Below, piece after piece: positions 1 through 64,000 of a stretch of 64,000 bases of DNA. The position numbers and the translations under genes are program-made. Source of the stretch: Pestalotiopsis fici W106-1 (lineage: Eukaryota; Ascomycota; Sordariomycetes; Amphisphaeriales; Sporocadaceae); contig NW_006917092.1 in assembly GCF_000516985.1 (NCBI RefSeq), positions 5,707,888 through 5,771,887 of the forward strand, in the 5' to 3' direction. Numbering within the stretch: the stretch's first letter is position 1; every line of letters starts with the position of its first letter. Below the pieces are notes generated by a model. That model did no database searches and was not told the DNA's origin. It worked only from the letters and a program-made list of their open reading frames with translations.

Positions 1-383
1 ATACGGGCTTCGCACGCCCAAACAAGATGATAACAATGAATACTCTCAGCTCGGAGTGTGAGGTCAATTTACCTCAGCTGGATATTCATTGTGGGCCGGA
101 CACTGCAAAAGGTAACAGGACATGGGGAGTGCTTTGGTTCGATGGAATAGCTTACTCGGCCGTATTCATAAATGCCTCGATCCCACTGAGTCATGTGAAC
201 TGTACAGGTCTTCTGGTTGCGGGTGAGAGCAAACGCCTCTTGTTGGTGTTGGGGCAGATGAAAGGAACAAACGACGTGATCTTTTACAAAATCGGCATGT
301 GTGAAGCAGTCATCAACGAAGACGAAGATGATTTGCCATGGGAGAAAATTTCGAAGGCGGCAAACCGTGTAATGTTAGGGTAG
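1..383 (+). CDS. 3' end of an unrecognised protein gene (partial at left edge)
   Basis: The frame is open from the left edge of the window to the TAG at 381-383, giving about 127 residues, so this is probably the last exon of a gene that begins outside. The ATG at 27 is not necessarily a start. The sequence is mixed hydrophobic and acidic, with no signal peptide or membrane segment, and ends in a short acidic stretch (EDEDDLPW). I do not recognise the family. It could be the C-terminal tail of a large accessory protein such as a heterokaryon-incompatibility type, but nothing in the visible part proves that. It converges on the kinase-like gene at 475-1958, about 90 bp away. Confidence 0.45.
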   Translation, partial: TGFARPNKMITMNTLSSECEVNLPQLDIHCGPDTAKGNRTWGVLWFDGIAYSAVFINASIPLSHVNCTGLLVAGESKRLLLVLGQMKGTNDVIFYKIGMCEAVINEDEDDLPWEKISKAANRVMLG

Positions 384-474
384 TGACTGTCATATCTATA
401 TTGGCGGTGTAGAATCACCGACTTTTGGACTCGGAATCTATTGGTGAGATCGGTTTATCAATCTCCATCGATCC

Positions 475-1958
475 TCAGTAACCCCATCTCTTCAGATACG
501 CGTCGATCTGACTTGCATGATTCTTCTTGATCCTCTGAATCTGCTCCGGGGTCCGCTTACTCAGCCACCTTTGCGAAGCGAAATAAGGTGGGAATACTGC
601 CTCAAGAAACCATTTTACCCCGGCCAATTCTCCGACGCCCTTGATATCCTGCGGCCGAAGCACACCGGCTCGAGCAAATTCCTCACTCAATACTTCCAAG
701 GTTCTCCACGGAACATCAGCTCTCTCCTCTTCTGCCGTAGGAATATTCCCTTCGCACCCGTGGAGAAGGCACTTGACCCATTGCTGCATTGGGCCTTCTT
801 CGAGGGGTCCGAGGAGGATGTGACCCAGTAGACCCATTGAATAGAAATACTCGTCCGCCGGAGTGGCCACGTGCGAGAAATCAAAGTCGAGCAAGGCTGT
901 CAAACGATTGCTTTCGACATCAAAGAGCATGTTGAATATGTCTAGAGGCTGATTGTTAGTGATCTATTACTCGATGATGAGCTGAGAGTCGACATGAAAT
1001 CCAACTCACCAAAATCTCCGTGCACCAATGTTGGTCGATGAATCGAGTTCTGCTCTGCTACCTTTGCGATTCCATCTTGGGCTACAAGCCTGTCGAGACG
1101 ATCCCGCAAACTGTTTCCGCCGGGCTGCAGATCAGTCTCGCGCCAACCACGGACAATGTTCTCATTTCCATCGGCCTCTTGGAGCTGATGACGCAGCATC
1201 TGGGCATGCATCTCCGGATACGTCTCAAACGGCCCTCCACAGGGAATCGACGTGGGGCCCGTGACAATGTTGCCCGCTTCGTCAAACCGCAGACCGCCGT
1301 ACCCCTTGACGCTCGGCGGCAGCTCGTAGCTCTGAATGAGCTTGAAGACGGTGGCAATCTGCGCCAGCAGGTCGCGCTTCTTTTCCTCGTCAAGTTGTTC
1401 AAACGACGTCTTTTCCTCGCTGTTGGCGCTGAGCCCAAACGTGCTGTCGAGCCCCACACCAGCCTTGTGCTCTTGCAACACATACCCGTACGTACCGTCC
1501 TGATCTGAGGGGGCGCATGAATTCCAATCGTATACCTCTGGTACCAGGCTTGAGCTGTACGACGACAGGGCATCCCTCATTAGTGTCATGGCTGCGACTT
1601 CATTCTCGACTCTTGCGTCATGGTTGACCAGTGCCTGGGGATTGGAGATGCGAATCACCACTATGGCAGTCTCAGCGGGCAGCGATACGACGCCCGGCTT
1701 GACGATTTTCTTGGTCTGAGAGTTGACGGCGTCTTGCAAATCATCCGACGCAAGGTCGATTTGATAAACGAAATTGTTTGAATCTCTACCCAAGGTCTTT
1801 AATCCAGTTACCTATGACACGATTTCAGTTCATGTCAAAAAGACGTCGAGATTCAAGATAAAAAGCAAAGAACCAACCTCGCGACCAAATTCATCGCGCA
1901 GGAGATCTTTGATGAACCTCTCCCGGTTTTCTGGAGTTTGCTCCATCATTGGCGACAT
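475..1958 (-). CDS. Aminoglycoside phosphotransferase (APH)-family kinase-like protein
   Basis: Three exons on the minus strand, 1958-1878, 1811-1010 and 941-475, joined by GT-AG introns of 66 and 68 nt, give 449 residues. The APH fold is shown by the catalytic loop HGDFDIFNML at residues about 291-300, which is created by splicing exon 2 to exon 3, and by the metal-binding LLDFDFSH near residue 311. The N-terminal part carries the alternating strand pattern of an ATP-binding lobe. In fungi such proteins are usually of unknown substrate (small-molecule or protein kinase-like), so no specific reaction is claimed. The start at 1958 was chosen because the short first exon splices in phase to the body and begins MSPMMEQTPEN. 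The family call is firm; the substrate is unknown. Confidence 0.8.
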
Positions 1959-3330
1959 TTCTTGGCAAGACTCAAGATTCTGATCAAATACGCGTCTGGC
2001 CTTGGGTTGAAGAAAACATTCTCGGAATCATATGAGAAGATGGGTCTTTTAATACCCGAGTCTGTCATATCATGTTCATCATATCATGTTCACATCATAT
2101 CATGAGCTTGCATAAGCCACATGCGGGACATGGGTTCAATTGTCTCATTCATGCCTCGACACCCTTGTAGGTGTGCCTCTGATTGGGAAGGTGCGTTTCC
2201 AGCAGATGCGGCGCAGCGCTTTTACGCATGCCATGAGGTACTATGTATGCATTTAACTTGGCACTCACAATTTTGCATAAGAGTGGTGTTATTGATACCT
2301 TTCTCACCAACCATTTACTGGTTTGTACATTGTGTGCAAAATTGATAAAGCTGCAAGATCTTATTTCGTTGTGAGGGGGCACCACGTCAAAAATCCAGAT
2401 GCTCGTTGTTTGACGAAGAGTCGTGCTTTCTCTTCCGGATCGGTTTGCTCATCTAAACTTCGTTAGTTTATAGTCATTGAATTCCGTGGTTTTGATTCCC
2501 AGCCCCTGGCTCATTGTGCGCGATGTTGTGAGCGCACAATACCGCATTTTGACGGTTTGAGACCGTTGTCTTGCATGCCTTTGCAGGGAAGTGAGGTCAA
2601 TCAAATACACACTGGTTTGGATTGAAAATCCCCTGGGGGTTCTACGATAGAATAACCAACGACCACATTTTCCACAGCCTGCTGAGGGACATTATCAATT
2701 TTGGAAGCACCTATGTGACGGTACTGCATTTTGTGCAGGAATGAGCTGTAGCCTTAGTTGGACTGGGTCTGCTCGCTGCAAGGTGGGGGGGCGAGACTTC
2801 TAGCGCCGGATATGCTTGAGCTGGACGGCTCTGCGGATCTGCACATCGGCGACATCGTAACAACGCAATATTGTGAATGGTAGCCGTATTCCATCATCAG
2901 ACATGCAGGTGTTCGGTTGGCTATCAACCCGCCAACTTATATGTGATGATCTGCAGCCCGAGGAATCATCAAGGGTGGGGACCCACCCGGCGAGTATGCA
3001 AGTCAAGCCAACTGCATACTTGGCTACCCTTTTGATATGCACGAACTTTGTTACATTTGACGCACCAAACCACTGCACTAGCTGAACAAAATGTGAAGCT
3101 CCGGACTAGGAACTAGCCTAATAGTGGTTATATGGTACGGCGCAATAACATTCGACTTTGGTTTATTGCAAACGATGATAAGAACGAACTTGTCTCTTGA
3201 GACCAATCAGACGTGACCGTCTTGCTCAGCAAGTGAGTGTACTCACCACACTTAAAACAATTGAACTCTTCCCTGCAGCCGCCAATTTAACGATACCACC
3301 ATTAGCCCTGCTCCCCAAGAAAAATACACA
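1959..3330. other. Intergenic stretch, no gene seen
   Basis: About 1.37 kb between the APH-like gene and the GMC oxidoreductase. Short open frames here show no coding character. A small imperfect direct repeat of a CATATCATGTTCA-like unit lies at about 2066-2105. The last few hundred bases must hold the promoter of the GMC gene. No copy of the cluster motif GCCGACGGC was found here. Confidence 0.5.
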
Positions 3331-5540
3331 ATGGGGCTCTACACAGTGTTGCCAGAGAGTGTCCAAGAAGTTGATATCATCATCGCTGGAGGTATGTGGA
3401 ATAGCAATTGCACTGCACGAACGCCATGATCAACCCTCACAATGAACCATGCATGAATTCTTTTTTCCATTTTCGGGAGGCTAATTTTGCATCCATAACT
3501 TCTAGGTGGAACGTCTGGGTGCATTGTGGCGTCAAGGCTAGCAGATGCAGATCCGAATCTTTCAATTTTAGTCATAGAGCATGGGCCCAACAATCAGAAC
3601 AACCCTCTGGTTACTCACCCCCTGCTCTGGCGCGCACACTTGGCGCCACAAACTGGGACGACCATATACTACATCGGGAAGAATGAAGCTCAACTCGGTA
3701 ATCGTGGTATCTACGTTGCTGCTGGTGGCGTTCTCGGTGGGGGTAGTTCGATTAATCTGTCCATGTATACGCGACCACAAGCCAATGACTACGATGCATG
3801 GAAGTCAAGAGGCTGGTCCTCCAATGATTTGATTCCATACATCAACAAGGTATGCGAGACTTTCTTGTGTGTTTCTTGCGGGAGCACGGCTGACAGGCTC
3901 CTATTAGGTAGAGACATACCACGGCGACGGACTCAAGGAGCACCACGGACACAATGGCCCAATTCATGTTTCCAGTGGTCCCTATCGCCAGAATGGAGCA
4001 GAGCGAAATTTTATTTCCTCTATGAATCAATTGGGCTACTCAGAAAACAAAGACTTGCAGGATCTTGACTCGAGCACTGGAGTATCGCATTGCCTCAAGT
4101 ATGCAAGCGCAGATGGTACACGACAAGATGTCGCACATGCCTATCTACACCCAAGAATCCAGGATGGTCGTCACGATAACCTGGAGGTCCTTCTCGAGTC
4201 GCAGGTGACCAAGGTCCTTTTCGATACCACCACCAACCGAGCCCTTGGTGTCGAATATAGAGCAAATCCCGCATTCTCAAAGGAGGCTGCATCACAGCCC
4301 CCACGCCGGGTCAATGCTAGGCAATTTGTTGTTCTTTCATGCGGCACATTGGGCAACCCTCCCATCCTGGAACGTTCGGGAGTGGGGGATACGAAAATCT
4401 TGGAGAATGCTGGAGTACCAGTCGTGGCAGATGTGCCTGGTGTAGGAAATGGGTATCAAGACCATCAAGTCATCTCCTATCATTACATGTCCAGCATGGC
4501 GATGGAGGAAACAAGTGATATTGCATTCCGTGACCCTGCCACGGCCATTGGGTCGTTGTTGATGAGTCAAAGTCCGATTCTTGGTTGGAACGGCTTTGAT
4601 GCATCGTCCAAGATCAGGCCAACCGAGACAGAAGTTGCTTCCCTCGGACAAGACTTTCAAAATGCGTGGGACAAAGATTTCAAGGACCTTCCGTCAAAGC
4701 CTCTAGGGACTGTGATCTTGTCGACAGGGTGGGTGATATTTCTGAAGATTGCCCATGTTCTTACTTGTTACTGATTTGAGTAGACTCCTCGACAACCCAG
4801 CAACATTCCCAGAGGGAGTTTATTTCTCCTTGGGATGCTACAATTCTTATCCATACTCGAGAGGCCACATTGTATTTACCCACCAGTCCGATGACCAACA
4901 CACTATGCTCTAGGCTTACTGACAATCTGCGAAAGCATATCACCGGACCAGCGATGGATGACGCTCTTGGTTTTGAAACAGGATTTCTTGCAGACCATGC
5001 TGAGATTGATCTGAAAACACACATATGGTTGTTCAAAAAGCAGCGCGAAGTGGCACGACGCATGAACATTTACAAAGGTGAGGTTGAAGGCCATCAACCG
5101 GCCTATCCGACAGGATCAAGCGCCACCTTTGCACCTGCTGTCCCGACCAACAATAGAACTTTGATTGGATACACTGAGGAGGATGACGCTGCTATCGGTG
5201 ACTACATTCGGAAGAATATCACCACTTGTGTAAGTTTAGTCCGTGGACCCACCCTTGGCGCAGTAGTCACACAGAAAGCTTTGATATCCATTATAGGATA
5301 TAAGCAGATGCTGACTATAAACCATTCCAGTGGCATGGCCTTGGAACTTGCAAGATGGCGCCTCGTGAGGAACAGCTCGGTGTGGTTGACGAAAGGCTCA
5401 ACGTGTACGGCGTCAAAGGGTTGAAGATTGCGGACCTCAGCATTGCCCCGCGTAATGTTTCGGCAAATACCAACAATACTGCCTTGACGATTGGGGAGAA
5501 GGCTGCTGACCTCATCATTCAAGACCTTGGGCTCATTTAG
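3331..5540 (+). CDS. GMC-family FAD oxidoreductase (alcohol oxidase-like)
   Basis: Six exons (3331-3391, 3506-3849, 3908-4728, 4784-4871, 4936-5229, 5331-5540) give 605 residues. The N-terminus carries the FAD-binding AGGGTSGCIVASRLA (formed across intron 1). The first GMC signature GVLGGGSSINLSMYTR and the second, GTLGNPPILERSGVG, follow, and the C-terminus has the catalytic-region histidine in WHGLGTCKM and an asparagine in NVSANTNNTALTIGEKAA. Members oxidise alcohols or sugars with FAD and release hydrogen peroxide. Exon 5 was placed by the conserved run SRGHI-HITGPAMDD, which requires a 64-nt intron ending GCGAAAG. No secretion signal or clear peroxisomal tag is seen (end LGLI). It lies upstream of the regulator on the same strand and may belong to the catabolic cluster, although its upstream region lacks the shared motif. 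The natural substrate is unknown. Confidence 0.88.
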
Positions 5541-6075
5541 GGCAATTTGCGTAAAATTGGTTCTAAAGACTATACCTATTCAGCTTGGTCGGTGGTGTTA
5601 TATCGTACATGGTTACCAATTGTGGGGAAGCAATCCAACATGAATAGTGGACACCATAGCAGAATGGATACAATCTTTCCAACGGTTGTCAAGTTCTTTG
5701 CATTCTGATAATTTAATTCCAACCCACTCGTCTAATAACATGGGGTTTTCAACTGCTACCCTTTATTTATTCTCACGATGGTTCATATTCGTAACACCTG
5801 CAATTTATAAGCTCAAAACTAGTATCAACAGCCCCGACCTTCGTAAATATTTATATCACCGAACTCGGCAGTATAAGTGCCAATGCAGGCGCCCGATGAT
5901 TAGCCGGGACCACCCAGTTACGCCTGCAAGGTGTAGAAATAGAGAGATAGACAATATCATTAGCGTTGTTTCGGACAGCCGACGGCCAACTCTTCTTATT
6001 CACTTACAATCTTGGCTACCTTATCTACTACTCTGGGTACGGATAGGCGAGCATACAGCGCCGTCTTTGTAGGCG
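5541..6075. promoter_or_regulatory. Promoter interval of the Zn2Cys6 regulator
   Basis: 535 bp separate the GMC stop from the regulator start. The interval is AT-rich in its middle and holds one copy of the shared cluster motif at 5978-5988, 88 bp before the start codon, which suggests autoregulation. No convincing gene lies here. Confidence 0.5.
5978..5988 (+). promoter_or_regulatory. Candidate Zn2Cys6 operator (CCG-A-CGG), site 1
   Basis: Reads GCCGACGGCCA, a CCG/CGG inverted pair with one base between, as Zn2Cys6 dimers often recognise. The identical 11-mer occurs at 9993 and, inverted, at 25488. Binding by the neighbouring regulator is inference. Confidence 0.45.
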
Positions 6076-8420
6076 ATGGACCGTAACGGTGCGCGCAAAC
6101 CGCGTTCTCGCCGCAACAGGCCGTGCGACTTTTGTCGTTCGCGCAAGGTTGCTTGCAAGATCGAGAAAGAGCCCCCTTGCCAACTTTGCCTGGACAAGTC
6201 CCAAGAATGCACCTTCAATGAGGCAACGAAACCTCGAAAACGGCGTCATGTTGGTACAGAGGGTGCGCCCGGCACAACGGCGGGCAGCTCGTCAGCGGCC
6301 ACAATTCATCCCGAAGCCGGCATTGCTGCAGACATGGGCTGGTCACAGTATGAGGACGATAACGATATGCTCACTAGTTTCCTACAGACCTTTGACCTCG
6401 AGCAGAACCTCCTGCCCGGACCCGCAAGCTTCCTCAGACCAGGCCCACACTCTGCTTCCTCCGCCTCCCCAGGCTCTGGTATTGGACAATCCGCTACTGG
6501 TGATTACCCCGTCTCGGAGATCTGTTCTGCTTCACAGCGTCTTATTTTCTTCTACTAGGTACATCGGGTTCTCAAGATCTGGAGCACCCTACTGTTGATC
6601 CCAAAAGTCGTCATGACTGGACCAGTACAGCCAAGAGATATGTCGGTCCTTCTGGAGATCTCGACCCATTTCTATTGGCCTACCGCTCCTACAACACCGA
6701 CAACACATCGGTTTCTCATTTTGCCGCGATAGAATACCATCGCACGCGCCCGCTCAATGGAGCTGATTGTGAAATCTTACCGCCTGCGGTCTTCACCATG
6801 AGCCGTAGCATCAGCTCCACGGTTAGCACCAGTCTTACTGAAAATACCCTGCGGCATTCATTTGAGCAAAAAATCGATGATATTACTGCATCGGGGCTGG
6901 TTGCATTGTTTTTTAGGTTTGTCCATCCTTATCAACCGATAATCAGCCGTCTTCAGTTTCCAGCCGAGGAAGAAGGCGTATCTCTCATACCTCTGGGTCT
7001 GCTTAGTGCCATATGTGCAACAGCAATACCATTTGTGCTCTACGATGATGCCCTCTGTGTTGAATCCTCAAGGCTTCCCACATCGAGCGAGCTCTACGAT
7101 ATTGCGTCGGATGCACTTGCGAGAGATTTGGGGAACCCTTCAATCGTGACTCTACAGACTCAGCTGCTTCTCTTACATCGTCACCGTGATAAACAAGCTC
7201 CCATAGGGGATGCTTCCATCTGGTCACAATGTGGTCAAATGGTATCTTTGGCGCAGATTCTTGGCCTCAATGACGATTCATCGAGCTGGACAGCCCTCAC
7301 AGGGTGGGAGAGGCGCCTACGGAAGCGATTATGGTGGGCAGTCTGGATCACTGAGAAATGGACAGCTCTGGGTCAGGGCATGCCAAGCCACATATCCAAG
7401 GCAACCTGGACAGTCCCGCCTCTGGATCGTTCGGATCTCATTGATGATCCTGGCCATAACGAAGAACCATCAATGTACTTCAAGCTGCTTGCGGAACTGA
7501 CGATCATATTAAATGACATTATCGAAGCCTTCTTCACGCTGAATTCTACAACGCGCGCCATGGACGACTTTGGCAATTCTCTCCAAGTTGCCCGAGCACT
7601 TCGACTGAGATTGAAGGACTGGCATAACTCGCTTCCAGAAACGCTCCAGACAGAGCAGCAGAGTGGCAGTTGGATGATGGATGATTCATCAAGTCCAGAT
7701 CTGAACGGAAATGCTTCGTTGGGGGTTGCTTTTTTCACTGCGCAACTAACGATTTTTCGAGCTTTGATGCGGCCGATCTCAATGAAACGCCTGCACTCTG
7801 CTATCGCCGGTCTCAGCATGGGCAGTCTCAATTCCTCAAAAATCACCCCGCAGTCTGTGTCTGCTACTCTTGACGGTGCCATTGTTGCACTGGAAAGCTT
7901 GATTCGGTTTGTCGGGAATTTCAACACGACAGAATGGGATGCTTTCTGGCCTGGGTGTATGTCTAGCCACCTGATTTATTTATCCGTCGACTTTTCATGC
8001 TTTTTTCGATTAGTACTCACATTGTTTATACTAGGGTCTAAGCATAATTTTGCGCTTGCTTCAACGTTATTGTTACAGTGTTGTCTAATCACATCCCCTA
8101 CCGACAGTTGGCAGGCAAACCAAACATCAGCGCCTCAAGGAGCTGACCCGGATGCGCGGTCTCTGGGCCAATTGGATGCTAACGACAGACCTTTGGAAAG
8201 TTCAAGCGGCGCTCAATTATCGGCCGTACACGCTCGCTTGCAAAACCTCGCCCAGAGATGGCGATGGACCTTGCGTTTAGCAACGCGAGGAGCGGCCAAC
8301 AATAAAGGTCTTATTGATTCCAGTCTACGGCGTGTTGATGCGCTATTGACGGAATGGAGAAGGGCACAGAGCACTCACTTTGAGCATCCCACCTGGGCCA
8401 ATAGAAGGGACAAGACGTAG
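6076..8420 (+). CDS. Zn2Cys6 transcription factor, TamA/Dal81-like, probable cluster regulator
   Basis: Three exons (6076-6499, 6559-7956, 8035-8420) give 735 residues. The N-terminal zinc cluster has cysteines 17, 20, 27, 35, 38 and 45 (C-x2-C-x6-C-x7-C-x2-C-x6-C), preceded by a basic run. The middle is a fungal_trans domain with LQTQLLLLHR and RKRLWWAVWITEKWTALG-type segments resembling TamA/Dal81, known co-activators of nitrogen-catabolic genes. The second intron (78 nt, a multiple of three) is inferred because splicing restores FWPGWSKHNF and removes an uncharacteristic hydrophobic insert. The reading frame ends at TAG 8418-8420 but stays open for 42 further codons with protein-like composition, so the C-terminus may be truncated by a nonsense change. 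Its position inside the cluster and the motif in its own promoter suggest it controls the neighbours. Family firm; role inferred. Confidence 0.85.
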
Positions 8421-8549
8421 ACGAAGGAGCTCATGGAAGAGCTAGCTGATCCTGTTGAGCATGTTGAGGTACGAGAGAGGTGTATTGAGGAGCTACATCT
8501 ATTGAGCCATTGCTGGTGGTCTGCGGCGTATATCGTCCGCGCTATATGA
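8421..8549 (+). other. In-frame continuation of the regulator beyond a TAG
   Basis: Directly after the TAG the same frame runs 42 codons to TGA 8547-8549. The peptide begins TKELMEELADPVEHVEVRE and ends in a Trp-Trp-containing segment (CWWSAAYIVRAI), which looks like genuine helical C-terminus of a fungal_trans protein. It may be a lost end, a readthrough extension, or follow a sequencing error. Confidence 0.45.
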
Positions 8550-8633
8550 CAGAAGAATCCCACACTCAACTCCTCGATATGACCAATATCATAGTCGTTC
8601 GCAACATCTTAGAAGATGAGGGGAAACTACTGT

Positions 8634-9731
8634 CTAAATCCCGTCCGCCGCAAGCATTTTTGGTTCCACAACACCAGTATAGTCTGTTATCATTCGGTAC
8701 TGATCTGGCCTTCTGTGCTTTGCAAAGGCAAATGTCTTCTCCTTTCCTCGTCGGCAGTCGCCTAGATCAATGTTCGCAATCACCAACTCATCCTCCTTGG
8801 TGCTTGCCTCGGCAAGAATATGCCCGTTCGGGTGGACGATAATGGTGCCCGAGATAAGAGAGTGCCCATCTTCTAGGCCGCACTTTGCAACATTGACACT
8901 GAAACACGCATTCATGTAACTGTTGCCCTGGCAGGAAAGCTTGTGATGAAAAAGCACCTCCTCCTCGGCTGTTTTCCGATCAATGTCCTCGCTAGTGCCC
9001 AGTAATTGCGGCGCATATGCCGTCGTATTGTAACCACAGAATACAAGCTCGGCCCCCTGTAAACCATATGATCTCCAGCCCTCGGCCCAGCGCCTGTCGT
9101 TGCAGATGAGCATACCAAAGATGGCATCCCCCGAGCCCTCGAGCGGGATAGCTTCACCGGGACCGGCTGCCGTTTTGGCGGCATTTGGCAGCAAGCCTGG
9201 CGCTCGGAATGCAGGAAAGCCCAGGTCCCCGTTTGAAAAATAGCGCTTCTCCAGCTGCTGCGTTGCGCCAGGTTGTTTGAACGGCTCCACTACACCAGGG
9301 AGATGGACTTTGCGATACTTTTGAACAATCCGGTCGCTGCGAGCAGAATAGTAGACGCTCGAATTGTAGTAGCCAAAACCGTCTCCCGTCGGAGCCTTTT
9401 CGGCATATCCCACATAAACGTCAATGCCTAGGTCCCGAGCATGGTCGAACAGCGGCTTGATGCCTGGTGATTGACGCAGGCCTCCGTTTTGGGGATCATC
9501 GAGGTCAAAGTATGCTTCAAGCTCGGTATGATCCATAAGATGGCGAGGGAAGAAAGTAGTGAATGCCAACTCGGGGAAGGCGACGACTTGAACACGGCTT
9601 GCTGATGCCTGATCGAGGAGGCGGAACATGCGCTGTAGGACCGACTCTCTTGAGTCTGCGAGGTGGATGGGCCCTAGCTGTGCAGCTGCAACCCTCAACG
9701 GGCGCTTTGGGCGTTGGTTTGTGTTTGTCAT
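8634..9731 (-). CDS. N-carbamoyl-D-amino-acid amidohydrolase (D-carbamoylase), nitrilase superfamily
   Basis: A single-exon gene of 365 residues starting at the ATG at 9731; the frame is open further upstream but without an ATG before the promoter. The nitrilase catalytic triad is visible as Glu54 in FPELAFTTFFPR, Lys141 in YRKVHLPG and Cys210 in LICNDRRW. The phrases FPEL-TTFFPR, EKRYF-GDLGFP and ICNDRRW are characteristic of bacterial D-carbamoylases, in which the two arginines after the Cys-Asn-Asp bind the substrate carboxylate. The enzyme would hydrolyse N-carbamoyl-D-amino acids to D-amino acid, CO2 and ammonia. About 25 extra residues precede the catalytic Cys compared with bacterial forms. 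It is divergent from the amidohydrolase at 10226 and convergent with the regulator. No targeting signal is seen, so a cytosolic site is likely. A beta-ureidopropionase-like activity is the main alternative. Confidence 0.85.
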   Translation of the reverse strand: MTNTNQRPKRPLRVAAAQLGPIHLADSRESVLQRMFRLLDQASASRVQVVAFPELAFTTFFPRHLMDHTELEAYFDLDDPQNGGLRQSPGIKPLFDHARDLGIDVYVGYAEKAPTGDGFGYYNSSVYYSARSDRIVQKYRKVHLPGVVEPFKQPGATQQLEKRYFSNGDLGFPAFRAPGLLPNAAKTAAGPGEAIPLEGSGDAIFGMLICNDRRWAEGWRSYGLQGAELVFCGYNTTAYAPQLLGTSEDIDRKTAEEEVLFHHKLSCQGNSYMNACFSVNVAKCGLEDGHSLISGTIIVHPNGHILAEASTKEDELVIANIDLGDCRRGKEKTFAFAKHRRPDQYRMITDYTGVVEPKMLAADGI

Positions 9732-10225
9732 TGTCAAGGACTCTGGGTGCGGCGTGGCAGTCTTACTTGCTGTGAACCTTTTGATATGCACCTATGGGTT
9801 TCGTCCTACAGTTTGCAGTATGAGCATTATATCTGGCTGCCTTCTACCATAGTCTGGTATTCACAATGGACTTATCGAGCCGGTATAACAATACATACTA
9901 GCTACTAGGTTAGGTATGTAATGTAGGCGTCTTAGTTGGTCTTCGGCTAGCTCCGGTGTTTGCCGTCGCCGTCGCCGTTGATTTGGGTTCATGCCGACGG
10001 CCACTGGCCTCCCGCTCGCTTTTGACCAATCTAAAGTTGGAGCTCTGAACCGGAGTGTGGAAACAATGCGAGGATGTCTTATCATGATGTCGTCTATACC
10101 ATTTCAAAATTTTGTCTTCCAACTTGCAATGCGCTGGTTTAAACCTCGGCCTGCTCACCCCTCACGACTCACCAAGATCAGCCACCAGCTCCGACAGGAC
10201 TAGCAACAAACGCCCCCCAGACACC
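9732..10225. promoter_or_regulatory. Divergent promoter of carbamoylase and ATZ/TRZ amidohydrolase
   Basis: 494 bp shared between two outward-facing genes. It holds a GCCGTC-GCCGTC-GCC triplet run at about 9962 and the cluster motif at 9993-10003, roughly midway between the two start codons. Several TTATC/GATA elements typical of nitrogen-regulated fungal promoters are also present, though such short sites are common by chance. Confidence 0.5.
9993..10003 (+). promoter_or_regulatory. Candidate Zn2Cys6 operator (CCG-A-CGG), site 2
   Basis: GCCGACGGCCA, identical over 11 bases to the site in front of the regulator. It lies 262 bp from the carbamoylase start and 223 bp from the amidohydrolase start. 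Confidence 0.45.
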
Positions 10226-11659
10226 ATGCTGTCGCAGCTATACTACAATGCTACAGTCATCACAGTCGATAAGCTTAAGCGAATCATCCTTGATGGGGCC
10301 TTACTGGTCAAGGACGGGCGCATAGCAGCAGTGGGAAAAACTCTCGAGTTGCAACGCGATTTGCCAGACGACGTGCTGCAAGTTGACCTCGACCAGCGTA
10401 TCGTGATACCCGGCCTAATCAACAGCCATGTGCATCTCATCCAATCCATCATGAGAGGACTTTGCGAAGATCTGGAGTTGCACGAGTGGGCATCATGCGC
10501 CATCTGGCCCCTCGAGGTCTCCTTTCGGGCCGATGACGGCGCCGTGGCCGCCAAACTTGCAGTTGCGGAGATGATGAAAACAGGAACAACGTGTTTCCTG
10601 GAACCCATGTTACCAAGTTCTCCAGACAATGAATTCTCCAGAATCGTGGATGCTGTCGGGCAGTCAGGTATCCGGGCCTGTCTGGGCAAACTGGTCAAGG
10701 TACCCAGAAGCGATCCTTCCGCTGGTATACGCGATGATCGCGACGGAAATGCTGGGCAAATGACCATTGAAGCTGCAAAGCTGGCGCACGAGCAATACCA
10801 CGGGTCATACAACGACCGTGTGAGCGTATGGATGGCGTCTGAGACTCCTCGAGGGCAAGATGAAGCGGGTTTCCAAGCGGTCGGCACCGCTTGCAAAGAC
10901 CACAACATCAGACTTACCGTACACTGCGCCGAGGCCCCCGACGACTGCCACCTGATTGCAAAACACTACAAAGCGTCTCCCGCCGAATTCTTGCGGAATG
11001 TGAACTCGACTGGGCCGCATGTTGTAATCGGTCACATGGTCCACCTCGCTGAGCAGGACTTTGGAATTCTGCGCGAGACGGGGACCTCTGTCGCCCACAA
11101 CCCGACGAGTAACGCCAAGCTTGCCGACGGAATCGCTCCCATCCAGCGAATGTTAGAAGAGGGTATAAATGTGTGTCTTGGGACGGACGGCGCGCCCTGC
11201 AACAATGGCCACGATCTCTTCCGTGACATGCATTTGGCGGGTATCCTTCACAAAGCCGTAAATACAAACTCGAAAGCCTTGCCAGCCGAGCAAGTACTCG
11301 AAATGGCCACCATTAACGCTGCAAAAGCTCTGGGACTGGAGAAAGAAATTGGCAGCCTCGAGACTGGCAAAAAGGCCGATTTTGTCGTCCTCAACCATGA
11401 CGGGTTGCATGCTGCACCCTACAGCCCATCAGAGTCTGCCAAAGGAGGCATGCCGCCTTCTACTCTAGTAGTGCACAGCCTTTCGGGTAGAGATGTAGAC
11501 ATTGTTGTCATTGATGGAGAAGTCGTTGTTCGGGCCGGGCAGTTGGTGACAATGGATGAGGAAAAGGTGAAGAGGGATGCTCGAACCGCGATTGCTGGGA
11601 TGAGAGCAAGAGCGAATGTCAATGCGCAGAAGATGGCTAGGGGCTGGCACTATGAATGA
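10226..11659 (+). CDS. Metal-dependent amidohydrolase/deaminase, ATZ/TRZ (COG0402) type
   Basis: Single exon, 477 residues from the ATG at 10226 (the open frame extends upstream only through promoter-like sequence). Metal ligands of the amidohydrolase superfamily are visible: HVH in INSHVHLIQ, His in TVHCAEAP, His in GHMVHLAE and Asp in LGTDGAPCN. N- and C-terminal beta-sandwich strands flank the barrel as in cytosine, guanine and methylthioadenosine/S-adenosylhomocysteine deaminases and triazine hydrolases. The enzyme probably removes an amino or other leaving group from a nitrogen heterocycle, which could feed the hydantoinase. It is divergent from the carbamoylase with a common promoter. 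The exact ring substrate cannot be read from the sequence. Confidence 0.82.
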   Translation: MLSQLYYNATVITVDKLKRIILDGALLVKDGRIAAVGKTLELQRDLPDDVLQVDLDQRIVIPGLINSHVHLIQSIMRGLCEDLELHEWASCAIWPLEVSFRADDGAVAAKLAVAEMMKTGTTCFLEPMLPSSPDNEFSRIVDAVGQSGIRACLGKLVKVPRSDPSAGIRDDRDGNAGQMTIEAAKLAHEQYHGSYNDRVSVWMASETPRGQDEAGFQAVGTACKDHNIRLTVHCAEAPDDCHLIAKHYKASPAEFLRNVNSTGPHVVIGHMVHLAEQDFGILRETGTSVAHNPTSNAKLADGIAPIQRMLEEGINVCLGTDGAPCNNGHDLFRDMHLAGILHKAVNTNSKALPAEQVLEMATINAAKALGLEKEIGSLETGKKADFVVLNHDGLHAAPYSPSESAKGGMPPSTLVVHSLSGRDVDIVVIDGEVVVRAGQLVTMDEEKVKRDARTAIAGMRARANVNAQKMARGWHYE

Positions 11660-12004
11660 ATCTCTCACATGATGACTTTACGTTTTTAAAACCATGCAAG
11701 ACCACCTGGTATGATTAGTGCTAGTACAATGATTAATTGGTTTTTAAAAGCCTTGCCAGAGGTGCCAAGGTTGCAAGATAGAAGTGCGTGGCATGATTTT
11801 ACTAGTACCCATCGCAGGGAGGCTGAATTCAAGTAGCGCAGTATTTTGTATCGATCATGGCATTGCAACAAACTATGCAGAAGTTTGGTGGAATGCCTAG
11901 TGTAAAGTCATTTTATTCTGGAAAGAAAAGAATTTACATATGCGCGATCAACAGGCCGTATTCCCATGATCTTGACACATGGTCCGCAATGTATAGGAGC
12001 AAAT
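11660..12004. other. Convergent intergenic stretch, nothing seen
   Basis: 345 bp between the tail-to-tail amidohydrolase and D-amino-acid oxidase genes; AT-rich, presumably 3' untranslated regions. Confidence 0.5.
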
Positions 12005-13292
12005 TCATAGCCTGGCCATAGATTGGAAGCAATCAACCGCCTCACAAGCCATTCCCCTTCCGTAACCATTAGTCTGCGTTTCTGCTGCTTCGCCAGTGGA
12101 CGCTGGACGAATGCGGATGGACTCACCAAGATGCTTGATATCCTGCTCCGCCCGCTCCATAATTGTGTATCACCTGTTTGCCATTGATCACTTGACGTTC
12201 GATGCGTGCGCCTCCGACACGGCTTGCTGCAACGGTACTTAGCTCGTAGCCCAATGGTAAGATATATCATCAGCAATTAACTAACGTCGTAGCCCAACGG
12301 CATGATACAGGACCTTGAGATCATCCGGCCGCCCAAGTTCTGGAGCCAATTCACAGCAACGCTTCTTTATATCCTCTGCCAGATGAGGGTCAATATCTCC
12401 GCTCCATGAATTGTCCAGGCGGCAGCCACCGAGAACGACTCCGCCATGTGGTCCACGGGGGAACACATAGGTGGTGTCGTTATCAACCCTCCGCGGCGAG
12501 CGGAAATACATTCGCTTTAAAGGGACCTTGGGGGACTCTACAAGGAGGACCTGGCCCTAGAAGCAAGTCAGATTAGTGAGTTTGGATTCAGATGGTGACG
12601 GTTGCGGCCAACTTTTGTAGGGTAGACATTGGCATCTTGGACACCTTTCAGCCCCGCTGAACCAAGGCCTGTACAATTAAAGTACGCGCTAGCACTGGGA
12701 TAATCAGAAAAGAGCTCTTGGATATCACTATAGATTCGACGGTGCATTTGAATATTTGCTTTGCGCGAGGTGGTTTGTAACCTAGAAACGATTTATTAAT
12801 CGACTTAGGACAGCCAGCTAGGAAACCAACATACCATGGAAGATATATTTGGGTATTAATCACAAAAGTATCTGTATCATAGCCAAACACAGCTCCAGCT
12901 GGTAAAGCGTCTTCAGATAGCCTTCGCAGGCCTCCGACCAGCTGTTCGTACCAGATTTTGCCGGTCGCAACACTTAAAACATCGGCATCCTTGGGCTCTC
13001 GATCATAGATGGCTCGTATTTCCATTCGCTCTACGCCTGTTTCCTGCGACTGCCGAGCGAGTTTGGTCAATCTCTGGAAAGTGATCTCGTCCCATGTCTC
13101 CTGACGCCCACTGTCGAGAGCGACAGAAAGCCAATTTGCGCCTGCGACGGGAGAAGCGTAGGTGGGGTGTCGGTCCCCCGGGAAGTACTGCGCGGCAATG
13201 ATTACACTGCTATTCGGATGGCGATTCTTCAACTCTAGAGCAGTAGAAAGCCCTGTCACTCCGGCTCCAAGAACAACGAATTGGTGTGCCAT
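12005..13292 (-). CDS. D-amino-acid oxidase (FAD), probably peroxisomal
   Basis: Five exons on the minus strand (13292-12835, 12781-12613, 12556-12286, 12226-12127, 12056-12005) give 349 residues, the usual length for the family. The N-terminus has the FAD-binding VLGAGVTGLSTALEL, the middle has FNCTGLGS, and the C-terminus carries GGARIERQ followed by HNYGAGGAGYQASWG, the D-amino-acid oxidase signature region. The enzyme oxidises D-amino acids to 2-oxo acids, ammonia and hydrogen peroxide. The last three residues, ARL, fit the peroxisomal PTS1 pattern. Exons 4 and 5 depend on splice choices that restore R-P-S-R and the SWG signature. Its gene is divergent from the hydantoinase, sharing a 501-bp promoter. 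A D-aspartate or N-methyl amino acid preference cannot be excluded. Confidence 0.85.
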
Positions 13293-13793
13293 GCTTGCTT
13301 GCTTGCTTGCTGGTGGGGGGAAAGAAATGGTACGAGAGAAGAAACACCCAAGGTTTTACACTATTACATTTCTTGAATATATGCAAAAGTCTTCAAAGCC
13401 CGTGGACTGGGAGATATCTCACAAAGAGGTTCGGGATGCCCATGCTTGCTGTCGGGTCGGGCCCAATTCTCATCTGCATACCACTATAGGCGTTCACTCC
13501 CGAGGTGGGGGCGGGCGCAATCGCGGTTTGATCGTATGATCCACAGCCCTGGGAAATAAAAGAACGGCCTAGTCAGTGCGACTTTGGCCGGCGAAGTGCT
13601 CGCCGGCGCTAACGCCCATGTTGGCCGTGAGCTTGCAGTCGTCGTCTGCCACCAATGCAAGTTGGCAGAGTTCGTGAAACATGAGCTATTATCGTGGGCC
13701 TGAGGTTTTCCATCTCCCGGTAGACTATATATCTACGTGGATGAGCGAGGTCTTGGCAGGGCGTTCCATTGCCAACACAATCTTGTAGTTGAC
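13293..13793. promoter_or_regulatory. Divergent promoter of D-amino-acid oxidase and hydantoinase
   Basis: 501 bp between two start codons. Next to the oxidase start is a run of GCTT tetranucleotides (about 13293-13311). A perfect 8-bp inverted repeat lies at 13587-13607. No exact copy of the GCCGACGGC motif was found, in contrast to the other shared promoters. Confidence 0.5.
13587..13607. promoter_or_regulatory. Perfect inverted repeat, possible operator
   Basis: GCCGGCGA, five spacer bases, TCGCCGGC. A symmetrical GC-rich site near the middle of the oxidase/hydantoinase promoter, suited to a dimeric regulator. Function is inferred only. Confidence 0.35.
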
Positions 13794-13811
13794 ATGGAGC
13801 TCGATTCGATT

Positions 13812-13816
13812 ATTGT
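13812..13816. repeat. Target-site duplication, left copy (ATTGT)
   Basis: The five bases directly before the left LTR match those directly after the right LTR (19176-19180), the hallmark of LTR-element integration. They are also codons of the interrupted hydantoinase. Confidence 0.88.
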
Positions 13817-14049
13817 TGTCAGATGGTGGGTTATGGTTCCCATACACTGGGGTGTGCTTGAGCACACGGATCAACACCATGGAGTCCAGATAGATATACG
13901 GGACCTCCCGGGGATTAGCCGGGGCCACCTAAATAAGCGTATATTTTATTAAAACTAAAAGGCGTAAAATATAGATTAATATATTATATAATTAATATTA
14001 ATATTAAATTAATTTAAACTTTAATAGGAAAATATTATTTTAATTAATA
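13817..14049 (+). repeat. Left LTR (233 bp)
   Basis: Begins TGTCAGATGG. Its first ~115 bp keep normal composition; the rest is converted to A+T. Aligned to the right LTR, the differences I checked are only C/T and G/A transitions. Confidence 0.88.
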
Positions 14050-17000
14050 ATTAAAAGTTTTAGTGCTTTCGCCGAAGCTACGAAAATAATAATTACGAAA
14101 AAAGCCGGAATCGGCCTAACGGTATCGTTAAAAATAACTTCCGATTAGAATAATTAGGAATATACGTTTTAGATTTAAGCATAAATTACCGGATTAACTA
14201 ATTATTTTAAAAATAAAACGATTTTAATTAAAATTTTAATTAAACCGGATATTAAAAAGATTAAATATATAAAAACCGCGGTAGTAACCTTTAAAGCTAT
14301 AAACGAAAGCGATAATCCGAATATTTAAAATAAAAAAAACGAAAAATAAATAATAACGGATTTTACTAAAAAAAGTTAAAAATTATTTAACTTCGATTAT
14401 AATTATTATAAAATAAAAAAGGCTATATACGCTAAATAATATACGGCGATTAAAAAAATTACGAAATAAATAATTATTACGATTTTTTTAGACTTTTTTT
14501 TTATATGCTATTTAATTAATAAGCTTTTGTATAAATAATACGAAAATTTTAGGGCTTGCTATAGCAAATTAGCTTTAAATAATAAAAAAAAGCAAAAAAA
14601 TAATATTTCGAAGCTTTTAAGCCTTTAAAAATATTAAAAAAAGCTATAAATTAAATTAATAAATAAAAAATAATTATAGCGAAAGCCTAAATAAAGCAAA
14701 TAATTAAAATATAAAATAATTCGGTTTAAGTTATAAATTTCCTAAATACCGTTATTTTAATTATATTATAATAAGCCGCCTTTTATTAAATTTATAAAAA
14801 ATAAAGTATTTTAAATAAAAATTTAAAATATCGGGTAATAAATAATAATTTTCGTAAAAGCTTAAGTATTTAATAGCCGATTAGGCCAAAAATTAAAAAA
14901 AGCGCTTTCGCAATTTACGCTAATAAAGCTAATAAATAGCTTTAAAACGGATAAAATAAAAACGTTTATTTTATTAAAAATTAAATATTTTTTTAATTAA
15001 ATACGGCTAATTTACGTAAAAAAAAAATAAACGAATTACTTATAATAAAAAATAAAAAAATATTAAATACCTTATTTACTACCTTTTTTACGCCTTTAAT
15101 TTATATTTTTACGTATTTTTAAAAAAAGCCTATTTAAATTTCGTTTTTAAAAATAAAATATAAATACGAATAAATAAAGCCTTTAAAAAAAACTTTAATT
15201 TATAAAAGCAGGTTCGTAATATAAAAAGGATTAAAATTAGCCGAATTAGTATATTACGAATAATTAAGGAAAAATCGCTCCCGATTAATACGGATTAATA
15301 AAATAGATAATTAATAATAAATATATAAAGTAATTTTATAATATTTATAAAAAACTACTTTTTACGCTATTTAATTATTTTAAATTTAGCGATAACGATT
15401 TTAATTATAAATATAAAAATAAAGCTTATTAATTATAGGCAAATTTTTAATTATAATTTTATTTAATTAGGCGACCGGAAATTATTTATTTATAAATATA
15501 ATATAATAATTATATAATTCGGATTTAAAATATTATTATTAAATAATATAGCTTATTAACCTAGATTGCTAATTATATTAATATTATTCCGTTAATTATA
15601 AAAATAAGGATATTATTAAAATAATAAAAATAATTTTATAATATTACGCAAAAAAAATAAATTTTTAATTAATATATTTTAAAACTAATATAAATAATAT
15701 ATTTTTAAATATAGATTTTATAAATTACCTTTAGCGTTATTTATTATTTACCGGAAAAAATATATAATATAAATAAAAAAGCTATTATTAATTAAAAAAG
15801 TTATACGATAATATTATAAAATAGGATACCTAGGCCCGGCAGCTTTTAAATACCTTATTTATTTATTTTAAAAGGTAAAAATTAAAGGACTAATTATAAT
15901 AAAATATAAAGTTTGCGTATTTATAAAAATTAAGCGCTAATTACGGCAAGCGCTACGGCTAATTAACGAAAATTATAGCGAACGATTAGCTATAAATTTT
16001 TATAATTATATTAAAAAAATCGAAAATTATATATTTTAAATATTAATTATTTATCGGCAAACGGAATATATATAAAATTATTATTTTACGGAAAAAATTG
16101 CTATTATATTAATTAACGCTTTCCGATCGTTTTTAAGCATAATAAAAACTTAATATAATATTAAAATTAAAATTATCGAATATAATAATAAAATTACCAA
16201 AATTAAATAAGTAATCGGAAAATATTTTAAAAATAAATATATTAAATTTAAACCTTTAGCATTATATATATAAGCCTAAAATAAAGCTATTAAACGCTTA
16301 AAGGGTATAATTAAAAAAAAACGTATAATACGCACCGGCGCAAAATTCTTTTATTAATTTTAGCCTAAAATCGGTAAAACCGCGGTATACCTATATAATC
16401 GTATACCGAATTATAATTCCCGATAATATATATTATATATAAAATTTTATAAAGCAATTGCGAAAATAAAAAAAGTCTTAAATCCGAGCTATAAGCTTAA
16501 TTAAATTTATTTTAAAATATTCGGATATAAAGCGTATATAATAACGCTAACGATATAATAAAAATTTGGCCGTTTATAGCGATTAATACCTAAAATATAA
16601 ATAGGATATTTAATCGGATATAAATTATTTAATATTTATAAAATTTAGATTTTTAATCGGAATAAATTAATTAATATAAAAAATATAATTATAAACGAAA
16701 AAAAATTATATAATAAAAAATAAAATATATTTAAAAACGAGTTTTTAAATGCTAATATTTAGCTTATCGCCGATTTCGTAACTAATTACGCAATATTTAA
16801 AAACGAGATTTTATAAAAACTAAAAAGTAAAAAAACCGCCGCAAAAAATATTTTATTAAGCGATAATTAAAATAATTAAAAAAAAAATAATAACTAAAAA
16901 AATAAAAAAGCAGCGCTAAATAAAAAAAAATAATACCTTTTTATTACCGCGAAATTTGCCTTTTAAACTTTATTATAAATATTTTTATTAGCTTTATTAA

Positions 17001-17525
17001 CATATAATATAAAAGCGATTATAATTAAAAATACGGCGCTATTAAAAAAAGGACCTAAAATAATCCTATAGCAAATAATTTTTTTAGCTAATTATAAAGC
17101 TATTCCTAAAGCAGGATAAAGCAATAATTAAAATAATAAAGCGAAACTAAAACGCTTTTTTCGTTAAAAGGTAAAAATTTATAAAGCGGAAATCCTAGCT
17201 TTTTTTAAATAATATTATAAATTATATTATTATTTATTTAGCAAATTATTTTTTTAAATAAAAGCTAATTATTTATAAAATTATAAAAATATATAATTTT
17301 AAACTAAAATTAATAAAAAGGATTTATAAATAAAAAGTAAATAAATCTTTAATTATATATAAATATATATATATATAAATTCGATAAATACGGGAAATTT
17401 TAAAAATATAAAGCAAAATTTATCGTTTACGGTAATTAATAGGCGAAATCCTAAAATTAGGAAATTTACGCGGTTATATTAGCTAAAAAATTATTTCGCA
17501 TTTTAATCGCGATTATAGCAAAATT

Positions 17526-17625
17526 NNNNNNNNNNNNNNNNNNNNNNNNNNNNNNNNNNNNNNNNNNNNNNNNNNNNNNNNNNNNNNNNNNNNNNNNNNN
17601 NNNNNNNNNNNNNNNNNNNNNNNNN
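17526..17625. other. Assembly gap of 100 N inside the retrotransposon
   Basis: Exactly 100 N, the conventional length for a gap of unknown size, so element length and content here are unresolved. Confidence 0.95.
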
Positions 17626-18942
17626 CGACTTTAAATTAATATAATATAACGTAATAAACGCGTTTATATACGCTTTTATTAATTAAAATATATTTATAAA
17701 AATACCGGATAAATATCGAAAAAAAAACATTATATTAATATTAAATAAAGCATTTTATAAATTACGGATATTACCGCTATTATAGCAAAAAAAATTTATA
17801 AAAATTTTAGCCGAAATCGGCTATACCTAAATATTATATAAGCTTTGCGTATTTATTAATAAAAAAATGCTAATTTTCTTTTACGTTAACGACGTAATTA
17901 TCGTATATAAAAATAAAAATAAAAAGGCTATTAATTATTTAATATAGCATTTTATAAAAAAATATAAAATTAATAATAGCGAGCTAATATAATAATTTTT
18001 TAAAATAAAAATAATTAAAAATCGTATATTTAAAATAATTTAGCTATTTTAAAAGGCTTATTTTAAAAAAATCGCTAAGCTTATAAATAAAAAAAAAATT
18101 TATATAACGCTAATAAATTGCGAAAAACTTATATTTCGATTAATTATAGCGTTTTTTTACGAAATATAAAAATATTAAAAAAAAATCGGATTACTGCTAT
18201 TCGCGGCTATATTTATAAAACTAAATATTATATTTATAATAATTAAATTAGCTCGATTCCTTAATAATTTAAATTAAATATATTAAAAAGCTGCTAATCG
18301 AGCTTTAATTTACCTAATTAATACTAAAAAACTTTCGCTTAAAATCGGAGGATTTTCTAATTTAATAATTATTAATAATATATTATTTATTAATAATAAT
18401 ATTAATCGTAAAAATACCTAAATATTTATTATAAAGCTATTTAAAAAATTAATTAATTAGCAATTAAATAAATAAAATATAATTATTATTTTTATTATAA
18501 AAGCTAAATTATTTACCTTAGCATAAATTGCTAAAAAAACATTATTTATTAGCCGATTATTAAAAAAAATTATCGATATAACTAAATAATAATATTATTA
18601 TTATTAAATATAATAATAAGCAAATTATTAATTTAATTAACGCCGAAATCGCGTTATTAAAAATAAAACTCCGTTATATAAATATTTACAATTATTAATT
18701 ACGATAAAAAGCCTAAAAAAAAAGGATTAAAATTATTTATAAACCTTTAAATAAAATAATAATAAATAAATTAACGAAAAACTTGCTAATAGGCAAATAA
18801 CAGAATTTTTTGCAATAAATAGGATTTAATATTATTTATCGTAATTAAAACGAATAGCCTTATAAAAAGCTAAATCTTGCTAATTAGCAATTTTAATTTA
18901 AATATAGCCAGATTTACGATAAATCGTGGATTTAAGGGGGTA

Positions 18943-19175
18943 TATTAAATAATAGGTTATAATTCCTATATACTAAGGTGTGCTTAAGCATACGGATTAA
19001 CACTATAAAGTCTAGATAAATATACGGGACCTCCCGGGGATTAGCCGGGGCCACCCAAATAAGCGTACACCTTATCAAAACTAAAAGGCGCAGAACATAG
19101 ATCAATACATCACACAATTGACACCAATATCAGACCAGTTTAAACTCCAATAGGAAAGCACCACCTTGATCAACA
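18943..19175 (+). repeat. Right LTR (233 bp)
   Basis: Starts TATTAAATAA (the mutated counterpart of the left LTR start) and ends GATCAACA. The first ~75 bp are mutated and the outer part is normal, the mirror image of the left LTR. Confidence 0.88.
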
Positions 19176-19180
19176 ATTGT
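19176..19180. repeat. Target-site duplication, right copy (ATTGT)
   Basis: Matches 13812-13816. The next base, C at 19181, completes the Val codon of the broken hydantoinase. Confidence 0.88.
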
Positions 19181-20776
19181 CAACGGCATCATCGTGAGTT
19201 GACCGTCTCAATAATACATTCTACAAGCTCACAGCTGACAATGCATTTTAACCTCTAGGCAACGGCAAGTGAGGTGCTTGTTCCTGGACAGGAAATTGGC
19301 ATCAAGGATGGAAAAATCCACTGCATTGGTAGTTGTTTGCCTCGAACTGCCAGCACTATCATCATCGATGCAGAAGGTGCCTATGTAACCCCGGGTGGGG
19401 TGGATTCTCATGTGCACATTCAGCAAGACAACGCACCGACAGGTGATACGTGGGAAACGGGCACCAGAAGTGCTGTCGCCGGCGGCACCACCACTGTTAT
19501 TGCCTTTGCCTCCCAGAAGAAGCACGAAGAATCTCTCTTGCCAGCAATCACAGCATACCATGAAAAGGCAGGCGGTAACAGTTATTGCGACTATGGCTTT
19601 CATGTGATTCTGTCAAACCCCACAGACCAGATTTTGGAGAATGAGTTGCCTGCATTGGCTGATGCCCACGGCATCACCAGTGTCAAAATCTACATGACCT
19701 ACGAGCCTTTGAAATTGTCCGACAGGCATATACTCTACGTCCTGATGAGGTGCAGGGCACTTGGCATGACGACCATGGTGCATGCGGAGAATTCAGACAT
19801 GATAGCCATCGTCATAGAAGGGTTAGAGAAGCGAGGGAATATGGGGACCTGGTTTCATTCCGTCGCTCGGCCAAAGATTGCCGAGGACGAGGCAACTTAT
19901 CGAGCAATTGCTCTAGCTGAGCTTGTGGATGCTCCGATTTTGTTGGTCCACGTCTCTTCAGATATTGCCGTAGAGCATGTCAGGGCTGCGCAGGCTCGCC
20001 TACTTCCCATTCACGCCGAGACATGTCCTCATTATCTGTACCTCTTGTCGCAGGAGCTAAAAGGACAATGCAACGGCTCTGGCCACCACCATGGCGACAC
20101 TGATGACTTTTCTGGTGCCAAGGCTGTGTGCTCACCCCCTCTCCGCCACGATCCAGCCGATCTCGAGGGGCTTTGGCGAGCTGTCGCGAGCAATGCCTTT
20201 ACAGTGATCTCCTCGGATCACGCTCCGTCTACTTTCGATCATCCTGGTGGGAAGAAGTTGGGGTTGGTCAATGGCAAAATCCCAAATTTCACAAAAATAC
20301 CGAATGGTATACCCGGCGTAGAGACCCGCCTACCTCTTCTATTTAGCGACTGCGAAGGCTGTCTGCCCATTTCTGAAGCAAGGTTGTCTTTGCCTCAGTT
20401 TGTGCAGATGACGTCGAGTAATGCTGCAAAGATGTACGGTCTCGAGCAACGAAAGGGAAACATAGCGCCAGGATTTGATGCAGACCTGGTAATATGGTAC
20501 CCGGGCGACAAAGGTGCCCGGCTCATAACCCAAGGTAGACTGCACCATGGTGTTGATTATACGCCATTTGAAGGGATTAGGGTGCGCAACTGGCCAAGAT
20601 ATACCCTTATTCGAGGCACTCTAGTGTACAATGATCAAGGTGGCATAATAGGAGACAAAGGGTACGGGCAGTACCTGAAACGTGGCTTAGGCCAAATTTT
20701 GGTTGGAAAGACAGGCAGACAGGCCAGGGGCATGTTGAAGGACGAGCGATCGTTTTGGCAGCCAACGATGGAATAG

Positions 20777-21137
20777 ATAGAACTACCGCAGCATCAAACG
20801 ACCAGTTCAAAGTTCCAATGTTGAATGAGTCCTTCTCCGGTAAAGATCTACTACCTGCAAAGTAATTTTCTGGGTTTAGATACAGTCCGAAAAGTTGATA
20901 ATGGGCTACAGGTGATCGGTGGAGTACTTGCTGGTGTGCACCCTCAAAGCTTCTCCATGCCTATAAACTTTATTCCCCGGTGATAACTGGTGATAAAAGT
21001 TGTTTACGGAATCTAATCAAAGCATCATATTTCTATTTTGTCATTATCATAATTACATTGCACAAAAATAGGCTAATCTATTTCTCGACTTGACGCCCTA
21101 CCCATCATTGCTAGTTGGTCGCCTTCGAAAACAAGCT
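20777..21137. other. Convergent intergenic stretch, nothing seen
   Basis: 361 bp between the hydantoinase and dioxygenase-1 stops; AT-rich and without coding signal. Confidence 0.5.
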
Positions 21138-22402
21138 TCAACTTCCGATTAAAACACCATCGACCTTTATCATAGAATGAGGCAAATTCACAACATCATT
21201 CTTTGCACTTGGGTGCTTGGTATGGGCCTTCCGCAGGCGATTGTTGTAGTGCTCGTAGCCCGTCATTCCCCTTTCGTAAGTTGGCTTGAGGGGATTTTCC
21301 TTTGTGACAAATTGGGGAAGAGTGGTGGTGAGTTCGTCCTGATTCAAGCCAAAGAAGAAGGGGAGAGAATATCGTTGTTTGGCCTTGTTGTTATTGTTCC
21401 GAACCCGGTGTATGGTGCTCTGGAATACGTCATTGGTCAATCGGGCCATCATGTCGCTCAGATTCACTACGAAGCACTCTGGCTCGGTGATTTGAGGTCG
21501 AACCCAATCACCGGCAGCGTTGAGAACTTCCAAGGCTGGCTGATCATACGGCCTCTGAGCGATCAATGTCATCACTAAAGATTTCAGGTTAGTTCTAGTG
21601 TCTTTAAATCATACATCCAGCCTGACAAAATTTGAGCAATACTAACTTTGGATGTCGGTGTGTGCCCCCAACCCGGTCTCGTTTTCTTCCTCGGGCTCTT
21701 GGGGCGGGTAGTAAAGGCAACGTACACTGGCAATGGGATACGTCGTTTTTTTATCAAAGAAGCTCTCATCCAATCCCAGTGCGGTGGCCATGACACGAAT
21801 CAGCTTTCTCATCAAGCTGAGGCAAGCCATTTGATAGGCCTCGATACTCTGCTGGAACTTAGGACACACGCTTCGGTCCGGCCAACAATTCTCGCGTCGC
21901 AGAGGTTCTGGAATGGCGGCTTTTGCAACTCCCTCGGGATCGATCTCCGGGTTATAGGCCACACTTACAGCCTCTTTTTTGTCTGAGTTGATGAGCCGTC
22001 AGTCGTCTGGAAAAAGGTTCAACCTGAGAACAATAGATACAAACCTCCTCGCTTCAAGCCATCGACGTTTGTGTAAAACATCTGTTCGTAGCCCATGTAT
22101 GATGGTGATTGATCTTGGTGGATCTTCATCTTCTCCTCATGGGGCAAGGCAAAGAACTCTTCAAGCCCGTCAAATGCATTCTCAATTATTCTCCAATCGA
22201 TGCCATGATTTTTAATGATGAAGAACCCAGCTGTCTTGCAGGCACCTCGAATCTCGGACACAAGTCGTTCATTGTCTTTTGCGGATGAATCGGGGCATGT
22301 CAAAGGGGCAAGGTCAATGATTGGAATCTCGGTGAAATTGCCAGCAATGCCGCCGCCCGAGACATTTCGAGTGAGGCCCTGCTGAAGACTCAACGTGCTC
22401 AT
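21138..22402 (-). CDS. 2-oxoglutarate/Fe(II)-dependent dioxygenase 1 (isopenicillin N synthase-like)
   Basis: Three exons (22402-22045, 21982-21647, 21574-21138) give 376 residues. The N-terminal DIOX_N region has IPIIDLAPL and GFFIIKNHGID. The C-terminal jelly roll has the iron ligands His and Asp in GLGAHTDIQ, the distal His in STIHRVRN, and the 2-oxoglutarate-binding Arg-x-Ser in RYSLPFFFGL. Such enzymes hydroxylate or oxidatively modify small molecules using O2 and 2-oxoglutarate. It is a close paralogue of the divergent neighbour at 23160: intron positions coincide and many blocks match. Within a ring-amide catabolic cluster it could oxidise a heterocycle or a side chain, as thymine hydroxylase does, but the substrate is unknown. 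Confidence 0.87.
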
Positions 22403-22764
22403 TGTTAGGCGCGGGTAATATGTTTTGATGGGTAGAGGATGTTCAAGATGATCAGGTCACGACATAAAATCTATTGCCCGCTAGACGTATTACATCCTTT
22501 GGGGCTTTTTGGTTGCAGTAATCTTTATCATGTCGCATCTTGGCCAAATGCACACACGTTTGCCAATTCAAACGGTGAAAAGGCGTGTGTATTGGCCGTC
22601 TGCACCAACACGCCGAGTGGATATGGCTGTGAGCCCATTGTCGTGCGTGCACGCTACACCACGCCACACTCCCGCCGCCAACAAGAAGGATAGAGCTAGA
22701 TCTGATTGCCCACCAAGGCCCACCTCGTCATTTCGGCCGATAGGAACTTTGGTATAGGAAGAGA

Positions 22765-22774
22765 TGCCGTCGGC
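22765..22774 (-). promoter_or_regulatory. Candidate Zn2Cys6 operator (CCG-A-CGG), site 3
   Basis: TGCCGTCGGC on the plus strand, the reverse complement of GCCGACGGCA. Confidence 0.42.
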
Positions 22775-22826
22775 GGGCAGGTGTGGTTGCGATTCGACCC
22801 CCAACATGATGCCCCGCATGCCCTTG

Positions 22827-22836
22827 GCCGACGGCA
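22827..22836 (+). promoter_or_regulatory. Candidate Zn2Cys6 operator (CCG-A-CGG), site 4
   Basis: GCCGACGGCA, inverted relative to site 3 in the same promoter. Confidence 0.42.
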
Positions 22837-23159
22837 AACACTTAGGCTTGAAGCGCCAACGGTGCGTGATGCAGCAGGGCCAGTGTCTGCAGCTAAGCGA
22901 CCTAGGCTATCGCGATTACCTTGTAGGCAGCTACAAGGGCTACACACTCGGGGCACTCCACCCGGCTTATAGGGCAATGATACACCTAAGGCAGGTAACT
23001 ACCTAACCTAGTACATATATCGTGATCCACCAGCTGATACGGTTCATTGCTGCAGTATCTCAGCGAAGGTAGGTATGTGATAGGACTTACACCACGCCAT
23101 CCATTCGGCATTTTTTTTCCCCCAACCTATAACGAACAGTTTCCATTGGAATTTGCATC

Positions 23160-24472
23160 ATGGCTCAGCCCACTACAACCACCACAACCACCGCAAAGAT
23201 CGAGGCCGAAGGCATCGCCGGCGTTTTCAATGGCAAACTCGTCCTGTCGCAGGGAATGACTAGGGCCCTGGACAGTGGGACTGGCGGCAACTTCAAGGCG
23301 ATCCCCGTAGTAGACCTGACTGCACTGATCTCCGAGTCGGCTTCAGAGGCTGACAAGGCCGAGTTGGCTGTATCCCTCCGCGAAGCTTGTACCAACGTCG
23401 GGTTCTTCGTGATCAAAAACCATGGCATTGATTGGACCATCGTGGAAGAAGCATTCGCTGGTCTGAAGCAGTTTTTTGACCTGCCACTGGAAAACAAGAT
23501 GAAGGTGCACCAATCAAAAAGTCCATCTTTCATGGGCTATGAGGAGCCGTATTACACGAATGTGGACAGGCTCAAGAAAGGAGGTACGAAGAACCAATGC
23601 CACTGATGCAGCATCAAGTTCTAACCTGAGCACCTGCAGATCTGAAAGAGTCAATGACGACAGGGTATGAACCAGAGCTGGATCCCGAGGGCGCAGGTTA
23701 CCAGCCGGAAGTTCTCTACCGCAAGAATCAATGGCCCGAAGACGGCGATGCGCCTCGTTTCCAGCCTGCCATGCGCGCGTACCGGGCTGCCTGCCTTGCA
23801 CTGATGAGAAAATTGGTCAGACTCATGGGGCAGGTCATGGGCACTCCGGAGGGATATTTTGAGAACAAGTTCACGTATCCAGTGGCTGGTATACGCGGTC
23901 TCTATTACCCACCGCAGGCCGCCGATGATTCAGAGTCAACCGGTTTAGGAGCCCATACAGATGTACAATGTAAGTAGCGAAGATCGCACAGGAGGCGGTC
24001 GTCTTTTCTGGTCGCCCGGGCGCTGCTAACTGCCATAGTTTTGACCATGATTGCCCAGGACCCCTTTGACATTCAGTCGCTTGAAGTGCTGAATGCCTCT
24101 GGCGAATGGATTCGTCCCAAACTTGAGCCGCACACATTTGTGGTGAACCTAGGAGACATGATGTCACGGCTGACCAATAATGCATTTGTCAGTACGGTGC
24201 ATCGGGTTCGCAACATTACTGGGCGCCCACGATGGTCCTTGCCTTTCTTCTTTGGCCTGAACAATGACGAGCTCGTCTCGCCTTTACCGCAGTTCATTTC
24301 CAAGGATAGACCACTCAGTGAGGGCTATGAGCATGGCATCACTGCCTATGAGCATTACAACCGCCGTATGCAGCGTGCACACCACCAACACACAACGGCA
24401 GTCGATAAATGCGACCCGACTCTGCCGCGTGGAATGACGAGGATCGATGGTGTTTTAGTTCCAGGCATGTGA
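23160..24472 (+). CDS. 2-oxoglutarate/Fe(II)-dependent dioxygenase 2 (isopenicillin N synthase-like)
   Basis: Three exons (23160-23583, 23640-23969, 24039-24472) give 395 residues. A threonine-rich start (TTTTTTT) precedes the DIOX_N region (IPVVDLTAL, GFFVIKNHGID). Iron ligands are in GLGAHTDVQ and STVHRVRN, and the 2-oxoglutarate-binding Arg-Ser is in RWSLPFFFGL. Exon boundaries fall at the same codons as in the divergent paralogue, so the pair arose by duplication and inversion. About 20 extra N-terminal residues are its main difference. Both paralogues keep all catalytic residues, so two related substrates or steps are likely rather than redundancy with decay. Expected to be cytosolic. 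Confidence 0.87.
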
Positions 24473-25213
24473 AATTTCTTCCAATGAGTCTACACTCTCA
24501 CATGGAAGATAGGAATCATCTCTCCATACCAACTGTTTGCTCCTTTCAAATGTTCGGTGTATGGCGGCAGGGAAAAGTTTTAGATGATGTTAGAGGAGGG
24601 AGGAAATCTCAACTTCCAGCTGCTACGATTCTGACTACCGACCTTGTATCATCCAACGTGTGTATCACCAATGGGGCTTTCAAGAGGCTTGGGAGGCTTC
24701 TGCAAACAATAAAGCCTTTTGATTTCCTAACCTAGGTCTTCCCCATATTAAAAGTTTTCTCAAGAGGAGTTCTTCTCAAACCAAGATTCTGCTTGGACCC
24801 CCATTGTAACGTGCACTCAAAGCCATTATAACCATCCACTAAAGCCATCCACTAAATCGACAAAACACAAAAAGAAAACTTGATTACTTTTGTTTTCTTT
24901 TTTCCTAACACAAGAAGACTTGACCACAACATATTTAAGTACAAAATCAAATAAAGGGCTTACGACTACATCACTGGGCATTTATGAATTTACAAAGATC
25001 ACGACAATGCAGTCGATAATATTATTTCGTATAGCGGCGCCTTCAGTGATCTTTGAAAGGGCAAGAAGAACTTTTGATTGAAAAGAACTAATTCTTCGTT
25101 CAAAAAGAACAGGCTTTCCACTGAGGGCTTTTAGCGCTTCCTGAAGGGCAAAAAGACTTCCCTCAACCCCCTAACCATTCCACTCCTGTAGCATGGCGGG
25201 CGCCTAAAGCCTG

Positions 25214-25257
25214 CCCCGCATCGCGCTGTACTTGAATATTCAAGTACTGATGCGGGG
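25214..25257. repeat. 44-bp imperfect inverted repeat with a perfect 20-bp palindrome
   Basis: Outer arms CCCCGCATC and GATGCGGGG enclose a perfect 20-bp palindrome at 25228-25247 (arms GTACTTGAAT and ATTCAAGTAC). It could form a cruciform or hairpin. No function is known. Confidence 0.7.
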
Positions 25258-25487
25258 TCATGCCAGTCTCTATGTCCTCAAATCCGGTGACGATCTTGTC
25301 TTTCCATAGTTCTGATCGCATCATTCCAGCTCTGGATAGCTCCAATACTGTATCTCTCCCTAGTAATCCATTGAGTTTGTACGGTTTTTCAAATTGACTT
25401 TGTCAGTAATCGGCCACAAGCGAGACGACTATCACCCAAGGGCAGGTCGGGGGTCTAAGGACGTATCTACGTCGGCGAACCCCTGCT

Positions 25488-25498
25488 TGGCCGTCGGC
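25488..25498 (-). promoter_or_regulatory. Candidate Zn2Cys6 operator (CCG-A-CGG), site 5
   Basis: TGGCCGTCGGC, the reverse complement of the 11-mer at sites 1 and 2, 546 bp before the permease start. Confidence 0.42.
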
Positions 25499-26044
25499 GC
25501 AAGACGTTGTCTGCTAGGCCCGGCGCCACAATCGTGTCTCGTCCTGGAGATAAATCGGTCGCTACCAAGATATTGGGGGGTTAGTGAATTTGACACCACA
25601 GCAAGTAAATCAAGTGGCCTATGTATGAGTAAGAGAACAAGTCGTGTCTTTTGCCTTTGAATCAATCGGTACCTGCCTTTATCGTCAAGCAGTAACTGAC
25701 ACGAATTCGCGCCATTTTTGCTTGGTGGCCGAGTTGGTCCCTGACCGCCGCTATCCGATTGCTGCTTATCAGTGTGCCCTTTCTTATCCAATCGTATTAA
25801 TCCAATATAGGCATCCCTAGCCATTCATATCGAATGATGATACTTGTGGAATCGATCTAAGGAAAATCCGCAGTAGCCCACTGTCGAATCTTGAAACTAT
25901 TTCATTATTCAAGATCTCTGGATTGGCACTGATATTGTGCCGTTTTCCCCCAACACTCTATTGCCTTTCATACTTGGCCATATCCCGGCTACAACAACCG
26001 AGGGCCCAGCACGATATTTTCTCACCACTCGACAAAACCCGGCA

Positions 26045-27658
26045 ATGACTGGACTACTTGCAAAAGTCCGCGAGGTCGTCTGGGGGCAACCAGCGACAAC
26101 TAAAGCTGAGCGGAAGCTGGTTGTCAAGCTGGACTGTGCCATTCTCACTTTTGTGTGTCTGATGTACTGGGTCAATTATCTTGATCGATCAAACCTCAGC
26201 AATGCCTACGTCTCAGGCTTGAAGGAAGACCTCAACATGCAGGGCACCGAGCTCAATCAGATCAATTCCGTCTTTTACGTTGGCTATACCTTGGGGCAGA
26301 TCCCCAACAACATTGCCCTGCAAAAGATCCAGCCCCATTTGTACTTTACTTGCGCCATAATCATTTGGGGCCTCTTCACTCTGGGAACAGCCTTTGTCAC
26401 GACCTGGCAGCAAGTCATGGCCATTCGTTTCTGTGAGGGCATCTTCGAGTCTGCCACTTTTGTCGGCACCCATTACGTACTCGGCAGTTGGTACAACTCC
26501 CAGGAGTTGGGAAAGCGCACCGCCATTTTTGCAGCTTCCGGAGTGGCTGGCAATATGTTCTCTGGCATCTTGCAAGCTGCTATTTATACTAATCTTAGTA
26601 CGATCTCATATTTGTCTTTTTTTTTTTTTTTTTTTCCTTTTCTTGGCGGACGGGATGACTGCCAATACTCGAAAGAGAAGATTGCTGACAATTGTGTTTT
26701 ATTACAGACGGCGTGCGCGGCCTCGCAGGGTGGCGATGGCTTTTCATCATCGATTTTCTCATTACACTCCCCGTGGCCGCTTTGGGTTACTTTGTTTTCC
26801 CTGGCCATCCGCAAACGACATCTTCTAGACTTTTCTCCGATGCAGAGAAACAACTGGCCATCGAGCGCCTCCCGGAGCCTGATGTGCAACGAGGAGAGCT
26901 CAATTGGGGTGTTGTCAAACGGCTGGTGTTCAGCTGGGAATTCTACCTCCTCCCACTCTTGGCTCTCTTGGCTGGTGACTCGGAAATGTATGTCGACAAC
27001 GCCATTATGAACTTGTGGCTCAAGGCCCTGGGTACGTATACCGTGCAGCAGATCAACTACATTCCAACTGCCATATACGGCCTTGGCATCGTATCTATTC
27101 TGTGCTGCAGCTGGTATGCCGATTATTTCAAGTGCAAAGGAGGGCGGGCCCAAGTCGGTGTTTTCTTGGCCATCACGTCCATTACATCCGGCGCTATCAT
27201 GCTGCAGCCGCCGAGCTATGCAGCCAAGTTCTTCGCTCTGTTTCTCAACGGGATGCAGCTCGGGTATCGAGGTGTTTTGTTCGCCTGGGCGAATGAGATT
27301 ATGAGGATGGATGACGCTAAAAGAGCAATTGTCATTGCCATGATGAATGCAATGAGTAAGTCCTGTCCCTATGCACGCGTTTTGGCTCTGTAACCTTTAT
27401 TAACAAAGCCATGTTATAGCTATTGCATTTTACATTTGGTGGACCTTGGTCTTTTATAATACAACGCAAGCTCCCGATTGGTATATGGGTAGTATTGCTA
27501 TGATTTGTAACGGAGTTGCCTTTGCATTATGTGTCCTCTTGGTTGCTTTCATGGCCCGGCGAGCGTCTAGGAAAGCCAACACGATAGATGGAATGACTGA
27601 GGATGAAATGTCACCGCAAAGTATCGAGATTCAAAGCGAACATAAAAGCAAAGCTTGA
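26045..27658 (+). CDS. Dal5-like MFS permease (allantoate/anion:cation symporter family)
   Basis: Three exons (26045-26597, 26708-27355, 27420-27658) give 479 residues. A short cytosolic head ending KAERKLVVKLDCAI leads into about twelve hydrophobic segments. The first contains the Dal5-family YWVNYLDRSNLSNAYVSG, and later ones contain VFYVGYTLGQIPNN, FCEGIFESATFVG and GVRGLAGWRWLFIIDF (the last created by splicing). The family imports organic anions such as allantoate, ureidosuccinate and vitamins across the plasma membrane. The first intron contains a 19-base T run. At the end of the cluster, with the shared motif upstream, it most likely brings in the ring amide or its carbamoyl derivative. 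Substrate inferred only. Confidence 0.86.
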
Positions 27659-28455
27659 AAAATGTTACATTAGAAACTTGAAATCAATTCGTATAACATT
27701 TTTTTGCACTGACGTAGCCGAGTCCGACCGCTGATCACCTGCTCGAGTGAGTGAGTATCTTAGATAGCTCTCTAGCACCTCTGTTTTGTAGATCGGTAGG
27801 ATCAACTTGCACATTCTTCTAATCTTCCTTCCATCTTATCTTTCCCTTCATATTAGCTCAGGTGAGAATGCCACGTCAAATTGATAAGAATGATTGACCC
27901 CGGCTTGGATGACCAATACGGCAGGATTCCAAGATGAAAATAATCATTGTACAGTATGGCAGACTTTCTTTTGATTTCGGTAAGAGCAGCGGTTGTCCCA
28001 CTGCTGACAATCTCCATTCTCCATTGACAGGGTTACGCTTTCTGTCATGGGCGTGATGATCAAAAGCATGGTCCTAACAAAAGCATGCTAAGATGGTGTG
28101 CCGTTCTGAACGTTAGTGGTACTGTGAACAGAGTACTGTGTTTTCGGGATGCTAGGAACATATTGCAACGCCAGGCGTCAGGGGGCGGCCACCCCTGCGA
28201 CTTGGCGCCAAAAGAAAAAAGAAGAAGAAAAAGGCGCAATGCTAACTGCCGAGAAAAGATCTGTTCATACCGAGGCGAAGTGGCATGTCGTCTTCTGTCC
28301 GTGCTCCAAGCGATGTCTACCAAGTACGTAATATATTTGAAGGCCTGTTCCCGAATGCTAAAGCAGTGCTTTGGGGGGCTTTTGATTCACAGCCACCAAC
28401 GATTATTTTGCGCTTCGAGATCTATTGTTCAATCAGCGCCAGTTCCTTTAACAGC
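27659..28455. other. Intergenic, contains one copy of a dispersed repeat
   Basis: About 0.8 kb with no clear gene. The segment 27711-27803 resembles 38979-39072. A possible longer reading of the downstream glycosyltransferase would begin at 28285. Confidence 0.4.
27711..27803 (+). repeat. Dispersed repeat, copy 1
   Basis: Starts ACTGACGTAG and contains TTAGATAGCT and TAGGATCAACT blocks shared in order with 38979-39072. Many differences are transitions. Too short and decayed to assign to an element class. Confidence 0.45.
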
Positions 28456-29541
28456 ATGTTGCCGCGACCCCGATGCTCATCTTGGGGACGACCAATTCGC
28501 GGGCTCCGGTTATGGTTTATTATCATCGCCCTAGTAATGACTTGTTTCAGTGTCAACCTGCGCCCTCTCTTACATCCGAGCGGCACTACAACTACTGTTG
28601 CCAGATCTGACGAGTTATTTCCACGCAAAATATGGCAGTTATGGACGAGCAGTCCGGCGTCATTCAAGCAGAGAGACATGGAAAGAGTCAGAACGTGGAC
28701 GGAACAAAATCCAGAATGGAGATGGGAATTTGTGACTGACGCCAACGAGCTGGGATACGTTGAGTACCATTTCGGGGCTCACAGACCTGATGTCGTGGAA
28801 TTTTTCAAAAGCATCCAGATCAAGATTGCCAGAGCAGATTTGTTACGATACCTCATCATGTACGTCGAAGGTGGGCTGTACACCGATATTGATACATCTG
28901 CTCTGAAACCGATAAATGATTTCATACCCCAGCCATTCAACGAGGCAGATATCGACATGGTTATAGGCGTTGAGATTGATGAGCCGGATTTCAAGAACCA
29001 TCCATTACTAGGGCACATAGCATGCAATTTTTGTCAATGGACTTTCTTATGCAAGCCGCGACTGCCAGTTATGATGAGGCTCGTGGATTCGACAATATCC
29101 AGACTGCGCAATCTCGCTGAGCAGCAAAATGTGCCAGTGTCAGAGTTACGTCCAAATTTTCAACAAATTATTAGCTGCTCTGGTCCGGGGCTCTTTACGG
29201 ATGTAATCATACAGCATATGAATGATAGGAGGACTGGGTCACGACCTGTCACATGGGATGACTTCCATGATCTACACAAGCCAGTACTCGTGGATGGCAT
29301 TCTGGTGCTGCCAGTCCAAGCATTTGCAGCAGCTCAGGGGCATTCAGGATCGGGGGACACCCACGAGATGTCATCTGCCCTTGTGAAGCATCACTACGGG
29401 GCATCAAATTGGACCGCACGGTATTCCCGATATTCACATCCAGTGTATGGTGAGGTGGATAAGTGCTTGTTCAACCAAGATTGTGTGAATGAGTGGGACA
29501 AGAAAGTCGGGGCGCTCAAGAAATTGCGGGGGATTAGCTGA
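28456..29541 (+). CDS. GT32 glycosyltransferase with DXD motif (OCH1-like), Golgi type II membrane protein
   Basis: Single exon, 361 residues from the ATG at 28456. A basic N-terminus is followed by one membrane segment (LWFIIIALVMTCF) within the first 35 residues, giving a type II topology. The catalytic part begins with FPRKIWQLW and has the GT32 core RADLLRYLIMYVEGGLYTDID, whose DID is the metal- and sugar-nucleotide-binding DXD. Relatives initiate outer-chain mannosylation or make mannosylated sphingolipids in the Golgi. An in-frame ATG at 28285 would add 57 residues before the membrane segment; the shorter form was chosen because the anchor is normally near the start. It stands alone, not obviously part of the cluster. 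Confidence 0.82.
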   Translation: MLPRPRCSSWGRPIRGLRLWFIIIALVMTCFSVNLRPLLHPSGTTTTVARSDELFPRKIWQLWTSSPASFKQRDMERVRTWTEQNPEWRWEFVTDANELGYVEYHFGAHRPDVVEFFKSIQIKIARADLLRYLIMYVEGGLYTDIDTSALKPINDFIPQPFNEADIDMVIGVEIDEPDFKNHPLLGHIACNFCQWTFLCKPRLPVMMRLVDSTISRLRNLAEQQNVPVSELRPNFQQIISCSGPGLFTDVIIQHMNDRRTGSRPVTWDDFHDLHKPVLVDGILVLPVQAFAAAQGHSGSGDTHEMSSALVKHHYGASNWTARYSRYSHPVYGEVDKCLFNQDCVNEWDKKVGALKKLRGIS

Positions 29542-30026
29542 ATATTTGGCGTTTTCATTATTAGGTAGATGTCAATAAATAGCTAACCCGCATTGATTCA
29601 CTCATAGCTTCAATTACTAGAAACAGTGACTACTACCTTTGACATCTTCGGTCACTATGCGATGTAGGGTTCTTATCTTGTTTTGATCATCGACATCATT
29701 AAAATAGCGTTGTTATACAGCTCTTATCGTGAATCACATTCTCCGTGACAACATATCAATGACCATCTTGAAACACTAAGATCCAAAGGTCGAAAAGCGC
29801 ATTGTTAAGGATGATTCCTATTACGAGTCTGAAAACAAAATGTATGCCATGCTAAAGCCGAGCTTCATCGGTTAAGATACGTCACATATCGCTTACCATA
29901 TCTGAGGGTGAACCATGGTCACTGAGACATCTGCCGCAGCATATCCAGGGGAGCATTTTGGCTCAGTTGGCTGATATATCTCTTTCACCGGCCATGTGAA
30001 CCTGGATATGGCTTCAACACTTATTA
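29542..30026. other. Convergent intergenic stretch, nothing seen
   Basis: 485 bp between the tails of the glycosyltransferase and the alcohol dehydrogenase; no coding signal. Confidence 0.5.
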
Positions 30027-31501
30027 TCAGGATTCCCAGCATATAATAGGTTTGATGACATCGCCAGATTTCATATCCGCAATAGCTTGAGCAAAGTCTG
30101 CAGCCTATATCAAGACTTGTCAGCCCAGACCAAACGGTTATGACGTAACAGAAATTCACTAACCCGATAGAATTTTGTGAGTTTCTCTATTGGGAATTCG
30201 CCTGAGCGGTACCATTGTACTAGTTTCGGGATGAACTATTTAGTAGGTCAATACTTTATCTCTAATGCAACAGAGGGGAGAGAAAAGGAAAAGACCGAAG
30301 CGCAAAAGGCTAGGAAAGATGTGTGTATAAGTTATACCTCAGATGGAACGACACCTCCCTCCACGGATCCAAACAACTTCTTTCCTGACTACAAACAAGA
30401 TTAATGTCAGTCGCGTGATATGGACGAAGGGTACATACGCCAAGAAAAGATGTGATATCGATATCAAGGATGGTTCCTGGCGGTGGAACACCCAGCATGC
30501 ATATCTCGCCTTGGTTCCTCGTGATATTTATTGCCTGCTTGATGACGTTCACATTTCCAGTTGCGTCGATCGTTACAGAAGTCCCTAAGCCCCCTGTGAT
30601 TCCTTTCACGGTGGACGTCAACTTGTCCTTGAGCAAAGAAGGATTTAAAGCATGTGTTGCTCCAAAGGATTTTGCCAAATCAAGTCGACTCTGAACTAGA
30701 TCAATAACGATGATGGTTTTGACACCTCTGTGTTTTGCAGCCTTGGTTGCTTGGTTAGCTTGTGCAGTTCAGGAAGATTTGCTGTACAACATACCGCAAC
30801 AGCTGAGAAACCTACAGCGCCGAGGCCAAAGATTGCAATGGAGTCATCCTCATCCAGACTCTGAAGCTGCATGACAGCCCCGGCGCCTGTTTGCATACCG
30901 CACCCTAGGGGCGCCAGCAGCTTCAGCTCCTCATCTGTATCAACATACCCGGACATGTTTATGACAGACGTTTCAGATACGATCGTGACTTCAGAAAAGC
31001 TTGACTGGCCGAAAAAGAAGCCCTTCACTGAAGCCCCATCTGTACCAGTAGCAAACTCTCTGGGATAGTCACCAAAGCCCATGTTTAATGGAGTAAACAT
31101 GGAACAGTAAGATGGATGACCGTTCTTGCAAAAGAAGCAATCCTTGCAGAAACGGAACGAGAGTAGAACTCGGTCACCAACCTTGGCGACTTTCACTTTT
31201 GGTCCGACGTCGAGAACAATCCCACAACCTACAAGCAAAGATGTCAGGACTGATCTGACCTGGAGTACTGAAATATGACTGACTTACCTTCATGGCCTAA
31301 TACTCCCGGGTATGCTCCGTATTCCCTAGGTGTGTTCCCGACAGTCAAGTCTGTATGACAAACACCAACAGATAACACCTGAATCTTCAGTTCATTTTCT
31401 TTCAATGGCTTCAGAGTCACTGGTTCAATAGCCCATTGTCCTTCTGAAAGTGGCCCACGAGACACTATGGCACGAGCAGCTGTGTCTGGCTTGGAATCCA
31501 T
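30027..31501 (-). CDS. Zinc-dependent alcohol dehydrogenase (MDR family)
   Basis: Six exons (31501-31288, 31228-30795, 30741-30439, 30388-30338, 30235-30164, 30104-30027) give 383 residues. Catalytic zinc ligands are the Cys in GVCHTDL, His-Glu in GHEG (across intron 1) and a Cys in LGCGMQTG. The structural zinc site is the four cysteines of CKDCFFCKNGHPSYC, and the NAD-binding fold has GLGAVG. Such enzymes oxidise primary or aryl alcohols with NAD+. Exons 4 and 5, of 51 and 72 nt, were placed from protein continuity (GKKLFGSVEGG, then FIPKLVQWYRSGEFPIEK). Divergent from the GXWXG protein gene across 670 bp, which suggests a shared role. Exact alcohol unknown. Confidence 0.88.
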
Positions 31502-32171
31502 CTTGAAGGAGGAAAAGTTTAGTACAAAAGCGATTCGAGTTCGATAAAATACTTTTGAGTATCCTGCGAGATTATTGGAACAGAAAAATAAGGGAGCAAT
31601 ATCTCAGAAGAGTCGCCAAAGAAAGATAAATCCGATGTTTCTATCACGGGACCCTATGTTGACCTATCTGATATACAACGTTCCAAAAGACGGTAACGGA
31701 CAGAATGAAAATTTGGACGTCAGCATTTAAGTTTAGCAACAAATTCTGGCCCAGCAATATTGCCGAGTCCGCCAGTGGGTATAGAGAAGTCTAGCAATGC
31801 CCGTCTCATGAATTTGCGAAGTGTCCCTCAACATTCCCCACATGCCGGGAGTTCACGCCGAACAAACATGGGTTATTTTGGTTCAAACTTTAATGCTGAC
31901 CGGGAGTGGAGTTATATCCACAATGGTGTTAAGGCTTAGTCCAAACTCTAATGCTGACGGGTGTGTGGAGCCAATCACCTGAGAATGACAGTGTCCGTGA
32001 AAATGCAATAGAACAATAGGATCAACTGTTGTAACGGATGATGAGAACTGCCCGAGTCCGACCGGATTCCTGGAAGATCTCGATTGATTCGTGAAGAATA
32101 TAATGTCAGGAAAACCAGATTCTGCAGTCTAAGATGTACGACCAATTTGTCTCATTTCTACATCTGTCAAC
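31502..32171. promoter_or_regulatory. Divergent promoter of alcohol dehydrogenase and GXWXG protein
   Basis: 670 bp shared by two outward-facing genes. Contains a twice-repeated TAATGCTGAC phrase (about 31892 and 31952) preceded by similar CAAACT sequence. No cluster motif. Confidence 0.4.
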
Positions 32172-32749
32172 ATGTCTAGGTGAGCTTGTCTTGCTCAATT
32201 TTGAGTCCTTATTGATTCGACTGCTAATCATAGTTATACGTGCTGCAGTATCGAGTCGGAATTTTCGAAGCTGGTCCAAGTGGATGGCCGTATCGAGGAG
32301 GCTGATGTCGCAGCCGTTTTCGACCAAGCAAAACCTGTTCAGCTTGACTTTATGCTTGGGCAATGGGAGGGCGGGAGCTTCAACACTGGTCATCCCACTC
32401 ACGAACTGCTTCAGACCAACAAGTGGGCTGGAAAGACGTTTCGCACCATCAACGACGTGGACCCGATTGTCCTATACAATGAGGTCGGAGCGAGAGTCTG
32501 GTGCAAAGACTACGGAAATGCTCAAGTAAGTTCCTTTTTACGCCATCACTGTTGTAAGCTAATTGTTTCTAGTTACGCGCAGTCACTTTTCGTGGCGTGA
32601 CTTCAGCTGCTATGATATACGATAATTTTCCCATCATTGACAGTTTCCGCTATATTTCTGACACTATAGTTATTGGTGCCATGGACAACAAGCTGGTGCC
32701 GAAGGAAGCCGGAACGTACTACTTCTACCTGCGAAAGCTCAATGAATAG
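32172..32749 (+). CDS. GXWXG/DUF4334 domain protein
   Basis: Three exons (32172-32179, 32249-32525, 32573-32749) give 153 residues. The N-terminal half has LMLGQWEGG, the GXWXG motif, and the C-terminal half has the DUF4334 pattern RGVTSAAMIYDNFPIIDSF and a final FYLRKLNE. The family is small and its biochemical role is not established, although members often sit beside dehydrogenases. Exon 1 is only 8 nt (Met, Ser and two bases). It was chosen because the body has no in-frame ATG upstream and this ATG, its GTGAGC donor and the CTGCAG acceptor join in phase to read MSSIESEFSKLV. A 69-nt intron with a CTAATC branch-like site supports it. Confident family, moderate confidence in the start. Confidence 0.75.
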
Positions 32750-33116
32750 CCTCTTGTATTGGTAATTTAAACACGAGACTTACAATTCATATTCACGAAC
32801 CAATCTACGAGATTCAAAGGCTGAAATTACCTTGCGCCGAGAGGTGTATGTTCGAACAAGAGTCTCGTAAGAGACATAGACATGAATTCAACGGCAATAG
32901 ACTAAGTGTTGGACTGGTTCAGGCACTTCAAGCCGCCTATAGGTAATAACTGGACAGAGCTTGGAAATATCTTGATCGGGCTTTCGATTTTCACTCTTCA
33001 AGCTACTTAGTTTGGTAAGAATCTTGCGCGTCTTGCCAGATTTGTAAAAGAATATTGTTCTACAAATGGTCTAAACCATCTATACCTCTATTCTATTATT
33101 GACATGACCAATAGTA

Positions 33117-34215
33117 TCAGGATCGTAACCGCCACCATAAACTTGTCTGCTGGACGTCAGAGCCTCCTGTTAGGTAAGACCATTTTTGCAGAAACCAAGG
33201 TCTCGCTTCCCAACTACGCGAGTCCCAGGGGGTACCCTCACCTCGACCGTGAAGGGATACACCAGGAATGCCGTGACAACATAATCCGTCACTCAAAAGA
33301 TCCAAGCACAATTCATTCTTGTCGATGAGGGGCGGGTTCATGGATGATGCAATTATTGCTCTGGATCTGAAAGAGGGCCAAGGAATCAAATCCAAGTAGG
33401 GATGATGAGGAATAGTGAGTTGTTCCAGAGTTGGATGCATGTCGTTGATCACTTTTTGTGATCTATATTGTTGCATCTCAGTGGCCCCACTGATGCCTGT
33501 ATTGAAGGTTCCACAAGACATTGCATGTGCTGTGTTCACAAAAGGTGACTTTGCGTGGTGTTGCAAGATGACCTGAGGATCAAAGCCTAGTATGCGGCAA
33601 TTTGCATGACTTGCTGTGAGAAATCCAGTCCTGATAGTATATATTGGATCCCCAATAACCGGAGGAACCATCGAAGATAAGCATACCTTGCTTGCAGCTA
33701 ATGCTATTGGTGATAGTTGTCCAGTCCAGCTCTCAGGACCAGCAAGGCCAAGTAAGGTCTCGACACCCGCTCGAGCAATTTCCTCAATATCTGTAAGACT
33801 GAGAAGTGGAGGTAGCACTAGTATGCTCCAAGAATGAAAAGGGAGGTCTTGTGCGATGCGGAAAGCCCCGGGATCTGCCACATAACCGAGTGATATGAGG
33901 CCGTACTTGATGATTTCGCGCAGGCTGAAGTTTTCGGCAGCCATGACGTTTGCAACCCTCACTCGCTCCACGTCAGAACTGAAACAACTAGATATCGCAG
34001 AAATGATCTTTTGTGATTGACTAGACGATGCTTCAATCACCCGGATAGGCGAGTGCCCTCTCCCCGTGGCTTTCACCATCTGTTTTCGACCTAACAGCAC
34101 GATTAGCATTGGACAGAACAAATGAGCGATACATCAGTGAATCGTGTGACTCACGTCGCCTGCGCTGTGCAGCAGCGTTTTGGTACCTCCTCCTTTCTAT
34201 TTGCCAGGGATGCAT
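33117..34215 (-). CDS. bZIP-type transcription factor with C-terminal DUF3425
   Basis: Two exons (34215-34155, 34090-33117) give 344 residues. The first exon and the splice junction make the basic region RRRYQNAAAQRRRRRKQMV, matching the fungal bZIP pattern N-x-x-A-Q-R-x-x-R. A leucine heptad after it is not evident, so the zipper is weak or absent. The C-terminal third is DUF3425: HPYLDLIPWPSFRSRA, an LCLDLLSDGLCC stretch and the closing TPWDSRSWEARPWFLQKW. These proteins are fungal regulators, often near metabolic genes. It lies tail-to-tail with the GXWXG gene, so it might regulate the ADH/GXWXG pair, but that is only positional inference. Confidence 0.8.
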
Positions 34216-35529
34216 GTCGACACTGCCTTAGTATACTGCCGTGTGAGAAAAGGTCGGGCCAAAGTGTGGAACCAGGCACGAGGGCTAAATTCCGCTATAT
34301 CAGGTTTGAACAGTAGTTTAGAAGAACTTGAATTACTTGGGCTCAATCAAAGCAACATGAGTGGTGTGATGGCAAGTACCGACGGTCGGAATTTCGGATC
34401 CCTATGCCGGAGTTTCGGGTAACTCGGTTCTCGCGGGCTTTTAGGCCACAAGCCTCCTCCGATAACTCCGGTGTAGATCGGCGACGCCCACAACTCGTAT
34501 GAGAAAACATCACGTAGTTTTTTTTTTTTTTCATCAGAATAAACTTATAAATGCTTCTTCCGCCAAAATTCCATTTGCATGCTGCCAGGCTCTTCAATAA
34601 TTCTTCCTGCGTCCGGCAGATTGGTCGCGCTGGGCGAGGACCCATTGACTAGAGCACCATTTAGCTTACTTATAATGAGCCAATGCATCCTTGAAGCGAT
34701 TGTAAGGAAATTCGTGGTTGTTCATTAACTCTTGCCTTTTCTTGCAATTAAACTTACCTCTGGGTATTCACCACGGCTACCCCAGAAATGCGAGCCAAGG
34801 CGGTTCGACGCTGTTGGAATCAGGGAGAGACACTAACAAGAAATGGTCGAGCGAAAGTGCATGCGAGATGCATAATTGGGCAGGGCCGAGATGGCTGCCC
34901 TAAATGCCGCCTGACCTGAGCCAGAATAAAAGAAAGTACTAAGTCAAGGATCTAAGACAAGATCCTGATTCAAGATTATCGAGAGTCTCGAAAAGATTGA
35001 CACTTTCATAGAGGACTTCGCTTTCTATCCGGTGGTTGCAGGCTTTTTGGAAAACCTCCGTGGCGAATGAAGAAAGCAGACCAGATGTCGACTGACAATA
35101 TCGAGCTTCTCTATGGCCAGTGAGGTGCACCAATTGAATCATGGTGTAAGTGAATGTTTGCGATTCAACTTTCCTCCCAATCCAGTATCAATCACAAATG
35201 ATTGAGCAAACGCGAACTGCACATGTATTCACCTCCGTCCGACTGAATCATCTTTCCAATCTGACTGCTACTGGGAAAAATGACCAGTGAGTATCTTGAT
35301 ATCCTGTTTGTGTTATTCTCATTGTGACTCTACTGACTGTAATATTAGACAGGCACGAAATCATGAGTTTAGCCCCAATTCCAAAGGACTGGTGTTTGCC
35401 CTGATACTGACACATAAAGAGTCTTCACACCTCCCCCAAGCCCTCGGCGATCGCATACCAATGCTGCTGGTTCGTAACCTCTGCATCGCTCGTCTGTCAC
35501 AGCTGGGCTGACATGTACGGTACAACTAG
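34216..35529. other. Intergenic, no confident gene
   Basis: About 1.3 kb. A poly-T run lies at about 34519-34532. Open frames here are short and uncharacteristic. The 5' exon(s) of the small-protein gene at 35530 must lie in its right part, but no ATG exon could be assigned. Confidence 0.4.
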
Positions 35530-35990
35530 ATTCCCGATGTTCCGCCCTTTGACAAAGGCAAGTTGCCCAATGCAAATCCCATCGATGATGGCCTCTATGA
35601 CCTGTCCAAGGGTTCTAGACATTGCTCCTGCCCGACCAACACTATGGACTGCCAGGGGCATCACCAAGAGCCAGCCAGTATCGAAAGCCTAGTTGCAAAC
35701 AAAGTCGGCGACCATGTTGGAACGTACTTCGCAATTGGCCACTGCCAAGCGTAAGATTCTGTTCACAATATTCGTATTGGAATTCTTGATATTGTATCTG
35801 CTAATGAAATACTTAGTTGAATAGATATGGCGACATCCCAAATATCGAGTGCCAAAGGAAGGCCGCACGAAGACGTGCCAATCAAGTGTTGAGAAATGCT
35901 GACCCGCAGCGATACACTCGGGAAATGATGGGAAAGAGGATAATCAGAAATGCAAAACTCCGATCGGTGAAGAAGGCGGCTCTCACATAA
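35530..35990 (+). CDS. Repeated small-protein family, copy A (5' end unresolved)
   Basis: An exon from 35530 (after ACTAG) reads IPDVPPFDKG and a Cys-rich CSCPTNTMDCQGHH stretch, parallel to copy B at 36679. A second exon from about 35817 reads LNRYGDIPN, then KAARRRANQVLR, DPQRYTREM and a basic end, stopping at TAA 35988-35990. The arginine-rich module of about 57 residues is shared with copies B and D. The donor in the middle is uncertain: GTAAG at 35751 is out of phase with the best acceptor. No first exon comparable to that of copy B was found, so this may be a gene with an unread start or a decaying copy. Function unknown; the basic module suggests nucleic-acid contact or nuclear location. 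Confidence 0.45.
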
Positions 35991-36535
35991 TCTTGTACCG
36001 ACCCAAGGCAACCAGTGAGAATCCAGCCTACAGAGAAGGGATCATCTGTCAGTAAGGAAGAAGCCAGTGGAGCCGTCCAAACTACTACATATTCAATAAA
36101 TGGCAAATGAAGCTGATCACTGCCAGCAAAAATTAATGTTTGAATATACGCCAAGAAAGACCGGAAGAGAAGCATGCTCATCCCGAGTGGACGAGCAGTA
36201 CAATATAATGCTGGAATAAGACTTGTTCTAGCCCTGCAATTGAGCCCGTTGCTGTCAACCCAACGGGCCAATATGTTTGGTACTAATTCCCGGCGGTTAA
36301 TCCGGTGCATGGCATGAGAGCGATGCCAGGCATTCGTGAGTACTCCAGTGTCGTTCTTGTTTTGACCCCACGCTTGACATTTCTTCACAAGCTAGAGCCA
36401 AATTTCAGCCACGGCAAAAGTCACACACCCGCTCCTTTTGTTATCATTCAACAAACCAAGCTCGCCGTTTGCATTCATCATTGCAAATTTTTTTTCTTCA
36501 ACAATTCACGGCCAACATTCATCGCCGTCTGCACG

Positions 36536-37124
36536 ATGCTCTTCACGCCTCCCCAAAGCCCTCAGTGGCTTCACGACGTCGACGCTGGAGCAGCTACCAG
36601 CGGAGTACTTGTAAGCCAGCCTTTTGACTTGATGCTGTCAATTACATCTCAACTAACCATGCCTATAAACCCACCTAGATCCCAGACCTAGACCCGTTTG
36701 ATGAGCGCACCCGGCCGAGACAAGTCTCTATCATCCCAGTCAGCCTCTCTAAAGATTGCACCTGCGAATCGAGCATCCTAGACTGTCAGGCGCACCAAGC
36801 GCCAATCAAGAAGCAAAGTTTGCAGATGACTGGAACGACAGAGTTCAAGGCAATCTATTCATACACCAAGGAGCCTCTCCCTGGAGTACGTCGCATCTCG
36901 AATCGAACATCTACAAGTCACATATGCTAAAGTAAACATGCAATTAGCTGAACAAATTCGGGGACGTACCAAACCCCCATACGCAGAGGAAGGCGGCACG
37001 GCGCCGCAAGAATCAACTTCTGAGAAAGGAGGATCCGGAAAGATACCAGAGAGAAATGGCAGATAAGAAGGCGATACGAGACGCACGTCTCCGAGCTGAA
37101 CGAGATGGCAAACGCCTTGATTAA
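36536..37124 (+). CDS. Repeated small-protein family, copy B
   Basis: Three exons (36536-36610, 36679-36885, 36948-37124), all phase 0, give 152 residues. The N-terminus is MLFTPPQSPQWLHDV. A middle part has IPDLDPFDE and cysteines in CTCESSILDC. The C-terminal exon is the shared module: LNKFGDVPNP, KAARRRKNQLLRKEDPERY, then REMADKKAIRDARLRAERD. The module is predicted helical and strongly basic. No signal peptide or membrane segment. I do not recognise the family. It is the best-preserved spliced copy in the patch at 35.5-43.1 kb and converges on the GST gene. Confidence 0.6.
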
Positions 37125-37443
37125 ATCCGGATCTAGGGGCGAGGAGAAGTAAAAGAGAAAATTTATAAGCAGGAGTTCTTTTTCCTACGATCCAGCCGTC
37201 TTGTACTGTTCACGCACGGTTTCACCAAGAACAAAAAGGAACGCCACCAACTCCAACACTCAACCTGGCCTCAAAAGAAATATTCTTGGTCCCTTATTCA
37301 CTCTAACAGACACATACGAAAATGCTTTTCGCTCAGCTCGTTAGTCCTGTTTTGTTCTCCGTCTGGAAATTGACAATTTGGACTAATCAGCACCAGCTTC
37401 AGGCCTCCGCTGTCTTTGCTGATACGGCTGAGAGACTTGCCCG

Positions 37444-38220
37444 TCACATGCCGAATCTAACCAGATCATATTTCTTTGGACCCCCGCCCTTCTTGATAGC
37501 TTCTTGATAGGCAGGTCTAGCCGTGACCATGTCGTACCACTTGTGAATCTTGGGATATTTCTCCTTGTCGACATAGCCTCGTGTAATTGCCATGGACAAG
37601 GGAAACTCCATGGCAAAGTCTGCTTCTCCCAACTTCCTGCCCGCGAACCAGGGCCGCTCCTCGCTGAGCTCGCTCTCCATCAAGTCCAGAAAAATTATCA
37701 GAAAGCTCTTGAACATGTTGGCGAGGGGCCTGAGAATCAGCCCCATTATGTGGTTGAGTGGGAATGGCGACATGAATGCCATGACCTCGAAGAGCATGGC
37801 TTGATCGACGCGCTCGACAAGGGAGCCATAGGCAAACTGCCGAAAATATTCATTGCGTCGCTTGTCCTGGTCGTCCTCGGGCTCCCAGAGCTCACGACCT
37901 CCGCAATTGTCGGCGATCCACTGTATGATGAGCCCCGACTCCATGAGGATGCCGTCGCGAATCTGCACATTGGGCAGAGGTTTCCCGTCCAGGGTTTCTA
38001 CGGTGAGGATGGGCGACTTGCCCAGCGGAGACACCTTGAGCAGGTCAAAGTTCTTGGGTTGCTGGCGCGGATAGGTCTTGATGTGGTACTTGAGACCCTT
38101 GGCGTCCTGTATCTCCTGCAAAGCCCAGACTACACGCATTGATTGCGAGTGCTCCATGTTGTGGATAGTCGGCACCGACTTTTGCCACGATGGGAGGTCT
38201 GACGGGGTTTGCGTGGCCAT
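37444..38220 (-). CDS. Glutathione S-transferase-like protein
   Basis: Single exon, 258 residues from the ATG at 38220 (the frame continues upstream without a better start). The thioredoxin-like N-terminal domain reads TIHNMEHSQSMRVVWALQE, then SPLGKSPILTVE and the conserved Glu-Ser of LMESGLIIQWIAD, as in fungal GSTs. The C-terminal helical domain has WFAGRKLGEADFAMEFPL, including the GST N-capping/hydrophobic-staple Asp. The family conjugates glutathione to electrophiles or has peroxidase activity, usually in the cytosol. No link to the surrounding repeated-gene patch is apparent. The catalytic Ser or Cys is not certain by eye. Confidence 0.85.
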   Translation of the reverse strand: MATQTPSDLPSWQKSVPTIHNMEHSQSMRVVWALQEIQDAKGLKYHIKTYPRQQPKNFDLLKVSPLGKSPILTVETLDGKPLPNVQIRDGILMESGLIIQWIADNCGGRELWEPEDDQDKRRNEYFRQFAYGSLVERVDQAMLFEVMAFMSPFPLNHIMGLILRPLANMFKSFLIIFLDLMESELSEERPWFAGRKLGEADFAMEFPLSMAITRGYVDKEKYPKIHKWYDMVTARPAYQEAIKKGGGPKKYDLVRFGM

Positions 38221-39316
38221 GATGTGCTCAGAGTTGCTTTCTATGGCGTGGCACTGTTTGTGTTGTGTGTAGCAGTGGTGAGAGTCGAAAAGGATTCTGG
38301 GTGGAAGCTGAGACAGAACTAAATACACAACATCACATGACTTAGTCTGTTTGCCAATCTGCCACCCATGCCACGCTCTTACTTTCGCGAAGGGATCAAT
38401 GTTGTAAACTCACCAACAACTTCCATTAAAGTTGGAGCACAACACGGGTAATGATTTGGTCTATTCTCTTTCTGCATTGGTGCAAATAATCCCGGCCCAT
38501 CTCAACAAATGGCAGTGTCTTATAACCCGCAAATAAGTCGAGTTGCACAGTGCACGCGGGGCTAGCGCCGCGTTATGCATCCACACATGATATGACATGG
38601 GTTCATCTGTACTATTTTAAGGCTGACACTTGGCATCCAAGCTAGAATCTTTATCCCTTGGACGATCTCCTTGCTTCAACAACTTTTGCGTGCAAGGATC
38701 TTTTTGATTCTCTTTGATAGGCAAGATAGCCCGAACGAACATGGTGTGAGATCGCCAATCCTTGAGGACAAATTAGGTACACAACAAGCGGCCTAATGCT
38801 GGACCAATCAAGAACTCAAGAGAACCGATCCAGAGAATACGCTTTTGAAAGTCCAAACCAGATCTAGTCACTACATGATTGAAGGTGACGGCCTTGAAAG
38901 AGTCACAGTACAAACTTCATCTGCTCAAACGAGCATCAACCTGAAACCAGTTGCAATCAAGATGCAATATTCTGTGTCACACTGACGTAGATGAGACTCA
39001 CCACAGATCAACTGATCGGGTATATTAGATAGCTTTTCTGCACCTCTTTTTTTGCAAATCGATAGGATCAACTCAGGCTCTTTCACAAGCTTCTTGGTGT
39101 ACATTGAACATCTCCCATTGGCTAGGATGTAGCTCTTCTGAGGACAGTATGGCCAGTAGACCATCAATTTAGTCATTCTCAAAAGACCGCGGCGGCCCGA
39201 CATTGCTGCCGACATTCCCTCTCTATGATATCACATTGGTGATTATACTAGGCTATCTGGCCACTGATCATGTCAAGATCAGGATACTATGAGCTTCGAA
39301 TGAGAAGAGCGTCACG
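38221..39316. other. Intergenic with one dispersed-repeat copy
   Basis: About 1.1 kb without a gene. The segment 38979-39072 resembles 27711-27803. The rest shows no pattern I can name. Confidence 0.4.
38979..39072 (+). repeat. Dispersed repeat, copy 2
   Basis: ACTGACGTAG at the left, then TTAGATAGCT, GCACCTCT and TAGGATCAACT in the same order and spacing as in copy 1, with a short deletion. Confidence 0.45.
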
Positions 39317-39670
39317 ATGATCAAGAAACTCGTCTCGACGAAGACAGAGAACATTGCAAATGCAGATGCACTCCTGGGAGACTCCTCCCATGTGCTCAAC
39401 GAAATCACCATGTTTGAGAGACACATACAAGATATATGCTTGGGCCAGCCCAGGCCACAGTTGAAACTGCTGCAAGCACCTTTGAATCGATAGCAAGACT
39501 TTTGCTTGGATATCAGTGCAGTAGATGTTACAAAATCCAGGCGTTTTCTTGTCACTCGTGGCCTAGAAGAGGTCCAACACGCTGGTGCTTTGAAGAGCTC
39601 AAGGCCAACAATATTGCGCAAGTAAACCGCATTTGCTGAAAAGGAGATCAGCATGGGTAACATGCAGGTA
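39317..39670 (+). pseudogene. Decayed coding fragment with two in-frame stops
   Basis: From ATG 39317 the frame reads MIKKLVSTKTENIANADALL and continues with protein-like composition across TAG at about 39490 and TAA at about 39624, ending near AEKEISMGNMQ. The codon texture suggests a former gene end, but I do not recognise the family. It directly precedes the decayed copy C. Confidence 0.35.
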
Positions 39671-39823
39671 CACATGTCCTTTTCATTTACACCTTTCTTG
39701 CGTGAAACTAACACAGTCGCCTTGTGTAGTCAGCATACACCTTCTGGCCAGCTCTCGGCATTGGATGGATCACTGACCTTCAGTCTCATGCGCGCTACAC
39801 CAGGGCAACTGCGGAAGCCGTGT

Positions 39824-40250
39824 GAGATGAAACGAAAACACGTTCAGGCGTTTAAGATGTTTCTGCGAATAGCTGAGGAGAGGGCCAAGAAGGCGAATGC
39901 TGCTCTAATCAGCTTCGAGATTGAGACCTGTTCGAATACCAGGCCTATATGCGCATCTCCCGATTCAAGCATGCTTCCTCAATGTCTACCAACTATAACT
40001 TGGTGGGAAATCCATCTGCTCGGATGAGCCCAATCAGAGGCAGCAATCTACACTGGAAATTCTACGCTTCTAATCATGAAGTTATTTACGAATCAGTCCA
40101 ACGGATATGTGGACAATAAGAACCCAGTACGCCAAAACAAGGCAGCGAGACGTCGACGCAATCATGAGTTGCAAGGTCCAGATCACGTGTAGTACGCCCA
40201 CAAGATCGCTAAGAAGCAGCCCATTCGCGACGCAAGACTTCTGGCGTAGC
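39824..40250 (+). pseudogene. Repeated small-protein family, decayed copy C
   Basis: The segment 39824-39930 reads EMKRKHVQAFKMFLRIAEE, nearly the same as the coiled-coil part of the ORF at 42121. The segment 40094-40250 reads NPVRQNKAARRRRNHELQG, then a TAG at the place of the conserved Glu-Arg-Tyr, then KKQPIRDARLLA and another TAG. Order and spacing match the 42121/42723 pair, so this is a broken duplicate of that locus. Confidence 0.55.
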
Positions 40251-40637
40251 ACGACGCATGATATTGCCGCTGACGACATTCAATTGGCTCCTAGGTGTCG
40301 TTGCGACTCACCTGTTCAAGGTTGGATCATATGGTACCCCCATAGGAGGCTGGCTCGGAAGAATCTAAGTTGCAACGGAGGTTCAGACCGTGCCGCCTGT
40401 CCCAAGCGCGGATCACCGTCCCTAACACACAGCCCACAGAGGCGAAGCAGATAAGCGAGAAAAGGTCTGAGGATAATTCGGAAAGTCTCCAAGAGGTGTT
40501 TGCCAATGTACGGGATGACTATTCTGCCACTCAGCAGCAAGCCGCGCATCACGTACCCCGCTGACCAGCTGGGACGACGGACTGAGTTCCCTTCGCCTTC
40601 GCCTCTGCATCCCTACTGCACATGGTCCACTGCCATC

Positions 40638-40706
40638 ATGGATTGCGACGTTTGCTTTTCTCACCACGACGTGGCGGGATGGAATACCAGTACTGCGGCA
40701 GAATAA
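40638..40706 (+). pseudogene. Fragment like the start of the ORF at 42723
   Basis: Reads MDCDVCFSHHDVAG and stops after 22 residues; the ORF at 42723 starts MDCDMCFSHNSI with similar flanking bases (TCATGGATTG). A short leftover of a second duplication. Confidence 0.4.
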
Positions 40707-41780
40707 ATCTGCAGGAACGCAAACGTGGTGAGATGATGTCTAAAAAGATTACGGTCCACTGCGCAGTTTTATCAGACACTCCGTTTGCCTTTTACTTCTT
40801 TTAATAAATATGGCCAAAACTAAAATATCAGACCTTCCGCAGCCTGTGCCACCCGTCATCACAATCTACACCACTACCCACTATCAATAGTCGTCCGACC
40901 TACCCATATCAGCCACAGGCATCTGTCGCCAGGACCCCCAACCTGCCATTCACAAAATTTGCAATTCGGACGTCGCCCAATAAATGGCACCAAAGGTCAA
41001 GGCGATCTGCCCATGGCTGATCTGGCTGATCGCAGGCATGCTCCAGGAGTATCTAATGGCGAGGCAACGCTGGCCTCGCGGTTGCCGAAGCCGCCAAACT
41101 ATCAACCCGGACACTGTCCGGGAAGACATTGAAAACACGCTCCAAGACATGGTTAACGGCCATCAAAATCGCCGATTCTACTTCAAAAGCCCATACTATT
41201 TTCAGGAATTCGGGTGCAAGTCATACACATTCTTCTCTGTTTAGCAAAGATTGTTTTATTTCATACAAAACAGGCCAATCAGGCGAAAATATTTCATCTG
41301 TCAAATTAGGCAATATTTCTATTGGATAATTGTCCATATTCGAAACTCCTATCTTCTTTCAATTTTGATTGGCGTTTTGGTTTGACATACTGCGCAATTA
41401 CTTGTAAAATGCTTTTCGATCTAGCTGGACAAACATGGACTTGATTTTAATCCAGACTTGTCAATGAGGGCGGCTCTGGGACAATTCAACCAAGAGCTAA
41501 AAGCAAAAAGCCGACTGCCATGCTACTCAAACGGCTGACGAGAAAAATGCAACAGGTAAACGGCGCCGAGCCAAGCGCAATGTGCGTGCCTATTGTTGAT
41601 GGCGGTTTGTCGATGTAGGATAGCATATTATGATTATTGAATTCTCATGTCATGGTGAATGGCGATTGCATCCATGATGTGTTGATGCGCGCGGGGAAAT
41701 CGTCTACTATTAATGATAAATAGAGGCTAGGAATACTTGGATCGACATGAATTATTTCTTTGTGATTAAGCAGTTACAAA
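40707..41780. other. Gene-free stretch, nothing recognised
   Basis: About 1.1 kb, probably further decayed duplicate material. Short frames at 40984-41244 show no known motif. Confidence 0.35.
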
Positions 41781-41828
41781 TGAACAGCTACGAATGAACA
41801 GCTACGAATGAACAGCTACGAATGAACA
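41781..41828 (+). repeat. 14-bp tandem repeat, three full copies
   Basis: Unit TGAACAGCTACGAA repeated three times with a fourth start (TGAACA). Located about 290 bp upstream of the ORF at 42121. Confidence 0.85.
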
Positions 41829-42120
41829 ATCCCTTGGGTTGTCGTGAGAGTGGATTGTGGTGACGATGGTCCCGTCTTGGATTGTCCAGTGAGAACTTTT
41901 TGCAGTCCTGATTGTTCTGACGAAATTCGCGGCTTGGATTGTTCTCAAATTTCTTTGCAGTATTCAATCCCCTCCTGATCTTTCGATCCCCAAGTAAAAA
42001 TCTTTTCCAAACCATCATCAACCTGCCACCTGCACTTACAACTGTGATTGCAACATTTTCATTCATCACCTTCCTTCCAGCTACACTACCTTCACTATCT
42101 TCACCACCTTCCCATCTATC

Positions 42121-42591
42121 ATGACTTCTCTCCTTGTTTCTCCGGCGCAGGTCGCCGTCGCCACTACATACAACACAGACGAAGTCTGGACCGACTCCCC
42201 CACCGAGCACGAGCAGATAGACTACAAGTTGCGCCGCAAATTACGCAGCAAGCAAGAGAAGCTGCGCGCCGCAAAGCTAGAACTTGAAGTCGAGAAGGAG
42301 GAGTATCACAAAGTCATCGACTGCTACAACGCCGCATTAGACCAGCCAGAAATCACAGAGCAGGAGCTCGACGAACTTTGGAAGCCCGCCGAGATGAAGC
42401 GGAGACATGTGCAAGCATTTAAGATGTTCTTAAGAATGGCCGAGGACAAGGCCGAGAAGGCCGATGCGGCATTGCGCAGTTTTGAAGCCCAGACCATTGA
42501 GAGCAAGATGCGCAGAGACCAGGCAAGTACCTATTTTCCGTTTGTTCTGATTTTCCTCGATGAAGTCGATTCCCCTCTCTTCAATTTGTAA
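42121..42591 (+). CDS. Coiled-coil small protein, locus D part 1
   Basis: Open frame of 156 residues from ATG 42121, preceded by a CT-rich promoter-like tract. Residues about 30-130 are a charged helical, probably coiled-coil region (KLRRKLRSKQEKLRAAKLEL, then AEMKRRHVQAFKMFLRMAED). The last 20 residues turn hydrophobic, and a GTACCT at 42524 could be a donor. Splicing from there to an acceptor at about 42773 would join it in phase to the next ORF, making one protein of coiled coil plus basic module. Decayed copy C has both parts in the same order. Function unknown. Confidence 0.5.
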   Translation: MTSLLVSPAQVAVATTYNTDEVWTDSPTEHEQIDYKLRRKLRSKQEKLRAAKLELEVEKEEYHKVIDCYNAALDQPEITEQELDELWKPAEMKRRHVQAFKMFLRMAEDKAEKADAALRSFEAQTIESKMRRDQASTYFPFVLIFLDEVDSPLFNL

Positions 42592-42722
42592 TCTGTCAAC
42601 AACAAATTGAGTACCTCGACTAACATAAACGACAGTTTTCATTTTCTGTCAACCCCGCTGTCTGTCTGGGAACACTTACCGAGCCCCCTTCTCATCCTTT
42701 TTGCACATGTTCAACAACAATC

Positions 42723-43121
42723 ATGGATTGTGACATGTGCTTTTCGCACAACTCGATTCGCTCGACTATAGAGCAGATCAGCACCCCCAGCTCAGTCACA
42801 GACGAGTTCCGCACGACTAGCGAGGAGACAAGCTCAAACACCGACCGCTCTAGCTCTCCTACGGAGGAAGCATGCTCGACTACAGAGCATAGCCCCAAAC
42901 CCATCGAGAAGACCAGCTCGACTACAGAGCCGGTCAGGGTCTACCTGAACAAGTACGGCGACGTACCCAATCCTGCACGCCAGATCAAGGCGGCACGACG
43001 CCGACGTAACCAAGAGCTCCGAAGAACGGATCCGGAACGTTACCGCCGCGAAATGGCGGAGAAGAAGATTCTCCGTGATGAAAAGCTCCGAGCTGAGCGT
43101 GAGCTGAGACGTTGCCGCTAA
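42723..43121 (+). CDS. Repeated small-protein family, locus D part 2 (basic C-terminal module)
   Basis: Open frame of 132 residues. The N-terminus is MDCDMCFSH. The middle is Ser/Thr/Glu-rich with a recurrent STTE-type phrase (ACSTTEHSPKPIEKTSSTTE). The C-terminal 57 residues are the shared module: LNKYGDVPNPARQ, KAARRRRNQELRRTDPERY, then REMAEKKILRDEKLRAERE. Unlike copies A and B there is no intron just before the module. It may be a separate gene or the last exon of the ORF at 42121. Function unknown; a nuclear or nucleic-acid-binding role is only suggested by the basic module. Confidence 0.5.
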   Translation: MDCDMCFSHNSIRSTIEQISTPSSVTDEFRTTSEETSSNTDRSSSPTEEACSTTEHSPKPIEKTSSTTEPVRVYLNKYGDVPNPARQIKAARRRRNQELRRTDPERYRREMAEKKILRDEKLRAERELRRCR

Positions 43122-43915
43122 GAAGTCCGACTACAGGACTCACGACAGAAGGCAGAAAGGTTCTGATGAACCCGGGTTCAAGAGAAACAAGGATTGATTA
43201 GCTCTTGGTGATATTGGAAAATTGTACAGACTGAGACGGGTTTTCGACACGTATAAGGATAATGGTATAATACACATATCCAGACGGTTTTCGGCACATA
43301 TGATGGCAATGATAGATCGCAGGATTGTCTTCGGATGCAGGTACATTACGCATGCCAAGACAGCTTCTGGTTTATGTAACAAATTCGGCCAATTGAGCCA
43401 CAAGTGAGAGAAACCTCTGAGAAATAATGAATGAACATCCCATGTGATACCTGTAAACACCGTGAGCTTTAGATGCCGAAACGTGCGTGATAGCATCCAT
43501 TCGAAGAAGAACTCCGGTAGGCAGTACCGCGTCGATATTTGGGCAGAGGGTGGCCCATGTGCATTCTGACATCATAAGCAAATATACCACAGCACACAGC
43601 GTAGAGCAAGATGAAAAGGACATTTGATCAGAGAAATGTTCTATACACGAGTACAATAGATGCGCAAAGCATCCCTAATACTGCACACACCATAATGACC
43701 TTGCTGCTTTGCCATCTAGTAATCGAGGTAAAAGCATTGTCGGTTTCGCCCCAGGCCATTTCGGAAAGACCGTTGGCCTCATCGCATCGTAGTTCTCTCA
43801 GATACAAGCTTTGACCGTTTTCGGACCGCCCGTTTATTTTCCCAGCGCTCTATCGGTGAAGGGGGGTGAGGGCAGAGTGGCGAAGATTTATTATACAGTT
43901 TCGAGAGGAGGCAAT
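43122..43915. other. Intergenic, nothing recognised
   Basis: About 0.8 kb to the tail of the acyl carrier protein gene; no coding or repeat signal that I can support. Confidence 0.45.
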
Positions 43916-44515
43916 TTAGTTGGCGTCAGGTTGGCTCTGGATGTACTCGACAGCCTTGTCCACTATTGACGCGGGTCGTAGTTAGTACAGAGGCCATTAT
44001 CGAGATGAATCGTCTCTTTCCCAAGAAAACTTACCGCTGTGGATGGCATCGGCATCCTTATCGGGGATCTCGATGCTGAACTCCTCCTCTATCGCCATAA
44101 CAACCTCAACGGTGTCCAAGCTGTCCAGGCCGAGATCGTTTGCGAAGTGAGCAGTGGCCTTGATCTGTTACATGATGTCGTCAGTCGTTGAACTCTGCAA
44201 AATTATCCTTCGCGTCCCTTGCGGCTGATTCCGCAATCACCGCCTACGCGAGCCCAGCCATACACGACCCAGAGACATGGGGGAGGAAAGGTATTGACGT
44301 ACGTTGCTCGTGTCGTTGACCTTGTCGAAACCCTGCAGTATGCCAATGATGCGACCCTCAATCTCCTCCTTCTTCAGGCCCGAGGCGGCAGAGTACATGC
44401 GCACAGCCTTGAAGGCAGAGATTCTCGACGTGGCGGGAGCGGCCATTCTGAAGACGGGGGCGCTGGCGACGCGGGACGCCGAGGCGGCGGAACGGACCAA
44501 TGCTGTGCGGAACAT
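43916..44515 (-). CDS. ACP1: Mitochondrial acyl carrier protein (complex I subunit, NDUFAB1/ACP1 type)
   Basis: Three exons (44515-44303, 44164-44035, 43962-43916) give 129 residues. The first ~45 residues are rich in Arg, Ser and Ala without acids, a mitochondrial presequence. The mature part begins [14 protein letters not shown] and contains [14 protein letters not shown], whose serine carries 4'-phosphopantetheine. The protein serves mitochondrial fatty-acid and lipoate synthesis, is a subunit of respiratory complex I, and supports LYR-protein assembly. It lies next to another complex I gene (45161-45961) on the same strand. Confidence 0.93.
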
Positions 44516-45160
44516 GTTGACGTCTTGGACTCAATTGAAAATTTGAGATGTTGAAGAGAATGGGCGACGCGGAGTTGGAGGAGCGTTGGTGGTTGATGGG
44601 GAGCGGTTGGTGGAATTCGGTATTTCGGAACAGCTTCCAAAGCAACAAATGGAAGTCATCATAAATTTCTCGTCCCAAGAGCTCCGGGGGAGCTTAGCGC
44701 GGCCTCGCTCGCTACCGGAAGTCCCCACGTGACTTGGAGCTACGTACTTGCTGGAGCTGGGACCTGTGCTACCAGCCAATCAGAGACCTTGGAATTCAAG
44801 CTTGTCATGAGTATTGACCTGGTACCTAAATATCACATCACGTAACTGCTTCAACGAGTCCAAAGCTTGATTAAACATGACTTTTGTTGTTGGATATGCT
44901 TGGAATTCCTCCTTTCATAAGTTGTACACGCCAGCATCGTCAAAAAATTCCCATGACGGGGAGATCATGACACCGGCCCACAAATTTGGGTGATGATCAG
45001 AAATCCCCATAAACAAAACGCCCAATCCCATGGCAGTCATTGAAAAGAAGGTTAATGATGACTGTAACGGGACAACAAATGAGACGGTTTTGCTTTGCTC
45101 TACGTGATATGTACATTCTACCCTGATTCTGCGCCATTCGGCAAAAACAAACGTCCCCAT

Positions 45161-47461
<2,301 letters not shown>

Positions 47462-48613
47462 ATGAAGCATTTCAGATTATTGCTTGGCTTGGCATCACTC
47501 GCCCCCGGTACCCACGCAGCTTGCACAAAGCCTCCGCAATACTTGGACTGGAAAACTTTCAAAGGCAATGGAGTAAACCTCGGAGGTTGGTTAGTTCAGG
47601 AGCCATTTATTGACACCGACTTCTGGGCCGCCAACTGCGGAACCGACGTTGTGGACGAATGGACCTGCTGCGCCAACCTTGGTGATCAATGCGGGCCGGT
47701 TCTCGAGCAGCGATATGCAACCTGGATCACAACGGCCGATATCGATCTTCTTGCGTCTTCTGGAGATGTAAAGGTCCTTCGTATACCCACGACGTACTCG
47801 GCATGGATTGAACTCCCGGGCTCACAGCTGTACCACGGCAATCAGACGGCGTATCTGTCGACAATTGCCAACTATGCCATTGAAGAGTATGGCATGCACG
47901 TCATTATCGATATCCATGGGTTACCAGGCGGAATCAACAATGGAACAATTGGCGAGCGAGTTGGCGGTCTAGACTGGTTCTACAATCAGACCGCCTTTGA
48001 CTGGTCGCTCAAGACCGTAGACGCTGTGCTCGACTTTATCGTCAGTTCCGATCATCCCCAGTCCTTTACACTGGAGCCCATCAACGATCCCATGGATAGC
48101 CCTGATCTTGTCGGGCAAGCCTCTTCGCTCAGCGAGGAAGCAGCATCCTGGCTGTTGAAGTACTTTGACGCCGTGATCGAGCGCGTGGAAGCAGTGGACC
48201 CTCGGCTTCCCACGATGCTACAGGGCTCATTCCAGACTCCCGACTACTGGTCTGCCAACTTTACCGAGGGAAAGAACATCGTGTTCGATGTGCACTCTTA
48301 TTACTTTGCCGGACGTCCTATAGGACCAAACAACGTTACCGAGTTCATCTACAGCGATGCCGTGGCGGCGCAGGGTACCGGCAAGTTTCCAGTGTACACC
48401 GGGGAGTGGGCCATTCAGACTCTCTACAACAACACCTTTGCTGATCGGGCGCGAATTTTGAGTGCTGGTCTCGCTGCCTTTGGGAATTATACACAGGGAA
48501 GCAGCTATTGGACTGCCAAATGTACCGGAAACGATACCGTGGATGGAGAGGGCACCAGAGCGGACTATTGGAGCTATGAGACTTTTATCGAACTAGGACT
48601 TCTCAGTCCCTGA
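47462..48613 (+). CDS. Secreted GH5 exo-beta-1,3-glucanase-like protein with altered acid/base residue
   Basis: Single exon, 383 residues from the ATG at 47462 (an upstream GTG frame extension was ignored). A signal peptide (MKHFRLLLGLASLAPGTHAA) is followed by the GH5 family-9 core NGVNLGGWLVQEPFI. Further core segments are LRIPTTYSAW, IIDIHGLPGG and VFDVHSYYF, and the nucleophile Glu315 lies in VYTGEWAIQ. At the usual acid/base position (Asn-Glu-Pro) the sequence is Asn208-Asp209-Pro210, a Glu-to-Asp change. Many N-x-S/T sites suit a glycosylated wall enzyme. Relatives trim cell-wall beta-1,3-glucan; this one may be weak or specialised. Confidence 0.85.
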   Translation: MKHFRLLLGLASLAPGTHAACTKPPQYLDWKTFKGNGVNLGGWLVQEPFIDTDFWAANCGTDVVDEWTCCANLGDQCGPVLEQRYATWITTADIDLLASSGDVKVLRIPTTYSAWIELPGSQLYHGNQTAYLSTIANYAIEEYGMHVIIDIHGLPGGINNGTIGERVGGLDWFYNQTAFDWSLKTVDAVLDFIVSSDHPQSFTLEPINDPMDSPDLVGQASSLSEEAASWLLKYFDAVIERVEAVDPRLPTMLQGSFQTPDYWSANFTEGKNIVFDVHSYYFAGRPIGPNNVTEFIYSDAVAAQGTGKFPVYTGEWAIQTLYNNTFADRARILSAGLAAFGNYTQGSSYWTAKCTGNDTVDGEGTRADYWSYETFIELGLLSP

Positions 48614-48906
48614 TTTTCAATTAATTACCCATGAGGCAGTAAGATGGCATCAGGTCAAACGTTGTATCAGTCAGATAGCTTCCATTGACAATGGTTAATA
48701 CACTGAGGTATGACGCGCTTTGTCTTCTGCCAAACCTGAAGCAAGACATCCATTCTAGAACAAGGCCTTGAGGACTTTACCATGAGGCATCAGAGCTCCA
48801 TGAAGAAATAGAGATTAATCTTTGGCGCTATTGATTCATTCAAAGTCTATGAAATGTACGGATTCATCACCACGCCATGTAAAAAATCAAACATTACGCC
48901 AAAAAC

Positions 48907-49404
48907 ATGTCGAGAACAAGAGTACCAACACTAGCGTCGGTCAGTGATATTCAAAAAGCCTTCAGGCTATCGGACAGCGAGGAAACCAGAGAGCTGATCC
49001 ACGCGAGCCCGATCCAGGAAGCCTTCCGCCAGTACCTCAACCGCTACCTGCGCTCGCACCGGGCCCACCTCGAGGAACGGCCCGAGGACTGGAAATCCAT
49101 TGACGAGCACATTTTCGCGGCGAGGATCACGTTTCGCGACCCCGAAGGCCACATCCGAGACCAGTGCTACCGCCAACCCTATGATCGTCTGCCACACACT
49201 GCGCTGTTTGTCTTGCGCGTCATGAGGTTTCTCGGTTCTTCCGACGGGAAAAGATTCGATGGACCTAGTGTTAGGTGGGAACAAGAGTGTGATCGCGACT
49301 TTGCGCGGTGTAAAAGGGGCTTGGAGTTGCTTTGCTTCTTGTTACAGCAGCATGCGGTCAGGTTCGGGTGCAGCCAAGAAAAAAAGAAAGAGAAAGTTGA
49401 CTAA
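48907..49404 (+). CDS. Hypothetical protein, 165 residues
   Basis: Single open frame with good fungal codon texture, highly charged (many Arg, Glu, Asp), no signal or membrane segment, ending in a lysine-rich tail (EKKKEKVD). It starts MSRTRVPTLASVSDIQKAF. The family is not recognised. It ends 12 bp from the convergent gene at 49417-50894. Confidence 0.6.
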   Translation: MSRTRVPTLASVSDIQKAFRLSDSEETRELIHASPIQEAFRQYLNRYLRSHRAHLEERPEDWKSIDEHIFAARITFRDPEGHIRDQCYRQPYDRLPHTALFVLRVMRFLGSSDGKRFDGPSVRWEQECDRDFARCKRGLELLCFLLQQHAVRFGCSQEKKKEKVD

Positions 49405-49416
49405 GAGACCATAATT

Positions 49417-50894
49417 TCAAGGGTTACAATGTGGGAAGATCAAAATTTTGCGCTTCTCAAGATTCAATTCGGCCATCTTTGCCTCCAGAATGTCCTTCGA
49501 CTTTGCATATGTGCCTACATGGAGCCCATGGTCAGCAAATCGTGACTCGATATTCATTCACTCTCACTTAGCTTGGTTTCCTCTTGACTATCTTGCCATC
49601 CTGAGTGACTCCACTTACATCGTCTTGGAACACGACTTGGTTTCCACGACCACAGTCCGCCTTGTTTGGCTGTCTTGGTGTATGGTTTCTGCTCGGGCCG
49701 TTGGACTGTCCTCCACCAGACAATGGCCTGGCTGGTGTGGGCGCGGTCCGATCTGGCTGTCGTTCCGCGCCAGGTTTCCGATCAGGCGGGTTGATGTAGG
49801 GGTATCGGACCTGGAACTGAGGATCCCGCACTTTCCAGACTATTGTCACCGGTTACTTTAGAAGCGTGCACTGGCTCAAAGATCATGATACAGCCGAGAC
49901 TTACAGTTGAACTTGCTGTTGTGCTTTGTGGCCCATTTAATATCGGCCCCGATCACTATAGGTTGAGTCAGAACTTGGACAATATTCAAGGATAATAATG
50001 GAAAGGAATGAAACATGAAAATAAAATGCCTTCAATGATGCAGTTTTTGATGAGATACAAAGAGTCGGTTTCCCACCTTTTTCGAAACTCATCATGACCA
50101 CCCTTATTGCAGTGAATTAATAGACTGTTTTGATTCAAGAGATGGTTACGTTTGAACCTCTGGTTTGGACACAGTGGACATCTTAACACCCATATCCTGT
50201 TGCTCTCGAAAGGAAATTCGAACAAGTACTCCTCGCCGACGGACTGTCTCGTTATTATCGGCCAGTTTGGAGGGGTATGGCACATCAGTCCTTGGTGGTT
50301 TTCGTGTATTTCTTCCGGAGGAGTTGGGGTTACACCTGTCGGTCGTTTGTCGGACTTTTGTCGTCGTTTCGAATGCAAAGGCTCCCCTGAGCTGTTCCGG
50401 TCGCGCTTTCTTTGGCCCGAAACCGTGCGCGATGTGTCGCGATCTTCAAGCTTTGTTCTGTTGGATGGAAGAGTCGGTGGTGCTACGTGTATGCTGTCCT
50501 GTAAGGAAGAGCGTCGAATAGAAGAGCTTGTTTCCGGAGTCTTGCCTTCAGGCACGACGTCGGCAGTCGAGAGTGGTTCAAACGAGATGTTGATGACTCC
50601 ATCGTCAACCTCAATGCGTTTGTTGAAGCCGCAATGTGCACTGCTTGCTAAGTCATTCAGATGTGCTTCCATTTTCTGGCAGAACTCTTGCGTCTGTTGC
50701 GAGGGGGAGCATATGGTCGCTGTTTCCAAGAGCGAATATATCTGCTTCTTGGTTTCCTGACGCTCATTGGCGATGGAGGTCATCTTCATCTGCGTCGATT
50801 CCCATGTGCATTTTTCAAACTGCTTGATCTTGTGATCTATTCGCTGCTTGATGAATGAAACGAACTCGTCGTCGTGTGTCGGAGGATCAGCCAT
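49417..50894 (-). CDS. Hypothetical nuclear-type protein with Cys/His motif
   Basis: Probable multi-exon gene on the minus strand. Exon 1 is 50894-50015, then 49955-49905, then 49839 to about 49586, then a tentative last exon reading SKDILEAKMAELNLEKRK and stopping at 49417. If the last intron is not used, the frame stops at 49568 after about 400 residues. The N-terminal half is charged and helical, with a later Ser/Arg/Lys-rich stretch (SKRRQKSDKRPTG). Around residue 245 it has LRCPLCPNQRFKRNHLLN with downstream histidines (LLIHCNKGGH), a possible zinc-binding finger. The C-terminal part is Pro/Arg-rich after WKVRDPQFQVRYPYINPP. No function assigned; exon choices are moderate. Confidence 0.55.
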
Positions 50895-51444
50895 TGCTTA
50901 TCCGTCCGATGATACGAGTAAGTTTTCAAGGTAACATACAAGCCAAGTCGATGAAGATTGTCGAAGGTAGAAATTGCGTCGACTGGTATAAATATTAGCT
51001 CAATATAAATTCTTTATCTCAAAGACCCCGCCTACTGCGAAGACTATACAAACGCCAGCCATCTTGCAAACGCTCAATGGTCTGTTTGCTTCGCTGCTTC
51101 TCGGCTGCCCGCATGCACTGAGCGGTGAAGACTCAAGCTGCTGGCATCCATGTTGGCCTCAATGTGAGCGTCATCTTTTTAGTCTAAAATGCCTATCTTC
51201 GCTTCTTTGTCAAGTAAAATGCCTCCTTGTCTGTTAACCTGTCCCAAAGACACGTCTGCATGTAGCGTGACATCAAAATCCGTCATGTCATCATGATCAC
51301 ATATGGAAATAACTTGTCACAATGCCAGCCACGGCTGGCTAGACAGTTGCAAGGAAAGACCGTTTGAGCCATATTATGCATAAGTTTCGCTGATTTTACG
51401 CTAATCATGTTTGCATGTTTCCTGCTACTAAATATTTCCAAGAA
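50895..51444. other. Intergenic, nothing seen
   Basis: 550 bp with no coding signal, between the hypothetical gene start and the transporter stop. Confidence 0.5.
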
Positions 51445-53252
51445 TTAATTGCCGAACACGGAGGCGGTGGCAATCCTCATCCTCTTTCCATAGAGCCAGA
51501 GGGGGATGGTCAAGAGACCAAACACACCCATGAGCATGCCGAAAATACCAAAGGCTTCAGCAGCACCGTCCTTGGCAATCCAGTCCGACACGAAAAATGT
51601 CCACGCAAAAGCAATGATGGCGCGCAGAATGGTTACCATGACGAAACAGTCAGCGGCAAGGTACGAATAGGCATCGATCAGCTATTGAAAAAGTTTCAAC
51701 GTTAGTCTCAGGAAACAAAGCTCACGCATCTCTGACATCTTCTTAGACGATAACTTACGTAGTTGAAGCCAATGCTAGGAACCTGCATCAAGCCGAACGA
51801 TATCATTCCGTAGCCGACCTGCAGCCCAACCCAGCCAGTCGTCGACGGGTTCTGCGCACAAAAACCAAACACCCAAAAGCCACCCGTGGCAATGACGAGG
51901 GCCGGGAACATGGTGGGCAGACGACTTTCGGGCTCGGCATAGCCATGGCTCTCGTGTCTGGCTTGGCTCTTGAGGCGGGAGTCAGAAAGCAGGTATGTGT
52001 AGATGGCACCGAGGATGCAGCCAATCAAGGCGCCGATATTGATGAGTCCCGCGTTGCCGGCCCACAGGTACGGTGGCGCCGCGACGAGTTGCGGGCCAAT
52101 GGTCGAAATGGTCACGATGCCGCCGACCAGGCCGCCATAGTGCAACATGACGACCCAGGTACCAGGCAGAGCAAGAGTGCGCCAAGGCTGGATAAAGTGG
52201 TGCAGCCAGCCACCGGGAGGTTTGATGAAGCCCAGGGACCGCGCGAACGTGTAAGGTCGGTAGTTGGTACTGCGGGTCGGCGTCTGCTCGAGGTGGGCTG
52301 CAGTCTCCTTTGACAAGCCGGCGGTCTCGCCCTGTCTCATTCCATCGACTACCTCATCCCGAAAGTAAAGAGTCTCGGGGACTAGCAAGACCGTACCGAC
52401 GAAAGTAGCAGCCGAGAGAGCCGTTCCAACCCAAAATACATAGGCCCAGCCAATAGTGTAGGCAATATATCCACCGGCAATACCTCCGATGATAGGCCCG
52501 GCAACCAGACACACAGTGTACAGGGTCTTGGGGTAAAATTAGTATTGGGTGTGTTTACTGAGAGCCACTTATGCTTTCAACGTACCATTGCACGACCACG
52601 CTCGTCCATGAAATAAATATCACCAACCAGAGCCGGCGCTACCGTATCGGCTGCAGCATTACCGAATCCCTGGAAGATCCGAGCAGCCAAAAGAGAGTTA
52701 TAGTCGGTCGCCAGACCGCACCACATGGTGCAAAGGGTCAACATCAAGGTCGCGGCGATGAGAGCCGGCCGGCGGCCCAGAATATTCGACAATGGAACCC
52801 ACCAAATGTTGCCCGCGCCCTGGAACAGCACGTTGACTGCCATCAGTCGGGCCAATATGGGGAATGGTCTCGGGTCATTGGGATAGTTCATGGCCCATAG
52901 CGAAAGGCCGGGCGCGAGACTGGCCGAAGTAAAGTTGGAGAAGAGAGCAAACAGTGATGCTACGAGCAGGACCGTATGCTTCCGCCATGGTGCCCAGTTG
53001 AGAGGGTCTGCTGGATCTGCCGAGGGTCGAGGGAATCGTATTGTGACGTCGCCGTTGTCGCCAACTTCTGGATCGGCCTTTCCTGTATGTTCTGGAAGGA
53101 TTTAGCACTTCTATAGTAAGGAACCAGCTCAAGTGCTGCAGCAAAGTACGTCTTGGAATGAGAGACTCACCAATCAAAACGACGGTTCCGGGCGGTGTGG
53201 CCTCCTTCACCTCGGCCTTGGAGAGTGAAAAGGCGTATTTCCAACCCGACAT
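51445..53252 (-). CDS. MFS transporter, DHA1-like (drug/polyamine efflux type)
   Basis: Four exons (53252-53171, 53091-52586, 52526-51759, 51681-51445) give 530 residues. A cytosolic head reads VTIRFPRPSADPADPLNWAP and leads into about twelve membrane segments. The MFS loop-2/3 motif appears as LSNILGRRPALIAA, followed by GFGNAAADTVAPALVGDIYF and GPIIGGIAGGYIA. The pattern Arg-Phe-Pro/Asp-Pro-x-Asn-Trp is typical of fungal DHA1 efflux pumps at the plasma membrane. All introns are phase-compatible, and the last exon is fixed by LIDAYSYLAADCFVMVTILR. Substrate unknown; no neighbouring biosynthetic genes. Confidence 0.87.
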
Positions 53253-53545
53253 GTTGGCAGCGGGAGACTATCAAAGTTCTCGATATGCAAAAACAGGTCC
53301 TATCCAGAGGTTGACAAACACGCTACATCATACGACAGTCATGACAGAGCCAAACTGGTCTCTTTCTATTTAACAGTCATTTCCCGCATATACGGTCAAG
53401 ACTCAACCCCAGACTCCTCCTCTGACACTATCAGCAGCTTGTGCCCCATATTTCCCCGGATTTCCCTAGTCATTATAGACCCTGTCCTCCACAATTCCGG
53501 GGGTTCCACATCCACTGGGTGGATCGAGGATTCCGGAGGTGGAGG
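53253..53545. other. Short intergenic, nothing seen
   Basis: Promoter side of the MFS gene; no motif recognised. Confidence 0.4.
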
Positions 53546-53905
53546 TTATCGACTTGAGGCTGGATGATAAGCGTCATGATTTGAGGCCAAAGAGTCTTGG
53601 TCATTGGCTGGATAATCTTGTTGAATAGCTGCGCGGGCTTCTGGATTGGTCCGGCAGCCCGGATAACCCCAGATTCTGCTTGGCGGCTCTTCCGGTGCGG
53701 AGGCTGAGGAGAAGGTGCTTGGGATGAACCAGGGGGGCGCCAATCCGTCTTTGGCAGCATTGGTAAGCCACAATCCGTTCAGCTGTCTCAATGGGTTGGA
53801 AGTCTCAAACCTTATATGTGCCGACTTCTGGTTTCCGGTTGTGCTTCTTGGCAGGTCGGCAGTCAGAATGGATTGGCGCTTTGCGGGGTTGGAATTAGGA
53901 CTCAT
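53546..53905 (-). CDS. Possible small hypothetical protein, 119 residues
   Basis: An open frame from ATG 53905 reads MSPNSNPAKRQSILTADLPR and later PEEPPSRIWGYPG. It is rich in Pro, Ser and Asn, probably disordered, with codon texture like neighbouring genes. No homology or motif is recognised, so it may be spurious. Confidence 0.3.
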   Translation of the reverse strand: MSPNSNPAKRQSILTADLPRSTTGNQKSAHIRFETSNPLRQLNGLWLTNAAKDGLAPPWFIPSTFSSASAPEEPPSRIWGYPGCRTNPEARAAIQQDYPANDQDSLASNHDAYHPASSR

Positions 53906-54284
53906 AGAAATCAGATGACTCTCCCTATAGTATAGTCACTAAAGGTAAATGGTAAAGTAAGCAGCAGTGAAATTCAGCCAGCCTTGAAATCCTCACCGTG
54001 GTCAAATGACCTGACCACCACAACGGTGGCCCCACCATAGGTATACCACTCTAACCTAGATCAGGACTTGGAGACATGTCAGTGCACATTTGGAATTCAT
54101 GGGTTTCCGAAACGTAAATAAAAGAAGAGGTACTGAGATATAGTCACTGCTTGCACGTGCAGAATGAAAAGAATTTGAGAAAAGAATTGATCAATTAGTC
54201 ATGTTTGAATTCATGCTATCATTATCATTACTAAATCAGATGGCCTTATTTTTTCCTTCAATCCCCTCATCTCATCTTCTGCAT

Positions 54285-56795
54285 CTATGCAGCAATGGGG
54301 GTGATGGTAGTGACCTGCTCAAAGTCACGGCTCGAGTGTCCGACACTGATGGTGAAGTCACCCTGGGGGATGACCCACTCCTGGGAGATGATGTCCCAGT
54401 AGCTAATGTCACGTCTCATCAGCTCAAAGGAGACAGTCTGGCACTCACCAGCCTCAAGGGTGACCTTCTCGAAACCTCTGAGCTGGTAGGGCGGGGTGCC
54501 GGCCGGGGCGCTGTCGGGGAAGGTGACGTAGAGCTGGGGAACAGTAGCGCCGCAGACGTCGCCAGTGTTGTTCAGGGAGACGGTGACGTTGTAGATGGAC
54601 TCCCACAGGGCAGGGTTACCACCGGGAACGGTGGCCTGAGCCTCGGGGGTCGCAGTGATATCGTCGACGAGAGCCTCGGCCTGAATGTCCGAGATGGCAA
54701 AGGTGGTGTAGGAGAGACCGAAACCAAACTCGTAGCGGACGCTGATGTTGTTGGCATCAAAGTAGCGGTAGTCAATCTCGAGCTTCTCGTCGAACCAAGT
54801 CTGCCAGTCCTCAACGCCAGTGGAGTTGATTCCAGTGGTAGGGGGAGCATTGTAGTCGGTGCCGTTGAAAGCAATGGTGTAGGGGAGTCTGCCGGAGGGG
54901 TTGACATCACCGTAGAGGACCTCAACGATGGAGTTACCCGATTCCTGACCAGGGTAGTGAGCAGCGACAATGGCAGTAACATTCTCGTGGTCGGCCCAGG
55001 GGAGGGTGTTGATGCCAGAGGAGTGAGTGATGACCACAGTGTTGTTGCAGTAGCTGGCAACGGACTCGACAACGTCGTCACCATTCCAGTCAGTGGAAAG
55101 GTGCTCACGGTCAGCGCCCTCCTCAGCCCAGGTCTTCAAGAAGACAAGGCACACCTCGGGGGTCTTGGGGTTCCACAGAGCGGGCATCTCGGACGACTCA
55201 ATCAAGGTGTTGTTCAGCCAGTACTGGACGAGGGCACCGTCCTGGGAGGCGCGGTTGTTGATGGCGTTCAGAGGGGTGGAGAGGTAAGTCAGACGACCAG
55301 TTCCGGAACCACCACCAGCGGACAGAGTACCGTACTCAAAGTCGACCTGGTTCAGGAAGCCCTGAGTGTCATCACCGGCGTCGTTGCCAAAGACAGCAAT
55401 GATCTTGGGGGCCTTAAGAGGCAGGGCGTTGTTGACGTTCTTCAGGAGAATGGTAGCCTCAGCAGCGTGTCTGCGAATGATGGAGCCGTGGTCGCCACGA
55501 ACATCACGGCCGTACTCGCCAGTGAAGTTCCAGTCACGCAGCCAGGTCGATCTGGGCGAGAAGGTGTTGAGGTCCGCGCCGGACTCGTCAACACTGGGGA
55601 AGTCGACATCCTGGTTCAAGGCGTAGTAGGGAGTCATGATTCTGAGAATCATATCGTCCAGACGGCTGACGTCCAGAGTACCGTTGTTAACAGCAGTAGT
55701 GACGTTTCCACCAAAGAAGGAGCCGGCCTCGGGGTAAAGGCCGTACATGCCGATACCACCGGGCATGTCCATATCAAGACCAGCCTCGATAGCGGCAACA
55801 CCAGAGTGTGTGCCACCCCAGTCAGACATAACGTAACCCTGGAATCCGAGTTCCTCCTTGAGGAGACCGTTCAGGGCCTTGCTGTTCTGGCAAGCGTAGG
55901 AACCGTTGAGACGTTGGTAAGAGCACATGACACTGGCAACGTTGGCTCTGACGGCGTTGGCAAAGGGCCAGAGGTAGAGCTCGTGCATAGTTCTGTCGTC
56001 AAGGTTGGCAGAGACAGCCTCGTACAGGACATCGGTCAGGGTGGCGTTGTCGTTGTACTCGGGGTTTCTCATGGTCTCCTGCTCATTGGCAATGTAGTGC
56101 TTGGCGGTGGCCTGAACACCAGCGTCCTGGAAACCCTTGATGGACTCTTCCATGGCGACACCAGTAAGGTAGGGGTCGGCAGCAAAGCCTTCCCAGTTTC
56201 TTCCACCATAGGCGGATCGACCCAGAGGGCCGGCAACAGGTGCGAGAGCAACCTGAGCTCCCTTGCCCTTGAACTCCTCGCCCATGGCGTAAGCTCTCTC
56301 GTAGAGAAGCTTTCTGTCCCATGAACTGGCAGCAGTCACACCGGCCTCGAACACGCTGGCATAGTCTGCAACACGGATGGACAGAGGACCATCTTGCAAG
56401 CAGAGACCAGAAAAGTTGAGGCGAGGGATAGGGTAGATGTTACCGACACAGGGACCAGGGGCACCAGTCACCATGTAGGCCTTTTCCTCCAAGGTGAGGA
56501 GAGACAGGAAGTCCTTGGCCTTGACCAGAGCACTCGCCCATGTTCCATCACTAGTGATGTTGGCTGTAGAGTTAAGTTAGTAAGAATTTCTGTCACGATT
56601 GGGCATATTTCATGGGTATAGCATACGTGAAGGGTACACGGCGGGAGACGATCCATACTGTGTCAGGATGGTAGTGTTCTCCGGTTGAATATAGCTGAAA
56701 GCCTCTTCACTACGACCAGAACTACCAAAGTCCTGGGCGGTAGCCGAAGAGGCTAGCAGGAGAGAAGACAGCAAGATTGACCTGGGAGAAGCCAT
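54285..56795 (-). CDS. Secreted GH3 beta-glucosidase
   Basis: Two exons (56795-56627, 56563-54285) give 815 residues. A signal peptide (MASPRSILLSSLLLASSATA) is followed by the GH3 barrel: ATAKHYIANEQE, then the nucleophile Asp in GYVMSDWGGTHSG. Next come the alpha/beta sandwich domain (ATILLKNVNNALPLK) and a C-terminal fibronectin-III-like domain (YEFGFGLSYTTFA, then VPQLYVTFP). The enzyme hydrolyses cellobiose and other beta-glucosides outside the cell. Many N-glycosylation sites are present. Third positions are strongly biased to C and G, suggesting high expression. All domains are complete. Confidence 0.94.
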
Positions 56796-59700
56796 TGTGA
56801 ATTGATGCTATGGCGTTTGGGGCTGATCGGCATGCTAGAAAAACGTTTTACATCGCGGACGACAGTTGCACTTATATAGACAGACGATCATGACCTCTAC
56901 GATCTAGTCGGGCAAACAAGTCTACGGGACAGGCAATGATGCCGTAGCATCGAGGGTCAGGGATCCCCGCTTGCACCGGGGTGAACATGCCGCCGGGTCG
57001 TCACTTGATGGGCTACAGGAAAGAGGGAGAGGGCCAGTGCTTTCTGCGGGAATTCAGCCTGCTGTCTGTATCCATGATGTTCCAACTCGAGTGATGAGAG
57101 AATGGACTGCGTCGTAAGCGATGACATTCAGAAGATGCTCCAGTATAACCCCATAAAAGTGTTTTCTGGGGAAAAGAAAGAAGGACCGAAATCACACCGT
57201 TGCCAAGTACTAGATCGTGAGCTTACTGGCGTGAAGAAAGAGTCCTGTGGAGTGTGTAGTGGAGTGCTTCACTGCTGGACGGGAAAGGGATGGCCGAGCA
57301 AGCGTATAGTGTAAGTGTAGTGTAGTAGGTAAGACTCTAGAACTGGAAATCCCGGGGATCCATACGGCAATAGAAGCGACATGGGCGGCATTCACCGTCT
57401 TGTTTGTATGCTTGGAAGGTAAGAAAAAAGGGTAGTCAGTCAGATTCGCCTTGTCGATGCATTGGGGAGCCAAGAACAGGATAGAGGCGGAATTGCACAG
57501 ACGGCAAAAGCTTGGACGAGGCTGTTGGTCTATTCTTTTTTTTTTTCTTCGAGATTAGCGCTGGACTTGTCACTAACTACCCCACGGACTGCCCATCTGT
57601 TGAAAGAACATGGCATGTCTGACGAGCTTCCTAGGGAATACTTGGAATCTTGGACAAGCTACATTCAGTTTGGCTTGGATGACCTACATACCCAGACAGG
57701 CTTGGGAGGCAGCTTGTCAAAATGCGATCGTCACCTGGGCGGCCCAATGTCTACCCCATAGCGGGATACCCAGTCATCTTGGCAATGACAAAGAAGTCTT
57801 CAACCACAGAGACGGAATTCCATACTCGGCCGTGGTGGAATCAAAGGAAAGAAAGAAAAATCATGGATGTCGGGTAAGTTCCAAGATCCACTGCCGAGCG
57901 ACAGGCGAGCGAGTGACCAAACAAGTGCGCGCGCGCTCACCCCGAGGAGCCGACGTTTAGCCATTGGCGGCCGATTATGCATGCAATAGATTCTGATCGG
58001 AAGCTCCATGGGGCTCCACCTTACAAGCAGTTTAACGTGAATGACGTCCCCCAAGTTTTCCAGCTCCATGGGCGAAAGGCCGCAGGGGCCCGGGGGGGTT
58101 CTTTGGGCTGGCAGCTGCTTGCTTGCATGGGGAATCGCTGCCATGCGACTATGATTCCACCACCCCTCGCACCCCAAATTTCCAGCCTCCAGGCCTGCTC
58201 CCAACTCCAGTCCTTGCTCCAGGCTCCCCGCACAACCTATTCGGCCCTTTTCCCCCATTGTCAACAGTCCCAACCCGTCTGCTGGAAAACTCGACGAGGT
58301 CACGCGCAGCCCATAATGGCCTGTCGGGCCATGTAATCGCGGTGAGCACTGAGGAGAGAAAGACGTCCGCAAACAGTAACTAGGCCCAGAGGAGCGGGTT
58401 TCCTTCGCGAACGTCACGGGTATTGGCGCCTCACCTTTCCCAAACCGTCACTAAAAGGTGCAACACCCCGGAATCCGACTCACGATGTACTCGAGTAAAC
58501 CCCTGGCTTCCAAGGTCCTACACTGCACACTACTACGACTCCGTACATATCCCCGCTGTTGAGCTGAGCTGGGACCGGTACACTTATCGGAGCATTTGGT
58601 ATCGCGTCTCGCGGTCACAATTCAATCAATTAATCAATCGATAGGTAGGTTGCCGAATTCATCACTCCCTTTTCTTTACCCCCATAACCCAAAAGTACGA
58701 TCGTCGGCCGGCAACCACGTGTTTTCGGGAATAATTAGCTCGACCTCACGGCAGGCAAAAGACTTTTCTTGGTTCGGACTTCCAACAACCCCAGACTTGT
58801 TTAGAAATCTCAAAATTTTCAATCCAGCTCATATTCCGATGAGCGGAGTCGTCGGGCAAGACTACACCCGATTATCCACATCAACTTCCGTTCCATTGTC
58901 GAAAGTCCACAGCTTCGAGAATTTTACGTCACTACCGAATGTTGGAGCCGACAAGAAGGCACAGTTGTGTCCACACAAAATTCTGCATCAACTGACTTGC
59001 CAAGACTGTGTTGATGTGGGTTGGCTCTTGGGCCGCCAAAAATATCAAGGTAATGTGCGGTGGTTGTTGTTTTCCCCCGAGTTTGTTGCTGCCGAGGTGT
59101 GATGTTCATCGCCCCGCTCGACTCTCAGGTAGAAAGTCTTCGCGTGAACATCATACGAGCCTGACGACGAAAATAAACCTCGACTATGGTGTTTTGTTTC
59201 GCCGGTAAAGGAGAGCTCTCTGCGACTTTGCTGAGTTATATTCCCGTTCTCCAAGTCTTTCTCTTCCAATCTCCTCCAGAGCAAAAGGTCGTCACAAAAT
59301 CTCCATGTCGAACAGTAGGAAACAATTTCATTTTGAAAAGTGGTACGAATTGCGTCTTCCATCTCACATTTTGCTTGTTCAATTTCTTGAATGTTAAAAA
59401 AGACGTTATCGCTTCAGCCCTATAAATATATAACATGCATGCGGCTCTGCGACCGAGACTTGCAAATGCGGAAGGTGACAAAGGAGAATGCAAACTAGCA
59501 CGATCAGTCGACTCAAACCCGCCTTCTAGTCCGCCTTAGAGTTTTTGAGCCGCAGTAGATCTCACACGCCACGTGAGAATCGTGATGGTGTGCGCGAAGC
59601 CTAGATCGGGTCCCGGAATCAAGAGTGATGCTGTACTCGCCATTGCCCGATCTCTGTAGATCAGACAGTCTGTGGTGTATGACCCAATGGGCTATCATAC

Positions 59701-62484
59701 CGACTCTCCGCATGTAGCCTGAATACACTCATGTGACACCAATCTTGGCTGATCCCGTGCTTAATCAGTGCTAAATTCGGTCAACTAACGCAGGAACAAC
59801 ATGCAAATATGCTCTGCTCGTGGCCAATCATCAACTCGATGAAGCCTCTAGATTGTACCTCGTGGGGGGCAGGACGGGGTTGGGCTTCCAGAACGCGCCC
59901 TCGGGCAGAGCATCATGCCCATACCCAATGTCCCCGCTGTCCATATCACTGATTCTGATTGGATTCCGCTTGAAACGGATGTCCTATTCTTGTTTGGATG
60001 ATACAGAAGAGCTATCAGCTACACATCGAAAGATGCAGGTCACCTTGTCACATGAGCTGGGGTTCTGATTACCTGCCCCGGATTCGATAGCGGAGTATAT
60101 CTGGATCGTTCTTCTCGAGTGGCAGAATACTTGGGGATCATTGATTCTCTGCAGTCTGCATATCGGAGTTGATTATCCCATGACCTACAGTCTGCATTCG
60201 CCCTTCTCCTCCTTCACCCCTCCGGGTTTCCCCGTCTCCATCACTCTTTGATAAGACAAGACACAATCATTCTATGTAAGCCGGGGTGAAAATCAACTTT
60301 GGTGATTTGGAGAAATCCCCCGCTTTGATCCAGTTGCTCCAAGTCTTTATCGTCTCGGGTGGATTATGTCGTCCAGGTTCCACTTGCTTATAACAGGCTC
60401 ATACGTCGGCAAATGCACCAAAGAATCAATTATATGAGGGCTGTGAACTAATTCCCGATATCCAAGTTCGAAATATCGGCTGGTTATATTCAAGGTTCGG
60501 ATAAATTAGCGATATTGCCCAGCTTCGAATACTCTTTCATCTTGTTTGGAATATGCGGGAGTGCGGCTATTTGACTTGGTTGTTTGCCTTCTCACTTTGA
60601 CGAAACCTTGCGCATGTTTCCACCATCAGTTCCGTGCATATGTGAGTGAAAAGAATCCAACAAGAATGGAATGGACAAAGACCAAGCGGTCAAATAATCA
60701 CATTAGCTGTGAGCGGGTACATCCACATTGGTTGAAGAAGTGGTAGTATTTCCTAATTCCCGGAGGATTCTTCCCTCAACACATGCGGACACAAGACAGT
60801 TGTTGTCCAATTCTAGCAGAGTACAGTGTGTCCGACACGGAGGAAAAGTCAATTGGATGCCTATTGGACTTTTTCTCGGCCGTAGTTCATTGCTAGCCTG
60901 GGAATATATGCGAGTAAAGAAAGTCTGTCATCTTGATGGATAGCTGGAAAATGAATAAAAGGTTCAACTAGTAAGCTCGACTGAACAATCCAAGTTCTGT
61001 GATACGCGGATCATGTGAATGGCAATATTGGCTTCCTTGCCGGTCTAGCACATATTAATGGTTTGTGTTTCAAGCTTGGTGCACTTTGATGTTGCAAGTA
61101 GTATTTCCCCCCCCCCCCCCCCCCTCAGTTTGCCCAAAATAATGCTCCATTTTACAGTATTGGTGCATAGTACAAGGTTTGGTTTTGTGGCATGTAATTC
61201 GTCTCTTTTCCGTCCTATTATCGTACCGGCCGCAGAAGCGCGCGAGATGATGAAGTAGTAATAACCCCAGACACCATCTTCGACGGTCTTTCGACGTCCC
61301 CTAAGTGCGCATACCCCAAACCTTGGCTGCAAGGCTGATCAATGTCATGCCGATGCGCAATTGTTCTAGCCACCATACCTGTTCATCGATGGCCCGTGAC
61401 TCATTATTACCAATGAACAAGCAGACATCAAAATACTCCACAAGGAGTAGTTGTCAGTCAATGTCAATAGCGAGGAACCGACAGGAGCGGTCAACCTGGT
61501 GAAGCTTGACCCTGTCACTCATTGTTGCAACTTATCTTGCTTTGTGGTCAGAGGAGTTTGAGAGCGTCACGAACCAAGGCTACATCATGCGGTATTGATA
61601 TAACCATCTCTGGTGTCGTTGCCAGGGGCATTTCGAACGTCGTCGAACTATTACTGACCACTCAATCAACCTGACTAGAAATGTCCCAGAGGCTGTTCAA
61701 ACAAGCAAGCCAATTGAAATGGGACAAGCAGGCAAGAAACCGGCATGTACAAAAGGTTGGTTACAATTTGAACAAATCAGCCGGTGGGTGTGAAGGAGGA
61801 AATGCAAGTAACACTTCAAAAGCAACACTATGGCAGATTTTCTCTCGATGTCCAAAGGTTCAAAACAATCAACTTAGCAAGTACTTAGTGAGGAAAAAAA
61901 AGGAAGGAAAATTGAAAAACAAATAAAACCACATGGTAGGTTTACTTGTACGATCCGAGAAAGTTATGACTCTCTCCGTAAAAGTCTTCCCAGCAAAGCC
62001 ATCTCTGCTTTTCGATACTCTAGCATTCAACACACCAGCCGGCACCAGGTTGAATTTCAGCACCACTTAGTTTCCTACCAGGAAGACCGCAACTGCCACT
62101 CCGCTGTTTAGTAGGACAGCTTCACCAGCGGATATTGCCTGTTGGATGATTCGCACGAAATGAGGATTTAGTGGGCAAGATTCGATCGTTACTACTAAGG
62201 GAAAATAAAACTATTATTTCTACTGCCAGAAAATTAAATCTCATCGTATGGCCTTGTATAGATTCGACTTAAATGCCAAGCTACTTGTATAAGTGGGATC
62301 AAGTTCTTCAACCAAGATGCTCCTGTTAGTTCTTTGATACTTGGAAGTTCCTCGTCACCTGATCCTCCATGGTAAGATATTGTTGTTACTTCAATCTCCA
62401 CTTGCTAAAAATGCAAAATCAAATCCTGGCTTCGAGCCATACAGGCTTCATTAATTATGCGACCGTCAAAATTCAAGTTACAGT
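56796..62484. other. 5.7-kb stretch without a recognisable gene
   Basis: Short frames on both strands have no motif, no sensible splice chain and poor codon texture. Features seen: a T run at about 57537-57549, a poly-C run at 61107-61125, and CT- and AT-rich tracts. It must include the GH3 promoter at its left end. It could be a long regulatory region, a non-coding transcript or old repeat remains; nothing decides between them. Confidence 0.45.
61107..61125 (+). repeat. Homopolymer of 19 C
   Basis: Uninterrupted C run followed by TCAG; likely length-variable. Confidence 0.9.
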
Positions 62485-64000
62485 CTACCGCCATCGGTTG
62501 TCCCATCCAGCTTGTTCAATAACAAATGCAATGGCAAGCTCCGAGAATCGGGCCATGTGCTATGGTGCGTTAGTCTGGATTACACCGAGGCAATCTTGAA
62601 TAGCACTTACATCAATAGAGAAGTAGCCGATTTTGTCATCCACGTCCATTGTGTCCTTGGTCGTGTGAATATACGGATTAGAGTCGCCAGGGAAGCCTCC
62701 ACCAGCGAGCGGGTTGCCTAACATTCTACGTTTAGCTGTCTGGAGAGAAGCAAGAAATGATTACAGATCATGCACTTGAACTTACCTTCGCTTGCGAACG
62801 CTGCTGGGTAGTTGAGTTTCGTATATGACATGTAGTCAGAACCGGCATTACTATTATACAATTAGTCTTGTAGTTGTCGTAGAACTGAAATCTCAAGACT
62901 TACGGGCCAAGTTCATAAACATCAGAAGCAATGGAGATGTACTCTTTTGCAAGCTTGTGAGCCCATTCGGTGAGCGGCACATCGGCTTGCGTCTTGATGA
63001 AGCCAATGGACTCGGTGGCATTGCGGGCAACGTAGGCAGTCATATCCTGGCAATCGTAAGCTTGTCAAGTCATTGAATGCTTAAACAAAGGAAAGCTTAC
63101 AAATTCCATCATTGCACCAATCACAGCATTGGAGTCTTTCTTGTACCTAGCAATAGCTTGACTGCCAAGAAGACCGCCCTGGATTGTAACACATTAGCCT
63201 ATTATACTCTCCATTGGTATTCTTTGAATCGCATACTCACCTCTTCTGCAGCATACCAATGAAACTCAACAGGGCCATCCTGCGGGATGTAGCCGCTGAG
63301 AGCCAGAACACGGAAAGCCTCCAGGATGCTCACTGTGCCCGAGCAATCATCATCGGCGCCCGGCGCAGGTAGGAGGGGAAATAGGTAGTTTGCTGAATCC
63401 TGGTGGGCGCCCAGAATTGTGAGAGGTTGCGTCCAGTTGCGGACTTTGGGCTCGAACCGGGCAATGATGGACGGCTGTGGGAAGATGTGCGTAAAGTATT
63501 CGAGGGAAATGTGCGTATGGAACGGACTCTGGGCAATAATTTCGGCAATGTGATCATGGAGCCACTGGGCACTCGTCTCGCCAATGACACCTCCGTAGTA
63601 TCGATTATAGTAGCTCGTCATGTGCTTGAGCACGTCGTGCATTTTCGAGGTCGATACCTGCGGGAAGAGAGGCTTGACCAATCTTTGGTGCGTGAGGTCG
63701 GGTAGCTCTATTGTTTCTGTGTAAGTCTGTTGCTCTCGTGATGATTGTCGCTTGCGCTTGAAAAGGCTACTCACTAGCTTTTCCAGATAGGGCGCCGACT
63801 TGCTCCTTGTACATGTCATGATAGTCTGTAACGTCCATGAACTTCTTGCCATTCCTCCTCAGGCGCATCTTGGCTCCGACCGTCATCCATTCCGGCTCAT
63901 CCTCTCCGATGACGTGTAGGAGTCGTGGTTCGGCAAGCGCGGCGGCAGCATTGGGATGAAGGGCAAGAAATGCGTCGACGGGATCAGGGTACGATTCGAC
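62485..64000 (-). CDS. M28 zinc aminopeptidase (leucine aminopeptidase type), N-terminus off the right edge
   Basis: Seven exons are visible on the minus strand: from the edge to 63775, 63716-63241, 63178-63101, 63046-62904, 62850-62786, 62717-62611 and 62559-62485. All introns are 50-70 nt GT-AG. Zinc and catalytic residues are visible: His in ILGAHQDSAN, Asp in GADDDCSGT, Glu-Glu in HWYAAEE, and the final His in YIHTTKDTMD. The visible prodomain part (RRNGKKFMDVTDYHD) resembles secreted fungal leucine aminopeptidases, which trim N-terminal residues from peptides outside the cell. The signal peptide and start lie beyond the window. The stop is TAG at 62485-62487 after DNRWR. Confidence 0.9.

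Follow-up and report, generated by a model that had tools for sequence, protein, structure and literature searches.

Genes for a dihydropyrimidinase/D-hydantoinase (HYD), a D-carbamoylase-like amidase (DCase) and a D-amino-acid-oxidase-family enzyme (DAO) lie together in the genome of Pestalotiopsis fici W106-1, so that the genes for hydantoin ring opening, D-amino acid release and D-amino acid oxidation are found close together, and the set recurs in some other filamentous fungi. These genes probably belong to a nitrogen-scavenging cluster that is accessory in filamentous ascomycetes, leading from hydantoin through N-carbamoyl-D-amino acid and D-amino acid to oxo acid, and we assign this reading a probability of roughly 60%. 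What is new here is that the HYD gene of W106-1 is not intact, being split by an LTR retrotransposon. The route from hydantoinase through D-carbamoylase to DAO, proposed earlier in a sequence-only reading, remains the best reading, and its three families are linked in three other genomes; the cluster as described there is not supported, since HYD is split, and its working from hydantoin is therefore not to be assumed.

Organisation of the locus

The cluster spans positions 3331-27658 of the window (the whole stretch of 64,000 nucleotides analysed), from the start codon of the GMC oxidase to the stop codon of the permease. Nine genes were modelled by hand and assigned to families using Pfam, NCBIfam and relatives in the PDB.

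3331-5540, plus strand: GMC oxidoreductase, 605 aa, 6 exons (3331-3391, 3506-3849, 3908-4728, 4784-4871, 4936-5229, 5331-5540); PF00732 134.1 bits, PF05199 89.0 bits
6076-8420, plus strand: Zn2Cys6 transcription factor, candidate regulator, 754 aa, 2 exons; PF04082 65.8 bits, PF00172 23.0 bits
8634-9731, minus strand: DCase, 365 aa, single exon; PF00795
9732-10225: DCase/ATZ divergent intergenic region, 494 bp, with CGACGGCAAACAC at 9956-9968 on the minus strand
10226-11659, plus strand: ATZ/TRZ-type amidohydrolase (ATZ), putative amino-heterocycle deaminase, 477 aa, single exon; PF01979 190.8 bits
12005-13292, minus strand: DAO (PFICI_03892), 349 aa, 5 exons (13292-12835, 12781-12613, 12556-12286, 12226-12127, 12056-12005); PF01266 106.4 bits
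13293-13793: DAO/HYD divergent intergenic region, start codon to start codon, 501 bp
13794-13816, plus strand: HYD (PFICI_03893) exon 1, 5' piece with start codon, reading MELDSII
13817-19175: LTR retrotransposon in HYD exon 1, TG..CA ends, 5359 bp (100 of them an N gap)
About 13817-14049 and 18943-19175: LTRs of the inserted element
13812-13816 (left) and 19176-19180 (right): target-site duplication ATTGT
19176-20776, plus strand: remainder of HYD, with exon 1 continuing to 19193, intron 19194-19258 and exon 2 19259-20776 (505 aa)
21138-22402, minus strand: 2-oxoglutarate/Fe(II) dioxygenase 1, 376 aa, 3 exons; PF14226, PF03171
22403-23159: dioxygenase 1/2 divergent intergenic region, 757 bp, with CGACGGCAAACAC at 22829-22841
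23160-24472, plus strand: 2-oxoglutarate/Fe(II) dioxygenase 2, 395 aa, 3 exons; PF14226, PF03171
26045-27658, plus strand: major facilitator permease, 479 aa, 3 exons; PF07690 115.3 bits

All families that the sequence-only reading had claimed for this interval are present. The three pathway enzymes, described there as consecutive, do sit together but are not strictly consecutive, as ATZ lies between DCase and DAO; the core order is DCase (minus), ATZ (plus), DAO (minus), a 5.36-kb insertion and HYD (plus). DCase/ATZ, DAO/HYD and the two dioxygenases form three divergent couples. The dioxygenases are local duplicates, with 49-56% match between their exons.

For the flanking genes some finer labels were not established. 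The regulator, called TamA/Dal81-like in the sequence-only reading, matches only Zn_clus and Fungal_trans in Pfam, and the permease, called Dal5-like there, scores 134.7 bits against the MFS model TIGR00893, whose cut-off is 395. The best NCBIfam model for ATZ is 5'-deoxyadenosine deaminase (360.8 bits, under the cut-off of 522), and none of the best 25 of the 63 families matched by ATZ reached its cut-off; its relatives in the PDB are AtzA and MTA/SAH deaminase. The GMC oxidoreductase is assigned to the pathway only by proximity.

A hydantoinase gene split by a retrotransposon

Exon 1 of HYD is split by an old, RIP-decayed LTR retrotransposon, and the gene is a broken member of its family, with no uninterrupted coding sequence in the W106-1 genome. 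Its own open reading frame has no usable start, and the first codons are found across the inserted element, where they can be compared with the MELDCVI start of the Thozetella homolog (P0123). The sequence-only reading, in asking for related fungi with an intact hydantoinase, seems to have suspected a defect of this kind. The two LTRs are identical at 178 of 230 aligned sites and differ by 52 transitions and 0 transversions, while the interior, from its RIP indices, is decayed to a GC content of 16-18%. Dispersed copies of the LTR occur elsewhere, and these matches mostly end at both LTR edges. The deposited PFICI_03893 protein lacks the HxH metal motif because its gene model runs into the transposon break, a case in which annotation from a single genome can mislead.

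In the reconstructed gene all six ligands of the binuclear metal centre (HxH, the carboxylated Lys, two further His and Asp) are kept, as they are in 116-119 of 119 homologs. HYD scores 397.1 bits against TIGR02033, above the curated cut-off of 393.25, although this model, described as dihydropyrimidinase, does not separate hydantoinases from dihydropyrimidinases. The top PDB match is yeast dihydropyrimidinase (2fty, 361.5 bits).

It is possible, if rather doubtful, that the locus is a dead or dying remnant, in which HYD was inactivated by the insertion and the remaining cluster has no function in W106-1. Besides the heavily RIP-affected insertion in exon 1, this would fit the closest non-self proteins among the matches listed, which are 71-74% identical (73-74% for DCase and HYD, 71% for DAO) even though the database covers further Sporocadaceae, namely Pestalotiopsis sp. 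9143b and Truncatella, which appear there with another type of HYD, that of contig C10 of W106-1. However, the other eight models have open frames and GT-AG introns, no RIP signature was seen in the flanking coding regions examined, and contig C10 carries an intact HYD paralog, whose intron 1 shares its position with the HYD intron.

Active-site residues of the amidase and the oxidase

DCase carries the catalytic residues E54-K141-C210, and both signatures claimed for it, ICNDRRW and FPELAFTTFFPR, were found. Among its 19 PDB sequences, the best 11 are all N-carbamoyl-D-amino-acid hydrolases (E 1.5e-67 to 3e-62), followed by a match at E 2.8e-10. E54, K141, C210, N211, R213 and R214 are conserved in 118-119 of 119 homologs; they form the Glu-Lys-Cys triad and NDRR motif, whose residue roles we take to be those known in D-carbamoylases. 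Where the bacterial enzyme 6led has His, DCase has Gln159 (Gln in 118/119 homologs, His in 1/119), and the residue replaced is presumably the substrate-site H143 of the Agrobacterium enzyme. The substrate specificity of DCase may therefore differ from that of bacterial D-carbamoylases, hence the label D-carbamoylase-like.

The deposited DAO model (P0241) is one exon shorter at its end than the hand model. The top PDB relative of DAO is the D-amino acid oxidase 7ct4 (219 bits), and the C-terminus reads ARL, a PTS1-like end of peroxisomal type. Such ends occur in 71 of 119 DAO homologs versus 0/119 for DCase and 0/119 for HYD. The alpha-carboxylate Arg, equivalent to Arg278 in human D-aspartate oxidase, is present in all 119 DAO homologs, and this Arg and the corresponding Tyr line up with five reference chains. 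At the column of human Arg237, DAO has Arg (117/119 homologs; Lys in 2/119), a weak hint that its substrates may be acidic; however, ReDAAO, with Tyr at that position, still acts on D-Glu, and 9vpf, a D-aspartate oxidase, carries Met. For Arg216, the other side-chain arginine of the human D-aspartate oxidase, the two alignments disagree: HMMER places the arginine of a MYFR motif opposite it, whereas MAFFT does not.

Linkage in other genomes

Linkage of DCase, HYD and DAO was scored as a shared contig, recognised by its length, among the best 120 matches listed for each family. With W106-1 counted, 14 of the 120 DCase rows have HYD on the same contig, and five pairs each were found for DCase-DAO and HYD-DAO. 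All three lie on one 1.12-Mb contig in Thozetella sp. PMI_491, form the trio CLAIMM_01224, 01226 and 01227 in Cladophialophora immunda, and share a 6.65-Mb contig in Penicillium taxi (HYD N7495_007000, DAO N7495_006999). HYD and DAO are thus neighbours by locus tag in two of these genomes and on the same contig in the third. The DCase-HYD linkage, and in fewer genomes that of DCase, HYD and DAO, recurs and is taken as more than chance, and the co-localisation in other fungi by which the sequence-only reading was to be judged has been found for these three families. In the trees, the window genes group with Thozetella and one 197,171-base contig, with support of 97 for DCase and 100 for HYD. 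No DCase, ATZ or DAO match was found in the flanks (up to 10 kb per side) of six bacterial HYD relatives.

DAO is not obligatory in this association, since the listed DAO lies on a different contig from DCase-HYD in Coleophoma, Claussenomyces and Clonostachys rosea, and no DAO match was found in the 18.5 kb examined around the intact, diverged HYD-DCase couple on contig C10.

Proposed pathway and its alternatives

The sequences themselves show the gene families and models, the insertion, the conserved residues of the active sites and the repeated linkage of DCase, HYD and DAO. In the hydantoin reading, the direction of flow, the D-chirality, the substrates, the cellular location and the roles of ATZ, the dioxygenases, the GMC oxidase, the permease and the regulator are predictions. 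HYD would convert a 5-substituted hydantoin by ring opening into an N-carbamoyl-D-amino acid, from which DCase would set free the D-amino acid together with CO2 and NH3; DAO, located in peroxisomes, would oxidise it to the imino/2-oxo acid, NH3 and H2O2. The hydantoin would probably come from deamination by ATZ of a ring precursor of amino/imino type, while the permease may bring in the nitrogen compound and the regulator may control the gene set. Unless the C10 hydantoinase substitutes, the W106-1 locus would start no earlier than N-carbamoyl-D-amino acids or free D-amino acids.

A bolder version, which we consider rather unlikely, is a dedicated eukaryotic pathway, patchy in ascomycetes, in which amino/imino-hydantoin precursors are turned into acidic D-amino acids and burnt in peroxisomes. 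The order would be ATZ deaminase, D-hydantoinase, D-carbamoylase and a DAO resembling D-aspartate oxidase, the permease and the regulator being dedicated to the pathway, and P. fici W106-1 would then be a natural hydantoinase knock-out.

Dihydropyrimidine breakdown ends in beta-amino acids, and creatinine breakdown in sarcosine and glycine. DAO enzymes oxidise D-alpha-amino acids and the linkage recurs, which argues against both. Reductive breakdown of dihydrouracil or dihydrothymine, with HYD as dihydropyrimidinase, DCase substituting for beta-ureidopropionase and DAO an incidental neighbour, is unlikely, although it would suit the yeast match and model description of HYD as well as the 10 of 14 DCase-HYD pairs whose contig carries no DAO among the best 120 listed. 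Against it, DCase scores 231.6 bits with the best D-carbamoylase and 43.1 with the best nitrilase/beta-ureidopropionase entry, beta-alanine is no alpha-amino acid for the DAO linked to HYD in three other genomes, and contig C12 carries a further dihydropyrimidinase-like gene (46-51% identity).

Secondary-metabolite and detoxification clusters often include members of the GMC and IPNS-like dioxygenase families, and two dioxygenases, as local duplicates, would not be out of place in one. Such a role instead of nitrogen scavenging is nevertheless improbable, as visual inspection of the listed open frames as far as 34 kb revealed no synthase or ligase, and the set recurring in other genomes is DCase, HYD and DAO. 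Least likely of all is a creatinine/methylhydantoin-like route, with ATZ deaminating an aminoimidazolone, HYD and DCase opening and decarbamoylating the ring and a flavoenzyme oxidising a sarcosine- or glycine-like product: the deaminase-like matches of ATZ, its place between DCase and DAO and the divergent region it shares with DCase would agree with it, but DAO is nearest to D-amino acid oxidases and reaches just 47.4 bits (cut-off 250.8) with the ThiO glycine oxidase model, and bacterial N-carbamoylsarcosine hydrolases belong to a different family.

Comparison with known systems

The D-hydantoinase/D-carbamoylase pair is known from bacteria, where it is used industrially to make D-amino acids and has no clear role in nature. 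Recurrence in fungi, linked to a DAO with a peroxisomal-type C-terminus, would give the pair a physiological end point and would also offer a source of eukaryotic enzymes. In agreement with the sequence-only reading, no fungal cluster joining hydantoinase, D-carbamoylase and DAO was found in the open-access literature. The bacterial route, with D-carbamoylase structures such as 6lei and 1erz, uses the same two hydrolase families, with the E-K-C triad and NDRR in common, whereas the fungal genes are separate and partly divergent, are coupled to DAO in some genomes and, here, to an ATZ/TRZ enzyme; the window DCase also has about 23 extra residues ahead of the Cys motif. In yeast, dihydropyrimidinase is presumably followed by a beta-ureidopropionase from a different family, while the partner of HYD here is a D-carbamoylase relative, with DAO added in some genomes.

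Among fungal catabolic nitrogen clusters, the hxn nicotinate clusters of Aspergillus nidulans (PMC8478523) likewise have conserved divergent couples and include a dioxygenase dependent on alpha-ketoglutarate, MFS transporters, a regulator of their own and a hydrolase for ring opening; their regulator HxnR is of C2H2 type, their ring is opened by HxnM, a putative cyclic-imide hydrolase, and the terms carbamoyl, D-amino acid and amidohydrolase are absent from the text of that paper. The nine genes modelled here belong to Pfam families other than those of the HxnS nicotinate hydroxylase, the HxnM cyclic-imide hydrolase and the HxnN amidase. With ReDAAO (Rasamsonia, 7ct4) and human D-aspartate oxidase (6rkf), DAO shares PF01266 and the alpha-carboxylate Arg/Tyr, and it differs from ReDAAO and RgDAAO in having Arg where they have Tyr, at the human Arg237 position.

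Gene content of the region

DCase (a D-carbamoylase-like amidase), HYD (a dihydropyrimidinase/D-hydantoinase) and DAO (a D-amino-acid-oxidase-family flavoenzyme) constitute a real, recurrent fungal gene set. We infer that it most likely serves a route in which hydantoin would be converted to a D-amino acid and the D-amino acid to an oxo acid. In Pestalotiopsis fici W106-1 (sordariomycete, Amphisphaeriales), HYD is insertionally broken. The window is 5707888-5771887 of contig C2 (NW_006917092.1) in a 51.7-Mb, 20-contig genome, for which Illumina pairs were used to scaffold 454 reads, as an excerpt of PMC4320822 states. Nine gene models were built by hand and checked against Pfam, with the exon-2 ORF used in the case of HYD; eight of the nine read through, and the main ORF of HYD lacks a start. 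The gene order is GMC oxidase (+), Zn2Cys6 regulator (+), DCase (-), ATZ/TRZ-type amidohydrolase or ATZ (+), DAO (-; PFICI_03892), insertion, HYD (+; PFICI_03893), 2OG dioxygenase 1 (-), 2OG dioxygenase 2 (+) and MFS permease (+). Three couples are divergent, namely DCase/ATZ (494 bp apart), DAO/HYD (501 bp, as measured to the HYD start codon at 13794) and the dioxygenases (757 bp).

The identification of dioxygenase 1 as a thymine-7-hydroxylase was rejected, as thymine dioxygenase scored 74.9 bits versus 141.5 bits for the best PDB match, an ethylene/succinate-forming enzyme. Elsewhere, the two strands of 54168-56576 each carry a very long open frame (718 and 763 aa), the two overlapping; by eye, the minus-strand frame appears to be beta-glucosidase-like.

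Linkage of the three genes in other fungi

Linkage was read from contigs of equal size and from locus tags in three homolog lists, using the best 120 rows of each. Pairs with a common contig size, P. fici included each time, numbered 14 for DCase-HYD, 5 for DCase-DAO and 5 for HYD-DAO, as compared with 4, 0 and 2 in a control pairing contigs whose sizes were 1-5 bases apart. All control pairs lay on contigs shorter than 10 kb; the pairing by a size of 9,614 bases is therefore less certain than the rest.

Linkage supported by locus tags
Cladophialophora immunda: CLAIMM_01224 DCase, 01226 HYD, 01227 DAO
P. macrosclerotiorum: N7462_010329 DCase, 010327 HYD
Claussenomyces: M1818_003943 DCase, 003942 HYD
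Penicillium taxi: N7495_007000 HYD, 006999 DAO; DCase on the same 6.65-Mb contig (locus tags and contig)
Penicillium hispanicum: N7459_000163 DCase, 000167 DAO (four tags apart)

In Thozetella, the best-scoring copies of all three genes share one 1.12-Mb contig, and weaker paralogs (HYD P0238; DAO P0268 and P0307) are on other contigs. As counter-evidence, however, Coleophoma, Claussenomyces and Clonostachys rosea have their listed DAO on a different contig, and the HYD-DAO pair of Pleurostoma has only a 2.4-Mb contig in common. The sequence-only reading, which proposed 3331..27658 as a fungal cluster for hydantoin to D-amino acid catabolism, is thus borne out as regards co-localisation of DCase, HYD and DAO in other fungi, which recurs by contig in C. 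immunda, P. taxi and Thozetella, with neighbouring tags as well in the first two.

The DAO model of P. hispanicum (P0277, N7459_000167) is fused or merged with a RidA domain (PF01042). RidA hydrolyses imines produced by DAO; no match to PF01042 was obtained within the window.

No fungal hydantoinase-carbamoylase-DAO cluster was found in searches of open-access full texts or in passages of PMC8260693, PMC6697736, PMC4320822, PMC5737690, PMC12735256, PMC8478523, PMC9505000, PMC11475479, PMC11594414, PMC2628649 and PMC11549461. In these passages, "hydantoinase" is a name for oxoprolinase-type proteins in the fungal papers PMC5737690, PMC12735256 and PMC9505000, and it occurs within the reference lists of PMC9505000, PMC11475479 and PMC11549461.

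A retrotransposon within HYD

The pattern M-x-x-D-x-I/V-I/V-x-N-G forms the N-terminal start in 6 of 7 aligned HYD homologs. The window gene reads VNGII|ATASEV, with an intron (19194-19258) in between, at the position of intron 1 of its paralog on contig C10. No in-frame upstream start was found for HYD in 19062-19258, where the frame reaches a stop without an ATG. Positions 13794-13816 supply the first codons that this piece lacks, reading MELDSII (MELDCVI in the Thozetella protein P0123). As this peptide match by itself has a score of 30 versus a background of at most 27 in the same scan, the case for a split gene rests on the junctions.

13817-19175: LTR retrotransposon between the two pieces of HYD exon 1, with TG start, CA end, ATTGT at both flanks and a 100-N assembly gap inside

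The two LTRs agree at 178 of 230 aligned sites and differ at 52, in every case by a transition. The interior has a GC content of 16-18 % and a TpA/ApT ratio of 1.1-1.2, as against 0.53-0.74 in the surrounding genes and intergenic DNA examined. Together with its termini and flanks, these features mark the element as a RIP-mutated LTR retrotransposon. LTR copies are dispersed genome-wide at 87-98 % identity, and the terminal sequences matched at least 42 (left query) and at least 41 (right query) places, window counted; the candidates scored were 40 out of 132 and 40 out of 115, respectively. Among the non-self matches listed, the start falls at 13815-13819 in 28 of 41 for the left query, and the end falls at 19173-19180 in 37 of 40 for the right query; the dispersed copies mostly stop at the element edges, which are thus placed independently of the HYD gene. 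Nine words of 4-6 bases are common to both junctions, the longest being TTGTCA (6), and were weighed as alternative target duplications; ATTGT was preferred since it alone yields TG..CA ends and agrees with the edges of the dispersed copies. The deposited HYD protein (P0121, 473 aa) begins in a different frame and has no HVH metal motif, which is an artefact of annotation caused by the transposon break.

The DNA separating the GMC oxidase gene from the regulator gene contains, at 5880-5950, a stretch that resembles the LTR core in a weak alignment.

Paralogs and bacterial relatives

Own-genome searches detected a further HYD-like ORF on contig C12, DAO-like genes on contig C6 and elsewhere, and a second couple:

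Contig C10, L034 7084-8942 (-) and L035 440-1586 (+): divergent HYD-DCase couple, open models (HYD 543 aa, DCase 358 aa)

In the 18.5 kb examined there, matches to the nine window proteins were limited to HYD and DCase. Quick trees for DCase and HYD comprised 28 and 32 rows, including 25 and 27 homologs picked from 119 non-self rows each. The C10 HYD looks like a resident copy, as it clusters with Pestalotiopsis sp. 9143b, Truncatella, Pseudomassariella, Pleurostoma and the second Thozetella copy (support 91-100 along the path); the C10 DCase was unplaced. The window HYD clusters with Thozetella and a 197,171-base JGI contig (support 100), and the window DCase with these two and Talaromyces atroroseus (support 97).

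A bacterial contig scan yielded six loci with HYD relatives at 34-49 % identity, and bacterial synteny was rejected, as the remaining window proteins had no match in the flanks examined (up to 10 kb a side). Two of these loci, L046 and L047, carry relatives at 47-49 % in Rubrivivax and Rhodoferax, neighboured by ABC-transporter components and GntR/FCD regulators; Pfam searches with 10 chosen ORFs from them detected transport components, GntR/FCD regulators, a DHDPS-family protein and a Crp-like regulator, one ORF having no match.

Candidate regulatory words

The 13-mer CGACGGCAAACAC occurs exactly at 9956-9968 (DCase/ATZ region) and 22829-22841 (dioxygenase region), with a weaker copy (two mismatches) at 5980-5992, ahead of the regulator gene; it is absent from the DAO/HYD region with two mismatches allowed. 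A 13-mer common to both regions arose in 5 of 1000 simulated Markov pairs. The word has two further occurrences in the 51.7 Mb and is not enriched as such, since the reversed control word has four. As it was selected for being shared, CGACGGCAAACAC is only a lead as a candidate regulator site. A second shared promoter block, TACTAGGTTAGGTA, was rejected because its 13-mer ACCTAACCTAGTA is a common genomic word (44 occurrences versus 5 for the control). HGATAR counts in five intergenic regions were not clearly above those in single-base shuffles.

Active-site residues and possible substrates

The E-K-C triad and the N-R-R residues of DCase are kept in 118-119 of 119 homologs, and one His of bacterial DCase is replaced by Gln in 118 of 119. 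DAO ends in ARL, and PTS1-like ends (strict pattern) are found in 71 of 119 DAO homologs and in none of 119 for either DCase or HYD.

In the column of human D-aspartate oxidase Arg237, DAO has Arg, as do 117 of its 119 homologs (Lys in 2). This human residue is at the active-site entrance and aids D-Asp binding, according to an extract of PMC8260693. The neighbouring MYFR arginine of DAO falls opposite human Arg216 in the HMMER alignment and not in the MAFFT alignment. Acidic D-amino acids are weakly indicated as putative substrates, given this alignment dependence and the residues of known enzymes: where DAO has Arg, Rasamsonia D-amino acid oxidase (ReDAAO) and RgDAAO have Tyr, ReDAAO nevertheless oxidising D-Glu without an Arg at this position (PMC6697736), and the D-aspartate oxidase 9vpf has Met.
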